DNA of 64,000 nt from Vulcanisaeta distributa JCM 11216 (lineage in GTDB: Archaea; Thermoproteota; Thermoprotei; Thermoproteales; Thermocladiaceae), in the NCBI RefSeq assembly GCF_001315985.1, contig NZ_BBBI01000010.1, positions 1 through 64,000 of the forward strand, in the 5' to 3' direction. Positions 1 to 64,000 of the stretch are shown here, one piece after another. Positions within the stretch are counted from its first letter, which is position 1, and each line of letters starts with the position of its first letter. A program made the position numbers and the translations under genes. The notes under the pieces were generated by a model. It worked only from the letters and a program-made list of their open reading frames with translations, did not search any database and had not been told where the DNA came from.

Positions 1-124
1 AGGGCCGTAAATAACCTTTGGGAATCCAGTACCCTAGTGGCCCAATACTCAATGCGCCTAAGGGCAAGGTCCCTATCAGTGAATTCAATCGTTAAATTGG
101 CGAAGCCAGCCTAACCCTCCTCAC
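1..124 (-). CDS. Start of a possible ATPase-like protein (cut by window edge)
   Basis: Read on the minus strand from a GTG at 124, a coding-like stretch runs off the window start. It begins VRRVRLASPI and, after a one-base shift near position 85, continues IEFTDRDLALRRIEYWATR. The pattern 'FTDR-x-LA-x-RRI-x-W' resembles the segment just before the Walker A loop of archaeal ATPase-family proteins, but the P-loop itself would lie outside the window. The call rests on this short resemblance only; the reading frame is broken once and no start signal is clear. Confidence 0.25.
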
Positions 125-382
125 AGTGATTATTCCTCATCCTCCCCCCCTTTAATACCTATTATCCGATTGAGGCGTTTTTCATCTCGCCGTCCTGGTT
201 TTAGGGCCTTCTTTAATTCCTCACTATTGATTCCATACCACATTACGGCCTAACCCGTCTTCTTCGACCTTCCCTAATATACGCGGTTATGCAGTGGCTA
301 TGCCTCACCAGTGTTGTTTCAGTCCGTTCTTAGCAGTAATGCTTAATTGTGCATGTTTCATAAAGTTAGTTAGTACTTACAT

Positions 383-1322
383 ATGGCCAGTGATATTGAC
401 AATAAATTACTGGACCTGGCCACCATAGTCATACCAACGCGGGATGAGGTTGAGGGTATTGGGCTTGTTCTTGATGAGTTGTTCGAAGTTGGTGTTTCTA
501 GGGAGAGGATTCTCGTCGTTGATGGTGGTAGTAGGGATGGTACTGTGGATGTGGCTATGAAGTACGGCGTCAGGGTTATTCAGCAGGAGGGTAGGGGGGG
601 TAAGGCCATGGCCATTTGGACGGCGCTGAAGTACGTGAATACGCCCTACATGCTCGTCATGGATGGTGACTACTCATACCCGGCCAAATACGTTCCGGAG
701 ATGGTTAGGGAGATAGTGAGGACGGGGGGGGCTGACGAAGTCATAGGCGTTAGAAGGCCATTGCCAGGCAGTCAGGGCTTCATTTATAGGTTTGGTAATA
801 AAATACTCACCTGGGCCTTCAACCTACTATTCGGCACGAAGCTTCATGACGTACTCAGCGGCATGTACATAATTAAGGCCGACTCGCTTAGGGATGCGGT
901 TGCGGAGGTTGGAGGCTTCAGTATTGAGGCTCATATAACGGCGCACATGGTTAGCACGGGTAGGGTCGTCAGGGAGGTGCCGATCGAGTATAGGCGCAGG
1001 GTTGGTAGGAAGAAGCTTGGCGTGAGGGGGGGGTGGGCTGAGGATATTCAGTGACATGGTTAGGCTAACCATTAGGTACAACCCAATGCTAATACTATTC
1101 CTACTGGGCGCACTCCTCCTCATTCCTGGCCTGGCCCTTGGCGCCTACGTTGGTTATTGGTACATATTCTACGGCATTAAGTACTACCTAAAGGGGGGGT
1201 TAATCGCCATAATAATGACCCTAATCGGCCTACAATTCCTCGGAATGGCCGCCATGGCAATATACATGAAAAGAATGGAGTACAGGCTCAGAAAGGCCAT
1301 TGAGTCATTACGCAGGGACTAA
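383..1322 (+). CDS. Polyprenol-phosphate glycosyltransferase (GT2, DPM/DPG-synthase-like), frameshifted
   Basis: Family 2 glycosyltransferase that transfers a sugar from a nucleotide donor to a dolichyl/polyprenyl phosphate at the membrane, a step of N-glycan or glycolipid assembly. The N-terminal part shows TIVIPTRDE, the acidic donor-binding motif VMDGDYSYP and LSGMYIIKADS. The C-terminal part (from ATG 1056 in another frame) has two hydrophobic helices, as in archaeal DPM-type enzymes with a membrane anchor. The two frames join at the G8 run 1026-1033. Dropping one G gives RGGGLRIFSDMVRLTIRYNP without a break, about 310 residues, the usual length. The ATG at 383 is the first start in frame. 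I am confident of the family and unsure of the sugar. Confidence 0.85.
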
Positions 1323-1367
1323 ACAACTCAATCAACCGCAACAAAACATGGCAAGGACGAGCACGGG

Positions 1368-1467
1368 TGGTGGGCCCGCGGGATTTGAACCCGGGACCTC
1401 CCGGTTATGAGCCTTACGCGGGGGGGCACATGCCCCAGGGCGCTCTACCTGGCTAAGCTACGGGCCC
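1368..1467 (-). tRNA. tRNA with CAT anticodon (elongator Met or Ile2), intron in the anticodon stem
   Basis: The minus strand folds as a tRNA. Acceptor GGGCCCG pairs with CGGGCCC, the D arm is GCTTAGCCAGGTAGAGC, the anticodon loop is CTCATAA with anticodon CAT, and an encoded CCA follows (1368-1370). The 5' anticodon strand CCCGG is split as CCC/GG by a 24-nt insert (1414-1437). This is a non-canonical intron near position 29/30, a type known from Thermoproteales. Inside the intron GGGGCA (minus strand) should pair with TGCCCC, but the C side has 7 C (1420-1426). The T stem lacks one base compared with the CCGGG/CCCGG expected. The CCCGG anticodon stem argues against the initiator tRNA; Met versus Ile2 cannot be decided by eye. 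Confidence 0.85.
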
Positions 1468-1598
1468 TGGCTTTAATGGTTTTATAGGGCAATTTTAAGT
1501 TTTTCGTATCGGAAATCGCTACGAGACAAAGCCGTGAGTCTCATGGCATTCGATTTTGAACCATTACGGCAGCCCTATTTTCTATAATGAATTCCTAT

Positions 1599-1784
1599 TT
1601 AATTCATTAATTGCGACTTTAATTCCAAAGCTTTGTCGTTGATGGTGTTTGTAATTTTCAATTCGAAGTCTAGGTTTATGAGTATTTCCCATAACCAATC
1701 AAGGGCTTTGTCGCAGGGTATTTTGCCCATCCTTGCCCTGCCAATTATTACTAGGGCCTCGTCAATGGCCTTTGTCGGGTTCAT
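1599..1784 (-). CDS. Small hypothetical protein (61 aa)
   Basis: Intact 61-codon reading frame with codon use like the neighbouring genes, beginning MNPTKAIDEALVIIGRARMG. A TAA lies a few codons upstream in the same frame, so the ATG at 1784 is the only plausible start. The protein looks all-helical and mildly acidic, with no motif I recognise. It stands alone between the tRNA and a larger minus-strand operon. It could be a small regulator or a remnant; no function is proposed. Confidence 0.45.
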   Translation of the reverse strand: MNPTKAIDEALVIIGRARMGKIPCDKALDWLWEILINLDFELKITNTINDKALELKSQLMN

Positions 1785-2017
1785 AATTGAAAGTTATGGA
1801 TGGGCATGGGTTTTGGGCTTAATTGCCTTGTTTCTGGAAAGTATCTATCTTTCTGTTATTATTTTAAATGAACAGTAGTGTTTTTGAGTCTTAATGCGGT
1901 TGATTGATTGGTGATGATTCATTGCAGTACTGATCGGTGAGGAGACTGACCTGCCCTGACTCATTAATGATTAGTTGTCCTCATAAGAAATCAGTGTATA
2001 GCCGTACTCATCAGGTG

Positions 2018-3015
2018 TCAGGCACCTCCTCTCTCCTCACCAAACCAGTAACTACGCTGGTGCGGTGTTTTTAAGTCCTTAACTGAGGCCATTACCCTGA
2101 GCAATTCCTTGGCTACCCACGCTTTAACTATGATATTTTCCTCACCGGTTACTACCGTCACGTCAGCATAATCATCAACCCCCCCCGCCAAGTCCTCAGG
2201 CTTAACTACGGCATTATTAACCACGATTCTAACGCCCACCAAGGAACCATGCCTACTCATTAACTCCGTAAGGGCCTCATCAACCAATTGCATTGTTAGG
2301 TCCCTATCGATAATCCTAAGTGCGCCAAACCTGGCACTAATAACAGCCAGCGCATCAAGGGGGGGCCTATCCACTGCCCGCCAGGTCTCCTGCACGGTCT
2401 CAACAACGTAATTACCAATGCCCCTAGCCGCGGACTTAAGTGCAACGTAAAATGCAATACGTGGGTTTAGGTAATTCCTCAGTGAGCCGTAGATGCTTGA
2501 TGCCTCTCTGATTCTAATGCCTAGGTGGCTTGTCAATGTTTTAATGCCGTAACGAAACAACGGATTTGCCAGTGAGTATGGCCTAAGGACTAGGCTCGGT
2601 GACACGGTGGTGCTGACCACGACCCTCAACGCATTCCTAAGGCTCTCCCTCTCAATCATCGACACCCTCCTCACTAGGTAATCCCTTGCCACGGAGACCC
2701 CATAGAGCGCCGGCAATACGGCGTAGGGGGGGCAGCGGACACCCTGGGCAAGTCCCTAGTGGCCCAATACCCAGCCTGAGCAGGTGCCTAATGCGGCTGC
2801 GGCTGGTGATTTCGTGGATCCTCCTCACGAGTAAGTACCTCTCGGCGACATTGCCGACCCTGCGGTTGCCGGCCACGTTCGAGGCCGCGGAAACAACCAT
2901 TGACGCCAAATCCCCCCCATAATTAATACCGATCCTAACCCTGACCACGTTCATTAACCTAGCCCAGTAACTGATCCTTGGGGGCCACAGCCACCAGGCC
3001 AATGACGCCCAGCAT
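2018..3015 (-). CDS. Hypothetical protein, last gene of a membrane-protein operon, frameshifted
   Basis: About 330 residues after two run corrections. The start is best placed at ATG 3015: with the C5 at 2980-2984 read as C4, the N-terminus becomes MLGVIGLVAVAPRISYWARL, which leads smoothly into the long frame. The second break is the 7-base run 2726-2732, and one base fewer joins CPGCP to PYAVLPALYGVSVARDYL. The body is helical and rich in Arg, and the C-terminal third carries VGVRIVVNNAVVKPEDLAGG followed by DYADVTVVTGEENIIVKAW. No family recognised. It follows three membrane or Cys-rich genes on the same strand with short gaps, which suggests one transcription unit and perhaps a cytosolic partner of a membrane complex. 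Confidence 0.55.
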
Positions 3016-3047
3016 AAGCTGAGTAGTACACCGTGTTCATGAATAGA

Positions 3048-3376
3048 CTAATTACTGTACCTGGCTGAACGGTTCATCCCGACGCTCCTTATTATCAATA
3101 GGGACTTGTTTAGCCAGGTTATGTATGAACCACCCCCCACAATGCGTAGTAATTAAGCCTGTACGGCTCAACACCAATCACGTAAGCGGTAATACTAACG
3201 TCACTGCAATTACCACGGCACCTAAGCAATACGCTAAGCTCAACATGCCTCAACCCATTAACCACGCCCGTGTAGTTACCAAGTCCGCTGCATGACTCAT
3301 TAACAATACCAAGTAGTGCATTAACCACCTGCGGTGGTGCATCAAGTCCCTGGTACGTAATTGATGGGTTAATCAA
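3048..3376 (-). CDS. Small hypothetical Cys-containing protein, frameshifted near its end
   Basis: Starts at a TTG (3376) overlapping the stop of the preceding gene by four bases. The visible frame stops at 3119 after LNYYALWGVVHT. The stop follows a six-base run (about 3133-3138); read as four, the frame continues WGGSYITWLNKSLLIIRSVG and ends at 3048, about 109 residues. It has four Cys in the first 60 residues (SCSGLG, LLRCRGNCSD) and a hydrophobic stretch near the C-terminus. No family recognised. The overlap with the upstream membrane gene indicates translational coupling, so it is probably an exported or membrane-associated partner. Confidence 0.5.
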
Positions 3377-4610
3377 CTGCTCAAGGCTTGGCAGAAGAGT
3401 TCGTGGTTCTCAATGACGTTGTTAACCCAGGACTGTGGGACCATGTTTGTCGGAATGCCTTGAGCCACGGAGTAGGTTATTGAGCAGTTACCAACCGTGG
3501 AATTGATGGGCCCTAGCACTACCCGCGATGCGTAGGCGGTCACCGATAACTCCCCACTGCACGGTGTTGTAACGTTAATAATGGCGTACCCACTACCGGC
3601 ACTGGTGCTGACCCAACCAATACCGCTCCATGTATAGTTAAATAGGGCAGTTAGGGAACTCCCATTGAAGACGGCAATCATTGGTAAGCTAATGATCACG
3701 GTATTATTACTGGGCACGGTACTTGGCGCAATCATGTAATTAACATTGAACTTAATGAATAGGGCAACCAGGCAATCAATAATGTATGGAATCACCAAAC
3801 CCCCCCTAAGGGCGCGTATGGGCAGGGCTATCACGCCAAAACCACTTGGTAAGCCAATGGTCTCACTATACGAGAAGCCATAACCACCTATGCAGAGCAC
3901 GGCAGGCACAGGCCTACCCAGCGCATCAACGACTTCGACATTTACAAAACCAACCTCGCCGGGTGCAAACTGCGTCTCGTTAATTATATTGATAACTGGT
4001 GATACGTGGGTAGTGTTTATGCCCAGGGGGGGCAGTGCAACGCCGAGGATTAGGTAGAGGGCCACGGGTATCACAGCCACATCCCTAACCCTGGGTATAA
4101 CAAGGAGGAAGACAATGTATGGAATGAAGAACCCAAGCACCCTGCCGATCATTAAGGCATACTTAATGAACCACAGCACGGCAACGAGCATGGAGATCAC
4201 GTGAACCACGTAACCAATTACTAAGGCGATCAGGTGCTCTAGAACCTCAAGCACTATGGTAATCGAACCAAGCCCGGAACCCGTGGCGGCATACACCGCA
4301 GCCTCGGCTATGGGTAACCCAACCTCAATAGCTACTGAAAGACCCTCATCAGCAATACCCAATAGGTTCACCAGGTAATTGTACTTACTCAACAACCCAT
4401 TAATCGTACTCACCGCAGTACCGACAAGGTAAAGATCGCTGGGTAACAGACCGAAGAAGTTAGTGGCCACGGCAAGGGCCATGAAAAACCAGGCAAGGTC
4501 ATCAACACCAACAACAAAGCCATCACCCTAACCAAGCCCTTAAACGCCTTAATAATCATCAAACCAACAAATGTCACAACAACGAGGGCCAGACCAAGCA
4601 TGCCCATCAC
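3373..4610 (-). CDS. Polytopic membrane protein with extracellular Cys-containing domain
   Basis: Two overlapping frames are best read as one gene of about 412 residues. The first (from ATG 4610) gives MMGMLGLALVVVTFVGLMII and a second hydrophobic helix ALLLVLMTLPGF. The second (from 4482) continues FMALAVATNFFGLLPSDLY. One missing A in the A5 on the plus strand near 4484 would join them inside a single helix. Further hydrophobic helices lie at LVIGYVVHVISMLVAVLWF and VIPVALYLILGVALPPL, followed by a domain of about 150 residues with several Asn-x-Ser/Thr sites and Cys (CIGGYGFSYSETIG, TVGNCSITY). If no base is missing, these are two overlapping genes. Four-base overlaps on both sides mark it as part of an operon. 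Function unknown. Confidence 0.55.
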
Positions 4611-5431
4611 GAGAAGGCGGACCTAATGGCATAGATAACCGCAAAGAGCAGTGCGTATAGAATTATGACTATGGTGTCCGCCTGCGCAATATAGACGGCA
4701 AGCCTATTATAGGCACTAAGCACATTGCCAAGACCACTCACGCTAATGCCCACGTTCTCGCACCAGGTAGTCTCGAAATTCACCGGGTTAATTATAGCCT
4801 GTATACCCTTGTCATTGATCATGGCAACGTAAAACGGTTGTGAGGCAATCACGGCAGCGCCGCCCACAATAACCACGTAGAGCCCAAGGCCAATGGCAAT
4901 AAACAACGAACCAATACCCCTAAGCCTAGACACGGAAAGGCCAAGCCCCATCGCGATCAATAATGCGGATAGGCCTGGCGTCCATTGAGCCAGGTAGATC
5001 ATGGGCACGATATCCTCCGTAGATTCAAGTATCAACGTGGCATTCTCGGTTTGCACGCCCCCCCTAACGTCACACCAAGGATAAGTCAATGGGCAGGTAC
5101 AAGTGTTCCAGAGGAGCCATGCCCTAAACCTAACGGCATTCCATGCGTAATCGTAAATAGTCTTATAAACCGTGACGGGATCTATGGTTAGCGAGCCGAC
5201 GAGCACCTTATTCACTATGGCTATGGCCAGAATTACGCCACCGATTATGGCCAAGTAATTAACAACCTCATCAATGAAGTCCCAAATCTCGTTTGGCCTA
5301 CCCATTAGGTATAGGGCCACGGTTGTTATGCCTATTATCGCCAGGGCCGCTATGCCTATGTACACCATGCCTGTCGAGACCAGTAGGTTGAGTACCTGGG
5401 ATACCGTAACCACCCACTGAGCAGCCGACAT
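4607..5431 (-). CDS. Polytopic membrane protein, first gene of the operon
   Basis: Intact frame of 274 residues starting at ATG 5431. I count six or seven hydrophobic helices, among them VYIGIAALAIIGITTVALYL, YLAIIGGVILAIAIVNKVL, LSALLIAMGLGLSV, LFIAIGLGLYVVIVGGAAVI and IVIILYALLFAVIYAI. An outside loop carries three or four Cys (LLWNTCTCPLTYPWCDV). Its stop overlaps the next start by four bases. The helix count, the Cys loop and the place in a cluster with a pilin-like gene recall VirB6/CedA-type channel proteins of archaeal DNA-import systems. I see no sequence motif that proves this, and no HerA/VirB4-like ATPase is nearby. The gene is divergent from the pilin-like gene at 5501. Confidence 0.6.
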   Translation of the reverse strand: MSAAQWVVTVSQVLNLLVSTGMVYIGIAALAIIGITTVALYLMGRPNEIWDFIDEVVNYLAIIGGVILAIAIVNKVLVGSLTIDPVTVYKTIYDYAWNAVRFRAWLLWNTCTCPLTYPWCDVRGGVQTENATLILESTEDIVPMIYLAQWTPGLSALLIAMGLGLSVSRLRGIGSLFIAIGLGLYVVIVGGAAVIASQPFYVAMINDKGIQAIINPVNFETTWCENVGISVSGLGNVLSAYNRLAVYIAQADTIVIILYALLFAVIYAIRSAFS

Positions 5432-5500
5432 AAGTAATTAACCGCTGGAACCCCCTTAAAAAGTAGTAATGCTTTAATGCCCTGTTAAGTAATTAGTGAT

Positions 5501-5880
5501 ATGTCGAGGGGGGGCTTCACCATAGGTGGTATCGTCGTACTCGCGCTGTTGATAGTCGCCGCATCCCTAGTAATATACCTAGTAAGTGATTACCTATACA
5601 CAGCGTACCAAGCATCATCAATGATGGGTAGGATAAACACGAGACTCACCCAATTGTCCAGGTCCTGCATTGCCTACCTAGTCAATGGCTCACTCTACTT
5701 TCCGTACGACGCGCACGTGGAGTACTCAATACCCAGCATGGTGGGTCCCGGCTACTACCATGAAATAAACCTCTCAGGCATTAACGGTGAAGCCTATTGT
5801 TCCTTGATGGCTGCGTGATTGTGGTTAAATCCACAGGTAATGCCACGGGTTACTGGGTGCCTGGTTATGGCCCTGGCTGA
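5501..5880 (+). CDS. Type-IV-pilin-like secreted protein, frameshifted
   Basis: The N-terminus reads MSRGG-FTIGGIVVLALLIVAASLVIYL, where the two Gly come from a G7 run. With G4 it is MSRG followed directly by a 20-residue hydrophobic helix, the class III signal pattern cut by archaeal prepilin peptidase. The visible frame stops at 5818. One missing base near 5806 continues it as DGCVIVVKSTGNATGYWVPG to a stop at 5880, about 126 residues. The outer part has two or three Cys and Asn-x-Ser/Thr sites. It overlaps the start of the long secreted gene downstream, so the two are probably co-translated. It could instead be a minor anchor protein with an uncleaved N-terminal helix. Confidence 0.6.
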
Positions 5881-8405
5881 CCTGGTCCTCGAGGGGCTCA
5901 CGCTGATACTGGCCATTGCACTTGGCCTGGTGCTAATTGGCGGTTTAACCTACCTAACAATCACCGTGTCAACAACCAACAACGCGAGGCTCGCTTACAC
6001 GGGCCTATACATATACCTGCCACAGCCTATCTACGTGAATGGGACACTGTACATACCGATGTACAACATTGGTTATTACAGGGCGGTGGTTAAGTACGTA
6101 TACGTCAAGGGCATCGACGGTTCAATCCATGAGTATGCACCAAACCTGGTGCTAGGCGTGAACCAGTACTACGTCTACACCCTAAGCCTAGGCTACGAAC
6201 CAACCTCAATAACCGTGCTAGCCTCACCAATGGATTACCCAGGCATTATTAAGGAATTCAGCGTCAACGTATCGACCGTGAACTCAATACCATTAATACC
6301 CCAGTCGCAATCACAACCCAGCTCCGGCCTCATAGATGTGACCGTCAACGACCCATACAACGCTGGATGGGAAGTCACGTGGAGCTACGCCGGTCAGTCA
6401 TACTCAGTGAGCCAGGCCCAGTCATACACCTGGTTCATAAACCCGCCATACGTGCCGATTCAAATAAGCTTCACGGCATCAATAACAAGCACGCCCAATG
6501 GGTACTACCAGTGCCAGGTAGTTCCTAGCCGAGTAGCAAATACGTACAACGCAGGAAGTGTGCAAGAGTTCAATGTTTTTTGTTACTCGGTGGTTATCCA
6601 GGTTAATGACCCATACGGCGCTGGCTGGTCGATAGGCCTAACCCCCCCAAGCGGCCTATCATGGAGCGGAAGCAGTACCCAAACAATTTACGTGAACCAA
6701 ACACTTAATTACCCACAAAGCGTCTCGGCCTCAATAACAAGCATACCGCCAGGCTATCAATCATGCAGCATAACCGGGCCCACGCAAATAACGGGCCCAG
6801 GTACGTACACATACAACGTACAGTGCCAAGGTGGCGTGCAAGTATACCTCAGCGTGACGTTCACGCCATACAAGAGCTACGTATGCACCTATTACGTCAG
6901 TGGAGATGCCTTATTACAATATCCAAACGGCACGCAGAAGTATTACTACATATTCTTCACGACCACAACCACGACCACAAAAACATACTATCTCTACAAC
7001 GGCCCACCAGGCGTTACCGTAAAATCCATCGACATTGATTATACTTCGTCCACGCTCTACAACGCTAATTGCGGAGATAGCGAAACTCAAAGCTACAACC
7101 CCAACCCACCAGTTACATTTGGCATCAATGGCGTATATACAATATATGGCAATGTAGCCGCAACATCATCGTCAAGCAATAGCGGTAGTAGCGGCTATGC
7201 AGAATTCTACCTAACAGTCAATGCGCCCAGCGGTTATTCCTGGACGGTAACCGCATCCGGCGCCGTGTCCGAGTCGGCCAGCGGGACCGGCCCAGTATCC
7301 AACTCATGGTGGTTCTCAATACACCCGACCAATAGCCCAATCTACTTCTCCGCGTCCAAAGGCTGCACTGTATCTCCATCAACCATCACGCCCAGTAGTG
7401 CCGGTAATTACTACGTGACCGTGAACTGCGGCGGCTCAAGCAGCTCCGGCTCAATAAGCGTCTCGGTCCAGGACTCCTACGGGGGGGCTGGTTGGTCAGT
7501 CTCCTGGAGCGGTGGGGGGGCTAGTGGGAGTAAGAGCGGCTCGAGCTCGGCATCCTGGTCTATAACGGCGTCGGGCACTGTGGACTTCACGGCCTTGATA
7601 ACCTCAAACCCAAGCAGCTACACATGCACAATAAGCCCAACAAGCACCAGCGCCAACCCAGGAGGCTCAGTAACATTCACAGTAAGCTGCACAAGCAACA
7701 ACCAACCACCGCCGAGTAAGTACTACTGCATCGTTAAGCCAAGCGCCGGTGATAATGTTGGGGGGGGTGCCTCTGGCGCGTATGTTAGTCCGTCAGGCAC
7801 GCAGTACCTCAGCCCCCGGGCAGTCGGAGTTGTTTACCTGGGGGGGTATACAGTATAACATAGTGACGTACCAGGGACAAACGTATTACTTCAATAATTG
7901 GGTGGTCACGCTCAATGGGCAGGCGGTAACCACCAGCCAATACAGCGGCGTGGGCTACACCTTCACCTGCAAGCAACCTAGGCAGTAACCAAACCTACAC
8001 CCTGAGCGGCACGGCGTATTACTACAAGAGGTACCTAACCGTCGGTGGGGGGGAACCACAATAAACGCGCCCGGGAACGGTACATACGCGCTGAGCAGCG
8101 TAACGACAGCGTACTTCACCTGGCAGGACCCAGAGTACATAAGCGGCTCGTGGAGCATAACCTATACGCCTGGCTCAACTTCATTGACCATAAGCGTGAC
8201 CCTCACAGACTATTACTCACAGAGCGGGACGGCCCCACAGCTCAGCGCCTCAACAACGCTCGACGTAAGCAGCCCAAGCGGCTACAACTGCAACATAGTG
8301 AGCGTATCACCAACGAGCGGCTCAACGCCAGGCTGGCAGGAAAGCAACTGGCTACCCAACGCATCAGTAACATTCCAATGCAACCCAAGCAGTAAATATC
8401 ATTAA
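5867..8405 (+). CDS. Large secreted protein with tandem Ig-like repeats, several frameshifts
   Basis: About 845 residues from ATG 5867 (overlapping the upstream gene by 14 bases). It opens with a hydrophobic helix (LTLILAIALGLVLIGGLTYL) and then a Ser/Thr/Tyr/Gly-rich exported chain. A domain of about 80 residues recurs: it starts V-x-DPY-x-AGW, contains a Trp-rich sandwich pattern and ends G-x-V-x-F-x-V-x-C. Copies begin near 6346, 6595, 7200 and 7450. A poly-Thr stretch (FFTTTTTTTKTYY) lies near 6955. Lesions: C5 at 7813-7817 (4 restores frame), a shift near 7970, and the G7 at 8046-8052 (5 restores frame). Likely a cell-surface adhesin, pilus-associated or S-layer-type protein. The paired Cys in each repeat suggest disulfides. 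Confidence 0.65.
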
Positions 8406-8452
8406 GATCTGTTATAAAATTTGATTTAATAGCTATTTTAAACATTCAATCC

Positions 8453-9502
8453 CTAACCTACCGAGATATTCATAGGCTCAGCTTCGTAATCCCAAACCCA
8501 CCAACCAAATGTTTCCCTATATGGGAATGGCTCTGGGCTCAATATGCTGTAGGCAACATAGTTATCAGCAGCAGCTACGTATTGGCCGAAGGGCACGGTT
8601 ATATTCAGCGCAAGCTGCGGATTTGGTGCGTAGATGATGTCTAACCTGCAGGGCACTATGTACGTCTGCGATGGTATTGGGGGGGACCACGCGGGCATTT
8701 GCAGCATTGCATAGCCATAATACGTCCTATTAATTGCAAGAGTTATGTTAGTTGTTGTTTCAAGAGTTACTAAGTTTCCGCTTAGGTTAATTACCTTTGG
8801 ATACATTAGTATTGGCCCGTAACCGGGCGTGTCGCCCCAAATCACCACTGTGTAGCCTGGCATTGGGTAGTTGAGCGTCACATTACTATACCACGTATAT
8901 GCAAAGCCGCCTAAATTAAATATTTGCGTTGTACCGTTAATTATCAAGTAAATTGGTGCAAGGCCAAATACGTGCTCGTATTCCGTGCCGTATGGCGTGG
9001 TCCAGTTGCCGCAGTTTCCATGTGGCTTGCATTGGAATAGGCTCTCATTGTAAACCGTTATTTCTGGGTTTCCCACTATACTGACTGGCGCGATCCAGGT
9101 GGCTACGTACCACGCAGTCCCGTTTGGGAGTACTATTACCCTACCCCCCCAGCACCAGCCAGTCCCCCAGGAAGTACCCGGTGTAATTCCACCAAACTCA
9201 CTTGGTGATGCTGCGTACTGATTATTGGGAACATACACGTAAACAGTCCTATTAATGTACACTGGCACCGTCTGGTTCACGTACTTGACAATTGTTTGGT
9301 TTACGTAAACTGTGTGGTTCACGGGCACGTAAATTGTTTGGTTCTGGACTTGGACCAGGCCCAGCGCCTTGCCTATTGGCTGTAGTGGCTTGACGCGTGG
9401 GCTGGCGATTATTATTGCCAAAAGGACTATTGCGGCAATCCCTATTATTGTTATTGCCTTGGTTGCTGGACCCGTGTAGTACCACCAATCGCCTAGTCCC
9501 AT
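8453..9502 (-). CDS. Membrane-anchored extracellular glycoprotein-like protein
   Basis: Intact frame of 349 residues. An N-terminal anchor helix (AITIIGIAAIVLLAIIIASP) is followed by a repeat-like linker in which N-Q-T and N-x-T sites recur every 8-10 residues with alternating Val/Tyr (VQNQTIYVPVNHTVYVNQT and onward). A large outer domain then carries more N-glycosylation sites and a few Cys (WCWGG, QCKPHGNCGNW, VPCRLD). The regular spacing suggests an extended glycosylated stalk carrying a head domain. It converges with the long repeat protein, and both may belong to one surface structure. The start ATG at 9502 is directly preceded by a seven-base C run on the coding strand. No enzyme motif recognised. 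Confidence 0.6.
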   Translation of the reverse strand: MGLGDWWYYTGPATKAITIIGIAAIVLLAIIIASPRVKPLQPIGKALGLVQVQNQTIYVPVNHTVYVNQTIVKYVNQTVPVYINRTVYVYVPNNQYAASPSEFGGITPGTSWGTGWCWGGRVIVLPNGTAWYVATWIAPVSIVGNPEITVYNESLFQCKPHGNCGNWTTPYGTEYEHVFGLAPIYLIINGTTQIFNLGGFAYTWYSNVTLNYPMPGYTVVIWGDTPGYGPILMYPKVINLSGNLVTLETTTNITLAINRTYYGYAMLQMPAWSPPIPSQTYIVPCRLDIIYAPNPQLALNITVPFGQYVAAADNYVAYSILSPEPFPYRETFGWWVWDYEAEPMNISVG

Positions 9503-9536
9503 GGGGGGGCGTTATTGTTTTCCTGCCTTAATAGCT

Positions 9537-9937
9537 TTATGGGTCGTTGATTCTGCTGGCTATTTTCCTGGCGAGTTCCGTAACCTTCCTATACTCCTTA
9601 TTCGCTATGATCCTCCCAATAACCTCGAGATCAACTACCGCGTATTGATGAACAATTATGTTCCTAAAGGCCACTACGGACTTATAGAGCCTCAGGTCCT
9701 CGGGACTTATCACGCCGAGTATGCTTAACTTCTCGCCGGCGTCCACGTAGCCGCTTACCTCCATACCCATTAGCGTAGCCGCCTCTGGGTTAGGTCGATT
9801 AGTGCCTGGGCCTGCGTCTGTAGTAGGTATATGGCTGAGTAGTACGTCTTAATATCGCTTAATTCATTGGGTGAGTACCTATCGAGTAGTGCCTCCCTCT
9901 CCTCTATTATCCTCAGTAACCTGCCTATAACGGCCAT
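9537..9937 (-). CDS. hepT: HepT-like HEPN toxin (DUF86), frameshifted
   Basis: HEPN-domain ribonuclease toxin of the MntA/HepT class. The key motif R-N-x3-H-x-Y is present as FRNIIVHQYAVVD. The N-terminal half (from ATG 9937, MAVIGRLLRIIEEREALLDR) and the C-terminal half are in different frames. One missing base near 9785 joins IDLTQ to AATLMGMEVSGYVDAGEKLS, giving about 133 residues, the family length. The start lies inside the end of the MNT gene, which overlaps it by 13 bases, so the two are translationally coupled. In characterised pairs the nucleotidyltransferase silences the toxin by AMPylating the Tyr of the R-x4-6-H-x-Y motif, and that Tyr is kept here. The frame break is most likely a sequence error, but an inactivated toxin cannot be excluded. 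Confidence 0.8.
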
Positions 9938-10302
9938 GGCGGCTCACCGAGGCCGAGCTTCCTCATGCTTATGAAAAAGTCGATGCATGGGTTCTGAAGC
10001 CTAAACCTAATGTCTAGGTACTTCCCAATGTCCCTAACGTATATTGGCCTGTGGCGGAGTATCTCGATTATTAATTGGCAGGGCAGCCTATGATTAAGCG
10101 GTACTAGGTCCACCAGGTCCTCCCTAACACCTAGGAATCTGGCTAGTGATGCCAATAGGTCCGCGTACTCGTTGATGTCGTTAAACCAGACCGCGATGTC
10201 CCAGTCGCCCTTAATGATTTTTCCGCCGGCCCTTGAGCCGAAGAGTATTGCGAATTCTATGTTGAATTCCCGCCAGGGGGGGAATTTGGTTAGGTCCTGC
10301 AT
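9925..10302 (-). CDS. mntA: MntA-like minimal nucleotidyltransferase antitoxin
   Basis: Intact 125-residue protein with the minimal nucleotidyltransferase signature: FAILFGSRAGGKIIKGDWDI matches G-S-R/x-x-G...D-x-D, with the metal-binding Asp pair in DWDIAVW. The first 13 codons include a G8 run (10266-10273, WREFN follows), so PPW may really be one Pro shorter. The start is ATG 10302. It precedes the HEPN gene on the same strand and overlaps it, the usual antitoxin-first order. Together they form a complete type VII toxin-antitoxin module, common in hyperthermophilic archaea. Confidence 0.85.
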   Translation of the reverse strand: MQDLTKFPPWREFNIEFAILFGSRAGGKIIKGDWDIAVWFNDINEYADLLASLARFLGVREDLVDLVPLNHRLPCQLIIEILRHRPIYVRDIGKYLDIRFRLQNPCIDFFISMRKLGLGEPPWPL

Positions 10303-10356
10303 TCCTCATTGCCAGTTAAATTAAGTGTTATTAAACTGTGGCGTTGGTAATTACCC

Positions 10357-11592
10357 GTGGTTAATCCATTAGCCGGTATCGACATTGGTGAGTTGGCTAG
10401 GATTGTTAAGGGCTATGGCGCGTACTTCGGTGGTGCCGTTGGTTTCCCAATAGCCTTTAGGGATAGGGAGTTGGAGGTTGGGAGGCTTGTCGATAGGTTG
10501 GTTGGTGTTAGGGTTGTTTATGGGCCATTGGGTTGTGGTAAATCGACGCTACTCATGAACCTGGCCAGGGCACTCGGTGAGGTCAGGAGTGATGTCATAG
10601 TGATTTACGTTAATTTCGAGGAGTAGGGCTTCATGAACGCTGTCAGGGCTTATATACCCGGCCTAGCTGGTGGTGTTAGGGATTCAATAATTAGGCTGTG
10701 GAGAGGACTTGGGGGGGCCGGTACTTGATAGGGTTGGTCTTGGTGCGGTGGTTGGTGTTGGTAGGTTGTTTATGGACATCATTAGGGGGGGTGTGAGTGA
10801 TGAGGCGGTGATTAGGGATAAGTACGTTGTGCTCATATTTGATGAGCTGGATAAGTGGTATAGGTCCATGCTTAACGCATCCGACAATGCCCAGGTTGGT
10901 TATGGGCCTATTGAGGGTGAGGTTATGAGCTATGCGGAGCATTTTGAGAACTTCCCAACAATGGGCAAGGTCCAGGCTTATCTGTCGTGTTTGGCTTTAG
11001 TGACCAGGGCGCCGTCAATGTGGTTAGGAAGTATGGCGGCAAGGGGTTGCTTGAGGGGTTACTGCTCTGGTATATACCGAAGGCTGATTTCATGGACGTA
11101 CTCAACGAGGTAACAATGAGGGTTAGGCCAAGCGCCTCAATAGATGCTGAGCTTCTCTGGCAATTAACTGGCGGTAATCTCAGGGAGTTGGCGAGGATTG
11201 TGTTTAACAATGATTGGAGTATTGAGAAGTGGCTTAGGGACGTGATAATTAAGTTGAGTGGTGTTAATGGCGTACTGGCCTTCCTAGAGGAAGCCGGTAG
11301 GTATGGGCTCAACATCGCCGAGGCTAGAGCTCATGGGCTTGGCTATGTAGCCCGCATGGCCCTTGATGAGCTTCTTGCTATGAACGTTTTCCTTAACGTT
11401 TATGATTATGAGTTGAGACTGAGTGAGTTGCCTAATGAGCCCTGGGTTAGGGATGTGAATACGGGCAATGTAATAACCATACTGCCCCCCCAATTACCTG
11501 CTTATTACTGGGTGCTCAGGGTTATGGCGAGCAAGAGGTCAATAGGTGTTGAACCAAGTGACGTTATTAGGGAGGTTACCGAGAACGTTTAA
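10357..11592 (+). CDS. Archaeal AAA-type ATPase (P-loop), multiple lesions
   Basis: P-loop ATPase of about 410 residues. It has Walker A GPLGCGKST, Walker B VVLIFDELD and a C-terminal winged-helix-like part (LRELARIVFNNDW through LLAMNVFLNVYDYELRLSEL). Three lesions are visible: an in-frame TAG at 10624 inside NFEE-GFMNAVRAYIPGL, the G7 at 10711-10717 (6 joins RGLGGP to VLDRVGLG), and a one-base shift near 10980 (joining KVQA to VVFGFSDQGAVNV). The start is a GTG at 10357. The family is common and expanded in Sulfolobales and Thermoproteales, often near mobile or defence genes, and no substrate is known. Because one lesion is an in-frame stop and not a shift, this copy may be a genuine pseudogene. 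Confidence 0.65.
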
Positions 11593-11598
11593 CCCGTC

Positions 11599-12278
11599 CT
11601 AACCTGACCTCACCACATTGGCTAGCTCCGGCATTAGGCCCATTATCATCTGCTGCCTACTAAGCGTCCTTAGCCAAACCCTGCCGGGCCCCTCAACATG
11701 CGCCAGCCACAGCCCCCTCCTCGCCGAAGAGCATCGTCCTCAAGCCACCGACGCGCCTAACGCCAACCCTCATGCCCTCATCGAAGGCCAGTACGTGGCC
11801 GGCCTCGACGTCCACGCTCTCGCCGGGACCAAGCTCAAGCATTAGGCATCGCCAATTGCGTGTAGGAATACTCTTCCATAACCATGAAGCCTAGCCATTA
11901 GCAATCCCTCACCGCCAAGCCAGCCAAAGCCTAAACCAACCAGCTTAACGTCGTAATTGACCGTGGGCTCCATGGCGAGGAAGGCCCTGTGCTCAACCAT
12001 GATGCCATTGCCATTGAGGTTAATCTCCACAATCTTACCTGGTGCAAAGCCCGCAATATCCACGGCTCCAGGGCCCTCAAGCTCCAGCACGAAGAAGCTC
12101 GCCCCAGTTATTGCCCTCCTCAACCCAGCAAGCAGCCCTCCCCCCCTGTCGTCGCCTTTATGTTGACACTTGAGGACTTCCAAATCAAGTGCCCGCCCTC
12201 GGCGTAGATCTTCTCGTTAGGTCCCAACTCAACGTATAGGTGCTGAATGTCGTTACCCATTATTTTGAAGTTTGTCAT
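11599..12278 (-). CDS. TIGR00266/AIM24-family protein, frameshifted
   Basis: Beta-rich TIGR00266 (AIM24-like) protein of about 225 residues. From ATG 12278 it reads MTNFKIMGNDIQHLYVELGP, then AEGGHLIWKSSSV, the Gly-rich turn GGLLAGLRRAITGASFF, AGHVLAFDEGMRVGVRRV and a final EGPGRVWLRTLS. These are hallmark segments of the family in the right order. Three breaks: the C7 at 12130-12136 on the plus strand (5 restores frame), a shift near 11843, and the C5 at 11713-11717 (4 restores GEEGLWLAHVEGPG). It converges with the upstream ATPase, the stops being six bases apart. The cellular role of the family in archaea is unknown. Confidence 0.75.
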
Positions 12279-12381
12279 GGTAATTACCTAGTTACTAACG
12301 TATTTAAAAGTTGATTTTGAAGAGGTAGGTTGGGGGGGCTGGTGAGTTTAGTTTATTAATAATCTCTATGTTGATTGCGTA

Positions 12382-13572
12382 ATGAGGCTGGGGGGGGATG
12401 CGGTATTATTAATAATCATTGCATTGGTTGTATCGGTATTTTTAGTAAATCCGTCGCTCAATGGCCTGGTGCTTTCAGGTATTAATTACGTGATGAACCA
12501 TGTGATTAACGGTACAATAAACGTACCAGTGCTGACCACAAGGCCTGTGAGCGGTCCATGCACCTCCTGGAGTCTTGTCAATGTGAGCCTAACCAATGGT
12601 GAGCCCCTGTTTGTTGAGGTTGTTAATGGTTCATACGTTTACCTACTCACCAATTCCCAACTGAGCGCATGGGGGGGTGGTGGGCCTGGGGCACCAAGTA
12701 ATTATACCTGGTTTAGTTCCGTGCCTGGCATCTACGTGGTTAGTCCCAGCCCTGGTAATTACGGATTGCTGGTCTGTGGTAATACGGGGATTACCTACAG
12801 GGTTCTTAATTACACGGCCATGGGCGTCACGGCCTATTACGGGCCGGACCACAGCAACATCACGACCAACGCCGTGCTTGGACTCTTCAACATAACCAAT
12901 GCATACATAGAGAATTCAACGGGCACCGCTGAACCAGGCTTCTCGCTTCAGTTGAATGCATACGTGGTCATTAAGTACGATGATAACTACGTCATTCACT
13001 GGGTTCAGGATGCTTGGTAGTACTGGGTGGTCAGTATTGGTTCCAGGGTGAGGTGGATGTCATTAATTACATTGGTTCGTACAAGAACGTTATTTATGAG
13101 CAGGGTAAGTGCGTATTTGGGTGTTTCGAGACCCCCGATGGCTGGTGAGTTAATAATTGCCGTGAACTCAACGAGTTATGGCGTGGTGATTAACTATGGA
13201 TATGCACTGCTACGGCTGGGTAATGAGACCCTTAATCCCAGGATTAATTGGTTTGCCCATGAGTTGATACCAATCCCAAACGCGACCGCCTACGTAGTGA
13301 CCAGCCTCACTGAGGGCCCATATGGTTGGCCCATGGATACTGAATTCGTAATCGGCGGGCCAGGTAATGGTGGTGGCGTTGAGTTTAGGGATTTGAATGC
13401 ATACCTATCACTGTTTTATTGGAATGGTACTTCGTGGGTTCCATACCCAATAACCTATTCCTTCGGCATATCCACTGGCGAGTATGCGGTTAATGTTTAC
13501 GTATTGCCCATTGGTTCCTCAGCAGTTGAGTTGGTGGTTGGTCATAATAATTACCAGAAGTTGGGTGGTTAG
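12382..13572 (+). CDS. Thermopsin-like secreted protein (peptidase family A5-like), frameshifted
   Basis: Exported protein of about 395 residues beginning with a signal/anchor helix (AVLLIIIALVVSVFLVNP). It has many N-x-S/T sites, the segment FSLQLNAYVVIKYDDNYVIH-WVQDA, and a C-terminal half with DTEFVIGGPGNGGGVEF followed by NAYLSLFYWNGTSWVPY. Those two blocks and their order resemble thermopsins, acid proteases of thermoacidophiles. The catalytic residues of the family are not well defined, so activity is not claimed. Breaks lie near 13018 (TAG in one frame, continuation LGGQYWFQGEVDVINYIG in the next) and near 13140. An eight-base G run sits in the first codons (12389-12396). Confidence 0.55.
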
Positions 13573-13615
13573 TAACCGTAGTGTTTATTAACGCATGCAT
13601 TGAATAAGTTGATGT

Positions 13616-13977
13616 ATGGATGCTAATGAGGATATTGAGAGACTTAAGAAAAACCCTGGATTGCTCATTGATGCCTTAAATGATTTGTTAACGACGAACC
13701 GGATGCCTTAGTTAGGGCTTTGATGAATAGGCCGGAAATCCTCATTAGGCTCATGGCACTGACGGCGTCACTACCATTGGTACTGCCGGCAATGCTTCTG
13801 AGGATACTAACAGCCCTTGTAATACCGACTGGAGGTTATGGAGACTTAGATGCGTTGAGGGCTAGGATTAGTGATGTTGAGAAGAGGCTTGATGATATTG
13901 AGAGTAGGATGATCAAGAGGGAGGATTTGGAAATTTTGATCAAGGAATTAATTAGTAAGTATGGTATTAAAGGTTAG
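13616..13977 (+). CDS. Small hypothetical protein with C-terminal coiled coil, frameshifted
   Basis: About 120 residues. MDANEDIERLKKNPGLLIDA starts at 13616, and a one-base deletion near 13692 joins LLTNDEPDALVRALMNRPEI. A hydrophobic middle (LMALTASLPLVLPAMLLRIL) is followed by a short coiled coil (LRARISDVEKRLDDIESRM). Its stop overlaps the end of the convergent HEPN-like gene by four bases. The plan (helix, hydrophobic centre, coiled coil) is frequent among unassigned crenarchaeal proteins; function unknown. Confidence 0.5.
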
Positions 13978-14366
13978 AGACCGCTATGGGGAACCCTATG
14001 CGTTGACGCAGCATGTGCGTAATTAACGAGTTTCTCCAACTCTCTGATCATCGCCGTGATCGTACTCCCATCACATTCAATTGATGATGAGCACTTGGTT
14101 AAGAGATCCCTTAAGTCATTGCTTATTACTTCATTTGGTATGAAATCACGGACGACCTGGACCAAGTGCTCGGGGGGGTCCCTAACCCTAATACCCTTAA
14201 CAACTAGGTAGGCCTTTACGGCATTATCGTAGATTGATAGGCTTAGTTTCATAATATTGCTGAGGATGTTAGTATCCCTCGTATTTTCATAGGTGCTCAC
14301 AAGGTTTGCCATTGTTTGAAGGTCCTTCCGTGCATTATTGACCAGTGATATTGGGTCTAAGTCCAC
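13974..14366 (-). CDS. HEPN-like hypothetical protein
   Basis: Intact 130-residue helical protein. The segment SLSIYDNAVKAYLVVKGIRV resembles the core helix of HEPN-domain proteins (A-x-KA-x-L). The R-x4-6-H motif is not clearly present; H-A-A-S-T-H near the end is not the same pattern. A seven-base run encodes RDPPEH, probably RDPEH. No nucleotidyltransferase partner is adjacent. It could be a stand-alone HEPN protein or an unrelated helical protein; confidence in the fold is low. Confidence 0.4.
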   Translation of the reverse strand: MDLDPISLVNNARKDLQTMANLVSTYENTRDTNILSNIMKLSLSIYDNAVKAYLVVKGIRVRDPPEHLVQVVRDFIPNEVISNDLRDLLTKCSSSIECDGSTITAMIRELEKLVNYAHAASTHRVPHSGL

Positions 14367-14401
14367 ACACTATCATATTTAATCCAATTTTTAAGGCTTA
14401 A

Positions 14402-14424
14402 GCTATAGAACATATTTTTCTATA
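14402..14424. repeat. 8-bp inverted repeat in AT-rich intergenic DNA
   Basis: The arms CTATAGAA and TTCTATAG flank a seven-base T-rich spacer, making a perfect 8-bp palindrome about 35 bases upstream of the minus-strand gene that starts at 14366. It could be an operator for that gene or a hairpin. No second copy was noticed. Confidence 0.35.
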
Positions 14425-14460
14425 GTTCCTTGAAGAAAATACTGCTGGGTCCAGGATTAA

Positions 14461-14701
14461 TTATATAAATAATAAAGTGATTAATGATTGTATAAATATT
14501 TTACTTTGATTAAGGTCAACGCATAGGGTAAATGACGCCCAAAGGCCCTTCTCATAAATTGCCAATGCGAATTCAGGTATGACCCCCAATCTCGATTCCC
14601 AATTCCATCATGAACTTCATTAACTCGTAAAGTGCATTGCAATCACAACAAGTAGTGTCTTCATGGTTCAAACCTCCTCGTATTCCTGGCCTGCTCAGCA
14701 C
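14461..14701 (-). CDS. Possible small gene or remnant (about 80-100 aa), frameshifted
   Basis: Read on the minus strand from a GTG at 14701, coding-like sequence gives GIRGGLNHEDTTCCDCNALY then ELMKFMMELGIEIG. Reading the C5 at 14583-14587 as C4 carries it on as VIPEFALAIYEKGLWASFTL to a TAA at 14461. The CCDC cluster and the regular codon use suggest that this is or was a gene. The N-terminal side stays open only to a TAA about 60 bases upstream of the GTG, so the true start is uncertain. No family recognised. Confidence 0.35.
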
Positions 14702-14903
14702 CGCGGCTAACTGCCTAAGGTCATAGTTAACTATGTATTATTGGTTTGTGATGGATGCCTTGATGGTGTTGATGGAGGACCGACCATACTCAGCATCTCT
14801 AATTATTGGGTGAGTCAGGTTCCATGCATTAAATTAATTATTAGTTTAACTTAAAAGCATAGCATCGACTTTAGTCATTGCAGTGTATTGGATTGGTGGT
14901 TAA

Positions 14904-15786
14904 ATGAGATCCACTGCAAGTAGTCTCAATGACGTTGAGAGATTTAGGATGATGCTTAGGGCATTGATTAATGGTGAGCGCATTGAGGTTGACCAAGGCA
15001 TTATTAGGTTAGCTGGTCTCAATAAGGTGTTACTTCATGTCCTTAGGGTTGTTGATTATCGAGGTGAGTTGCGGTGGAGGCAGGAGGATGATCTAAGGAG
15101 AATTATTAACGTTGTTTCTGAGATTGAGGATGCGCTGGATGGTATTGAACATGCTTTCATTAAGTTAATTAAACCAGTCGTGTATGTGCCTGCTGATGTT
15201 GATGTGCTCGTTGAGAGGGACCAGGTGCTGTTGGCTGTGGCTAAATTGACTAGGCTTGGTTATAGGTTGCTGCTTTATGAGCCCTACACAATAACACTTG
15301 TTAAGGATGGCATTAATGTTGACCTATATGTACATCCATCAGCTGCCAACCTCACCTACGCCAGGGGGTGAGGAATTCCTTAGGTTAAGGACTCGTGGTG
15401 AGTATCACGGGATTGAGGTAAATACGATAGATAGGCATGCCGAGGTCGTACTAACGATACTACACGCCATTTATAAGGAGGGCATTTTAACGCTTAATGA
15501 TGCCGTGACAATAATTACTTGGCTTAGTAATGATGCCGTGAAGCTATGCGAACAGTTAAGGTGTAGGAACGCAATGGAATTAGCCTTATCCGTAATACTA
15601 TCATCGATCACCGGATCATTAGTATTGCCGTACAAGTTATCACTGGGTTTCTGGGCAATGAACCTACTAGCGAGAGTTCTAGGTCGCAGGGAGTACGTTC
15701 CATCACTAATGCAGGGAATTAGGAGGATTTGGGACGCAAGATCAATTACGCAATTCACCAATCGTGTCATGAGAATAAGCTATTAA
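14904..15786 (+). CDS. Nucleotidyltransferase-fold-like hypothetical protein, frameshifted
   Basis: About 294 residues. The N-terminal half contains FIKLIKPVVYVPADVDVLV, an acidic D-x-D strand preceded by a helix. It is followed by LTRLGYRLLLYEPYTITLVK and VDLYVHPSAANLTYA, a layout like uncharacterised nucleotidyltransferase-superfamily proteins. The C-terminal half is helical (RHAEVVLTILHAIYKEGILT). The frame breaks at G5 15364-15368; read as G4 it gives YARGEEFLRLRTRGEYHG. The start is ATG 14904. The nucleotidyltransferase assignment rests on the motif pattern only. Confidence 0.45.
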
Positions 15787-15828
15787 ATACTGCTTCCCAT
15801 AGCACGGTCGTAACTTAAGCCACAAACC

Positions 15829-15839
15829 CTTATAAATAA
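15829..15839 (+). promoter_or_regulatory. TATA box of the coiled-coil nuclease-like gene
   Basis: CTTATAAATA is centred about 26 bases before the ATG at 15861. This is the archaeal TATA-to-start distance and implies a leaderless mRNA for that gene. Confidence 0.55.
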
Positions 15840-15860
15840 GGAACAATAATCTTAATCAAG

Positions 15861-16664
15861 ATGTCTTTTCGTGGTGATTTTTTGCGTTTGTTGAGGGAGG
15901 ATGAGGAGTTTAGGCTTGCTGTGATGGGGGCTTTTGGGTATTACTGACATTCAATCATCATTAAGGCAATTAATCAATGCCATTAATGATTTAACAAAGA
16001 CTGTCCAAAGACTCGCCGAGGGTCAGGATAAATTGTGGCAGGAGGTTAGGGCACTCCGTGAAGACCAAAACAAGTTGTGGCAGGAGAACAACAAGATTTG
16101 GCAGGAAATCAAGGCATTACGCGAGGGCCAGGAAGCATGAGAACCGACATAAACAAACTATGGGAGGAGAATAAGCGAATAAACGAGAACATTGAGCGAT
16201 TATGGCAGGAAAACAAGAGAATCAACGAAAACATAGAAAAACTATGGCAAGAAAACAACAGGATCTGGCAGGAAATAAGGAGTATTAGGAGAACTTTGGA
16301 GCATGTGACGTTGTCAATAGAGGAGGAGGCTAATGATGTTGTTCAGTATTTCCTTAGGCAGAGGGGTATTGTTGTGGAGACTAGGCCTATGCATTTCAAT
16401 AGTCGGTTTGAGTTTGATGTTTATGGTACTAATGGGCAGTTGACGATTGTTGGTGAGGCTAAGACTAGGACTAGTCCTAACACTGTTAGGAGGGTTGTTG
16501 AGAAGATAGACAATGCCGTTAAGGCAATGCCCGACAAATTCCCTGGAAGAGTCATCAAGGTTATCTACTGCTTAAGGGCCATGCCGGGCGCTGTCGAGGA
16601 GGCTAATAGGCTTGGTGTTTGGTTCCTTGAGTCTGGTAGGGAGAGGAATTCACCGAGCATTTAA
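15861..16664 (+). CDS. Coiled-coil protein with C-terminal PD-(D/E)XK nuclease-like domain, frameshifted
   Basis: The start ATG 15861 is supported by a TATA box 26 bases upstream. The protein begins MSFRGDFLRLLREDEEFRLA and runs into a long coiled coil with near-perfect repeats of KLWQEN/KRINENIE type (residues about 60-150). It ends in a domain with FNSRFEFDVYGTNG then IVGEAKTRT, the D...E-x-K core of PD-(D/E)XK nucleases. Breaks: a shift near 15930, and a lost C in GCC-ATG at 16135-16138 (joining REGQEA to MRTDINKLW). Proteins of this plan (DUF3782-like) are common and expanded in crenarchaea. Target unknown; a DNA-repair or defence nuclease is the simplest idea. Confidence 0.65.
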
Positions 16665-17301
16665 TGATTTTGCTTGGCGATGTTTAATTCCTTTATTAGC
16701 TTAATTAGGGATTGAATCGGTGTACTACTACTCGTGTCCACGCTAGCCAGGTTGAGGGACTTAGCCAATGCATTATATATTACCCACTGCCTCGGTAGTG
16801 TCCTTGCGGTTAGTTCACGGCCTTTACGCTTAATTAATGTCTTGAGGTCGGCAATTACAAACACGTTCTTACAGTGTTTGATCGCCAACGCCAGTGCCGC
16901 CCTCCCCCCCACAGGGTCTTGAGGAAGCCTGGCTCGGTGGTTACGCAGACCCACACCAGGAAATCCAGAAGCCCTCTCTCACCAATCACGGTCTCGTAAA
17001 AGCCAGACATTATGAAACTGAAGAACCAGTTGGGCAGCACTGATATGAATTCCAGGAACCACCAAACTGGCCTCAAGTTCCTCGGTATTGAAATTCCGTA
17101 ATAAGGATTATCAATACCCCCCCTCATGCTTGGGAATAACGCCAGGAACCTGGCCAGTAGCGATGCAGCCATGTGCGAGCCCCCCCTAATCCAGGAAATC
17201 CTAACGTAATCGTCCCTCATCATGTATTGAGCAAGTAACTGCGCCAATGTGCTCTTCCCAGACCCATCAGGTCCGAAGAGACATATCCTATCATGACCCA
17301 T
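16661..17301 (-). CDS. P-loop kinase resembling thymidylate kinases, frameshifted
   Basis: Walker A is FGPDGSGKSTLAQLLAQYM near the N-terminus, followed by an LID-like region with ERGLLDFLVWV and a C-terminal part VIADLKTLIKRKGRELTART, the pattern of dTMP-kinase-like enzymes. The frame breaks in the seven-base run 16910-16916 (5 gives KTLWGRAALALAI). I prefer ATG 17301 (MGHDRICLFGPDG) to the GTG at 17340, because the upstream gene ends at 17312. About 213 residues. It forms a two-gene operon with the 90-aa gene upstream. The substrate is open; a sugar or polyprenol kinase is also possible. Confidence 0.6.
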
Positions 17302-17311
17302 CAAACAACGC

Positions 17312-17584
17312 CTAGACGAGTAAGTATTTAACGTTTTCACGACCCACTAACCCCCCCTGTAGCACACTCAACGCGTCGACCGATAGTCTCTCCTCACCGA
17401 TTAGTATTAACGACCTTTCAATCCTAACCCTCGAGAAAGCCCCCCCATGATGTTTCACGAAGCAATACCCCTGACCCCCCCTGAAAATTTTCCTTGATAG
17501 GTAGTTAATGTCGCCCCCCCTCATGTTACTTAGCACCCTATTTAATATGTCAACGTAATTATAGCCCCCCCACTTGGTACTCAC
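17312..17584 (-). CDS. Hypothetical protein, unusually dense in seven-base G runs
   Basis: Intact 90-residue frame beginning MSTKWGGYNYVDILNRVLSN, with five runs of seven G in 273 bases. Each is in frame and encodes Gly-Gly (RGGD, FRGGQ, HHGGA, LQGGL). If these follow the window-wide pattern, the real protein has about five fewer Gly. The composition is Arg/Tyr/Leu-rich with no recognised domain. It precedes the kinase-like gene with a ten-base gap and is probably co-transcribed. Confidence 0.5.
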   Translation of the reverse strand: MSTKWGGYNYVDILNRVLSNMRGGDINYLSRKIFRGGQGYCFVKHHGGAFSRVRIERSLILIGEERLSVDALSVLQGGLVGRENVKYLLV

Positions 17585-17786
17585 TGCATTGTAATTAATA
17601 GGTATTATGAAAATTATTAGTATGATGCAATAATAAATGATTAAAATATGTTAAGCTATTCAAAGAATGAGCATGAAGAAGTAATACTAACAAACTAAGT
17701 AAGGCTATAATATGTAATTTACGAAATCATCAACAAAAATGATACATTGTATAATTTTTAATAATTTATCCGCAATCAGCATGGCT

Positions 17787-18045
17787 TTATTGCCTAAGGG
17801 AAGAATTTCCATAAATGAGGAATTCACCATTAAGTAAGAGAGTAGTTTCATTAACGAGCCTCATGATCCTACAGTGCGGTCTTTTCCAAAAATCATTTAG
17901 GGTATTAGCGATTTTATCAAATCTTTCCCACGTATTCCTCCCGCGTAAATTCATACAAACTATTAATTAATACGTAGATAAGGAAAACATTAGCATTACT
18001 CTTGGCTTGGTCGATTTTGTTGTCCCTGTTTCTTTCTATTTGGAC
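17787..18045 (-). pseudogene. Gene remnant or frameshifted small gene
   Basis: The minus strand encodes IERNRDNKIDQAKSNANVFL then IYVLINSLYEFTREEYVGK. After a shift near 17922 it continues RFDKIANTLNDFWKRPHCRI then MRLVNETTLLLNGEFLIYGN, to a stop at 17787. No ATG/GTG start is visible before the upstream stops near 18045. The coding character is clear but it is not known whether the gene is alive. The region 17585-17786 is AT-rich and holds nothing I can support. Confidence 0.35.
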
Positions 18046-18079
18046 CTATTATTCCGGCTATTAGGTGTCCTTCGACTAT

Positions 18080-18441
18080 TCATGTGAAGAATAGTAGTTT
18101 GTATGCGTAGTCCAGGAGTTCCTCCTTACCTGTTTCGCGGAATTCCTTAATCATGTGGTCTACAATCTCCCTTAGGGTCCTCACATCGTCCTGCGTGTAC
18201 TCCTCGTAGCTTAACCGTTATTAAGTACTTAAGCTTTCCCTCATCCTTCTTCGTATAGTACTTCGTCTTGGCGATGGCACCATGGATAGGTAATCCCTCA
18301 ATGCCGTGGCCTTGGACTGCGTAATCACGTTCTTAATTGCCAAGACATCGATTAATACGTTACTGAAGCTAAGCATTGATCGAGAGAGCTCATAAACATT
18401 AACCTTAATACCACTTGCCAGGTTTGGAATTGGTTCTTCAT
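18080..18441 (-). pseudogene. Gene remnant or multiply frameshifted small gene
   Basis: From ATG 18441 the minus strand can be read in three frames as one helical protein of about 120 residues: PNLASGIKVNVYELSRSMLS, IDVLAIKNVITQSKATALRD, HGAIAKTKYYTKKDEGKLKY and YTQDDVRTLREIVDHMIKEF ending YKLLFFT at a TGA. Beyond that TGA the same frame stays open for about 30 codons (IVEGHLIAGIIGPNRKKQGQ). At least three shifts lie within 360 bases, more than in neighbours of this size, so decay is possible. No family recognised. Confidence 0.35.
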
Positions 18442-18597
18442 GAGACTGTCATGTAATTATACTTATGACTTGCCTAGGTGTTAATTTCGTGAGTGCCTAT
18501 TGATTAATTTAGCACTTTAGGTGATGCATTGCGATAATTGAATGGAGGCCATTAAGGGTTGATACATTTTAGTGATGATTTGATTTTGATGATTTTA

Positions 18598-18885
18598 TTA
18601 TTGTTGCTGGGTCTTTTGTTGTTCCTGCTTTGTCTCCTCCTCAAGCTTCTTGAGCTCAGCCTCAATCTCCTTCTCAATCTCCTCAATGGGCTTTGGTGGC
18701 GGCGTTGTGGCTAGTGCGTAGCCCACCCAGGCGAGTATTCCGAAGACCACGATTATTATTAGCGTATCGGTTATTTGAAGCACCAGTGTTGTGTAGGGTG
18801 TGAAGAAGGTTAGGTATATGTAGGCCAGTATAATCACTATCGACACCACAAGCAACCCAGTACCGACAGCCTTGTCCCTATTCAT
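18598..18885 (-). CDS. Small membrane protein with charged C-terminal tail
   Basis: Intact 95-residue protein. Two hydrophobic helices (GLLVVSIVIILAYIYLTFF and TLIIIVVFGILAWVGYALA) are followed by a Pro-rich hinge (TTPPPKP) and a Glu/Lys/Gln-rich coiled tail. Such small two-helix proteins with a cytosolic coiled tail are common in crenarchaea and unassigned. It lies alone, with AT-rich DNA on both sides. Confidence 0.6.
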   Translation of the reverse strand: MNRDKAVGTGLLVVSIVIILAYIYLTFFTPYTTLVLQITDTLIIIVVFGILAWVGYALATTPPPKPIEEIEKEIEAELKKLEEETKQEQQKTQQQ

Positions 18886-19063
18886 TAGAAATCACGTGCA
18901 TCACCACTTAATAAGCATTACGTAATCCGACAATGCAGGAAATGCGCAACTAACCGTATGTAATAAGCGATTCATGTGATGAACCGCCCATTCTATTAAG
19001 ATTAGTATCGCAACGTTTTAATAACATTGACCAAGAGAGATAATTTTAATTCTCTATACTGCG

Positions 19064-19405
19064 TTATTCCACGTTATTAATTGTCCTTTGTTTCGGTATT
19101 ATCATCTGAATTACCACTTCATCGAATGGCTTAATGCCGTACTTCTCCCTGATCTCCCTGGGTATGGTGAATTGCCTAGACATGGTATGTTTCGTCTTAA
19201 GGAGCTTAACATTACTTAGCTTAATACTTTGCCCATTATACTCTATGATTATGTCGGCGTACTTAACCTTATCGAGCGCTAGTGACCTAATTAGGTTTGC
19301 TGGTATTAGGACTTGGTTATTTATGTACACCTTTATCGTATATGGTAATTCACTTACCGGCAAACCTTTTCTACCAATCTTTATTTCCTCTGTGATTGCC
19401 ATCAT
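19064..19405 (-). CDS. AbrB/MazE/SpoVT-like DNA-binding protein
   Basis: Intact 113-residue protein. The C-terminal half, KTKHTMSRQFTIPREIREKY followed by GIKPFDEVVIQMI, is the swapped-hairpin AbrB domain (R-Q-x-TIP-x-x-IR). The N-terminal half, YTIKVYINNQVLIPANLIRS, looks like a second, more diverged copy. Two domains in one chain would give an intramolecular dimer. It probably acts as a transcriptional regulator or the antitoxin side of a pair, but no toxin gene is adjacent. The start codons are consecutive ATGs at 19405 and 19402. Confidence 0.7.
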   Translation of the reverse strand: MMAITEEIKIGRKGLPVSELPYTIKVYINNQVLIPANLIRSLALDKVKYADIIIEYNGQSIKLSNVKLLKTKHTMSRQFTIPREIREKYGIKPFDEVVIQMIIPKQRTINNVE

Positions 19406-19710
19406 CGATAACGTGGTAATTATTTTTTTAAGGAATTTTGTGAAACAGAATTATGAAACCAACGTGAAACACCACGTTTTTAGTTAATTACTCCCATGGC
19501 TTATGGTGTGGATTTAATTAGTAATTGAAAATAAAATAAAAGACCAGATACCACCTCAGTAAATACTTTCCGATAATCTCCACAGGGCACCACAGGCTTA
19601 AATATGAGTTACAGCGCATTAGTGCCTAGTGATGACGCGGTTGGGTCATGAATGGTGATTGGAATCGCATGGTCTGAATAACTTAATAACCCAGTGATTT
19701 TGCATTAGCC
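19406..19710. other. Gene-free stretch between AbrB-like gene and coaBC
   Basis: AT-rich at the left end, where the minus-strand promoter of the AbrB-like gene should lie. No further ORF, RNA or repeat was seen. A sequence TTAAATATGAG about 100 bases before coaBC could be a TATA element, but its distance to the start is long. Confidence 0.4.
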
Positions 19711-20967
19711 GTGCCCTTTAGGGAGGACGTTGAATTAATCAGAGGCTCAAAGAGCAGGTTATTACAGGGTAAGAGGATTGCGCTCGCCTTAACTGGTGGG
19801 ATCTCCATTTATAGGGTCCCTGACATCGCTAGGGAGTTGATTAGGCATGGGGGGGCTGATGTGACCACGTTCATGAGTAAGGAGGCAAGTGAGTTACTTG
19901 GTCCAAGGGTCATGGAGTGGGCTACGGGCAATCCCGTATACGTGGAACTAAGTGGTTACGCCGAACACGTTAACATCTGCACAACAGCCAACGCAGTAGT
20001 TATTGCACCAGCCACGGCAAACACAATTAGTAAGATCGCCAATGGCATTGGTGATACCTCGGTAACCCTATGCGCAATGACAGCCCTCGGCTCAGGCGTG
20101 CCATTATTGCTCGTTCCAGCAATGAACGAGTCAATGTGGAGAAACCCAGTCATTAAGACAAACATTGAGAAATTGCGTAACTTAGGGGGGGTTCGCTTCG
20201 TTGAGCCCGTTATTGAGGAGGGTAAGGCTAAGTTGGCGCCTAATCAGGAGGTCGTTGACTCGGTAATTGATTTATTATCGCCGAGGGACATGGTTGGTTT
20301 ATCCGTACTTATTACCTCAGGTCCAACGCACGAGTACATCGATGCCACCAAGTACATAACAACACCGAGTAGTGGCTTAACGGGTTATCACTTTGCCAGG
20401 GAGGCGATGGCGAGGGGGGGTGCCAGGGTTACACTAATTGAGGGCCCGGTAGGCATTAGTGACCCACCTGGTGCTGAGATCTACAGGGTTAAGAGCGTCC
20501 TCGAGATGTATGATGTAGCCATTAAGCTAGTCAGTAAGCGCCATTACGATTTGGCAATACTCACGGCAGCACCACTCGACTTCTACGTTAAAGATCGAGT
20601 AAGCGGCAAATTAAGTAGTGACTTGGATAAGGTAGTCATTGAGTTAGTTCAAGCACCTAAGATTGCCAGGGATCTGAAGAAGTTCTCGCCAAGTACATTC
20701 TTAATAGCCTATAAGGCCGAGGTTGGGATCACGGAGGAGGAGTTAATCAACAAGACAATGAGGAGGGCTAGTGAGGGTGATTGGGACTTGGCGCTTGCGC
20801 ACTTGGTTGGTGAGGGTAGGGGGGGATTTGGCACTGAGAGGGATGAGGTACTCGTATTAGGTAAGGATAGGGTTATTAGGAGGATAGGCCCATTGCACAA
20901 GCGTGAATTGGCGAGGGAGGTACTAAGTTTATACCTATCCATGATTAGGCCACGTGCCAAGAGTTAG
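19711..20967 (+). CDS. coaBC: Phosphopantothenoylcysteine synthetase/decarboxylase (CoaBC)
   Basis: Bifunctional coenzyme A enzyme: the CoaC half decarboxylates phosphopantothenoylcysteine (FMN-dependent) and the CoaB half joins Cys to phosphopantothenate. Seen in order: ALTGGISIYRVPDIARELIR, the His of SGYAEHVNICT, APATANTISKIANGIGD, VPAMNESMW, then CoaB's LITSGPTHEYIDATKYITTP and AILTAAPLDFYV. Four seven-base G runs (19849, 20185, 20414, 20819) each add a Gly where the family has one (IRHGADV, LGVRF, ARGARV, GFGTERDEV). The gene is otherwise intact at 418 residues. The start is GTG 19711. Confidence 0.9.
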   Translation: MPFREDVELIRGSKSRLLQGKRIALALTGGISIYRVPDIARELIRHGGADVTTFMSKEASELLGPRVMEWATGNPVYVELSGYAEHVNICTTANAVVIAPATANTISKIANGIGDTSVTLCAMTALGSGVPLLLVPAMNESMWRNPVIKTNIEKLRNLGGVRFVEPVIEEGKAKLAPNQEVVDSVIDLLSPRDMVGLSVLITSGPTHEYIDATKYITTPSSGLTGYHFAREAMARGGARVTLIEGPVGISDPPGAEIYRVKSVLEMYDVAIKLVSKRHYDLAILTAAPLDFYVKDRVSGKLSSDLDKVVIELVQAPKIARDLKKFSPSTFLIAYKAEVGITEEELINKTMRRASEGDWDLALAHLVGEGRGGFGTERDEVLVLGKDRVIRRIGPLHKRELAREVLSLYLSMIRPRAKS

Positions 20968-21000
20968 AAATGTTAAATAGCCATAACTTGATACTATACT

Positions 21001-21302
21001 ATGAGCGAGCCATCAATTCCTGAGCAAGTTAGAAGGAGGGGCTTAATACCTGTCAATATACCTTCTTCGCATGGGCCCTTGAGTATTATGACCTCCCGAT
21101 TTACTCTAGGCTGGTTGGTACACCTTAAGGGTAAAAACAAGAGTGACTACATCAATAGATTCCTTGGGTATACCAACCTAGAGGGTGGCATGAACCAATA
21201 ATCGCAGCAGCCCTGGCATCATCAATCGTCATAATGATTGGTGCGGCAGTGATGATAGGCACATCAATAGGCCCTGGAACCGTTAGAAAACAGCTTGAAT
21301 GA
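21001..21302 (+). CDS. Small membrane-anchored hypothetical protein, frameshifted
   Basis: From ATG 21001 (MSEPSIPEQVRRRGLIPVNI). Compensating shifts near 21080 and 21130 give LEYYDLPIYSRLVGTP and then KNKSDYINRFLGYTNLEGWH. A loss of one G near 21186 leads into a C-terminal membrane helix (IIAAALASSIVIMIGAAVMI) ending at 21302. About 100 residues with one membrane segment. It lies between coaBC and the etf genes and is convergent with etfA. No family recognised. Confidence 0.45.
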
Positions 21303-21345
21303 AATTACGGTGTAGTTAAAAATAAGTTAAATGTATTTAATTTAA

Positions 21346-22406
21346 TCATTTCTTATAGTTCTTTAGTAGTTCTATTAGCTCCTTCACAATATCCCTATAA
21401 TCACCAACTATCCCATAATCCGCGTACTGGAATATCGGTGCATTTGGATCGCTGTTTATCGCCACTATTATTTTGGACTCCTTCATGCCAAAGACATGCT
21501 GAATGGCGCCGCTAACACCAACACCAATGTAAAGCGTGGGCCTTATGGTCTTACCAGTCTGCCCAACCTGCCTATCGGCAGCCAACCAACCAGCATCCAC
21601 AACCTTCTTAGTACCACCAATGGTACCACCCAATAACTTGGCCAACTCCGTGAGTAGCTTAACACCATCAGCACTACCCACGCCACGCCCAGCAACAACG
21701 ACTACGTCGGCCTTCTCAACCGGTGGTAACTCCTCGCCCTTTACCACGGACTTAACCTCGATTAAACCCTGCCCATTAATATTTGGCAACGATTCGATGG
21801 CTTCCGCAATGATCTCGCCCTTCCTGCTCGTATCCCTTGGTGGTGTTGGGAATACGTTGGGCCTAACACTGGCTAACTGGGGTCTCCTATTTGGTGTCCT
21901 TATGTGTGCGAGTATGTTACCGCCATATGTAGGCCTTACCTGGTCTAGGTCCCTGGTCTTTGGGTCAACATCAAGCTCCGTACAGTCTGCCGTTATTCCA
22001 GTCCTGAGTGTGTTGGCCACGTATGGTGCCAATTCCCTACCCCCCCTCTTTGTAGCTGCGAAGAGTATTATCTCCGGCTTGTACTTATTGGCTAGTTGAA
22101 CAATGACGTTGGAATATATGTGCGGTACGTACTTAGCCAGGGCTGGGTGATCAACGTAGATAACCCTGTCCGCGCCATAGTAGATGGGCTCCTTAACTAC
22201 GTCACCGAGGTTATGGCCGAGCATTATCGCCGTCACGTCAGTACTAATCTTACTGGCTAGCTCCCTGGCCTTACCAATCAGTTGTAGGCTACCGTCCTTA
22301 ATCACACCATTGACGTACTCAACGTATACCCAAATGCCTTATGCTCGCTCTTGTTGACTGGATTCCACTCACTACAGATCTTCTGCTGAGCCTGGGCCGC
22401 GCTCAT
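21346..22406 (-). CDS. etfA: Electron transfer flavoprotein alpha subunit (EtfA/FixB), frameshifted near start
   Basis: FAD-binding alpha subunit of an electron-transfer flavoprotein. The C-terminal FAD motif is complete: VVAGRGVGSADGVKLLTELA, then DAGWLAADRQVGQTGKTIRP, and YIGVGVSGAIQH. The N-terminus lies in another frame from ATG 22406 (MSAAQAQQKICSEWNPVNKS); one missing T near 22330 joins KAFWVYVEYVNGVIKDGSL. The ATG overlaps the etfB stop (ATGA), so the pair is coupled. With EtfB, FixC and FixX upstream on the same strand this is the EtfABCX layout, in which EtfAB bifurcates NADH electrons to ferredoxin and the quinone branch. Confidence 0.92.
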
Positions 22407-23230
22407 GGCTTGATCACCCCCTCCTTGGTTAGGTTATCAAGTAACCACTTGGCCGCCTCCCTGGGGGGGTCGCCCTTGAATATTTGCTTCTTCCTCTCTA
22501 TGGGCTTTGCATCCTCGATCTTGGCGACTATCGTGGGTGAACCCCCCCTAAGGCCTATGCACTCCCTCTCCAGTTTCAGCGTATTGTTGTCTACGGTCTT
22601 TACCAAGTTATTTAGCTTGGCCTCAACCTTCCTAACGAGGCTTATGTCCCTGGGTGGATTACTATTCCTATATACACTAACTATTATTGGCATCCTGTAC
22701 TCGAACGTTTCATAAACACCCTCATCCTCAAGGTACCTAGTGACTACGATAAGCCTATCCTCAAGCTTAACCTCAGCATCAACCGCGTAATAAACATAGG
22801 GCAGACTTAGCCATGAGGCTACCTGGGCAGGCATGTGGGCCGTTGATGAATCCGTGGTCTCCTCACCAAAGACTATCAGGTCAAAGTTGGGGAATAGCCT
22901 CTGTATGCTCCTTGCCACGGTGTATGAGGTGGCCAATGTATCGGCACCTGCGAATGCCCTGTCAGTGATTAGGTATGCCTCGTCAGCGCCCATGCCTATT
23001 GTGGATTCTAGGAAGTCCTTGCCACTTGGTGGTGCCATTGATAGTGTTATTACCTTACCACCATACTTATCCTTAAGCCTGAGGGCGAATTCGAGGGCGT
23101 TCCTATCATATGGGTTGATCATTAGTGGGACTCCCTCACGCACCAGGTTATGGGTTACTGGGTCAAGCCTTACGGCCGTTACGTTAGGCACCGCCGCCTT
23201 CACTGGGACTATTATTGTTAACCCGCCCAC
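22403..23230 (-). CDS. etfB: Electron transfer flavoprotein beta subunit (EtfB/FixA)
   Basis: Intact 275 residues from GTG 23230: LTIIVPVKAAVPN, INPYDRNALEFALRLKDKYG, GADEAYLITDRAFAGADTLA, IVFGEETTDSSTAHMPAQVA. These are the nucleotide-binding segments of EtfB in order. Two runs add a residue (GLRGGSP for GL-x-GSP, KGDPPREAAKW for GDPREA). TATA-like sequences lie about 45-65 bases upstream on the minus strand, so etfBA may have its own promoter as well as read-through from fixCX. Confidence 0.92.
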   Translation of the reverse strand: MGGLTIIVPVKAAVPNVTAVRLDPVTHNLVREGVPLMINPYDRNALEFALRLKDKYGGKVITLSMAPPSGKDFLESTIGMGADEAYLITDRAFAGADTLATSYTVARSIQRLFPNFDLIVFGEETTDSSTAHMPAQVASWLSLPYVYYAVDAEVKLEDRLIVVTRYLEDEGVYETFEYRMPIIVSVYRNSNPPRDISLVRKVEAKLNNLVKTVDNNTLKLERECIGLRGGSPTIVAKIEDAKPIERKKQIFKGDPPREAAKWLLDNLTKEGVIKP

Positions 23231-23395
23231 GATTGGGAATAGCCATTTGACTTAATATGCATTTCTAGCCTTTGACATATATAGTTTTATCCAAGCATAT
23301 ATAGCCCTCGTAACATGCGGATGGGGGGGTGGGTACTTACTACAATGGCAAAGACTTGTTCATTTTCATCATTAATGATTTTTACTAAGCCTAAA

Positions 23396-23691
23396 TCAAC
23401 CAAACCTGTATTGAACACCAAAGCCGCTCTTGGGGGGGTAATTCCACTCAATGTTGTTCTCTGGGCAGACCACGCGGCATGTACCGCATTCTAGGCAGCC
23501 TCGTGCGAAAATACTACCGTGCCGTCTGGACCTGGTGTGTAGCACCTTGCTGGGCATAGGTATAGGCAGGGCTTCTTATCGCACTTCCTGCATTGGTCAG
23601 GGTCTATAATCCTAATGTGAGGCCTCTGGTCGACATCCCAGGCATTGCTATTTAGTCTCTCCTCGATTATTATCTTTCTGTCCAGGCTCAT
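23396..23691 (-). CDS. fixX: Ferredoxin-like protein FixX (EtfX), frameshifted
   Basis: Ferredoxin-type partner of the EtfABCX complex. The visible frame ends after GTVVFSHEAA. One missing G near 23502 (GAGGGCTGC expected) continues as SHEGCLECGTCRVVCPENNI and EWNYP-KSGFGVQYRFG, ending at 23396, about 97 residues. The second cluster C-x2-C-x2-C-x3-CP is complete. The first part has C-x2-C-x4-C-x3-CP (CRKCDKKPCLYLCP), so up to two iron-sulfur clusters are possible. Its start overlaps the fixC stop by four bases. The family usually has one Pro in WNYP-K-GFGV; the seven-base run here gives two. Confidence 0.88.
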
Positions 23692-24985
23692 AGGTTCATC
23701 ACCAGCCTAATTGCGTCCTTCGCAAGGTCGATTAATGTTAACTTACCCTTACTCTCTAGGAATGTTGAGCCTATCTTCTTGGGTGTTCCATCAACCTCGA
23801 AGTACCTCCTCAATAGGTTATTTATCATCCTCACGTAATCACTGTACAGCCTCGGTTCTATTAAAACTTTGTGTGCATTCTTAAAGGTTTTAAGTTCCTT
23901 AAGTACGAAGGATTCCTCAAGTAGTTTGGTATATACCGATAGAGATTCCTCATCGTACTTACCCAAGTCATGGGCCTTGGTAACGGCCTCCGCAGCCACC
24001 CTACCGCTCTCAATGGCGAAGTCCACACCCCCCCTGATTAGAATGCCTAGGTGTAGTAGGAAGCCGGCCGCGTCGCCGGTAACTAGGTATCCATTACCGT
24101 ATAATTTAGGTGGCGCCGCATTGATGCCGGCAACGGGCGTTAGGTGGGCTGAGTACTCAAGGAGTTGGCCACCCTTAATTAGTCTCTTAACCATTGGATG
24201 TAGCCTAAATTCCTCAATAAGGTCATGAATAGGCGCATCGAGTTGATAACCATAGCTTAGGTATAGGACTATGCCCAGGGTTATGGCCTCCTTATTAGTG
24301 TATATGAAGGCGCCGCCCGGTAGGTAATGAGTTGGGAATCCAGCCGCAACCCATGCCAATCCCTCGTCCTCATCCAGGTTAAACCTATCATTGATCTCCT
24401 CCTTACTCAACTTAATGACCTCCTTAACGCCGAGAGCCACTATCTCCGGGCTTAACTTAGGGGGGGCTAAACCACTCCTCTCTAGGACTAGCCTATTTAT
24501 TCCCTCGGCTATTATCGTCACGTCACCATAAACCTCATCATTACCAGCCTAACACCGACAACCCTCCCATCCTTAATTATTAATGAGTCAACTGGGACTT
24601 CCGAGACAACTACGGCGCCTGCCGCCTCTGCCTTCTTATCAAGCCACTCAACGAAGTTTGTTAGGTATGCAGTGAAGGACTTATGCTCAACCTTCGTGGT
24701 TTCGAAGTCCACGGTAGTCCAGGAATCCTCAGTCATCATTGTTATCCTCTCCCTCCTGACCCAGCGCTCAACTGGCGCCTCCTTGACGTACTCGGGGGGG
24801 TATAGCCTGTCGAGGACGTGGGCGTAGATCCTACCTCCAAAGACATTCTTACTGCCTGGCTTCTTGCCCCCCCTCTCAATAACGAGCACCTTAAACCCCC
24901 CCTTACTTGCCAATTGCTGAGCAGCCGTAAGCCCCCCCGCTGGTCCGGCGCCAACCACTATTACATCGAACTTTGTCCCCCCCAC
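23688..24985 (-). CDS. fixC: FAD-dependent Etf-quinone oxidoreductase-like protein FixC (EtfC), frameshifted
   Basis: Flavoprotein of the ETF-QO/FixC family that passes electrons from EtfAB to the quinone pool. It shows the dinucleotide fold FDVIVVGAGPAGGLTAAQQL, then KNVFGGRIYAHVLDRLYPPE, the second FAD motif GYLVTGDAAGFLLHLG and IRGGVDFAIESGRVAAEAV. One lost G near 24533 breaks the frame between GVR and AGNDEVYGDVTIIAEGINR. Near the N-terminus three seven-base runs insert Gly into GPAGL, SKGFK and ERGKK; the normal Rossmann loop returns if each is shortened by three. About 430 residues. The start is GTG 24985. Confidence 0.9.
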
Positions 24986-25117
24986 GAGTCAGGGATTAGA
25001 CATACACCTTATTAAGTATTAGTGCTACATAGACTTATTTAATTCAATTGAATTCTCTTTTCTTAGGGATGATGAGGGCGAACCCTGTGGAATAGAATGA
25101 CATGACTCTATCCTGGC

Positions 25118-25127
25118 TGATTATAAA
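25118..25127 (+). promoter_or_regulatory. TATA box upstream of the radical-SAM gene
   Basis: TTATAAAAAG is centred about 31 bases before ATG 25154, which supports that ATG as a leaderless start if one A is removed from the A6 that follows it. Confidence 0.45.
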
Positions 25128-25153
25128 AAGAGACAACATATACGAGAAACCAC

Positions 25154-26744
25154 ATGGAAAAAACACGCTGCTTCTCGAATAAACAGGCTTAATTTGACAC
25201 CTGAAGAGGTATTGATCAATATGTCATCACTAGGTGAAGGTATTGATAATGTGATTGAAAAGAAGATTGAGAATTCAGGAAATGGCGCTGGTGCGTTAAT
25301 AGCCGCGATTAGATTATTGAATAGGGGGGGCATTGTTAGGTGGGCACTCAGGGTATTGACTAAGGAGGTGGAGTTCAATGGTGAGAAGAAGCCATTGATG
25401 GAGTGGGTGTTGGCTAAGTACGCTGGTGAATCCCAGTGCCCAACGGTGGCTCACTTCGTGGCTCCATTCTTCGAGATGGGCATGAAGCTAGCCACGGCCT
25501 GGCTCCATGCTGATGAGGAGCCAATTAAGGAATTGCTTAGTGACCCGGCGATTAGGAGGGGGGGCATAGTCACGACTTTGAGGGGGGCATAGCGCTGTTC
25601 GGCGTCACAACGCCGCAGAAGCTCCCCGCCCCATTCTTCATAGTGTGGAACTTCACAAACGCCTGCAACCTAAAGTGCATGCATTGTTACCAAAACGCCG
25701 GTAGCCACTGCCCAATGAGTTAACGCTTGATGAGAAGCTTAGGGTTGTTAAGGAGCTTGATGAGGCCGGCGTGCCAGCAATTGCGTTGTCAGGCGGTGAG
25801 CCAACGGTTCACAGGGACTTCTGGCCAGTACTGGCTGAGATAGGTAGGAGGGGGGGCTTCTATCCAGCCATTGCAACCAATGGGACAACATTCGCAAACA
25901 TCGAGTTTGCCGAGAGGGCCAAGAAGCTTGGGCTTAGGTACGTGGAAATAAGCATCGATGCCGCCGACCCTAATGTACATGATAAGTTCAGGGGGGGTGT
26001 GCCAGGTGCCTGGGCTAAGGCGGTGCAGGGGCTTAGGAATGCCGTTAAGCTTGGCTTTAGTGCGGCGTTGGCGTTCACGGTGACTAAGTACAACATTAGT
26101 GAGGTTGATAAGATACTTGACCTGGCCCAGGAGATTGGCGTTAAGAGGGTTGTGTTCTTCAACTTCGTTCCAGTAGGTAGGGGACGTGAGAACCTGGAGA
26201 TTGACCTGCCACCCGAGGAGAGGGAGGAGTTCCTTAGGCATATTTATAAGGAGATGAAGAGGAGGAAGATGGAGATCATAAGCACGGCTCCTCAGTACGG
26301 CAGGGTCGTTAATCAATTAAGTAATGGTGAGGATGTCTCACCAACGCACTTCGTGGTCGCTAACGACCCAATAACCAGGGAGTTGACGGAATTCATTGGT
26401 GGTTGTGGCGCTGGCCGTGTTTATGCGGCCATCGAGCCCGAGGGTACGGTAACGCCATGCGTATTCCTGCCATACCCAGTGGGTAACCTTAGGACCAAGT
26501 CCTTCTGGGATATTTGGATGGATCCATTCATGGAGAACTTCAGGGATAGGGATAGACTTGAGGGGTTCTGTGGCAAATGCCATATAAGCTGATTTGCGGT
26601 GGTTGTAGGGCCAGGGCGTATAACTACTTCGGTGACGTGCTCGCCCCAGACCCAGGCTGTATATATAACTCGGCCGAGTGGAGGAAGTTGCAGGAGGATG
26701 TGCCGAGGATTAAGGTGAAGGTATCACCGTTAAACTTCAAGTGA
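25154..26744 (+). CDS. Radical SAM protein with SPASM-like C-terminus, frameshifted
   Basis: Radical SAM enzyme with an N-terminal helical domain of about 140 residues. The SAM cluster motif is [18 protein letters not shown], followed by [18 protein letters not shown]. The C-terminus carries a second Cys-rich set ([46 protein letters not shown]), as in SPASM/twitch proteins binding extra clusters. Breaks: A6 at about 25157 (5 makes ATG 25154 the start: [20 protein letters not shown]), G6 25582-25587 (4), a lost C near 25708, and a lost C at 26580. If the ATG is not used, TTG 25194 is the start. The peptide or cofactor target is unknown. It is directly followed by a B12-type radical SAM gene. 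Confidence 0.75.
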
Positions 26745-26748
26745 GGCG

Positions 26749-28175
26749 ATGAGTGTGAAGGTCCTCCTCGCAGTCCCACCTGGTATTGATAAGCTGGAGC
26801 TGTATAAGGTACTTGGTCTGAGGGCACCGCCGCTCGGCCTTGCCTGGATCGCTGCCGTGCTCGAGAGGGCTGGGCATAAGGTTAGGATTATTGACTCGCC
26901 GACCGAGGGTATCGACTTGAGGGCATTCATGGGTGAGGTTAAGTCCTGGCAGCCAGACGTTGTTGGTATAACCGCAATAACGCCAACTGTTTACAAGGCC
27001 TACGAAACGATTAAAGCCATTAAGGAGTATGATAGGGACCTGCCAGTGATAATGGGTGGCCCACATGCAACGTTCATGTATGAGGAGGCACTAAGCAATA
27101 ATGTGGATGTGGTAGTCAGGGGTGAGGGTGAGTATACGACCCTTGAGCTCATAAACGTGGTGGAGAAGTATGGACTAGATCCGCCACACCTAAAGGCGAT
27201 AAGAGGCTTGGCATTTAAGGATGGTGATCAGGTAATTAAGACTCCCGATAGACCACCAATTAGGAACCTCGATGAATTACCACCGCCTGCCCGCCACCTA
27301 CTTCCCATGGATAAGTACACTATATTCGGTAAACCAATTAGGATAGTTCACGTAATGGCCAGTAGGGGGGGTGCCCGTACGGCTGTTCCTTCTGCTCAAC
27401 ATCATACTTCTGGGGGGGTAGGATGGTTAGGTATAGGTCGGCTAAGGCCGTGGCTGATGAGATTGAGGATGCCGTGAATACGTATAAGACGAACATAATC
27501 GTATTCACCGATGATGAGTTCACACTCGGTAAGAGGTTTGTATATGAATTCCTCAGGGAGCTTGAGGAGAGAAAGCTTGACATAAACTTCTCCTGTGGTT
27601 CCAGGGTTGACACCATTGATAAGGACATGATGATGGCGCTGAAGAAACATGGATGCACCGCACTATACTTCGGCGTTGAATCGGGGAGTCAGGACACGAT
27701 TAATAGGATTGGTAAGAGGATAACTCTTGAGCAGGCGGTTAGGGTATTCCAGTGGGCTAAGGAGATTAAGATAGATCACGTGGGTTCCTTCGTGATAGGA
27801 TTCCCATGGGAGTCAATAGACGATATGAAGAACACGGTTAGGTTCGCCATGAAGCTAAACCCAACATATGCGCAATTCACAGTCGCCACGCCATACCCAG
27901 GCACACCACTTTACTACCAGGCGCTCAATGATAACCTCATTGAGGATTGGAATTGGGAACATTGGACAACGCTTAAGGCCGTTATGAGGGGGGGTTACAA
28001 ATTCACTAAGGAGCAGGCCCAGAAAATGCTTCAGTGGGCTTACGTGAAGTACTACAGTAGGCTTGGCTTCCTAATCCATGAGTTGATACATGGTAGGTTG
28101 GGTACGATAATGTCCGCGATAAAGAACTCCCTGGTTCCCTGGTTCACAGAGAAACTACTTAGACGCAGTGAGTGA
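26749..28175 (+). CDS. B12-binding-domain radical SAM protein, frameshifted
   Basis: About 475 residues. The N-terminal cobalamin-binding domain (VKVLLAVPPGIDKLELYKVL, GLRAPPLGLAWIAAVLERAG, PVIMGGPHATFMYEEAL) precedes a radical SAM domain. The CxxxCxxC motif is hidden by a frame break: with G5 in place of G7 at 27365-27371 it reads CPYGCSFCSTSYFW-GRMVRY. VESGSQDTINRIGKRITLEQ and FVIGFPWESIDDM follow as usual. Enzymes of this class methylate or form C-C bonds at unactivated carbons. In archaea GDGT ring synthases (GrsA/B) belong here and start in a very similar way, so a membrane-lipid role is a reasonable guess but not shown. Confidence 0.8.
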
Positions 28176-28176
28176 G

Positions 28177-28870
28177 TTAAGTGGTGTTGCTCAATATCTC
28201 CCTCAAAATCAATAGGCTCCTCCTACCAGGCAATGTGGCATTAATAAAGGAATCCCTGTCCAAATTAACGCCCCCACTTACTAACTACCTCAAGGACCTT
28301 ATCAAGGTCATTGCCGAAGGTACCATTCTCAACATAATTATGCACCATATTCAACGCACTATACACGGCATCTAAGCCATAAACCCTTGCCAACCAAATG
28401 AGGATGTCAGGTACGTTCAGGACGACTATGTTCTTATCACTCAATTTAATGATTAGTCTCATGTATAGTGTTGTGACGTTATTCACGGTGACACACTGAA
28501 CCTTATCACAATCGCTATCGCTCACAATAAAGTTATCATGAATCCTAATACTACCAGTCCCAAACTCAATAGTCAATGAAGCGCTTAACTTGCCAAGCCT
28601 AAAAATCTCAATCTCATTACCAATCCTCTCCACAATCCTCCTCATACGCCTAAAGAACTTATGAACATCATTCCTATCGCAATTCCTAACGGTAAGCGGT
28701 GTTGTCGCTAGTACGGGTAGGTCCATGCAGTTAAGGCCGAGGTTTCTGCAGAACTCGGTCCTTTTATAAAGTATGAATAGTATTAGGTGAAGTGTGTCCA
28801 GGTACTTAATTGGGCATTCATTAATTGGGACTTCCCTAAAATCCATAGGTACATTACTGAAGTTATTCAC
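28177..28870 (-). CDS. Hypothetical protein, frameshifted near the C-terminus
   Basis: About 230 residues. It starts MNNFSNVPMDFREVPINECP and has a Cys-spaced central part (FCRNLGLNCMD, DSDCDKVQCV) and IVVLNVPDILIWLARVYGLD. The visible frame stops just after KWGR. Reading the C5 at 28271-28275 as four extends it as KWGVNLDRDSFINATLPGRR to a TAA at 28177, two bases from the convergent radical-SAM stop. No family recognised. Confidence 0.5.
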
Positions 28871-28919
28871 TTAAAAATCTATTGATCTATACAGGTGTAG
28901 ATTTATACGGTGTGTACTA

Positions 28920-29318
28920 CTACTTCTTAGCCGCGGCCTTCTTCTCGGTCTTCCTCTTCTTCATCTCCTCACGTATCTTCTTGGCCTCCTCCTTGGGCAT
29001 GTTCCTGAGCTTTATATAAAGTGGTTCTACTCTCTCGCCCATGCTCGGATCATCATACACATGAGCCTCAATAACACTCCTGTGCCTGCCGTACTCCGTA
29101 ATCACCCTAATAATGTATACCTGCTTGGCATCAACACCCATGGCCTTGGCAATCTCCTCACGTAATTGAACCCTACTTGGTGTTGGTAGGCCCACGTGCC
29201 AAGCCTCGGCGGTGACCTCCTTACGGCCAATAACCTTATTCTCCCTAATGTTGAGTAGCTTGAATACGAGCTTACCTGCCTCAACGCCCTCCGGTAATTT
29301 CGGCATTGGTATTGACAT
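28920..29318 (-). CDS. rps24e: 30S ribosomal protein S24e
   Basis: Intact 132 residues with the eS24 pattern: LLNIRENKVIGRKEVTAEAW, PTPSRVQLREEIAKAMG, VYIIRVITEYGRHRSVIEAH, VYDDP and a Lys-rich tail ending KKAAAKK. The start is ATG 29318. It lies behind spt4 on the same strand, the common archaeal order. A seven-base C run (29338-29344) sits just upstream of its start. Confidence 0.92.
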   Translation of the reverse strand: MSIPMPKLPEGVEAGKLVFKLLNIRENKVIGRKEVTAEAWHVGLPTPSRVQLREEIAKAMGVDAKQVYIIRVITEYGRHRSVIEAHVYDDPSMGERVEPLYIKLRNMPKEEAKKIREEMKKRKTEKKAAAKK

Positions 29319-29375
29319 CAGTCTTGACGTGGAGAAACCCCCCCTTAATAAGTATTAAATTAATTATTTCCAGGG

Positions 29376-29607
29376 CTATAAAACCTCGATTGCGTACATG
29401 CCTGCCTTGGTAATGCCAAGTCTCTTGGCTATGCAGGACTCCTCGGGCTTAAGTATTATTATTAGGCCCATCCAATCCTTCGTGAAGTCAGTACCACCGC
29501 ACACTGGCACTTATCAACATCCTCAGGCACCACTGCCTTACAATTCCTGCAAGCCTTGTAGCCAGGCAATGGCTACGCCTGACTGGTCTCCTACCCCTCG
29601 CACTCAT
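29376..29607 (-). CDS. spt4: Transcription elongation factor Spt4 (RNA polymerase subunit E''), frameshifted
   Basis: Zinc-finger subunit that pairs with Spt5 on RNA polymerase. Read on the minus strand: LPGYKACRNCKAVVPEDVDK, then, after restoring one C at about 29505, CPVCGGTDFTKDWMGLIIIL, KPEESCIAKRLGITKAGMYA and IEVL. The zinc site C-x2-C...C-x2-C is complete after the correction. An upstream ATG at 29607 (MSARGRRPVRR) joins after another one-base shift near 29560; otherwise translation would begin at a TTG before PGYKACRNC. About 76 residues. This gene is too short and broken to be found by simple ORF calling. Confidence 0.82.
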
Positions 29608-29662
29608 TACACGTGTTGCGCGGGTTTACTTTAATAAACTTATCCAGGTATTACGCTCGGTA

Positions 29663-30363
29663 ATGAACGATACCGTGAACAGACTAATCGAAGCCCTCAA
29701 GAGCATTAAGGACGAGTTGGAGAGCGTGGGTTGGTATCCCACTGATGCCTATTCAACTAGGTGGTGGGGGGGCGGTGCGGAGACGCCTGATGAGGTCGTA
29801 ATCACGGCAATACTCGTTCAACAAACCCGCTGGGACGTGGTTCACGAGATCCTTAATAGGCTCAGAAAACTTGGTTTAAACACTCTTGAGGGTATTGCTA
29901 ATGCCGACCCTAATTACCTGGCTGAGGTAATTAAGGGCGTTAATTACCGGTTCACGAAGGCCCAAAGGCTTGTTAAGCTTGCCCGTAACATTACGATGAT
30001 TGGCGGTTTAGAAAGGCTGAGGCTTAGGGGGTGATGTCCGGGATTTCCTGCTTAATCAGGAGGGTGTTGGTAGGGAGACTGCGGACTCGATAATGCTCTT
30101 CGCCCTGAACATACCAACACTACCTATTTCGCAGTATACAAAGCGAGTTCTCAGTAGGGTATTGGGCGTTAATCCCGGTGATGATTATGATTCCTGGAAG
30201 GAAACGCTTGAGGGGGTTAATACCCAGGGACTTATACACCTATAAGTTGGTGCATGCCTCCGTGGTTACCATTGGTAAGAAGTACTGCCTAACCGATAAC
30301 CCACTTTGTGATGAATGCCCGTTAAGGGGGGGTGTGTGCCTATACGCCAATAGTAGGAAGTAG
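29663..30363 (+). CDS. Endonuclease-III-like DNA glycosylase (MagIII/MpgII-type), frameshifted
   Basis: HhH-GPD glycosylase with a C-terminal 4Fe-4S loop: [19 protein letters not shown] (C-x6-C-x2-C-x5-C after the run correction). The DNA-binding hairpin reads [18 protein letters not shown]. Where bifunctional EndoIII has Lys (GVGRKTA) this has Glu, as in monofunctional 3-methyladenine glycosylases of the MagIII/MpgII type (GIGKETADAI). The catalytic Asp side is [16 protein letters not shown]. Two G5 runs (30027-30031 and 30212-30216) break the frame and both are cured at G4. About 230 residues from ATG 29663. It probably removes alkylated or damaged bases. Confidence 0.82.
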
Positions 30364-30366
30364 CCG

Positions 30367-30923
30367 CTAGTCATTCCTGGTTAATGCCATCATTAATTGC
30401 TCAAGCCCATGCTCAACATCATCAACACCAAGCAGTTCCCTCTCCGGCGATAAATCACCCGCGGCATACCTCTCAAGGTACCTCTGATTAATTATCACGA
30501 AGTTTGGACCCCACTTATACAGCCTTAGAATCTCCATGCATCATTCATAAAGCCCATTATGTATAAAGCAGCTGCTACTGCCTCAATCGTACTCAGGATG
30601 TAGGGCTTACCGTAGTGGGTCGGGTTAGCCGCTATGAGCAATGGCAGTCTCCTCCTAATGAAACGGCCCTTAACAAACTTGGCATGGATATCCGTTGCCC
30701 TTTTCCATGAGCAATCAATCAGTGATAGGCCCCGTGACACGACAACATCCCTATCGCTGGGCGTTAATGGCGTCTTGGCGGTTGGGTCAAGCATTATTGA
30801 GCCGCTCGGTAATGCCCTAATACTATCCACTAATTGCGCAAGTCCAAATCTAGCCAGCTTAATGGCTGTATTCTTCCTTGGATCGTCTTGTGGCAATCTA
30901 TAGATGAATATCCTAGGCACCAT
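30367..30923 (-). CDS. tsr3: Tsr3-like rRNA aminocarboxypropyltransferase, frameshifted
   Basis: SPOUT-fold enzyme that adds the acp group to a pseudouridine derivative of small-subunit rRNA. Seen: PRIFIYRLPQDDPRKNTAIK, then LIDCSWKRA, RRRLPLLIAANPTHYGKPYI and LSTIEAVAAALYIMGFMNDA. One missing C at about 30541 continues it as MEILRLYKWGPNFVIINQRY, LERYAAGDLSPERELL and a stop at 30367, about 185 residues, the archaeal length. The start is ATG 30923. Its stop lies three bases past the convergent glycosylase stop. Confidence 0.88.
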
Positions 30924-30986
30924 AGTACTTTATATCGTTATTAATAACTTAATACTTTAATAACCAATCCCCCAAATACTGAGTTA

Positions 30987-33350
30987 ATGAGTAAATTGCC
31001 TCATTATCGGGAAGGTCTCCGTGCAGTGACTGGTTCTAGCGAGTACATTGATGATATACCCACACCGCCAGGCACGCTCTACATGGCGATTTACAGAAGC
31101 CCCCTACGCCCACGCCCGGATACTGAAGGTCGACCTGAGCGGGGTCTTTGAGCATGGAGGCATTGCCTACGGGCCCAGTGACCTGGCTAAGGTTATACCC
31201 AACCCATTCCCGCTCGCCGTGGATGTGCCGATTAAGTATTATCCATTTGCGCGGGATAGGGCTCGTTTTGTTGGTGAGCCGATAGCCGTTGTCCTTGCCG
31301 ATGACCCTTACAGGGCTATGGATCTTCTTGATTATGTTCAGGTGGATTTCGAGCCATTAAAACCTGTTCTTACGCTTGATGATGCGTTGAGAGGTGATGT
31401 TCTTGTTCATGAGGAGTTAAAGTCAAACGTAGCCATGTATAGGCACATGAAGTTTGGGCCTGTGGATAAGGCATTCTCTGAGGCTCCCGTGATTGTAAAG
31501 CGCGAGTTTTATTATCAGAAATATAATGCAATGCCCTTGGAAACCTATGGAGTTCTTGCGCATTACGTAAATGGGGAATTAAATGTTTGGGCTAATGTTC
31601 AAGGGCCAATGCTAATAGCGTACTTCATAACTAGGGCGCTGGGACTACCAACGGGTAGCCTTAGGCTCTTTGGCCCTAGGGACGTTGGCGGCAGTTTTGG
31701 TTCTAAGTATATGCTATACCCATATATAACCCTGGCCGCTGCGGCGTCAATACTTAGTGGCAGACCTGTTAAGTGGATTGAGGGCAGGACGGAGCACTTA
31801 ATTGGTAGCAACTCAGGTGGTGCCAGAAAGGGCGTTGTGGAGGTTGCGGCGACCAGAGATGGCATGATTCAGGGACTTAGGTATAGGTTTTATGAGGATG
31901 TTGGTGCGTATCCAAGGCCGCCTGATCCTGGCGTTCTATTTAGGGTTCATGGGAATATGAATGGGGCGTATGATGTTAGGGCCATTGAGGTTGAGGATTA
32001 CGTGATAGTCACAAATAAACTACCATCAGGCCTTAATAGGTCTTATGGCGGCCCACCGTTCTACTACATGCTTGAGGTTGCCGTCAATGAACTAGCCCGT
32101 GAACTAGGCGTGGATCCGCTCGAGCTCAGGATTAAGAATTTAATTAGGGAGTTCCCGAAGAAGATTGGTGATGAGTACTTCTACGAGACGGTCACAGGTG
32201 GCCTATACCCAAGGCAGGACTATGAGAGGGTCGTTAGGGCTATAGAGCCTGAGTATAGGCGTTGGCTTGAGGAGAGGAGGAAGAATCCGAATATTGGTGT
32301 TGGTATTGCAGTCCTCGTAGAGCCGGCGGGCACGAATTTAGGCTACACAGATTTAGCAATAGAACCAAGCAAGCGTAAATACCCACACTCGGCTCTGGTT
32401 CCTACGTAACAATCAGCCTTGACATGAGCGGGTACATTAGGGTTTTCGTTAATGGCACCAACGAGGGGGGGCTCGGTCACGAAACAACACTTGCCGAGGT
32501 TGTCGCCTCAGAACTGGGTGTCGACCCCTCAGTGATAATTGTTGAGAATAGGGTTGATACGACAAGGACGTGGGCACTATCGGATGGTTCATACTCATCT
32601 AGGTTCGCCCCCAATAGTGGTTAGTGCGGCTATACTTGCTGCGAGACAATTGAGGGAGAAGTTGACGAGAATAGCCATGGCAATGCTTGGTACGGATAAG
32701 GTTGGTTATGAGAATGGTCAGTTCTATGACATAAACAACCCAGGTAGGAGGATTGACATTAGGAGGATGACATCATCAGTTAATTGGGACCCAGGCTCAC
32801 TACCGGAGGGCTTGGACGCATCATTGAGCGCTACTGTGTTTTATCAGCCGCCAACGGTTAAGGCGGCAGAGGGTGATAAAATCAACTCATCAGCTACATA
32901 CGCAATACAGGCGCAGCTCGCCGTTATAGAGCTTGACCCAAACACGTACGACATTAAGGTTAGGAAGTACGTGATAGCCATGACGCTGGCAGGATACTCA
33001 AGAGGGAGTTTGTTGATGGTCAGTTGATGGGTGGTTTAATGCATGGTCTCGCCCTCACGCTTTATGAGGAATTGATGTATGATGATCAGGGTAACCCATT
33101 AACGACGAGTCTCGATATCTATGAAACGCCAACGCTTGCTGAGGCCGTGGGTATGGAGGTGGAGTTCATACACTTTGAAACACCCACGAAGCACCTAGTC
33201 TCTGGGGGGGCTCATGGTGTTGGTGAGGGGGGGGCCATGATGGGTGTGCCTGCGGCGATAGTCAATGCCCTGGCCTCAATAATTGGTAAAGCAGTAACGG
33301 ACTTGCCACTGAGGCCATATAAGATAATGAGGGCTGTCGAGGGGGGGTGA
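30987..33350 (+). CDS. Molybdopterin-binding large subunit of a xanthine/CO-dehydrogenase-family oxidoreductase, frameshifted
   Basis: About 787 residues, the substrate/Mo-site subunit of a molybdenum hydroxylase (aldehyde-oxidoreductase type). Seen: [96 protein letters not shown] and the C-terminal Glu region [20 protein letters not shown]. Four breaks: C5 31100-31104 (4), a lost G at about 32390, C5 32608-32612 (4) and a lost C at about 32980. The start is ATG 30987. The large-medium-small order follows. The substrate is not defined by sequence; glyceraldehyde-type oxidation as in other thermoacidophilic archaea is one option. Confidence 0.85.
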
Positions 33351-34814
33351 TGGGCATGGCCTACGCCCTTGGTATTCCCAGGGGGGGATTTAAGTACATT
33401 AGGGCTTCGACAATTGATGATGCGTTGAAACTACTCAATGAGTATGGTGGCGATGCTAAGTTGCTCGCTGGTGGCATGAGTTTAATGCCCATGCTCAAGC
33501 TTAGGATGACTGAGGTTAAGTACTTAATTGACATACTCGGCATTAATGACCTTAGGTACGTCAAGGTTGAGGGCAATTACCTAAGGATTGGCGCATTGGT
33601 TACGCATAACGACATTGCAATGAACAAGCTCATTAACGACAATGCGAAGGTACTAAGTGAGTCTGCATGGCATATAGCGGATATTCAGGTTAGGAATCTC
33701 GGCACGATAGGTGGTAGCCTAGCCCATGCAGATCCAGCGGCTAATTACTACCCAGCCTGATAGCCTTGGATGCCGAGGTCGTGATTAGGGGGGGAATTGG
33801 TGTCGAGAGGACCGTTAAGGTTTCAGAACTCTACAAGGGACCATACACCACCGACCTAAAGCCCAGTGAATTAATCACGGAGGTCAGGATACCACTCAAC
33901 GGCTCTAGGGGGGGCGTTTATGAGTTCTTTAGGAGGGGGGGTGGTGCGTCATTCCCGAGCGTTATCATAGCCGTCACCTATCAGGAAAAGGATGGGGGTC
34001 ATAACAGACTCCAGGATAGCCATTGGCGCGGTTTACCCAGAGCCGTGTTAGTGAGCGGCCACTTAAATGGGCTTGGGATTAAGGAGGTTGGGGGGCTAAG
34101 GTCAGTGATATTGTGAATTCCATATTCTCATCGATTGATGCCAAGCCCCTTGAGGATACCCACGCACCTGGTGATTACAAGGTTAAGGTGGCCAGGAACT
34201 TACTAACCAAGGCCTTGACCGAGATAGCCAGTGGTTCGGTGCAGTACATTAAGGCTCCTGTTAAGGACGAGTTAATTAAGTGGGAGTTCAGGGATGGTGT
34301 TGAGTATGTGGGGGACTTGGTTAGGGTTAGGGTTAACGTCAATGGGCAGTGGATTGAGGATCTAGTTGAGCCAAGGCTATTGCTTCTCGACTTCCTGAGG
34401 AGGCATGGGTTTAGGGAGGTCAGGAGAGGTTGTGATGAGGGTAAGTGCGGTGCATGTACGGTGCTTGTTGATGGTAGGGCCGTTAAGTCATGCATGGTAC
34501 CTGTGGTCAGGGTCTCAGGGCACTCGGTAACAACAATAAGGGGCTTGAGTAAGGGCATGGAATTACACCCAATACAGAGGGCATTCCTTGAGGAGTACGC
34601 AATGCAGTGTGGTTATTGTACACACGGCTTCATGATGGTGACCCATGACTACCTCACCAACATAGACCCAACGGCTAATGACGACATACTGAAACTAAGC
34701 ATCAAGAACATCTGCCGCTGCACAGGCTACATAAACATAATCAAGCCATTAAGAAAGCCGCCAAATACCTACAATCTTAACAATTACATCACTGGCATTA
34801 GCCAGATGTATTGA
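33350..34814 (+). CDS. FAD subunit joined in frame to the 2Fe-2S subunit of the Mo-hydroxylase, frameshifted
   Basis: The first part is the FAD-binding medium subunit (STIDDALKLLNEYGGDAKLL, AGGMSLMPMLKLRM, VRNLGTIGGSLAHADPAANY). The last part is the iron-sulfur subunit with both clusters: GCDEGKCGACTVLVDGRAVK (plant-type 2Fe-2S) and CGYCTHGFMMV...CRCTGY. Between them the chain HAPGDYKVKVARNLLTKALT is the usual end of the medium subunit, yet no stop follows before the small subunit (start expected near 34315). Breaks: a lost C near 33757, G5 33994-33998 (4), G6 34090-34095 (4). A G5 at about 34310 sits exactly at the subunit border, so the apparent fusion may be an artefact. The start ATG 33350 overlaps the upstream TGA. 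Confidence 0.78.
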
Positions 34815-35289
34815 TACCACTCGACTCACTACTTAAAGTGCTCATTAACGCCCTCGCCTTAGTTATGAAGGATTTAATTAATGCCGTGGCCGTTTCATCA
34901 TTTGGTATCTTACTCCTAATGCCTTCCGGGTCTGGACCGTTGTATTGATACTCATGTAATTATAGGGCCATGGCCGTTAACTCGGCCACGCCTAGGACCA
35001 TTCTCTCAATCTCCGCACCCAGCTCAGTCATTCCGTTAGTCGGTACTACTGCGGCTATCCACTCATAGAGCGGTATAGCGACATTCCCAACACGTTTATT
35101 CCCGCGATACTTTTCCTGAAGTAAATTCACATTCCTTAGTGCTAGGTATGAGAGGAACGCCTTACCCGCAGCGTTCCTGATAAGGCCCTCCCTTAAGAAA
35201 ACCTCCGCCACATCAAGTTCCTTCATAGCCTCCTCAAGTCTTTCCTTAGCCAGCGTCTCCGTGTTTAACCCTCTCATACGAACCTCCAT
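34798..35289 (-). CDS. PaREP1-family HEPN-like protein with an in-frame stop
   Basis: From ATG 35289: LAKERLEEAMKELDVAEVFL, REGLIRNAAGKAFLSYLALR, LYEWIAAVV. This is the PaREP1 helical domain known from Pyrobaculum and relatives (HEPN superfamily). A TAA at 34960-34962 interrupts it, but the same frame continues with typical PaREP1 sequence (LHEYQYNGPDPEGIRSKIPN, ETATALIKSFITKARALM) to 34798, overlapping the end of the 2Fe-2S gene by 17 bases on the other strand. Either a substitution or paired indels made the stop, or this copy is a young pseudogene. Confidence 0.7.
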
Positions 35290-35446
35290 AATTTAAGTAC
35301 ACGATACTAATCAAATTATAAAACTAAGTCTGTTAATGTTTACTCAATAGACATTATATTAAATTAACAACATTAATATGATAACTCATATCGTCAATAG
35401 CATTCTCACCAAAATAATAAATACCTTGCTGTAAATCTCTTTAGTA

Positions 35447-36187
35447 ATGAGCGCTACCGTAAATTCAACAACAACGCAGACCGAGGTATTTGGCTTTATA
35501 CCACAGGGTGTTTTTTACACGGTACTAGCTGCCGTGGTTATAATAATCGTTGGTTACGTGGTTGGGAGACTCGTGGAGATACTAATTAAGAAGATATCAT
35601 ATACTACGGGCCTCGATGCCTTCTTTAGGAAGACCTCGGTCGGTCGTGCATTGCTTAGGAGTGGTTATACGGCTGGCGACTTCCTAGGCTTATTCGTTAA
35701 GTGGGTCATTTACATAGCCGCAATCTTCTACGCACTCCTTGAACTATCCTACGCGAGCCCAAACCTAGCTTTCCTATACGATACGTCGAAGAGCGTTTTG
35801 ACATACCTACCGTACTTGGTGTCTGGCGTTATTATATTAATCATTGGTTTGATAATGGTGGATTGGATAAGTGATTATTTCAAACGTAGTTATCCGGCGA
35901 ATGACCAATACGCACAGGCCCTGCTTAACTTCGTCGGTGACGCCTTTAGGTTCATACTCTATTACATGGTCATAACAATAGCGTTGAGTGTAATGAAGGT
36001 TGATGTCACGATACTCTACATATTTGCCCAAGGACTTGCCTGGGCGGTGGCTATTGGGCTTGGGGGGGTTGCCATAGGCCTTGTGCTGGCGGTTCCATTG
36101 AGAGAGCCGTTGAGGAGGTTCCTGGAGCGTGGGTGGGATCAGTCAGGAAGTAGGGATGAAAGGAGGGGGGGTGATGGCGGTGGCTAA
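35447..36187 (+). CDS. Mechanosensitive-channel-like membrane protein
   Basis: Intact 246 residues with four hydrophobic helices: VFYTVLAAVVIIIVGYVVGR, WVIYIAAIFYALLELSY, YLPYLVSGVIILIIGLIMVD and AWAVAIGLGGVAIGLVLAVP. The last resembles the pore helix region of MscS-like and 'TM-helix' family channels, but no beta domain follows. The charged tail (DERRGGDGGG) overlaps the next gene's start by 14 bases. A seven-base run in GLGGVAIGL probably hides GLGVAIGL. Role: osmotic safety valve or membrane scaffold, not proven. Confidence 0.65.
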   Translation: MSATVNSTTTQTEVFGFIPQGVFYTVLAAVVIIIVGYVVGRLVEILIKKISYTTGLDAFFRKTSVGRALLRSGYTAGDFLGLFVKWVIYIAAIFYALLELSYASPNLAFLYDTSKSVLTYLPYLVSGVIILIIGLIMVDWISDYFKRSYPANDQYAQALLNFVGDAFRFILYYMVITIALSVMKVDVTILYIFAQGLAWAVAIGLGGVAIGLVLAVPLREPLRRFLERGWDQSGSRDERRGGDGGG

Positions 36188-37438
36188 GCCTGTCATTGGC
36201 GTTATAATGTATCAGACGAGCAATTCCAAGGGGCAGGAGTTGGTGGCTCAGAGGATGGTTAAGTGGTTTCTTAGGCTTGGTTATGAGGCCTACCTAATAA
36301 CGAGTATTTATCATGATGGTAATGAGGTCGTTAGGAGGAGGGCTGTGGAGACGTCGTTGGAGGGTTACGTATTTCAGGAGAAGGACGTAGCCATTGGGCT
36401 GCCAACCATTAGGGTTGATAGTTACATGGCCAAGTGGCCTCCCAGGAGGATCATGTTTAAGAACTTCGTTGATGTGCTCAGGAGGATTGGCGAGAACTTT
36501 GGCATGAACTCATTGATAACGCATTCCACACTTTGGAATGGGCCTGAGGATACGGCTAAGTACGTGATGTGGAGGAGAATGCTGACTACATTCGGCCTTG
36601 AGGGTGGTAACGTGTTCTTCGGCCACATGAGTCATTACCAACCGCCAGACCCAACGAGGTATGACGTGGTCGAGAGGACGTATAGGCTCGCCTGGAACCA
36701 CATGGCGTTTCCCGAGATATTCAAGGCGGCAAACCTTGTCCTTTGTGTAACGCCGCTTGAGGGTGAGGAAATGATTAGGATGGGTGCAAGGCCCGAGCAA
36801 ATCTACGTGTTTCCGGGGGGGGCATTGACGATGATGAGGTTGCCGATCTAAACGTAGTCGATCCAAGTGACTTCAGGGTTAAGTATAGGATTCCCGATGA
36901 CGCCAAGATCGTGGCTTACCTAGGCACTGTTGAGGATAGGAAGAACCCACTGGCCGTTGTTAGGGTTGCCAAGTTGCTTAGGCATAGGCGTGACGTGCAC
37001 TTCGTCATTGCTGGTAAGCCTGGCGATCAGTGGGATGAGGTGGTCAATGAGGCTAGGGGCTTGAGTAACGTGACATTGACTGGGGGGGAGTTGAGTGTTG
37101 AGGATAAGAAGAAGTTGATTAAGGAGGCCTACGTGAACATAATAATGAGTAAGATGGAGGCCCTTGGACTAACACAGCTGGAGTTCATGTATGGCGGTGT
37201 GCCCGTAATAACCTCCGCGGTTTATGGTCAGAAGTGGGTCGTTAGGGATGGCGTTGATGGTATACACGTGAATGGGCCAGACGACATAGAGGGCGCGGCC
37301 AAGGCCGTGGAGAGGCTCCTTGATCACCCTGAGGAGAGGGATAGGATGGGTAGGAATGCCAGGGAGAGAGCATCGCAATTGTTAATGAGTAAGCTCGTCA
37401 AGGAACTGGCTATTAAGATCGAGGAATACCTACGTTAG
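36174..37438 (+). CDS. Glycosyltransferase family 4 (GT-B), frameshifted
   Basis: About 420 residues from ATG 36174 (VAKPVIGVIMYQTSNSKGQE). The N-terminal half ends QIYVFPGG. Reducing the G8 at 36815-36822 to six restores VFPGGIDDDEVADLNVVDPS and KIVAYLGTVEDRKNPLAVVR. The C-terminal GT-B donor site is AYVNIIMSKMEALGLTQLEF, MYGGVPVITSAVYGQKWVV, with the Glu of the E-x7-E type motif. The start overlaps the channel-like gene. Probably builds a cell-surface glycan; sugar unknown. Confidence 0.82.
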
Positions 37439-37892
37439 GGGTCAAGTAGGGTGTTATTGGATTGCCCAACTGTTAAGTGGACGACCCAAGCCATTTTCCA
37501 CAATCCCATAGAGAGCAAATCAGCGGCGTGATATTACCATAATGCCGTAGGCACGCATTGTGCTTGATATGGGAGGAACATAGTCGTTATAAGCATTGCC
37601 CTATTAAGGATACTGGTTACACAAACACGTGACTAACCAATAAACCACGTAGAAACGCAAGCAAGGCCGTGACCAAGACAATGTGCTCACCGCTTAATAC
37701 CATGAATGACGTGCATAGGCACATCGTGTACGAACTGAGTAGTGAGTTAGTATTAGCATTAGTACGTCCATGACCACATTACCCAATAAATATTAATTCA
37801 TGAAAAGACCAAGGTAATCGACATTACCGACAATAAGGTACATCGATTTAAATAAATCCATAACAACATAGATTAATGAGATTGCAGATTCC
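37439..37892. other. Gene-free stretch between glycosyltransferase and tRNA-Leu
   Basis: About 450 bases without a supported gene. On the minus strand a 35-codon hydrophobic frame (MCLCTSFMVLSGEHIVLVTA, near 37710-37600) could be part of a decayed membrane-protein gene, but I cannot extend it convincingly. The right end is AT-rich. Confidence 0.3.
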
Positions 37893-37999
37893 TGGTGCGG
37901 GGGGGTGGGATTCGAACCCACGCAGGCCTTCGCCAGCGGATGTCTTACCTGCAGTCTTAAGTCCGCCCCCCCTTTGACCAGGCTCGGGCACCCCCCCGC
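37893..37999 (-). tRNA. tRNA-Leu(TAA) with a 14-nt intron at 37/38
   Basis: The minus strand gives acceptor GCGGGGG...CCCCCGC, a long class II variable arm, T loop TTCGAAT and an encoded CCA (37893-37895). The anticodon loop is CTTAAG + A with anticodon TAA, interrupted after position 37 by ACTGCAGGTAAGAC (37942-37955), the canonical archaeal intron site. The anticodon stem GCGGA/TCCGC closes after removal. Both acceptor strands and the D-arm side carry seven-base runs where the helix allows five or six, so the lengths are wrong here too. Confidence 0.88.
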
Positions 38000-38083
38000 A
38001 GGATTAGTTAGCATTTACGGTCTTTTTAACTTTTTGCCCTGGTTCCCTTATGGCCTCTGTGTTTAAGATGTTTGATTACATAT

Positions 38084-38100
38084 GCCATGGATTTCCTTAA
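38084..38100 (+). repeat. 17-bp direct repeat, upstream copy (second copy 38237-38253)
   Basis: GCCATGGATTTCCTTAA occurs here and again at 38237-38253, where it is the start (ATG 38240) of the RecA-like gene. The upstream copy begins a 16-codon frame (MDFLNQLKWLFQSICA). It may be a partial duplication of the gene's 5' end or a leader peptide. Confidence 0.5.
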
Positions 38101-38239
38101 CCAACTCAAATGGTTGTTTCAGAGTATTTGTGCTTAATTGTACGAGTATTTAATACGTGAAAGCCCACCTAACGAGCCCGGAGTTTTTGTACAAGGTAAT
38201 GCTTAATTATTTCATTATAATCTTTAATTCTGATTGGCC

Positions 38240-38995
38240 ATGGATTTCCTTAAATGCCAGGTTCTGGAAGATTTACTACCCACGGGCTTTCCCTTTGGTT
38301 ACTTGATCCTCATACGTGGAGATCTGGGCATGGGCAAGACCCTACTTGTTAAATTACTCGCCCGGAGTGTACTGAGTTATTACCCGCTTGTTTACGTATC
38401 TTTCGATGATAATCCGGAATCCGTGGTTAATGATTTGAAGGACTTCAGTAATAGGCTCTTCATAATTGATGGGTTCTCACTTAGTGACCAACGTAGGGTT
38501 AAGGCCTCAAACGTCATTGACATGATCACCGAGTTAGACCCCGGGCAGTTAATCAGCAAGGTGACCCAGGCGGTCTATTCAAGGGGTGCCCGCGGCCTTA
38601 TAATCGACTCCATAAATGACCTCCTCATAAACATTGACCCAAGGGGGCTTAATCACAATGCTTAAGCAGATAAAGTCCCTGTCTAGACTCTACAATATGG
38701 TGACGTTCATAGTCGCCCACGTTACCACGGAGGACATTGATAACCTACTCAACAGCATTGAGTACGTGTTTGACGGCGTAATCGAGATGGAGTTTGATGA
38801 AAACATGGCGAACCTAGGCATACCAGTCAGGAGGTTGAGGATTAAGAGGATGAAGGGGGGGTGTCGCACTCGATGAATTGGTACTACTTCACCACGGCTA
38901 AGGGCACGATAGTTCCCGTGGACATTAATGAAATAAAGAACATGCTGAAGAACACCCTGGAAAGCCTAGGGATCCAGGTGCAGGGTGGTCAGTGA
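38240..38995 (+). CDS. RecA-superfamily (KaiC-like) ATPase, frameshifted
   Basis: About 252 residues. Walker A is IRGDLGMGKTLLVKLLARSV and the Walker B-like strand is RGLIIDSINDLLI, with AHVTTEDIDNLLNSIEYVFD after it, as in archaeal KaiC/RadB-like single-domain ATPases. Breaks: G5 38643-38647 (4 gives DPRGLITMLKQIKSLSR) and G7 38855-38861 (5 gives MKGVSHSMNWYYFTTAKG). A TATA-like TTATAATCTTT lies about 25 bases before ATG 38240, so that ATG is preferred to the TTG at 38234. These proteins often act in signalling or motility control; none is shown here. Confidence 0.7.
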
Positions 38996-38998
38996 ATC

Positions 38999-40326
38999 AT
39001 GGACCTACTTAAACTGCTCGAAGTCCTCGTAGAATTCAACACGGTGAATGACCCAGACAATGCTAAAATGCCCGACCCCGGCGTTGTTGATTTCGTCGAG
39101 GGCGTGTTGAATGGGCTTGGCGTTAAGACGAAGGTTCTTGTTAGTCATGGGTATAGGAGCGTGGTTGGTGTAGTTGGTTCTGGCGAGCCCCCCCGCGTAC
39201 TTCTTCTGGCGCACCTTGATGTTGTTCCGTTTATACGCAGTGAGTGGAAGTACGACCCGCTTAAGTTAACGGTTGAGGGTGACCTTGCCTATGGACGTGG
39301 TGCACTTGATGATAAGGGTAATGTAGCTGCCGTGCTCAGGGCGCTCGAGGACTTGGTGAGCATTGGTAGGGGTACGGTTATTGCGGCGTTCACCACGGAT
39401 GAGGAGATTGGCGGTGAGAATGGAGCTAAGACCGTGAGGGATTACCTATTGGGTAATGGTCTTAGACCTAACTATGTCATTAATGCTGATGGGAACTCGA
39501 TGGTCATTATAAATAGGAGGAGGGCGATATTCAATGCCAGGGTTAGGTCTAGGGTTGAGAAGGCGGTGGTCAATGGGCGTAGGGAGACCATTAGGTTTCA
39601 ACTTGATTATAAGGTCACGCCTCCATACCACGCCGCTTACTTCGTACACGGCGTGGATACGCACCCAGTCATTGCCCTCTCCCAATACGTATGGCTCAAC
39701 AACGCGTACGTAATTAGCCTTAGGGGGTAGCTTTGTCAAGAGTAATGTCACGCCCACCTGGATTGAGGCTGACGTGGTCAAGCCCTGCGGCGATTGCCCA
39801 CAGCAGGAGGTTGATGTGGGGCTCACAAGGCTCATTAGGCCTTACTTCCGTTGACTAGGTTCGTACCTAAGGTCAAGGCTCAGAGCGTTTATGCGTCACA
39901 GCAACACCAAACGTGTATCGGGTTGTCGGTGATTACCACGAGTTCGTGGTTAATGTCAGGGCCATGACTGATGATACGAAGGCCATTGAGGAGGCAATGA
40001 ATGAGGCGTTGAGGGAGGATTTCCAGGGAATTGAGGTTAGGGTCGAGGGTGAGGGTGGTGGGGGGGGTTACTTGTATACTCCGCGTGATTCAAGGCTCGT
40101 TAAATTAGCCAGCGAGGTACTTAATGAGCTTAGTCTTGAGGCTAGAGTCATGGAGATGGCTGGTGCAAGTGATGCAAGGTACTTCTCACCACTCGGTATT
40201 GAGACAATGGACTTCGGACCGATAGGCGGCAATGAGCATGGGCCTAATGAGTACGTGAGCGTGAAGTCCCTGGAGTTGACGAGCAGGTTTTACTCGTTGT
40301 TGGTTAGGCGGTTGATTTCTTTATGA
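38999..40326 (+). CDS. M20-family metallopeptidase/deacylase (ArgE/DapE-like), frameshifted
   Basis: About 440 residues. Zinc and catalytic motifs: LLAHLDVVPFIRSEWKYDPL (H-x-D), YGRGALDDKGNVAAVLRALE (D-D-K) and FTTDEEIGGENGAKTV (E-E). The C-terminal His region is GGNEHGPNEYVSVKSLELTS. Breaks: G5 39723-39727 (4 gives LRGSFVKSNVTPTWIEADVV) and two shifts between 39850 and 39900 (LTRFVPKVKAQSVYAS, then TATPNVYRVVGDYHEF). Three lesions within 200 bases is high even for this window. Starts four bases after the RecA-like gene stop. Substrate (an N-acyl amino acid or peptide) unknown. Confidence 0.78.
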
Positions 40327-40370
40327 TTAAAAGTGGTTATTTTGATGCTGATTATTCTCGAGGACTTAGA

Positions 40371-40675
40371 TTAGTATAGTATGAAGAGGACGACGAGGCC
40401 GTAGATCGCTATAGCCTCTGCCAACGCGACGAATACCAGGTAAAGCGCGAATAACTCCCTCCTCTCAACTAGGGCGCTTACCGAGCAGCACCAGCGATGC
40501 CAATACCAATACCGGCACCAAGGGCCGCAAGCCCAAAGCCAATACCAGCAGCCAAAGCCCTAGCCGCCTCAACCTGCGCCTGATCAGTGGCCTGGGCATG
40601 AACTATTAAAGCCGCGAGACTAAGCACCAGCATTGCCATTACCAAGGCCCTGACAAACCTTCTGCCAACCATCAA
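40371..40675 (-). CDS. atpK: A-type ATP synthase proteolipid subunit K (c ring), frameshifted
   Basis: Membrane rotor subunit. From ATG 40675: an N-terminal signal-like helix (ALVMAMLVLSLAALIVHAQA), then helix 1 AAGIGFGLAALGAGIGIGIA. After restoring one base at about 40483 (GCC-TCG), the loop and helix 2 follow: SVSALVERRELFALYLVFVA, LAEAIAIYGLVVLFILY. The proton-carrying Glu is in ALAEAIAIYG. About 101 residues, a single-hairpin type with a presequence, as in other Thermoproteales. No other ATP-synthase genes are adjacent. Confidence 0.88.
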
Positions 40676-40777
40676 CGAAGCAAGACATAAGACATTATTA
40701 AAATTTTATTCCAGAAAGGAAGCCACGAAACCCACAACACAAAAAACTTAAAACAAACAAAACCAACCAAGAAAAAC

Positions 40778-40885
40778 GCCGGGGGGGTGGCCGAGCCAGG
40801 TCCAAGGCGCGGGCCTGCTACCGTAGGCAGATAGTCCGTCCCCCGCAAGGGGGGGCCCGGGTTCAAATCCCGGCCCCCGGCACCA
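40778..40885 (+). tRNA. tRNA-Ser(GCT) with a 12-nt intron at 37/38
   Basis: The acceptor GCCGGGG pairs with CCCCGGC, the anticodon stem CGGGC with GTCCG, and the loop CTGCTA + A gives anticodon GCT. The insert CCGTAGGCAGAT (40821-40832) sits at the canonical 37/38 site. The long variable arm is T-CCCC-GCAA-GGGG-C, the T loop TTCAAAT, and CCA is encoded. The helices expose the run problem: seven G (40781-40787) face five C in the acceptor stem, and five C (40840-40844) face seven G (40849-40855) in the variable arm. A TATA-like CTTAAAA lies about 30 bases upstream. Confidence 0.9.
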
Positions 40886-40989
40886 AATTGTTTGTTGCTT
40901 GGCTTTGTGGTATGTTGATTATGCTTGATGTTGTGGGTTTAGGGTTATAATGGCGATGGGTTTAAAGGGACAATAGATTACTTAGTGAT

Positions 40990-41880
40990 GTGCCTAATGC
41001 GTATCTTTATATTATCGTGGTTCTCGTTACCGCCATGGTGGTTCTTGGTATTTACTTAAATGTGGTGTTTAATGAGTATATGCATGTAATTAATGAATTG
41101 AGACAGCCTTATGCGAATATAATTCATTTTGAGCTTTACTCGTACCCGTCAAGGAATAATACCTTTGCCCTTTACCTGGTCATAACGAATCCAACGGATG
41201 ATCCGTTGAATATAACGGTATTATTCATTAAGTCGCCGGTATTCACGATTAAGGCGTTTAAGGTGTTAGTACCTCCTCATGAGACCGTGCAAGTACCATT
41301 GGCAATAGCGATCATAAATGCTACGCAGAATGTGATTTGGTATGTGGGGCTTACACCAACGTATTTGGGATGCATTAATTGCTTTATTAATTCCGTAAAT
41401 GTACTCCTGAATAAAAGGGTTAGTATTACGTTACGTATTAGTGACTTGATTAATTATAGCATCACGATTAATAAGGTGATTACCAACGTTACCGAGACAA
41501 CGTCCTTGAGCAAATTCGGTTTCGCCACGTATTTATTAAATACAACCTACTTATCGCTTGAATTTGTGAATCCATCATCAAGCATCATAGACGTGAATGG
41601 ATATTCAGTTTACTCTTATAGTGGTACTGAGTTAGTCTCGTGCAATTTAACTACTCCAAAGGTGATAAGGGCGATGGATATACGTATAATTAATCTCACA
41701 ACGACATCTACGAAAAATGTTGTTTGTACGCAGAATTACCGTTTCCCAACGGACATAGCTCAAATACCCTATGGTTATGTCGTACTTCATACTAATGTTG
41801 GGAATATAACAGTGGGGCTATTTCCGCAGGAACCACTGTGGTGGTGCATTGTTTATAACATATTTTGTTGGCCCTGGTAA
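40990..41880 (+). CDS. Membrane-anchored extracellular protein
   Basis: Intact 296 residues from GTG 40990. One N-terminal helix (YLYIIVVLVTAMVVLGIYLN) anchors a beta-rich outer domain with many Asn-x-Ser/Thr sites and a CINC pair (TYLGCINCFINS). Its base composition is more AT-rich than its neighbours and it contains no G/C run longer than four. It is one of the few genes here free of lesions. Function unknown. Confidence 0.55.
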   Translation: MPNAYLYIIVVLVTAMVVLGIYLNVVFNEYMHVINELRQPYANIIHFELYSYPSRNNTFALYLVITNPTDDPLNITVLFIKSPVFTIKAFKVLVPPHETVQVPLAIAIINATQNVIWYVGLTPTYLGCINCFINSVNVLLNKRVSITLRISDLINYSITINKVITNVTETTSLSKFGFATYLLNTTYLSLEFVNPSSSIIDVNGYSVYSYSGTELVSCNLTTPKVIRAMDIRIINLTTTSTKNVVCTQNYRFPTDIAQIPYGYVVLHTNVGNITVGLFPQEPLWWCIVYNIFCWPW

Positions 41881-41988
41881 GTGAGTAATTAATAGTGATG
41901 TATTTGATGCGGAAGGTAGTAATGCCGTAGAGATGTTGCGAGGCTCACGAGGATGTGGTTAAGAACGTCATACACTTAATGCTTAATA

Positions 41989-44364
41989 ATGCGTGCATTT
42001 TGTTTCCACGTGTCGTTTAATGTTAGTATTGAGTTGTACGTAGTTGATCTTAGGTTTAGGTTTGGGGGGGATTTGAGTTATGAGGGTGTTGTGGATGTTC
42101 ATGTTAATTCCGCGGGCGACTTATTGCTTAATGCCGTTGATTTTAAGGTGAGGGCTGTCGAGGTTGATGGTAGGCCCGTTGATTATTCCTATGACGGTAG
42201 GGTTTTGAGGGTTCGGGGGGGGCCCCATTAATGGCGTTGTTAGGGTTGTGTTTGAGGGTAGGGTTAGTGATAGGTTGTTGGGTATTTACAGGGCTCCGTA
42301 TGGGGGGGGTGGCTACATGATAACGACGCAGTTCGAGCCCACGGGTGCCAGGTATTTCATACCCTGCGTTGACCACCCGGCCGCCAAGGCTAGGTTTAGG
42401 TTTAGGGTCTCTGTCGATGGTGATTACGACGTAATATTCAACACGCCACCGGTCAGGGTTTATTGGGATGGTCCCTGGAAGGTCTTTGAGTTTGCGGAGA
42501 CTCCTAGGATGTCCACATACCTGCTCTACCTGGGTATTGGCAGGTTCTTTGAGTCTAGGGATAGGGTCGGCGGTATTGACGTGATCTTCGCCACGCCGAT
42601 TAGGGATAGGGTTGAGGATAGCAGGTTTGCGCTTGATGTTGCCAAGGGTGTGCTTGAATTCTACAGTAATTACTTCGGGATACCATACCCGCTACCCAAG
42701 CTTCACCTGATCCATGTTCCTGAGTTCGCGGCTGGTGCTATGGAGAATTGGGGTGCAATAACGTTTAGGGAGACCGCGTTGTTAGTCGGTAAGGGCAGTA
42801 CTGAGTTGACTAAGAGGAGGGTTGCGGAGGTTGTTGCCCATGAGATTGCTCATCAGTGGTTTGGTAATTTGGTCACGATGCATTGGTGGGATGACCTTTG
42901 GCTTAATGAGTCCTTCGCCACATTCATGAGTTATAAGGCCATGGATAAACTCTTCTCGGAGTGGGGCGTTTGGTATAGGTTCCTGGCTGATGAGACTACG
43001 GGCTCTATGCTCAGGGACTCGCTAATGAGTACGCACCCCGTTCACGTACCTATCAGTAGTGAGGAGGAGGCCTTCGAAATATTCGATGACATTAGTTATG
43101 GTAAGGGCGCCTCACTGCTTAGGATGCTTGAGACTACGTTGGTGAGGAGGACTTCAGGAGGGGCTTGAGCAACTACCTCAGGAAGTATGCGTACTCAAAC
43201 GCCACCGAGGATGACCTGTGGGGCAGTATTGAGGAGGTTAGTGGTAAGCCCGTGATGAAGGTCATGAAGGCCTGTTGATAAGTCGGGGCATCCAGTCATA
43301 GTTGTTGAAGAGTCCGGTAAGGGTGTCACACTTAGGCAGTCGAGGTTTGTGCTTGGCGGTAATACTGCTGATACCTGGCCCATACCCATTATCTATAGGT
43401 TTAATGGCGTGGTGAATACCGTACTCATGGAGCGCGATACACTAATGCTTAGTGGTTCACCAGGGTCCCTGTTCCTCAATGTTAATGGTAGTGGTTACTA
43501 CAGGGTTAGGTATAGTGATTGGTCTAGGGCATTGAGCAGTGCGTCTAATCACCTTGAGAGGTGGAGTGTGATAAATGATGCCTATGCCCACTTGCTCCAG
43601 GGCTCCATTGGACTAAATGAGTACCTAAGCCTAGTTAGGTCCGTTAGTGACATAGTTAATTACCTATTGACGACTACGGTAATATCCCAACTGGGTACCC
43701 TATACTCGATAAAGCCATCCGCCGTTAAGGAGGTATTCACGGAGTACCTGAGGACTCAGAGCACCTTACTTGAGGGTGTCTCTGGCATGGACGATGTTAG
43801 GGAGTTAGTGCTCTCCCGCCGCGCACTTATTGATGAGGATTACGCGAAGTCAATAGCTGGCTTAATTAGGGATTACCAGGGCTTGAGCCCTGTCATGAGG
43901 CAGGCGGTTGTTAATGCCTACGCCGTTGTCGGTGATAAACCATTTGAAGTCCTTAGGGGGCTCTATAGGTCGTTGGTGACCGATGAGGATAGGAATAAGG
44001 TCTTGGCTGCTATGCTGAGCATAACCAATAGGATGAGTATCAGAGGTCCCTGGACTTCCTAATATCTGGCGAGGTTAAGAGGCAGGATCTTCAGTTCTTC
44101 ACGGTTGGTTCTAGGAATCCGTACGTGCGTGACCTTAACCTGAGGTGGTTCATGAGTAATTATAAGCGCTTCATAGAGGCTTACGGTGATCCCGGCGTGT
44201 TGTCTAGGGTGATTACGTACTCAATACCGTTAATAGGCATTGGGCAGGAGGGTGAAGTGGAGGGGGGGTTCTTAAGAGGGTTGAGTATACCTGGTATCGA
44301 GATGGGGATTAAGGCTGGCCTTGAACTTATGAGGGTATATTCACGCTTATTCCGTAATATCTAA
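41989..44364 (+). CDS. M1-family aminopeptidase (tricorn-factor/Ape2-like), frameshifted
   Basis: Zinc aminopeptidase of about 790 residues. The exopeptidase motif GAMENWGAITFRE and the zinc site VVAHEIAHQWFGNLVTMHWW, DDLWLNESFATF (HEXXH-x18-E) are complete. Four breaks: G8 42215-42222 (4 gives RVRGPINGVVRVVFEGRV), a lost G at about 43145 (TLGEEDFRRGLSNYL), a two-base loss at about 43276 (KAWIDKSGHPVIVVEE) and a shift near 44043 (DQRSLDFLISGEVKRQDLQF). The start is ATG 41989. It trims peptides downstream of the proteasome. Confidence 0.88.
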
Positions 44365-44504
44365 TCATCCAGGTTAAAAAACCAATATTCACTATCATTA
44401 TTTTATTTCCTATCCTAATTAATTAAATCTTTAAACAATACTCGTAAATACGATGCCACGTATTAAAGTAATATTTTTAAGAGAAGGTAATAACGGCATT
44501 CAAC

Positions 44505-45998
44505 GTGTCATTTATTAATTGGTTGACACCACCAACAGTCACCACCATTAATCCCAGGAGGGAGGTGTTGGCTGGGTTGACAACGTTTCTAACAATGGCG
44601 TACATATTATTCGTAAATCCAACAATAGTTGGTGATGGTTTTGAACTAGCCCTAATGCATGCACTGGGTACGAACGCATTAAGTGCGCAGTACCAGGCAT
44701 TGGTTTACACGATAAAGCTGGGCGTTGCGGCTGGCACGGCAATAGCGGCTGCCTTTGGAACATTATTCATGGCGTTCTACGCGAGGTTACCCTTCGCAAT
44801 GGCCCCTGGCATGGGTGAGAACTCCTTCATTGCGTATTCCGTGATCCCAGCCTTCACAACGGTGTTGCTTGGCATGGGTGTTGTTGGTTCTCAGGCAGCC
44901 GTGATAGCATTGATGACTGCGATAACGGCTGTGTTCATTGATGGCTTAATATTCCTATTCACTGCATGGTCAGGGATTAGGGAGAGGATCATTAAGTCAA
45001 TATCGCCTAATTTATCCATTGGCATTAGCGTTGGTATTGGATTGTTCATAACGTTCATAGGGCTCTCACTGGGTGGTTTCGTAATACCTGGCAGTGGTAC
45101 ACCGGTCGCCTTTAATACGAGAGCCTTTGTGACCCCCCCGGCATCGATACTCGCGTTTGTGGGTTTCATACTTGCGGTATTCCTATATATTAAGAGGGTA
45201 CCGGGCGCGTTCCTGATAACCATAGTCACGATAACCCTGGTAAGCCTCGTGTTTGGCCTTGCCAAGCCACCATCAACGCCAGTCCAGTTCCCGGTGTTTA
45301 CCACATCGATAATACCCAACCTACCCAATAACATTGAGTGGTGGTTTAGGCTCGTGAGCTTGGCCTTCCCCGTGGCTTTCTCGCTGTGGATGATAGAGTT
45401 CTTTGATGGTATAGGCACAATAGTGGGCCTATCCAACAGGGCCGGTCTCGTGGATAGTAATGGCAGGCCCATTAATATAGGAAGGGCATTGTATGCAGAC
45501 GCCATTGGTACTATTGTTGGTGCATTGGCTGGCACAACGACGACGGTCATCTACGTTGAGTCAGCCTCAGGGATAGAGAGTGGTGGGAGGACTGGGTTGA
45601 CGTCGTTGGTGACTGGGCTATTATTTCTTGCGTTTTTACCGCTGGGGCCTATAGTGGTTATGATACCTGACTGCGCAACGGCGCCAGTACTGATACTGGT
45701 GGGTTTAATGTTTGTGTCGTTAATACCCAGGATAAACTTTAACGACTTAACCGAGGCCATACCGGCCTTCGTGGCCATGATAAGCATACCACTTACTTAC
45801 AGCATAGCCACCGGCATTGGCCTGGCCTTCATAACTTACACGCTCACTAAGCTCGTTACTGGCAGGTTCCGCGAGATCTCAGTGACAACCTTGGTAATAA
45901 CGATAATATTCATCCTATACTTCACGGCAATGGTCCCCCATGCTCAATCCATAAACACAGTAATAATTATGGGTATATCAAGGCATTCAAAGCCCTAG
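44505..45998 (+). CDS. NCS2/AzgA-type purine permease
   Basis: 497 residues, about 12-14 membrane helices, from GTG 44505. Family motifs: REVLAGLTTFLTMAYILFVN, the substrate loop PFAMAPGMGENSFIAYSVIP, EFFDGIGTIVGLSNRAGL and TTTTVIYVESASGIESGGRT. Proton-coupled uptake of adenine/guanine/hypoxanthine-type bases is typical for the AzgA group. The frame is intact to ISRHSKP. If one T is missing near 45972 it would continue as GYIKAFKALGNGSGKPPTCS to a TAG at about 46050, and I cannot decide between the two ends. Confidence 0.85.
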   Translation: MSFINWLTPPTVTTINPRREVLAGLTTFLTMAYILFVNPTIVGDGFELALMHALGTNALSAQYQALVYTIKLGVAAGTAIAAAFGTLFMAFYARLPFAMAPGMGENSFIAYSVIPAFTTVLLGMGVVGSQAAVIALMTAITAVFIDGLIFLFTAWSGIRERIIKSISPNLSIGISVGIGLFITFIGLSLGGFVIPGSGTPVAFNTRAFVTPPASILAFVGFILAVFLYIKRVPGAFLITIVTITLVSLVFGLAKPPSTPVQFPVFTTSIIPNLPNNIEWWFRLVSLAFPVAFSLWMIEFFDGIGTIVGLSNRAGLVDSNGRPINIGRALYADAIGTIVGALAGTTTTVIYVESASGIESGGRTGLTSLVTGLLFLAFLPLGPIVVMIPDCATAPVLILVGLMFVSLIPRINFNDLTEAIPAFVAMISIPLTYSIATGIGLAFITYTLTKLVTGRFREISVTTLVITIIFILYFTAMVPHAQSINTVIIMGISRHSKP

Positions 45999-46071
45999 GT
46001 AATGGAAGCGGGAAACCCCCAACCTGCAGTGAGGATATCCTTAAATAGTTATATAGACGTATGCAGCATTA

Positions 46072-47189
46072 ATGAGCTCGCAAGAGTTCATAAACCTACT
46101 TAAGAAACTAAGTGAGGCTTTTGGCCCGTCTGGCTTTGAGGATGAGGTCAGGGACTTAGTAATCAAGGAGTTGGAGCCTTATGTTGATGACTTAATGATA
46201 GATAGGTGGGGGGGCAATGTAATTGGTATTCGGTACGGCAGACGGAAGGACTTGAAGGCCATGGTTGCGGCTCACATTGATGAGATTGGCCTATTAATTG
46301 ATAACATTGATAAAAATGGCTTCCTGCGGTTTCGGGCCATTGGTGGTTGGAACGAGGTAACCCTTGTCAGCCAGAGGGTTGTCATTAAGACCGCCGATGG
46401 CAGGAAGATCAAGGGTGTAATCGGTAGTAGACCACCTCACGTTACGCCACCTGGTAAGGAGAGGGAGGCCCCTGAGCTTAAGGACTTATTCATAGACATT
46501 GGGGCTTCAAGTGATGAGGAGGTTAGGAAGCTTGGTGTCAGGGTTGGCTCCGTGGCCGTCCTAGATAGGGATTTAGAAGTCCTTAATGAGGATGTCGTCA
46601 CAGGTAAGGCATTTGATGATAGGGTCGCGTTGCCGTAATGCTTTGGGCCGCTAGGCATTTGAGGGATAGTGAGGTTACGGTTTACTTCGTAGCCACCGTT
46701 CAGGAGGAGGTTGGTCTTAGGGGGGGTGCCCAGATCGCTGCTGACAGGGTCTACCCAGACTTTGCGATTGCCCTTGATACCACAATCGCCGCTGACGTAC
46801 CCGGCGTTAATGAGCGGGAGTTCGTGACTAGGATTGGTAAGGGACCCGCGATTAAGGTTATGGATGGTGGTAGGGGGGGTAACGTATTCATTGCCCACCC
46901 AGCATTGACGAACTTCTTGGTTTCGGTTGCCGAGGAATTGAAAATACCATACCAACTGGAGGTGCTGATTGGCGGCACTACGGATGCCCTGGGTATTGCC
47001 TTTAGGAGGGATGGTATACCGGCGACCACCATATCAATACCCACAAGGTATGTTCACAGCCCTGTGGAATTACTGAACATCAATGACGCACTAAACGCCG
47101 CTAAATTACTTAGCGAGTCACTATCCAAAGCCAATGATAGACTTATTCAGAGCCTTAGGGAGAAGACGATTAAGTCTAAATTGACATGA
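46072..47189 (+). CDS. M42-family aminopeptidase (TET-like), frameshifted
   Basis: About 372 residues. Metal ligands in order: MVAAHIDEIGLLI (H), the Asp of GKAFDDRVAL, ATVQEEVGLRG (E-E), DTT and SIPTRYVHSPVELLNI (H). One missing G at about 46633 (TTGGCC expected) separates VAL from AVMLWAARHLRDSEVTVYFV. The runs in VGLRGGAQIAADRV and DGGRGGNVF probably hide single Gly. TET-type dodecameric aminopeptidases degrade peptides in archaea. The start is ATG 46072. Confidence 0.88.
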
Positions 47190-47200
47190 CGTAGCATTAT

Positions 47201-48628
47201 TTACCTTAATAATTGATTAACAATGCCTATTGCATTATTTATCAATTCCTCAACCCTACCCGCACTAAGGGCCTCACTATAAATCCTCAACTTGGGTTCT
47301 GTGCCACTACCCCCCCTAATTAGGACCCAGGAACCATCACCAAACACAACCTTAACACCATCAATAGTTACGGGCCTTGGATTCGGACCTAACGAGCTAA
47401 GCATCTTAAGAAGTGTGTCCTTATTGTCATTTACAAACTTCTTTGAATTCCTCATGTCCAAGTCAACCCTCTTGAAGTAAGCCCTACCGTACTTGCTCCT
47501 AACATCGCTCACCAGGTTTGTTAGGCCTCCGTACTCAGATGCCATGGCTATTATTAGAGATGCCGTGTATATACCATCCTTATCAGGTATGTGCCATGAA
47601 TACACAAGGCCACCGCTCTCCTCACCACCCATGTCGGCCTCTCTATTCAGTATTGCCCTGGCCACGTACTTAACACCCACCGGAACCTCAACGATCTTAA
47701 AGCCGTACTTGGCAGCTATGTTGTCAAGTATGTGCGTTGTGGATACCGTCCTAACAACACCCGTCTTTATTATTGATGCAGAGGCCAACCTCTCGACTAC
47801 TATTGGCAGTATGTCGTTAGCGCTTAAGTAACCGTGAATCCTATCAACTAGGGCTATCCTGTCTGAGTCACCATCATGCGAAATGCCGATGTCGTACTTA
47901 CCAGCCGTCACCTCCTGGATGAGCTCGGGTATGTTTTGCGGCTCTGGGTTTGGGTCCCTGCCTCCGAAGCTTGGATCGTAATTATTGTGAATCTCCGTAA
48001 CCTCCATGCTGAGTCTCCTCATAACCTCACTCGTGTAGCCTATTGAGGTTGCGTAGATCGGATCAATGATTACCTTGAACCTACTCCTTGGCCTGAACAT
48101 TTTGGTTACGCTTTCATAGACGTAGTTAATATACTCGGGAGCTGGATCCACGGTGGGTATTGGCCTTAATTCAATGGTATTAACCGATTTATTAATATCA
48201 TGCCACTCCTCATTATATAATCTTTCTATTTCCTCCGTATCCTCCTCCTGAACCGGTGATCCCCCCCTGCTTGTTATTACCTTAAAGCCGTTGTATATTG
48301 ATGGATTATGACTGGCCGTGATCTGAATAACAAGGTCAAAACCGAACCTAAAGCCGTACCAGGCAGCCGCCGGGGGGGTTGGTGTTGGCTTATTAACCGT
48401 AACGACATCTAACCCGTGGTTTACAGCCACGCTGGCTGCAATGTACGCGAAGTCCTTAGACTTCCTCCTGGCGTCGAAACTTACCAAGACCCTACGTAAC
48501 CCATACCTACGTGACCAATAACGAAAAGTCGACTCAGCAAGCACGGCAACCAAGAACTCCGTGAACTCCGTATCAATAACACCACGCACGCCATCTGTTC
48601 CAAAATGAAACGTGAGTTTATCGTTCAT
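47201..48628 (-). CDS. Phosphohexomutase (phosphomannomutase/phosphoglucosamine mutase)
   Basis: Intact 475 residues. The four family sites are present: active-site Ser loop QITASHNPSIYNGFKVITSR, Mg site GISHDGDSDRIALVD, sugar loop ADMGGEESGGLVYSWH and phosphate loop LIRGGSGTEPKLRIYSE. The runs add residues in SRGGSPV, TPTPPAAAW and RGGSGTEP; all known enzymes have a single residue before SGTEP. It interconverts hexose-6- and hexose-1-phosphates for glycan and nucleotide-sugar synthesis, fitting the neighbouring glycosyltransferase. Confidence 0.92.
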   Translation of the reverse strand: MNDKLTFHFGTDGVRGVIDTEFTEFLVAVLAESTFRYWSRRYGLRRVLVSFDARRKSKDFAYIAASVAVNHGLDVVTVNKPTPTPPAAAWYGFRFGFDLVIQITASHNPSIYNGFKVITSRGGSPVQEEDTEEIERLYNEEWHDINKSVNTIELRPIPTVDPAPEYINYVYESVTKMFRPRSRFKVIIDPIYATSIGYTSEVMRRLSMEVTEIHNNYDPSFGGRDPNPEPQNIPELIQEVTAGKYDIGISHDGDSDRIALVDRIHGYLSANDILPIVVERLASASIIKTGVVRTVSTTHILDNIAAKYGFKIVEVPVGVKYVARAILNREADMGGEESGGLVYSWHIPDKDGIYTASLIIAMASEYGGLTNLVSDVRSKYGRAYFKRVDLDMRNSKKFVNDNKDTLLKMLSSLGPNPRPVTIDGVKVVFGDGSWVLIRGGSGTEPKLRIYSEALSAGRVEELINNAIGIVNQLLR

Positions 48629-48663
48629 TACTTAAGACCTATTAAACAACCCTTAAATTAATT

Positions 48664-49773
48664 TTATCCCTCTGCATTATCATGAAAAAGCTCCTTAACC
48701 ACGCTCAACCATTCATTGACTACCCTAGGTACACTAAAGGCCATAGCCCTCTCCCTAGCCCTAGCCCTCATTAAATTATCATAATTACCCTCCCACAGTT
48801 TAACCGCCAACCTAACAAACTCCCCCCCTGGATTATCCACCAACCAACCCGTCTCATTATTAATCACTGTCTCCCCCCCTGGACCTTGCCTACCATAGGT
48901 GAGGACTGGCGTGCCGCATGCCATAGATTCAACCGGTACATACCCAAAGGGCTCATGAATGAATGGAAATACCGTAAACTTCGCGTTGGCGTATAACTTA
49001 ACCAACTCCTCATCACTGACCCTACCTCTATAATCAATGTTCCTATGCCTAACGAACCAACGCGGCAGCCAGGGGGGGACCTTGGAGCCGAAGGCCACTA
49101 TCCTTATCCCCCCCGCATTGGCCATGGCCCTAAGTACATTAAATTGGGTCTCCTTACCCACGTAGGTCAACACATAGTCCTGGGTGGGGGGGTTGGGCAC
49201 GGGTTTAAAGAAGTCCGTATTCACCGGCGGATTTATCACACCCCCCCAAACCCTAACGTTTCTTGATATTACAGCTTCCGCTGAGTACCTCGAGTTGGCT
49301 ATTACGTATTTAGAGCGTGATAGTGCCCTATGGTATGTAGAATCCGCGGCAATTATTAGTGGTGTTGCAAGGTAATAACCCAGCCTATAGTGTATTGGGA
49401 ATTCCCTACTTAAATCCCTGAGTAGGTCACCTACGTAGCCCTGCGCATAGAATATGGTTGCTGGTATTGGTAACTCAAAGGATAGATTTATTGTTAGGCA
49501 ATCATCGCGATAATTGATCAAACCCCTTATACCATTCATTAGCCATATTAAAAAATGCCCAGACTGCCCAGAAAGCGGAGGCCTTAGTCCAAGGTCCCTT
49601 ACCTTAATACCTACGTACTCAAGGTCCTTCTCAACCTCTTTACTCACATATGGCGCAACAACATTAACGTTAAATCCCATCTCAATGATTGACTTACCGA
49701 GTAAATAGGCAACCCTAATTGGCCCCCCCGTTATCCCATCAATCCCGTCAGTTATCAATGATATGCATGGCAT
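48664..49773 (-). CDS. Glycosyltransferase family 4
   Basis: Intact 369 residues from ATG 49773. GT-B fold with acceptor-side TGGPIRVAYLLGKSIIEMGF and donor-side LVKLYANAKFTVFPFIHEPF, GYVPVESMACGTPVLTYGRQ (E-x7-E). Seven-base runs occur at several places (VWGGVINPP, PNPPTQD, NAGGIRI, VPPWLP, NPGGEF), none breaking the frame. It lies 36 bases from the phosphohexomutase start and two bases from the gamma-CA-like stop, forming a probable three-gene minus-strand operon. Confidence 0.85.
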   Translation of the reverse strand: MPCISLITDGIDGITGGPIRVAYLLGKSIIEMGFNVNVVAPYVSKEVEKDLEYVGIKVRDLGLRPPLSGQSGHFLIWLMNGIRGLINYRDDCLTINLSFELPIPATIFYAQGYVGDLLRDLSREFPIHYRLGYYLATPLIIAADSTYHRALSRSKYVIANSRYSAEAVISRNVRVWGGVINPPVNTDFFKPVPNPPTQDYVLTYVGKETQFNVLRAMANAGGIRIVAFGSKVPPWLPRWFVRHRNIDYRGRVSDEELVKLYANAKFTVFPFIHEPFGYVPVESMACGTPVLTYGRQGPGGETVINNETGWLVDNPGGEFVRLAVKLWEGNYDNLMRARARERAMAFSVPRVVNEWLSVVKELFHDNAEG

Positions 49774-49775
49774 GG

Positions 49776-50315
49776 TTATAGGTTAACCCCCCCATTGTCC
49801 ATGTACATCCTCGCAAGCCTTAGGTAGGCCTGGTAATTATTCCTAATGTACTCCCTATCCGCATCCGTGGCCTGCCTAATTACCTTGGCAGGCACACCAA
49901 CAACAATACTATTGGGTGGTACCTTAGTTCCCTGGGTAACTACGGCGCCAGCCCCCCCCACAATACTACCACTGCCAATTACTGCTCCATTTAGGACTAT
50001 GGCGCCCATACCTATTATTACCTCATCCTCCACCGTGGCGCCATGCACGATAGCCCTATGCCCAATGGTGACGCCACGCCCGATCCTAGCTGGAAAACCA
50101 ACGTCTGTATGTATTACAGCGCCATCCTGAATATTCGAGCTATCGCCAATCACTATGCTATCCTCATCACCCCCCCTGATGACGGCGTGGGGCCAGATAC
50201 TCACGTTATCCCCCCCAATAACCACGTCCCCCCCAATTACGTAGGCCGTACTCGCTATGAAGACGTTCCTGCCAATCCTAGGCACCTTATCCCCCCCAAC
50301 CCTCACGATGGGCAT
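49776..50315 (-). CDS. Gamma-carbonic-anhydrase-like hexapeptide-repeat protein
   Basis: 179 residues of left-handed beta-helix: SIWPHAVIRGGDEDSIVIGD, SSNIQDGAVIHTD, RGVTIGHRAIVHGATVEDEV. The conserved R-G-D, the metal-His region (HTD, GHRAIVHG) and NIQDG match the gamma-CA/YrdA/CaiE group. Six runs of 7-8 bases add Gly at rung borders (VGGD, IGGD twice, RGGD, VGGAG). The hexapeptide register returns when each is shortened by three. Metal-dependent CO2 hydration is possible; many relatives have unknown substrates. Confidence 0.85.
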   Translation of the reverse strand: MPIVRVGGDKVPRIGRNVFIASTAYVIGGDVVIGGDNVSIWPHAVIRGGDEDSIVIGDSSNIQDGAVIHTDVGFPARIGRGVTIGHRAIVHGATVEDEVIIGMGAIVLNGAVIGSGSIVGGAGAVVTQGTKVPPNSIVVGVPAKVIRQATDADREYIRNNYQAYLRLARMYMDNGGVNL

Positions 50316-50415
50316 AGCCTAGTCATTAATCTGCATTATTTAAAGTATTAAGGCATACATCACGTAAAGTAATGCCGCTTAAACGCTTAAAAGGCATTGA
50401 GCAGTCATTGATTGC

Positions 50416-52546
50416 ATGCCTAGGATTGATGTACTCAATGCATTGCTTGGTAGGGGCGGATTCCTAGATGATTATCCGTATAAGGGGAAGTTCGGAGTAT
50501 TCATTAGAAGCCCATACCCACACGCCAGGGTACTAAGTATTGATGCATCAAAGGCCGTTAGCGAGGGAGCCCTCGTACTCACTGGTAAGGACTTCATAGC
50601 GAGAACCCTGGGCTCGACAGAGAGGGAGGGTGCCGGTCTCGAGACATTGCCTTTGGCAGTAGATAAGGCCCGTTACCAAGGCGAACCGGTGGCCCTAGTG
50701 ATTGCTGATGATCCTACAGGGCCATGGATTTGGCGGAACTCGTTGATGTTCAGTATGAACCGCTAAAGCCCGTGCGTAATATAGATGACGCCTTGAAAAA
50801 CGAGTCACTGGTCTTCGAGGAGTTGGGTACTAATATCGTTCAATCGCAGGTGATTGAGTACGGCCAAATGCCCAGTGGGCCAAGGGAATTAGAGCTTAAC
50901 CTTTATTGGTCAAGGAGTTCTGGAAACCCCATAGAGACCTTCGCAGCCATAGCATACCCGGAGGGTAATGGAGTCACAATAATTTCCAACCTGCAGGGAG
51001 GTAAATCAATAACCGCCGAGATAGAGAGGTCGCTGGGTATACCCATTAAGCATGTCCCGGTGAGGCATGGGGGGGGTAGCTTCGGCTCTAAGTTCTCCCT
51101 AGTCAGGTACTTAATAATCCTGGCATACGCCGCCTATAAGTTTAAGACGCCGATTAAGTGGGTTGAGACGAGAACCGAGCACCTAATGGCATCCAACTCA
51201 AGTGGACCCGAGAGGAGGTTTAGAATTAAGGCTTACTTTGACGGTGACGGCATTGTCAAGGGACTGGACATCAGTATTTGGGAGGACGCGGGCGCCAGCA
51301 GGAGTAGTGGACAGGCCTTTAAGCCCCCCCTGGGAATATTGGCTGGTCCGTACAAGATTAGGAACCTGAGGTATAACGCCACGGTCGTGGCAACCAACAA
51401 GAACCCCCCCGCAGGCGCCTTTAGGTGCTGGAACGCCCCCCCTCATACCTGGGCTTTGGAAAGAGTCATGGATGCGATAGCTGATGAGCTCAACGTGGAT
51501 CGGGCGGAGGTAAGGAGGAGGAACTTAATTGATTCATTCCCGTACGAGGCACCCTACGCGTATTATGACTCAGGTAATCCAAAGGGGCTTCTCGAGCTCG
51601 CCCTGTCGCGCAATGACCTATTCTCCCTGAGGGATGGGAATACGGGCGTTGGTATTGCCGTGTCGACAGACCCGTCAACGCCGCAGGGTACTGAGGGTAT
51701 TAAGTTGAGGATTAGGAATGGTAAGATAGTCGTGGGTCTTGGGTTTGGTGGTGAGGGCCAGGGTAATGAACACACGGCTGTTAAGCTCGTGTCCCAACTC
51801 CTCGATGTGCCCATGGATTGGGTCACCTATGAGTACTTACCAAGTGATGAGAGCCCGGAGGCCTTTGGGCCTGGTGGTAGCCGCATGGCAGTGTTCACGG
51901 CAGGTGCCGTGCTTGGCGCTGTCGAGGAGTTGAGGGCTAGGTTGTATAATAAGGCCGTTAGGGTGCTCGGCAGTAACATTACGTATGAGAGGGGGGGTAC
52001 TTCCGCTCTAGTGATGGTAGGAAAGTCAGTATTCTCGAGCTTGGCGATGAGGAGGTCACCTTCACATACACCGCGGAGGCGAAGATCGGTAGGTACATAG
52101 CATACCCATTTGCCTGTGACATTGCCGTTGTTAGGTATGAGGATGGCAGGCTTAAGCCCATTAAACACGTGGTTTATCTTGACCCGGGCAATGTAATAGA
52201 TGAGGAGCTCGTTAAGGAGCAGGTAATGGGTGGCACCGCGATAGGAATATCATTGGCGCTTTACGAGGCTTACAGGTATGATGAGGACGGCAACCTACTA
52301 ACACTGAGCTTCGGTGATTATGGGCTGCCAACGGTCATGGACATACCGGAGATTGAGGTTCATCTTGTCCCATCACCATCCCCCCCGGTGACTCCAATGG
52401 GTGTTAAGGGGATTGGTGAGGTGCCCGTGGGCGTGGCCGCGGCTGCCGTGACAAGCGCCGTGGAGGACATACTAAGGAGGAGGGTTGGTAAGGTTAGGAT
52501 TGATAAGGTGCCCATTGACCCAGCATTACTTACACAAAGTATTTAA
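50416..52546 (+). CDS. Second molybdopterin-binding large subunit (xanthine/CO-dehydrogenase family), frameshifted
   Basis: Paralogue of the gene at 30987, about 708 residues from ATG 50416. Seen: IRSPYPHARVLSIDASKAV, KARYQGEPVALVIADDP, VRHGGGSFGSKFSLVRYLII, KWVETRTEHLMASNSSGPER, AGAFRCWNAPPHTWALERVM and VKGIGEVPVGVAAAAVTSAV. Breaks: a lost C at about 50717 ([20 protein letters not shown]) and G7 51991-51997 (5 gives YERGYFRSSDGRKVSILELG). Near the C-terminus the usual GEGG Glu is GIGEVPVG. No FAD or 2Fe-2S subunit gene is adjacent, unlike the first copy, so it may share those subunits or have another role. Confidence 0.8.
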
Positions 52547-52549
52547 ATT
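52540..52549 (+). promoter_or_regulatory. TATA box of the PAC2 gene
   Basis: TATTTAAATT is centred 26 bases before ATG 52571, which marks that ATG as a leaderless start in preference to the TTG at 52559. Confidence 0.55.
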
Positions 52550-52570
52550 AAGTATCAATTGAGCCATGGT

Positions 52571-53389
52571 ATGTCCTCAACCACCACATTCGATATCAAG
52601 ATTAAGTCTATACCAAGGGATCCACGTAACACACTCATAATGGCATGCCCTGAACCGTCATTGGCCTCCATAGTGGCCATTGAGTATCTCGTAGAGACCC
52701 TCAAGATGGAGGAGATTGGTTCAATAAAGCCGAGGGGTCATGTACCTATCGTCACCGTCATTGACGGTGCGGCCAAGTTACCCTATAGGTTATTCTTCGA
52801 TAGGGAACACGCAATTGTTGTGATTAGGCAGCATGTGCCGATTCCACCAATGCTCTATAGGCAGTTCGTGGATAAAATACTGGATTGGGCTGAGGATAAT
52901 GCCGTGGGCAGGGTCGTATGTCTGACCTCGACACCACTCCTTGGCGAGCAAGAGAGCGATAATGTTTATTTTGTCTCTGAGGAAGAACACGTCGATGAGT
53001 ATAAACAACTTGGCTTAATACCGCTTCGTGAAGCTACGATAACGGGTATCGAGGCCGTGTTCCTTGATTCAGTACTTTCCAGGAATATAAACGGTGTGTT
53101 GCTACTTGCTGAATCAAAGGTATTAACCGCGATCAATAGGTTAATCGAGAGTGGTAAGTTATCGAGCCACAAGGATGTATTGACAATACTTAATCAAATG
53201 GTTGGTAGGTATGGACCCGACGTTACTGCAGCCCTAAAATTAGTTAAGGCATTAAGTAAGGTTGTTGGTTTTGATATACCTGCCGATAAGTTAGCCGAGC
53301 ATGCAAGTAAGTATGCTTTCTTAATTGACAAAAACCTGGAGATGTATATGAAGCCGCCGAAGGAGGAGGAATTACCTGTATACTATTAA
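52571..53389 (+). CDS. PAC2-family protein (proteasome-assembly-chaperone-like)
   Basis: Intact, about 272 residues. Seen: NTLIMACPEPSLASIVAIEY, IVTVIDGAAKLPYRLFFDRE, VVCLTSTPLLGEQESDNVYF and TGIEAVFLDSVLSRNINGVL. This is the PAC2 pattern of an N-terminal strand, the x-CLTSTP turn and a G-x-LL-x-E segment. The C-terminal helix (ALKLVKALSKVVGFDIPADK) is typical. It contains no long G/C run. A chaperone role in proteasome assembly is known for eukaryotic relatives; in archaea it is an inference. Confidence 0.78.
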   Translation: MSSTTTFDIKIKSIPRDPRNTLIMACPEPSLASIVAIEYLVETLKMEEIGSIKPRGHVPIVTVIDGAAKLPYRLFFDREHAIVVIRQHVPIPPMLYRQFVDKILDWAEDNAVGRVVCLTSTPLLGEQESDNVYFVSEEEHVDEYKQLGLIPLREATITGIEAVFLDSVLSRNINGVLLLAESKVLTAINRLIESGKLSSHKDVLTILNQMVGRYGPDVTAALKLVKALSKVVGFDIPADKLAEHASKYAFLIDKNLEMYMKPPKEEELPVYY

Positions 53390-53417
53390 TCATTTTAAGG
53401 AATTGATCAGGCATTCA

Positions 53418-54217
53418 CTAAAATACACACCTCACATAGCCGCCATCAATTAGGATCATTGATCCATTTATATACGCAGCCTTATCACTGGCTAGGAAAG
53501 CAACCAAGTAACCGATTTCCTCAGGCCTTCCATACCTACCCGCCGGTATCTCCCTACTCCACGCCTTAATAACCTCATCAACACTAATACCCCCCCTGGC
53601 CCTAGCTCCTCCTGAGCCAGTTGGTTTATCCTCTCGGTCATTATGTAGCCCTGCATTATTCCATTAGCCGTTATTCCATACTGCCCATACTCAACGGCCA
53701 ACGACTTAACTAAACCAGCTAGGCTGAGCCTGACGGTGTTTGAGAGTACCAGGTTCGGTATTGGCTGCCTAAGGGTTAGCGATGTTACGTAAATCAACCT
53801 ACCCCCCCAGCCCCCCCTACTGACCATGTTATTAACGACACGCTTCGTGAGCCACACGGCACTTAGGAGCAGTAGTCTCGTTGCGTACTCCCAATCATCC
53901 TCACTCAATTGTGAGAATGTACCAGGCTTTGGAGGACCAGCATTGAAGACCAAAATGTCTATGTTACCAAAGGTACTCATTGCCTCCTTGACGAGTCTAT
54001 CTACGTCATCCTTAACCGTTAAGTCAGCCTTGACAGCTAGCACCTCAGTACCACTCTCCTTAACAATGGTCTCCCTAGCCCTGGCGAGCTCATCCTCACG
54101 CCTAGCACTAATGACGACCTTAACGCCCTCCTGGGCGAGTACCCTGGCTATGCCAAGCCCAATACCCCTGCTTGAGGCTGTCACGAGCGCGACCTTACCC
54201 TTTAATCCCAGGTCCAT
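53418..54217 (-). CDS. Short-chain dehydrogenase/reductase with altered catalytic residues, frameshifted
   Basis: About 265 residues. NAD(P) loop: GKVALVTASSRGIGLGIARV. FNAGPPKPG stands for the NAG motif. Where SDRs have Y-x3-K, this protein has LVLSNTVRLSLAGLVKSLAV, so by alignment Tyr becomes Ser and Lys becomes Arg, as in a divergent SDR subgroup. The C-terminus lies behind a break around 53590-53600 (shortening the seven-base run and adding one base gives RARGGISVDEVIKAWSREIP), continuing GRPEEIGYLVAFLASDKAAY and INGSMILIDGGYV to the stop at 53418. The start is ATG 54217. Substrate unknown. Confidence 0.78.
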
Positions 54218-54323
54218 ACAGGTTAGCTTTGTATTTACCCCCCTTATTCAATGTGACCCTACAATTCGTTAATAACACATGTAATGCCAAGATTTATATT
54301 TTAGTGCCTTCACGTAAGTGGCG

Positions 54324-55334
54324 ATGAGTTCTCTTGAAATTGATTTGCGAAGGAGGGATCGGTACGAGGATATAATAAGGAGCATTAATGAATATGGGTC
54401 ATCAGTAAAGGAGGTGGTGTTTGAGAATTTACCTGATGAATTAATGGTTCCATATCAGAGAATACGTGAATTATATATTCAAGAAACAATGAGGGATAAG
54501 GGTAGGATTGACATTAACTCCCTCACCCAGTTATACATGAATGTACCCAAGACAGAGGAACTCCTGAGGTACCTACTGCTTGCCACGGTATTATTCACGG
54601 GATTCCGAAACCTGAGAAATGAGGTGATATATAGGATTATACGTAGGAATTACGACATGGTAGGCCGCCTAATCTCAAGCCCTGACTACTCATTAATTAA
54701 TGACGTAAGTATGAAGTTGCTAAATGATTATGAGGGTGAGGGTATTAAGGGTGAGGACATTCAGGAAGTAAGTAATGCTGTTCATAGTTTCGTTTATGGC
54801 CTAAGGAAGTTGATAAAGGCCTACGGAACAACGCTACTCAGGTGGATACCCAAGTTCCGCGACATAAACGATTTTGAAAAGTCACTACAAATGTTCTATC
54901 CACCGAGGACCAATGAGAGGAGGAAGAGGGCCATTAGGACATTCATCAGGTGGGTATCTCATGAAACCAACCTGCCAGTGGCGCTCGGCATAATTTCGAG
55001 GGGGGGTGGGCATAGGCGCTATACAATGGTTGCGGATGTTTATAGCACCATGGTCACAATAAGGAGCGGCGCGTTTTTGGCCCTGAACAATGACCATGCA
55101 ATGAAGATACTAAATAAGATATTGGTTAACAAGGATGGCGGGGGGGTTACAGTAAAGGTCGATGAGGTTAAGGGGGGGCTAGTTAGGGCAACAGGTAGGT
55201 TGAGCAATGACCCAATAACCTATGAGAGGGGTGCGTTCAGGATAGGGCATGAGTACTGCTCAAAACTTAAATGCAGCGAGTGCCCCCCCTTAAATAAGGT
55301 ATGCATGAAGTTTACCTGGGTGAACGTTAAATGA
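54324..55334 (+). CDS. Hypothetical protein with EndoIII-like C-terminal Cys loop
   Basis: Intact, about 336 residues, helical, Arg-rich. The segment NERRKRAIRTFIRWVSHETN and IRSGAFLALNNDHAMKILNK recall HhH-GPD-type DNA glycosylase helices. The end, EYCSKLKCSECPPLNKVCMK, spaces Cys as C-x4-C-x2-C-x5-C once the seven-base C run is shortened, close to the 4Fe-4S loop of EndoIII (C-x6-C-x2-C-x5-C). I therefore suspect an iron-sulfur DNA-binding protein, but no catalytic Asp/Lys hairpin is clear. ATG 54324 lies about 28 bases after a TATA-like TTTATATTTTA. It is coupled to two small downstream genes. Confidence 0.55.
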   Translation: MSSLEIDLRRRDRYEDIIRSINEYGSSVKEVVFENLPDELMVPYQRIRELYIQETMRDKGRIDINSLTQLYMNVPKTEELLRYLLLATVLFTGFRNLRNEVIYRIIRRNYDMVGRLISSPDYSLINDVSMKLLNDYEGEGIKGEDIQEVSNAVHSFVYGLRKLIKAYGTTLLRWIPKFRDINDFEKSLQMFYPPRTNERRKRAIRTFIRWVSHETNLPVALGIISRGGGHRRYTMVADVYSTMVTIRSGAFLALNNDHAMKILNKILVNKDGGGVTVKVDEVKGGLVRATGRLSNDPITYERGAFRIGHEYCSKLKCSECPPLNKVCMKFTWVNVK

Positions 55335-55480
55335 GTATAAACATGCCTGAGGACCTGAAGAAACTCATTGAGGAAATAACAATGAACAAACTAGGCACAA
55401 TTAAGGGCAAGATAGAGACTCTGAGCTTCGTCGACTCAGTGATTGAAGAGCTCAAAAGGAGGGGGCATAACTTTGAATGA
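55331..55480 (+). CDS. Small hypothetical protein (49 aa) coupled to the gene upstream
   Basis: ATG 55331 overlaps the upstream TGA (ATGA). It encodes a 49-residue helical protein starting MSINMPEDLKKLIEEITMNK and ending IEELKRRGHNFE, with normal codon use. A G5 in RRGH keeps frame. Translational coupling to the Fe-S-loop protein suggests a partner. No family recognised. Confidence 0.5.
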   Translation: MSINMPEDLKKLIEEITMNKLGTIKGKIETLSFVDSVIEELKRRGHNFE

Positions 55481-55601
55481 TGATTTAGAGGCAATGGCAA
55501 GACCCTACGTTGTTGATATACTGTGGTCACTGAGGAAGAGGGGCATTGTAAACATGGATGAAGACCTACTACACTTCTCATTGGCAAAACAGGAGTCTTA
55601 A
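55473..55601 (+). CDS. Small hypothetical protein (42 aa), third gene of the unit
   Basis: Starts at TTG 55473, overlapping the previous stop by eight bases. It encodes MNDDLEAMARPYVVDILWSL, then RKRGIVNMDEDLLHFSLAKQ, ending ES. The chain of overlaps and the amphipathic sequence argue that it is real, but 42 codons with a TTG start is weak evidence. Confidence 0.35.
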   Translation: MNDDLEAMARPYVVDILWSLRKRGIVNMDEDLLHFSLAKQES

Positions 55602-55667
55602 CCAATACTAATAAATTGATTTAGCCAGTAAACAAAATTGCCCCCCCTGCATGCACCCACACCAAGG

Positions 55668-55693
55668 CCCGCCCGGGTCTTGGCCTGGGCGGG
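55668..55693. repeat. GC-rich hairpin at the end of the phosphodiesterase gene
   Basis: CCCGCCCGGG and CCTGGGCGGG form a 10-bp stem (one G-T pair) around a six-base loop TCTTGG. It abuts the stop codon of the minus-strand phosphodiesterase gene (55694-55696) and follows the three-gene plus-strand unit. It may act as a bidirectional end-of-transcript structure or protect RNA ends; archaeal terminators do not need hairpins, so this is uncertain. Confidence 0.5.
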
Positions 55694-56267
55694 TCATAAC
55701 TTATTTAATTCGGCATTGACGGTGCCATCCTCATGAACACTCACATTCGCATAATAACCGTTAAACAATGGACCGGGATTAACAATTACGGTATTACCCA
55801 ACTTATCAATACCCCCTTGATTCATGAACATGACCGCATAAAACAACCAGTGGCTTAACATCCTCAACCAATCTCCTCACAGACCTACTACCAATGTGCT
55901 CGCCATTCCAAGCCCTGTCCACACTCGTACCATGAGGTGGATAATGAGACACGAGTATTAACCTAGAACCAAGATCCCTAATGCTGTCCGCGGTAATTGG
56001 ATAACCAGCCAGGTAAAATGACCCAACAGGTACCACACGCCCCTCAATTAGGTACTTTTGAACCCTTGATCTAATGCCGTAAGGATCCATATTACCTACA
56101 ACCGCATACACAGGCCTGCCATAATTACTTAATACGTCTAGTACCTCTGGATTTTCGAAATCGCCGCTTACGACTATTGCATCAAAATTCCTGGCAATAC
56201 TGCTTATTAATTTTATATATTGCATATCACCATGAACATCAGATATATGCAATATTTTAATACCCAT
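55694..56267 (-). CDS. Calcineurin-like phosphodiesterase (YfcE/MJ0936-like), frameshifted
   Basis: Metallophosphoesterase of about 190 residues. Metal motifs in order: ILHISDVHGDMQ (D-x-H), VVSGDFENPEVL (GD), AVVGNMDPYG (GN-x-D), LVSHYPPHGT (H) and VVLCGHVHESRG (G-H-x-H). The frame ends early at C5 55812-55816; as C4 it continues IDKLGNTVIVNPGPLFNGYY and ends at 55694. The start is ATG 56267. It cleaves phosphodiester bonds in nucleotides or phospholipid headgroups; substrate unknown. Confidence 0.85.
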
Positions 56268-56337
56268 TAATATTTTACCGAGTTATAACACCTAAATTAA
56301 GTTTCCCCACTAGGTATTACTTAAAAATAATTATTAA

Positions 56338-56574
56338 ATGTTAATCACTATGACGCTGAAAACAAGTGGAAATATATCTACATGGCGTAAAGTGGTTGCT
56401 GGCATACTACTTGTGATACCATGGATACTGTACACGTTATTACCGATATATAACATGGTACAGCCTGAGCTTGGCGGTATACCATTCTTTTACTGGTTCC
56501 AAACACTATGGTTAGTAATATCGTCAATACTCTTCATAATCGCAGTACTATTGCTTTACCCCAGTAAGAGGTGA
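56338..56574 (+). CDS. DUF3311 small membrane protein
   Basis: Intact 78 residues with two helices (VVAGILLVIPWILYTLLPIY and LWLVISSILFIIAVLLLYPS) and the family pattern around GGIPFFYWFQTLWLV. DUF3311 genes sit directly before sodium:solute symporter genes, as here (four-base gap), and probably encode an accessory subunit. Confidence 0.8.
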   Translation: MLITMTLKTSGNISTWRKVVAGILLVIPWILYTLLPIYNMVQPELGGIPFFYWFQTLWLVISSILFIIAVLLLYPSKR

Positions 56575-56578
56575 TGGG

Positions 56579-58114
56579 ATGAGCGCAGCGAGCCCACTGG
56601 TTGGCCCCCTTGGGTTGGGGGGGTTTATTCCTCGGGTTCTTCGTGATATTCGTATTCCTGGGCTTCTATGGCGCCAGGTGGCGTAGGGGGGGTGACCTCA
56701 GTCAATTACACGAGTGGGCTTTGGCTGGCCGTAGGCTAGGTACATTCCTTGTCTGGTTCCTGGTTGGTGCCGATCTCTATACAGCCTATACATTCGTTGC
56801 AGTACCATCCACCGTGTTTGCTAGTGGTGCTCTTTACTTCTATGCTGTCCCGTACGTAGCCACGGTATTTGCACTGGCCGCGGTTACAATGCCAGCACTC
56901 TGGAGGTGGAGTAGGCTAAGGAATTATGTTACAGCTGCCGACTTCGTTCAGGATAGGTTCAAGAGTAAGTTACTGGCTGGCTTCATTGCCGCCACCGGAG
57001 TTGTTGCTGAGTTCCCATACATAGCCCTACAAATAGTTGCATGCAGGCCGTACTTACGATAATGCTCCTTGGCATTGTTAAGAACGTAAAACTCGTCAGT
57101 GATATCGCATTGACAATATCCTTCATAATACTAGCCGCGTTTACATACACCAGTGGCTTAGGGGGCGCCACATTAACGGCAGTCTTTAAGGACGCGCTCG
57201 TATTCCTAGGCGTCATAGCCATACTTGCTGCTGCGCCCTTCGCAATACCAGGTGGTTTCGCAACGGCCTTTAAGGCCGCGTCACTCAAGGCATTACCAAC
57301 AGGCGTCTCCACGCTTAAGGACCCATTCTTCATAACATACACAACACTCTGGGTTGGTAGTAGCCTAGCCCTATACCTATACCCGCACTCAATTAACGGC
57401 GCCTTAAGTGCCGAGAGCGATAGGAAGCTGGCAATGAGCACGGCGCTTCTCCCAATATACGGCATCGCGTTAGCATTGCTTGCCATGTACGGCATATTAA
57501 TATACGGAAGCTCAGAGGCAATGAATATACTAAGCCTATTCCCACCATCTAGCAGGGGTATCCTGGTAATACCAACGCTCGCCGTAACAACACTACCCGA
57601 GTGGTTGGCTGCCTTAGCCTTATTGGGCGTATTTGTTGGTGGTCTCGTACCTGCGGCGATAATGGCAATGGCTCAGGCAAACCTACTGGTTAGGAACATA
57701 ATTAAGCCACTTTACCCAAGGATAACGCCTCAGGGTGAGACCAGGGCTGCTAAATGGGCATCCGTCATCTTCAAATTCCTGGCGCTCGGCTTCGTATTCA
57801 TCGTACCTGCGACATACGCCATCTGGCTTCAGTTATTGGGCGGTATAATAATTACGCAGACGCTTCCGTCAGTGTTCCTTGGTTTAGTAACTGATAGGCT
57901 CGATAAATACTCATTAATGGTCGGGTGGGCCGTTGGCTTAGGGCTTGGCGTTTACTTATTTGTAACGCCTCATAAGCCAGCCGCGATGTCTCCGTTATAC
58001 CCAATAGCTGGGCATTTGGTGTACATAGCCGTTATAGCACTGGCCATTAACCTACTAATAGTCCTCATCGGTACTGGCATTGCCATGGCAATCAGGGGGG
58101 GAGGAAGGACCTAA
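56579..58114 (+). CDS. Sodium:solute symporter (SSS family), frameshifted
   Basis: About 510 residues with 12-13 helices. From ATG 56579: [20 protein letters not shown] once C5 56605-56609 is read as C4. [20 protein letters not shown] and [20 protein letters not shown] match the SSS N-terminal core. A lost G at about 57037 joins [14 protein letters not shown], followed by [20 protein letters not shown]. Na+- or H+-driven uptake of an organic solute (monocarboxylate, sugar or amino acid); substrate not readable from the sequence. Confidence 0.85.
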
Positions 58115-58166
58115 TGCAATAGAGCTAAGAAATGTTTATTTACTCAAAATCACAATCACTCATTTC

Positions 58167-59079
58167 GTGGTCTTGGTAAGGGTTATTGAGAAGTCAGACC
58201 TGTACCTAAAGGCCGTCGTGGATGGGGTTACACCGCCGCTTGTTAACTCACTACGTAGGGTCCTCATCTCCGACGTCCCAGTCCTAGCGATTGACGAGGT
58301 GATAATATTGGATAACACCTCCGTGCTTTACGACGAGGTACTTGCACATAGGCTGTCCATGATACCCATAAAGACAGACCTAAAGAAGCTACCGAAGATT
58401 GAGGAGTGCGAGCAGGAATTAGTCGACCCAAGCCTATGCCAGGTTAGGTTTGAGCTTAATATTGAGGCTAAGGAGCCAATGGTGGTCTACAGTAGGGACT
58501 TGAAGTCAGACGACCCCGAGGTTAGGCCCGTTTATGAGGATATTCCAATTGCTAAGTTAGTGCCTGGGCAGAAGATAGTCCTCGAGCTTATGCCAGGCTT
58601 GGTAGGGCTAGGAACCACGCCAAGTGGCAGGCGGGTTTGGCGTCGTATTACTACTACCCGAAGGTAAGTATTGTCGGTAAGGCTGATGATAAGTGCAGGG
58701 TTTGCCTTGAGGTATGCAATGGCGCCCTCGAGATTAGGGACGATGGCTCAATAGTGATTAATGACGTGCTCAAGTGCACCTTCAATAAGTGGAAGACCTG
58801 TGAGCAGGTATGCCCCCCCGCATTGAAGGTTGATTGGGATGAGAATAAGTACGTGTTTTGGGTCGAGAGCTTCGGAAACATGCCTGTCGAGGACATGGTT
58901 AGGGAGAGCTTCAGGATTCTTAAGGGTAAGTTCCAGGAATTCGTTAGCGAGATGGAGCTTGAACTATCAAGGGGGGGTCAGCACCGAGTAGTGAATTAGT
59001 TGCTGGGGGGGAGGCCGAGGAGTCGACGCAAATACCTGGCGAGGAATTTGGTACTGAGGAGGAACCAACCGAGGAATAG
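58167..59079 (+). CDS. rpoD: DNA-directed RNA polymerase subunit D (Rpo3), frameshifted
   Basis: Alpha-like assembly subunit. Seen: VRVIEKSDLYLKAVVDGVTP, LVNSLRRVLISDVPVLAIDE, VLAHRLSMIPIKTD. A Cys-rich insert, ADDKCRVCLEVCNGALEI and FNKWKTCEQVCPP, has C-x2-C-x3-C and C-x3-CP, the ferredoxin-like Fe-S domain found in some archaeal Rpo3. Breaks: a lost G at about 58593 (ELMARLGRARNHAKWQAGLA, then SYYYYPKVSIVGK) and G7 58971-58977 (5 gives the acidic tail SAPSSELVAGGEAEESTQIP ending at 59079). I choose GTG 58167. First gene of the rpoD-rpl18e-rpl13-rps9-rpoN cluster. Confidence 0.9.
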
Positions 59080-59106
59080 GGGGGGCATAGTATTTACGGC
59101 TGCGAA

Positions 59107-59117
59107 TTATTTAAAAA
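59107..59117 (+). promoter_or_regulatory. TATA-like element before rpl18e
   Basis: TTATTTAAAAA is centred about 29 bases before ATG 59141. It suggests an internal promoter for the ribosomal-protein part of the cluster in addition to read-through from rpoD. Confidence 0.4.
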
Positions 59118-59140
59118 GGGTTGCGTCAACGTTAACACGC

Positions 59141-59511
59141 ATGCCGCCAAACCCAACGGTCCCACTAATGTGGAGCTTCGCATGTTGATTAGATTCCTTA
59201 GGCGCGCGGCCAATGAGTATAAGGCGGGTATTTGGGATTACGTGGCTGACTTGCTTGAGAAACCCACTAGGCGTAGGGTTGAGGTTAATGTTGGCAAGAT
59301 AAATAGGTTTGCTAATGATGGTGATGTGGTTGTTGTGCCAGGTAAGGTGCTTGGTTACGGCGTACTAAGCAAGAGAGTCACGATAGCCGCCTGGTCCTTC
59401 TCAAAGGGCGCCCTTGAGGTCATTAAGAGGTCTGGGGGGGCTGAGGCGATCACAATACCTGAGCTTGTTAGGAGGAATAATAAAGGTAGTAATGTTAAGA
59501 TAATAATTTAG
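59141..59511 (+). CDS. rpl18e: 50S ribosomal protein L18e, frameshifted at the start
   Basis: From ATG 59141: MPPNPTGPTNVELRMLIRFL once the lost G at about 59159 (ACGGGTCCC expected) is restored, then ANDGDVVVVPGKVLGYGVLS and SFSKGALEVIKRSGGAEAIT. About 124 residues, eL18 length. The G7 in SGGAEAIT probably hides SGAEAIT. Followed by rpl13 after ten bases. Confidence 0.92.
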
Positions 59512-59521
59512 GGTGGTGGCC

Positions 59522-60096
59522 ATGAGCAGCAAGGTGATTGTTGTGGAGAGGAACCCGCCTGAACTGAATGAAATCGTTGTTGATGCTACGAATCACGTCG
59601 TTGGTAGGCTCGCCTCAGTGGTGGCTAAGTGGGCGCTTGAGGGTAGGAGGGTGGTCATTGTCAATGCGGAGAGGGCAGTCGTTACTGGGGGGGACTTTAA
59701 CATGGTGCTTAATTGGTACAAGACGAGGATAAGTGAGTGGTTGACGCATTATAACCCCGAGAAGGCCGGTCCAAAGATTCCTAGGAAGCCTGACAGGATT
59801 TTGAGGAGGGTTATCAGGGGGGTATGCTTCCAAGGAAGGAGTTTAGGGGGGGTAGGCAGGCGTATAGGAGGGTTAGGGTTTTCATGGGTGTTCCGCCTCA
59901 GTACATGAATGTTGATAAGGTGGTAATAAAGGGCGCATTATTATCTGTTAGGCCTGGCGCCAAGTACGTGACACTGGAGGAGCTTTGGAGCCACATAGAG
60001 CCTAAGCAGTATGAGGCTTGGAGGAGGGCTAAGGAGGCTTGGGAAGCTAGAATGGCGAAGCTTAAAAAGGCTGAGAGTAAGGGTGGTAGTGCATGA
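59522..60096 (+). CDS. rpl13: 50S ribosomal protein L13, frameshifted
   Basis: uL13: IVVDATNHVVGRLASVVAKW, AERAVVTGGDFNMVLNWYKT, PRKPDRILRRVIRG-MLPRKE, FRGGRQAYRRVRVFMGVPPQ. Three G runs test the family sequence directly. G7 59687-59693 gives TGGD for TGD, G6 59817-59822 breaks the frame inside the universal RGMLPRK (G4 restores it), and G7 59846-59852 gives RGGRQAYRR for RGRQAYRR. About 190 residues. I prefer ATG 59522 to the GTG at 59513. Confidence 0.92.
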
Positions 60097-60580
60097 GTGA
60101 GCAGGGTAGTGAGTCAACGGCTTTACCCAGGTCTGTACCTAACGCCACTGTTCAGGAGGTAGCTGGGGCTAGGGTTGTAATTGCCGTTGGTAAGAAGAAG
60201 ACTGCCATAGCCAAGGCAGTGGTTAGGCCTGGAATTGGCAGGGTTAGGGTTAATGGCGTTCCAATCGAGATCTGGCCCATTGAGATGGCTAGGATGAGGA
60301 TGATGGAACCACTGCTGCTCGCGGGTAAGGAGTTAACGAGTAAGGTGGACATTGATGTTACGGTGAGGGGGGGGTGGAGGCTTTATGGGGGGGGCAGGCA
60401 ACCGCCGTTAGGATGGCAATAGCCAGGGGGGGCTTGGTCGAGTACTTCCAGAACTCGAAGTTGCTTGAGCTTTACATGACATATGACCCATCAATGATCA
60501 AGGGAGACCCGAGGAGGACAGAGCCTAAGAAACCAGGTCTAAAGCATGCTAGGTCGAAACGTCAGAAGGCATATAGGTGA
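60093..60580 (+). CDS. rps9: 30S ribosomal protein S9, frameshifted
   Basis: uS9: VIAVGKKKTAIAKAVVRPGI, VNGVPIEIWPIEMARMR. With both G8 runs (60367-60374 and 60387-60394) set to four, the conserved core reads VTVRGGGFMGQATAVRMAIA, then RGLVEYF (G7 60426-60432 as four), and the tail MIKGDPRRTEPKKPGLKHAR, SKRQKAYR. The start ATG overlaps the rpl13 stop by four bases. The two +4 expansions shift the frame twice within 30 bases, and the central frame is not visible in any single ORF. Confidence 0.92.
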
Positions 60581-60646
60581 ATTTCCCTACCTCCTATTTT
60601 TCATTGCAAAAATAATTTAAAGGGGGGGCTCATTACTGCGTACCTA

Positions 60647-60853
60647 ATGATTGTACCCATTAGATGTTGGACCTGCGGGCGACCACTTGGTCATTTATGG
60701 GAACCATTTAAGCAGAGGGTCTTAAATGGCGAGAATCCTGAGAAGGTCCTCAATGACCTTGGTGTCACACGTTATTGCTGCAGGAGAACGTTACTTGCCC
60801 ACATCGAGCTTATTGATAGAGTCCTTGAGTACTCTAAAATCGAGAGTGAGTAA
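60647..60853 (+). CDS. rpoN: DNA-directed RNA polymerase subunit N (Rpo10)
   Basis: Intact 68 residues: [40 protein letters not shown]. The zinc site C-x2-C...CC of Rpb10 is complete. A seven-base G run lies in the leader (60621-60627). Last gene of the cluster. Confidence 0.93.
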
Positions 60854-60948
60854 TTTAATAAATATCATATATAGTCCTAGATAGTACTACTTTTAACACT
60901 CTTAAATGGTGCTAAGACTTAAATATAGGCTTTCTCGACACGTCATTA

Positions 60949-61239
60949 ATGGAAAGGCCACAACAACCAATGAAGGTACTGCAAAAAATGGTTGGCAAGC
61001 ACATAACCATAAGGCTTAAGAACAATAAGGTATTGAGGGGGGGTGTTCTCGTGAATTACGACGACTGCATGAACCTAATAATTGACGAAGGTGAGGAACT
61101 CGATCAGAAGGGTGAGAATGTGGTTGTTAAATACGGCAGATTAGTGATTAGGGGGGGTACGCAAGTGCTGTATATAACGTCTGAAGAAACAATGGGTGAT
61201 GGGCATGGCCAGGACAATAACAATAAACACAATAGATAG
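60949..61239 (+). CDS. Lsm/Sm-like archaeal RNA-binding protein
   Basis: Intact 96 residues. Sm1: KHITIRLKNNKVLRGGVLVN, YDDCMNLIIDEGEEL. Sm2: YGRLVIRGGTQVLYIT. Both Gly-Gly pairs come from seven-base runs where Sm proteins have one Gly (LRG-VLVNYD, VIRG-x-VLYI), and the VIRG turn is structurally fixed. It forms a ring that binds U-rich RNA. The His/Asn-rich tail overlaps the following mat gene by about 41 bases. Confidence 0.9.
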   Translation: MERPQQPMKVLQKMVGKHITIRLKNNKVLRGGVLVNYDDCMNLIIDEGEELDQKGENVVVKYGRLVIRGGTQVLYITSEETMGDGHGQDNNNKHNR

Positions 61240-62440
61240 GAAACCTGTTTCAGAATTGAATGTGGAGTTAGTGGAGAGGAAGGGCCTTGGGCACCCAGAC
61301 TACATAGCGGATGCTTCGTCCGAGGCCGTTAGCAAGGCCTTGTCTAATTACTACCTTGAGAAGTACGGTATAATCCTACATCATAACGTAGATAAGGTAC
61401 TCATTGTTGGCGGCCAGGCTAATCCACGGTTTGGCGGTGGCGATATTATTCAACCAATATACATACTCGTCGCTGGTAGGGTGACAACCGAGGTTAGGAC
61501 CGCCACGGGCGTTGAGAAGGTGCCGATAGGCACGATAATAATATCGGCAATTAGGGATTGGATTAAGAATAACTTTAGGTTCCTTGATCCGGATAAGCAC
61601 GTGGTCATTGATTATAGGGTTGGCATGGGCTCGACGGACTTAGTTGGTGTTTATGAGCTTGGTGTTAAGGCAACGAGGATACCGTTAGCCAATGACACTT
61701 CAATTGGCGTTGGGTTTGCGCCATTAACTGACACGGAGAAGCTAGTACTTGAGACTGAGAGACTACTTAACTCCAGGGAGTTTAAGGCCAAGCTCCCTGA
61801 GGTTGGTGAGGATGTTAAGGTAATGGGGGGGCTGAGAATTGGTAAGGACGTTAAGTTAACGATAGCCTCAGCAATAATTTCATCCCTAGTTAAGGATAAG
61901 GACCACTACCTAAATATTAAGGAGGAGATCAAGAATAAGGTGCTTGACCTAGCCACAAAAATCGCGCCTAATCTAACTGTTGATGTTACCGTTAATGCCG
62001 CCGACAAGCCAGAGCACGGTATATTCTACTTAACGGTGACTGGCACGTCTGCAGAGCACGGCGATGATGGAGCCACTGGACGTGGTAATAGGGCCAATGG
62101 ATTAATAACACCAATGAGACCCATGACCATGGAGGCCACGGCAGGCAAGAACCCAGTTAGCCACATTGGTAAGCTTTACAACGTACTCGCCAATAAGATT
62201 GCTGAGAGGATCTATGGCGAGGTTAAGGGATTGAAAGAAGTCTACGTCTACCTATTAAGCCAAATTGGTAAGCCAATTAATGAGCCCCCCCTGGTTGCGA
62301 ATGTGGAGGTTCTTCCAGAGCCTGGCGTCACATTGAGCGGTGAGGTTAGGAATGAGATTGACGGCATAGTTAATGAGGAGCTCGATAACATAACATCACT
62401 GACCGAGCTCGTAGTTAAGAGCAAGGTGTCGTTATTCTAA
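61199..62440 (+). CDS. mat: S-adenosylmethionine synthetase, archaeal type
   Basis: Intact, about 413 residues. Family segments: [80 protein letters not shown] and [20 protein letters not shown]. Makes S-adenosylmethionine from Met and ATP, relevant to the radical-SAM and Tsr3 enzymes encoded here. Starts at 61199 or 61205 are both possible. The seven-base runs in VMGGLRIG and NEPPLVA keep the frame. Confidence 0.93.
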
Positions 62441-64000
62441 CACACCACTCCTCAAACGCCTATACTCATTTATCATCTTTCTTAACTGATCCTCATCAAG
62501 GGCACTGAGGAATTCCCTACCAAGGGATTCAATGGCATTATTAATAATAGACCTATCAATGAATAAGACCTCACTTAATGAACCGTTATAAACCATGCCG
62601 ATGGGTATAACCCTCAAACCCCCCCTCTTCCATATTGGCCTTAGCATGCTCTTTTCAGTAATATCGATGAGAACCACGGAGTTTATGCCGATGCTTATTA
62701 ACTTATCAATACCCACACTCATTAACTCCCCAACACTCATCACAAGGATGGAATTATGTATCTGAGCCACTGAGTTAAGGTCGAGCCCCTCGGAGTACCT
62801 TATCAACACGTACTTACTACCCCTTAAGTACTCAAGGAAGTCATTCATTAGAGTCCTCATGTTACTCTCAAGCTCCTTAATCCTAAGCTTATACTTCTCA
62901 ATATCGCCCTCAAGCATGTCAATCCTGGCGTACAACGACCTAACGACTTGGTCCTTCCTAACCTCAGCATCGTAATTATTAATCAACTCCTCAAGCTTCT
63001 CCTTAGTCTCGCTATATAGCTTATTCAATCTCTCAATCTCAGCATTTAAAGTCCTTATCATGCTCTCATACTCCTCACGCAATTTATCACAATCGCACTC
63101 ACACCTCTCAGTAGTCAGTAGCCTGACCTCCTGCTGTGGTTGAACATCAATCCTCCTACTAACCTCATCAATTGCCTGCCTTATTGACGCACCCTTAATA
63201 ACGAGGGCCTTCGCATCATCAATAGCCTTGGCATAAGCCTCCTGACCTCCTCCTCAACCCTATCAAGCTTAGGCTTCAACTGAATGAATGCCTTATAGGC
63301 CGCCGCCAGGGCATCCCTCATGTGTGGGTCCTTAACGGCGATTCCCTGCTCACGGGAAATCTTAATTGCGATCTCGCTCTTCTCGGCAATGCTCAGGTCC
63401 CTATCTGGGTAGTAAATCACTGCACCAACCATTGCAGCCAACTTCTTGGCATAGTCTGAGGGTTTGGCTGTATCCACAGCAACTAGGACTGGCGTACCGT
63501 ATTGATACACAATCCTAAGCACATGCCTCCTACTCAGGTTCTTACCGCTTTGCAGTGTCAGCACGTTACCGTTTAGGTCAAGAACGGCCACCCCAGTGAC
63601 TATGCCTGGGTCAATGCCAATAATCAGCTTCCTATCCTTAGCAGTACTTATGCTCTCAGCACCCTCCTGCTCCGTTAATCCAACGAACTTTATTGAGTCC
63701 GTTGGTACTGACTCTATTATCACCTTAACATCCATACTCTTACGCGGCTTAACCACGGACCTAACGAGACTCCTATCAGCATATACGATGAATACCACGG
63801 ACCTCAACCCCTCACTCTCCGGTGTTATGAACATGTCATAATCAAGGCCATTACTCTCCAACCTCTCCCTAATCTCCTTAGCCAAGTACCTAATCCTATG
63901 GGCAATATTCCTCTCGAACCTATTCCTACTCATGCCGCCCGGCGTGGTCGATATCGCGGCCTTAACAATTATCTTAGTCTCAGGCTCATAAACCTTAACA
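62432..64000 (-). CDS. DUF460 protein (RNase H-like domain plus coiled coil), runs off the window
   Basis: The gene is open to the window edge, so its start lies outside. It reads KVYEPETKIIVKAAISTTPG, then NRFERNIAHRIRYLAKEIRE. An RNase H/RuvC-like core follows: RKLIIGIDPGIVTGVAVLDL, VLVAVDTAKPSDYAKKLAAM and KDPHMRDALAAAYKAF (three acidic sites). A lost G at about 63236 breaks the frame; restored, it continues RRAYAKAIDDAKALVIKGAS and a Cys-rich ERCECDCD before a coiled coil (EEYESMIRTLNAEIERLNKL). The C-terminal globular part ends at 62432, overlapping the convergent mat stop. Conserved archaeal family; role in DNA or RNA processing inferred only from the fold. Confidence 0.8.

Follow-up and report, generated by a model that had tools for sequence, protein, structure and literature searches.

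The seven-base G and C runs that recur throughout the window analysed here, a 64,000-nucleotide stretch of a Vulcanisaeta draft assembly (G000; 2.42 Mb in 65 contigs, completeness 67.75%), are sequencing miscounts of runs that are truly four or five bases long. In this window, G runs of 4, 5, 6, 7 and 8 bases number 46, 12, 3, 77 and 12, respectively, and the corresponding C runs 42, 17, 2, 52 and 2, with no G/C run of at least nine bases. There are therefore 143 G/C runs of seven or eight bases (2.2 per kb) and only five of six; this two-humped length spectrum is confined to G and C, whereas the counts of A and T runs fall smoothly and look normal. Under Markov models of order 1 to 3 of the same sequence, seven-base runs would number approximately 4-8 for G and 2-4 for C, with counts falling smoothly, which rules out a chance origin. 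The effect extends beyond the window to the whole 2.42 Mb genome, where runs of exactly seven G number 2522 on one strand and 2281 on the other. An initial annotation of this DNA had described G/C runs expanded to 7-8 throughout, at two to three long runs per kb, and the spectrum bears out both statements; its figure of about 45 long runs in the first 17.6 kb was somewhat high, the recount being 40.

The true lengths were obtained by alignment with five clean relatives (G002, G003, G004, G007 and G010), of which the complete genome of V. souniana JCM 11219 (G010, 2,432,148 bases) is approximately 81% identical to the window over its longest alignment and was ruled out on that ground as the origin of G000. 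Ninety long runs of the window could be compared, and 89 are four or five bases in the relatives, as the initial annotation had proposed, with a single exception of three and none longer. Of 150 G/C four-base runs in G002, 73 read seven and 57 read four in the affected sequence, while G/C three-base runs (896/914) and A/T four-base runs (101/103) are almost all unchanged; in two control comparisons four-base runs were kept in 35/35 and 29/30 cases. Runs with differing flanking bases in the two sequences were excluded, here and in the rRNA comparison below; interrupted runs were tallied apart here and excluded from the latter. Four-base runs mostly become seven or remain four, with some fives, and runs of five and six often become seven or eight, eight being the maximum, so that the previously suggested +3 is the commonest change and preserves the reading frame, but does not describe the effect completely. 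G/C runs of at least four bases are about as dense in the window (approximately 40 per 10 kb) as in G002 (41), G003 (36), G007 (48), G010 (35) and G004 (36), indicating that old runs were made longer and no new ones created. Rows of A/T runs reading seven in G002 and six in the source genome suggested under-calling of long A/T runs in the latter; this was dropped, since G002 lacks A/T runs of six and has a surplus of seven, and the error is probably its own.

Individual sites are collected in Table 1. The four coaBC runs (gene named from NCBIfam TIGR00521) lie where the initial annotation placed them, and three have four bases in clean relatives, the run at 20185 doing so only in an affected genome. 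Both of its intact G4 examples exist, the second one base downstream of the reported 39368-39371. A tRNA gene is among the sites, and a C4 beside its lengthened run, at 1433-1436, is not lengthened.

Table 1. G/C runs of the window and their lengths in related genomes (bases).
Feature	Position	Strand	Comparison
Whole window: 143 G/C runs of 7-8	1..64000		truly 4-5 where a clean relative is comparable (one is 3)
G7 in coaBC	19849..19855	+	4 in G002, G007 and G004
G7 in coaBC	20185..20191	+	4 in affected genome G008; uninterrupted in no clean relative
G7 in coaBC	20414..20420	+	4 in G003
G7 in coaBC	20819..20825	+	4 in G003
G7 in tRNA gene (1369-1468, minus strand)	1420..1426	+	GGGG in G002 and G007
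G4 at true length	11043..11046	+	of the G4 pair 11043-11046 and 11055-11058, one is 4 in G002 and the other is interrupted there
G4 at true length	39369..39372	+	4 in G002

The lengthening ignores function, affecting rRNA loci, a tRNA gene and protein genes alike and breaking reading frames. In the SSU locus of G000, 14 of 31 four-base runs read seven, as do 25 of 46 in the LSU locus of G008, a second affected genome. Of 16 G007 genes located in the window, 9 are broken across reading frames, compared with none of 28 when the same search is made in G003 (ORFs of fewer than 120 aa and hits below 60% identity excluded).

Three of 25 family genomes, from two genera, carry the effect (G000, G008 and G020), as do two of 398 genomes in a phylum sample that did not include the third; this distribution rules out a clade trait. 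The closest relative, 94.5% identical, is without it. The two other affected genomes match JCM drafts, V. distributa JCM 11217 (BBBJ) and Thermocladium modestius JCM 10088 (BBBF), whose accessions belong to one neighbouring series, and BBDN and BBDM, from the same culture collection, are without the effect in the loci compared. Judged on the BBBJ and BBBF matches, with the batch of G000 left aside, the effect follows sequencing batch and not phylogeny. For a sister accession of these two, BBBK (V. souniana JCM 11219), the stated platform is the Ion Torrent PGM (PMC9872577); the same strain also has an Illumina and Nanopore sequence, AP026830. Completeness of the three affected assemblies is 67.75, 67 and 47%, probably reflecting broken genes rather than missing DNA; low completeness alone is no marker of the effect, as the unaffected G002 (63%) and G006 (54%) are also low.

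Whether a run reads four or seven depends hardly at all on neighbouring bases. With 663 fours and 1141 sevens in 548,560 bases and 15 bases examined on each side, 2 of 30 positions reached p<0.05 (+4, p=1.2e-3; +14, p=0.028), about the chance level apart from +4, and sequence context was ruled out as the decider. Neighbouring runs carry a clear signal: in this test, restricted like the previous one to runs of exactly four or seven, pairs of the same base within 200 bases are correlated at 0.28, 0.19 and 0.29 in G000, G008 and G020, and G-C pairs at -0.22, -0.34 and -0.29, with at most 1 of 2000 permutations as extreme. The correlations decay over 250, 306 and 286 bases, respectively. In the window alone the same-base correlation is significant, unlike the opposite-base correlation (-0.07, 56 pairs; 600/2000 permutations). 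Errors at neighbouring runs are linked across roughly the span of a read, and the read strand would determine the sign. The pattern, in which like runs match and G runs differ from C runs until the effect fades at approximately 250-300 bases, fits the over-calling of one nucleotide combined with a locally dominant strand, and gives the miscount a mechanism that was beyond the reach of the initial annotation. Small correlations that remain at longer distances count against this explanation.

As judged from the consensus sequence, the runs are very probably a base-calling artefact of flow-based sequencing, with the Ion Torrent PGM as the most likely instrument. Reads a few hundred bases long would over-call homopolymers of at least four of one nucleotide, G or C but not both, to approximately 7-8, presumably through a miscalibrated flow of that nucleotide at some software step. 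Reads covering a G run would then give seven on one strand and approximately four on the other, where the run is seen as C, and the consensus would adopt the strand better represented locally. This would account for the observation that about half of the G/C four-base runs read seven and about four in ten stay at four, for G and C alike and with little influence of context. The source assembly, BBBJ and BBBF would all have been made from PGM reads, a platform stated for BBBK only. A homopolymer recalibration step with a threshold of four exists in the PGM pipeline. The chances are about even that the effect constitutes a distinct error mode of that pipeline, in which per-nucleotide homopolymer recalibration from length four upwards went wrong for G or C in one culture-collection batch, recognisable from a finished assembly alone, with no need of reads, by the sign-flipped correlation of neighbouring G and C runs.

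The PGM errors described in PMC3623719 are similar in that inaccurate flow calls give wrong homopolymer lengths, indels and frameshifts in assemblies, and in that high-frequency indels are systematic and mislead assembly, their strand asymmetry having also been addressed. The differences are considerable, however: there, short homopolymers are over-called, longer ones mostly under-called, and A or T flows are the most error-prone, whereas here G/C runs of at least four mostly become seven across the genome, A/T runs are normal, and the errors hardly depend on context and follow their local neighbours in a strand-signed manner. That published signature is not found here, and a three-base jump in G/C is thus not the usual PGM error. 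No account of a four-to-seven G/C-run error was found in the parts of the open-licence literature to which the search was limited.

This atypical jump in relation to that source, and the fact that the instrument cannot be told from the consensus alone, leave some small weight on an artefact of different origin, such as another flow-based platform, a long-read basecaller, or a polishing or consensus program mis-sizing G/C runs. Such an origin is improbable given the PGM stated for BBBK in the same accession series, and the decay over approximately 250-300 bases in all three genomes suits short single reads, not reads of many kilobases. A fault introduced at file level after assembly, for instance a faulty conversion rewriting G/C runs, would suit the strong quantisation of the change, with nothing above eight, but would be expected to treat all four-base runs alike. 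Approximately four in ten remain unchanged, however, and whether a run reads four or seven tracks other runs up to a read length away, positively for the same base and negatively for its complement, making such a fault extremely improbable.

The artefact favoured over biology by the initial annotation is supported by the relative alignments, the restriction to 3 of 25 genomes, the rRNA loci and the frame splits. A real, lineage-specific expansion of G/C runs in the three archaeal genomes, whose proteins would then tolerate additional Gly or Pro, would explain why the commonest change preserves the reading frame. Such an expansion is hardly credible, as the change also affects rRNA loci and a tRNA gene, is absent from the closest relative, is scattered over two genera and breaks genes, and we know of no process that would set nearby G and C runs at odds up to a distance of 200 bases but no further.

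As the long G/C runs are sequencing error, the finding concerns data quality and not biology. Each of the three affected assemblies is the sole genome of its species in the collection searched, which holds one per species, and it would be unsafe to infer gene loss, gene fission, pseudogenes or Gly/Pro insertions from these assemblies. The neighbour-run test could flag further affected drafts.

The run-length spectrum of the window confirms the observation of the initial annotation that seven-base runs of G or C are numerous across it. G runs of four, five, six, seven and eight bases number 46, 12, 3, 77 and 12, and C runs 42, 17, 2, 52 and 2, so that each of these bases shows two humps, which A and T lack. 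Markov models trained on the window sequence predict only approximately 4–8 seven-base runs of G and 2–4 of C. There are 143 G/C runs of seven or eight bases in the window, 40 of which lie in the first 17.6 kb. The densest 4-kb bin is 48001–52000, with 20 such runs versus 3 to 14 in the other fifteen bins. The same spectrum is recovered from 25 further stretches (484,560 bases, pooled) of this genome (G000), a draft of 2,422,819 bases in 65 contigs with 67.75% completeness. The S-adenosylmethionine synthetase of the window has its five best named matches in Vulcanisaeta, which places the genome in that genus.

Two other genomes carry the effect: G008, which is 100% identical over 4,001 bases to Vulcanisaeta distributa JCM 11217 (accession prefix BBBJ), and G020, which is 100% identical over 19,901 bases to Thermocladium modestius JCM 10088 (BBBF). 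Exact seven-G runs on the two strands number 2522 and 2281 in G000, 2031 and 1826 in G008, and 4190 and 3768 in G020; there are at most 63 per strand in the remaining 22 genomes of the family, and fewer than 200 on each strand in the others of a 398-genome phylum sample that includes G000 and G008 without G020. The prefixes BBBF, BBBJ and BBBK adjoin, and the platform of BBBK, a draft of V. souniana JCM 11219, is given as Ion Torrent PGM (PMC9872577). We infer that BBBF, BBBJ and G000 are also PGM assemblies. In BBDN and BBDM, which come from this culture collection too, the loci examined lack the effect.

The true run lengths were sought by aligning the window to five relatives without the effect, a long run being comparable where at least one relative has an uninterrupted run between identical flanks. 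This held for 90 of the 143 long runs, with 22 having only interrupted runs in the relatives and 31 not comparable. The longest relative run is four bases at 81 sites, five at eight and three at one, in agreement (89/90) with the four or five originally proposed. One of the five, G002, has errors of its own, but G003, G004, G007 (matched to V. distributa IC-017) and G010 (matched to the complete V. souniana IC-059) likewise show four or five at fewer sites, the exception being a single three in G003. In G002 (Vulcanisaeta sp. JCM 16159), 94.5% identical to the window without gaps, 150 G/C four-runs correspond in G000 to 57 runs of four, 16 of five, one of six, 73 of seven, two of eight and one of three; 896 of 914 G/C three-runs remain three and 101 of 103 A/T four-runs remain four. 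Four-runs of G007 are read in G008 as seven at 43/76 and four at 26/76 in one comparison, and at 18/30 and 10/30 in another. Against G017, probably the MAG Thermocladium sp. UBA166, G020 reads four-runs as seven (32/71) or four (27/71), five-runs as eight (10/21) or seven (5/21), and five six-runs as six (two), seven (one) and eight (two). In controls, four-runs of G007 are kept at 35/35 in G002 and 29/30 in G003. These run-by-run comparisons with G002, G007 and G017 show a sharp lower threshold at a run length of four and a ceiling at eight.

The effect is not selection on reading frame, since rRNA loci are affected and genes are broken. Over the 2,620 bases of the SSU rRNA locus of G000 and its flanks, seven is read at 14/31 four-runs. 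The 16S core GGGGATTAGATACCCC is generally regarded as universal; it is found in the SSU rRNA of G002 and G007 and becomes G7 and C5 in G000. The SSU locus of G020 reads seven at 18/32 four-runs, and the LSU locus of G008 reads seven at 25/46 four-runs and seven or eight at 15/19 five-runs; in the control, G002 versus G007, 77/80 four-runs are kept over the SSU locus and flanks. Among G007 ORFs for which 85% or more of the length was recovered in the target, 9/16 are split over frames in the window versus 0/28 in G003, with one further partial in each. Split ORFs in the window also make up 8/15 of those from G003 and 19/53 of those from G002, the latter with four further partial. The two open frames listed below as partial matches to a molybdenum hydroxylase large subunit are probably parts of genes split by the artefact.

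Features of the window discussed in the text
Feature	Window position	Strand	Remarks
tRNA gene	1369–1468	−	contains G7; GGGG in G002 and G007
679-aa open frame	5819–7858	+	unmatched in Pfam and NCBIfam at E 0.001
Open frame, partial match to molybdenum hydroxylase large subunit	31048–32409	+	best match glyceraldehyde dehydrogenase alpha, profile 35–453 of 741
Open frame, partial match to molybdenum hydroxylase large subunit	50724–52100	+	best match glyceraldehyde dehydrogenase alpha, profile 120–564 of 741

ARAGORN in bacterial mode calls the tRNA gene as a 100-base tRNA-Thr(TGT) and calls no gene in the G002 copy. By our own reading, made from no program, it reads as an elongator tRNA-Met (CAT) with a putative intron helix GGGG/CCCC, here G7/C4. 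The C4, thirteen bases from the G7, is not lengthened, making this one case of disagreement between G and C.

The choice between four and seven hardly depends on the 15 bases to either side. If the flow of a single nucleotide were over-called, G runs would be too long in the reads of one strand and C runs in those of the other, and the consensus at a run would be set by local strand coverage; nearby like runs would thus agree and G and C runs disagree, up to the read length. A neighbour-run test (runs of four or seven, pairs within 200 bases, 2000 permutations) was designed for this prediction, the record of which was written afterwards. In G000 (548,560 bases, 1,805 runs) the same-base correlation is 0.28 (814 pairs) and the opposite-base correlation −0.22 (443 pairs), with 0/2000 permutations as extreme for either. 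The corresponding values are 0.19 (319 pairs, 1/2000) and −0.34 (162 pairs, 0/2000) in G008 (907 runs), where an earlier, smaller sample (391 runs) gave weaker, uneven correlations, and 0.29 (840 pairs, 0/2000) and −0.29 (629 pairs, 0/2000) in G020 (1,258 runs). The window alone gives 0.38 for same-base pairs (93 pairs, 0/2000) and only −0.07 for opposite-base pairs (56 pairs, 600/2000).

Both correlations are approximately zero from 300 bases on in all three genomes. Fitting the decay shape A(2/pi)arcsin(1−d/L), with A and L free, yields an L of 250 bases in G000, 306 in G008 and 286 in G020, and the pooled fit gives 275; the bootstrap intervals are rough because pairs share runs. Small, unexplained remainders are a same-base 0.14 in the window alone (800–1600 bases, 4/2000), a same-base −0.08 in G000 and −0.09 in G008 (400–800 bases), and an opposite-base −0.05 in G020 (800–1600 bases, 5/2000); weak unexplained effects also occur at 1.6–20 kb in G008 and 5–20 kb in G000.

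A three-base jump in G/C is not the usual PGM error, as published work on this platform describes longer homopolymers as mostly under-called and A/T flows as error-prone (PMC3623719). The jump is suggested to be a batch-specific calibration fault. G002 has a homopolymer fault of its own, which may be a second such calibration error: over 60 kb it lacks A/T runs of six bases while those of seven are too frequent, 8/250 G/C three-runs are read as two relative to G007, and 7/18 G007 genes are split over frames in it. The artefact favoured by the initial annotation is supported, with a proposed mechanism now added, and the lengthened G/C runs are not genuine features of this organism.
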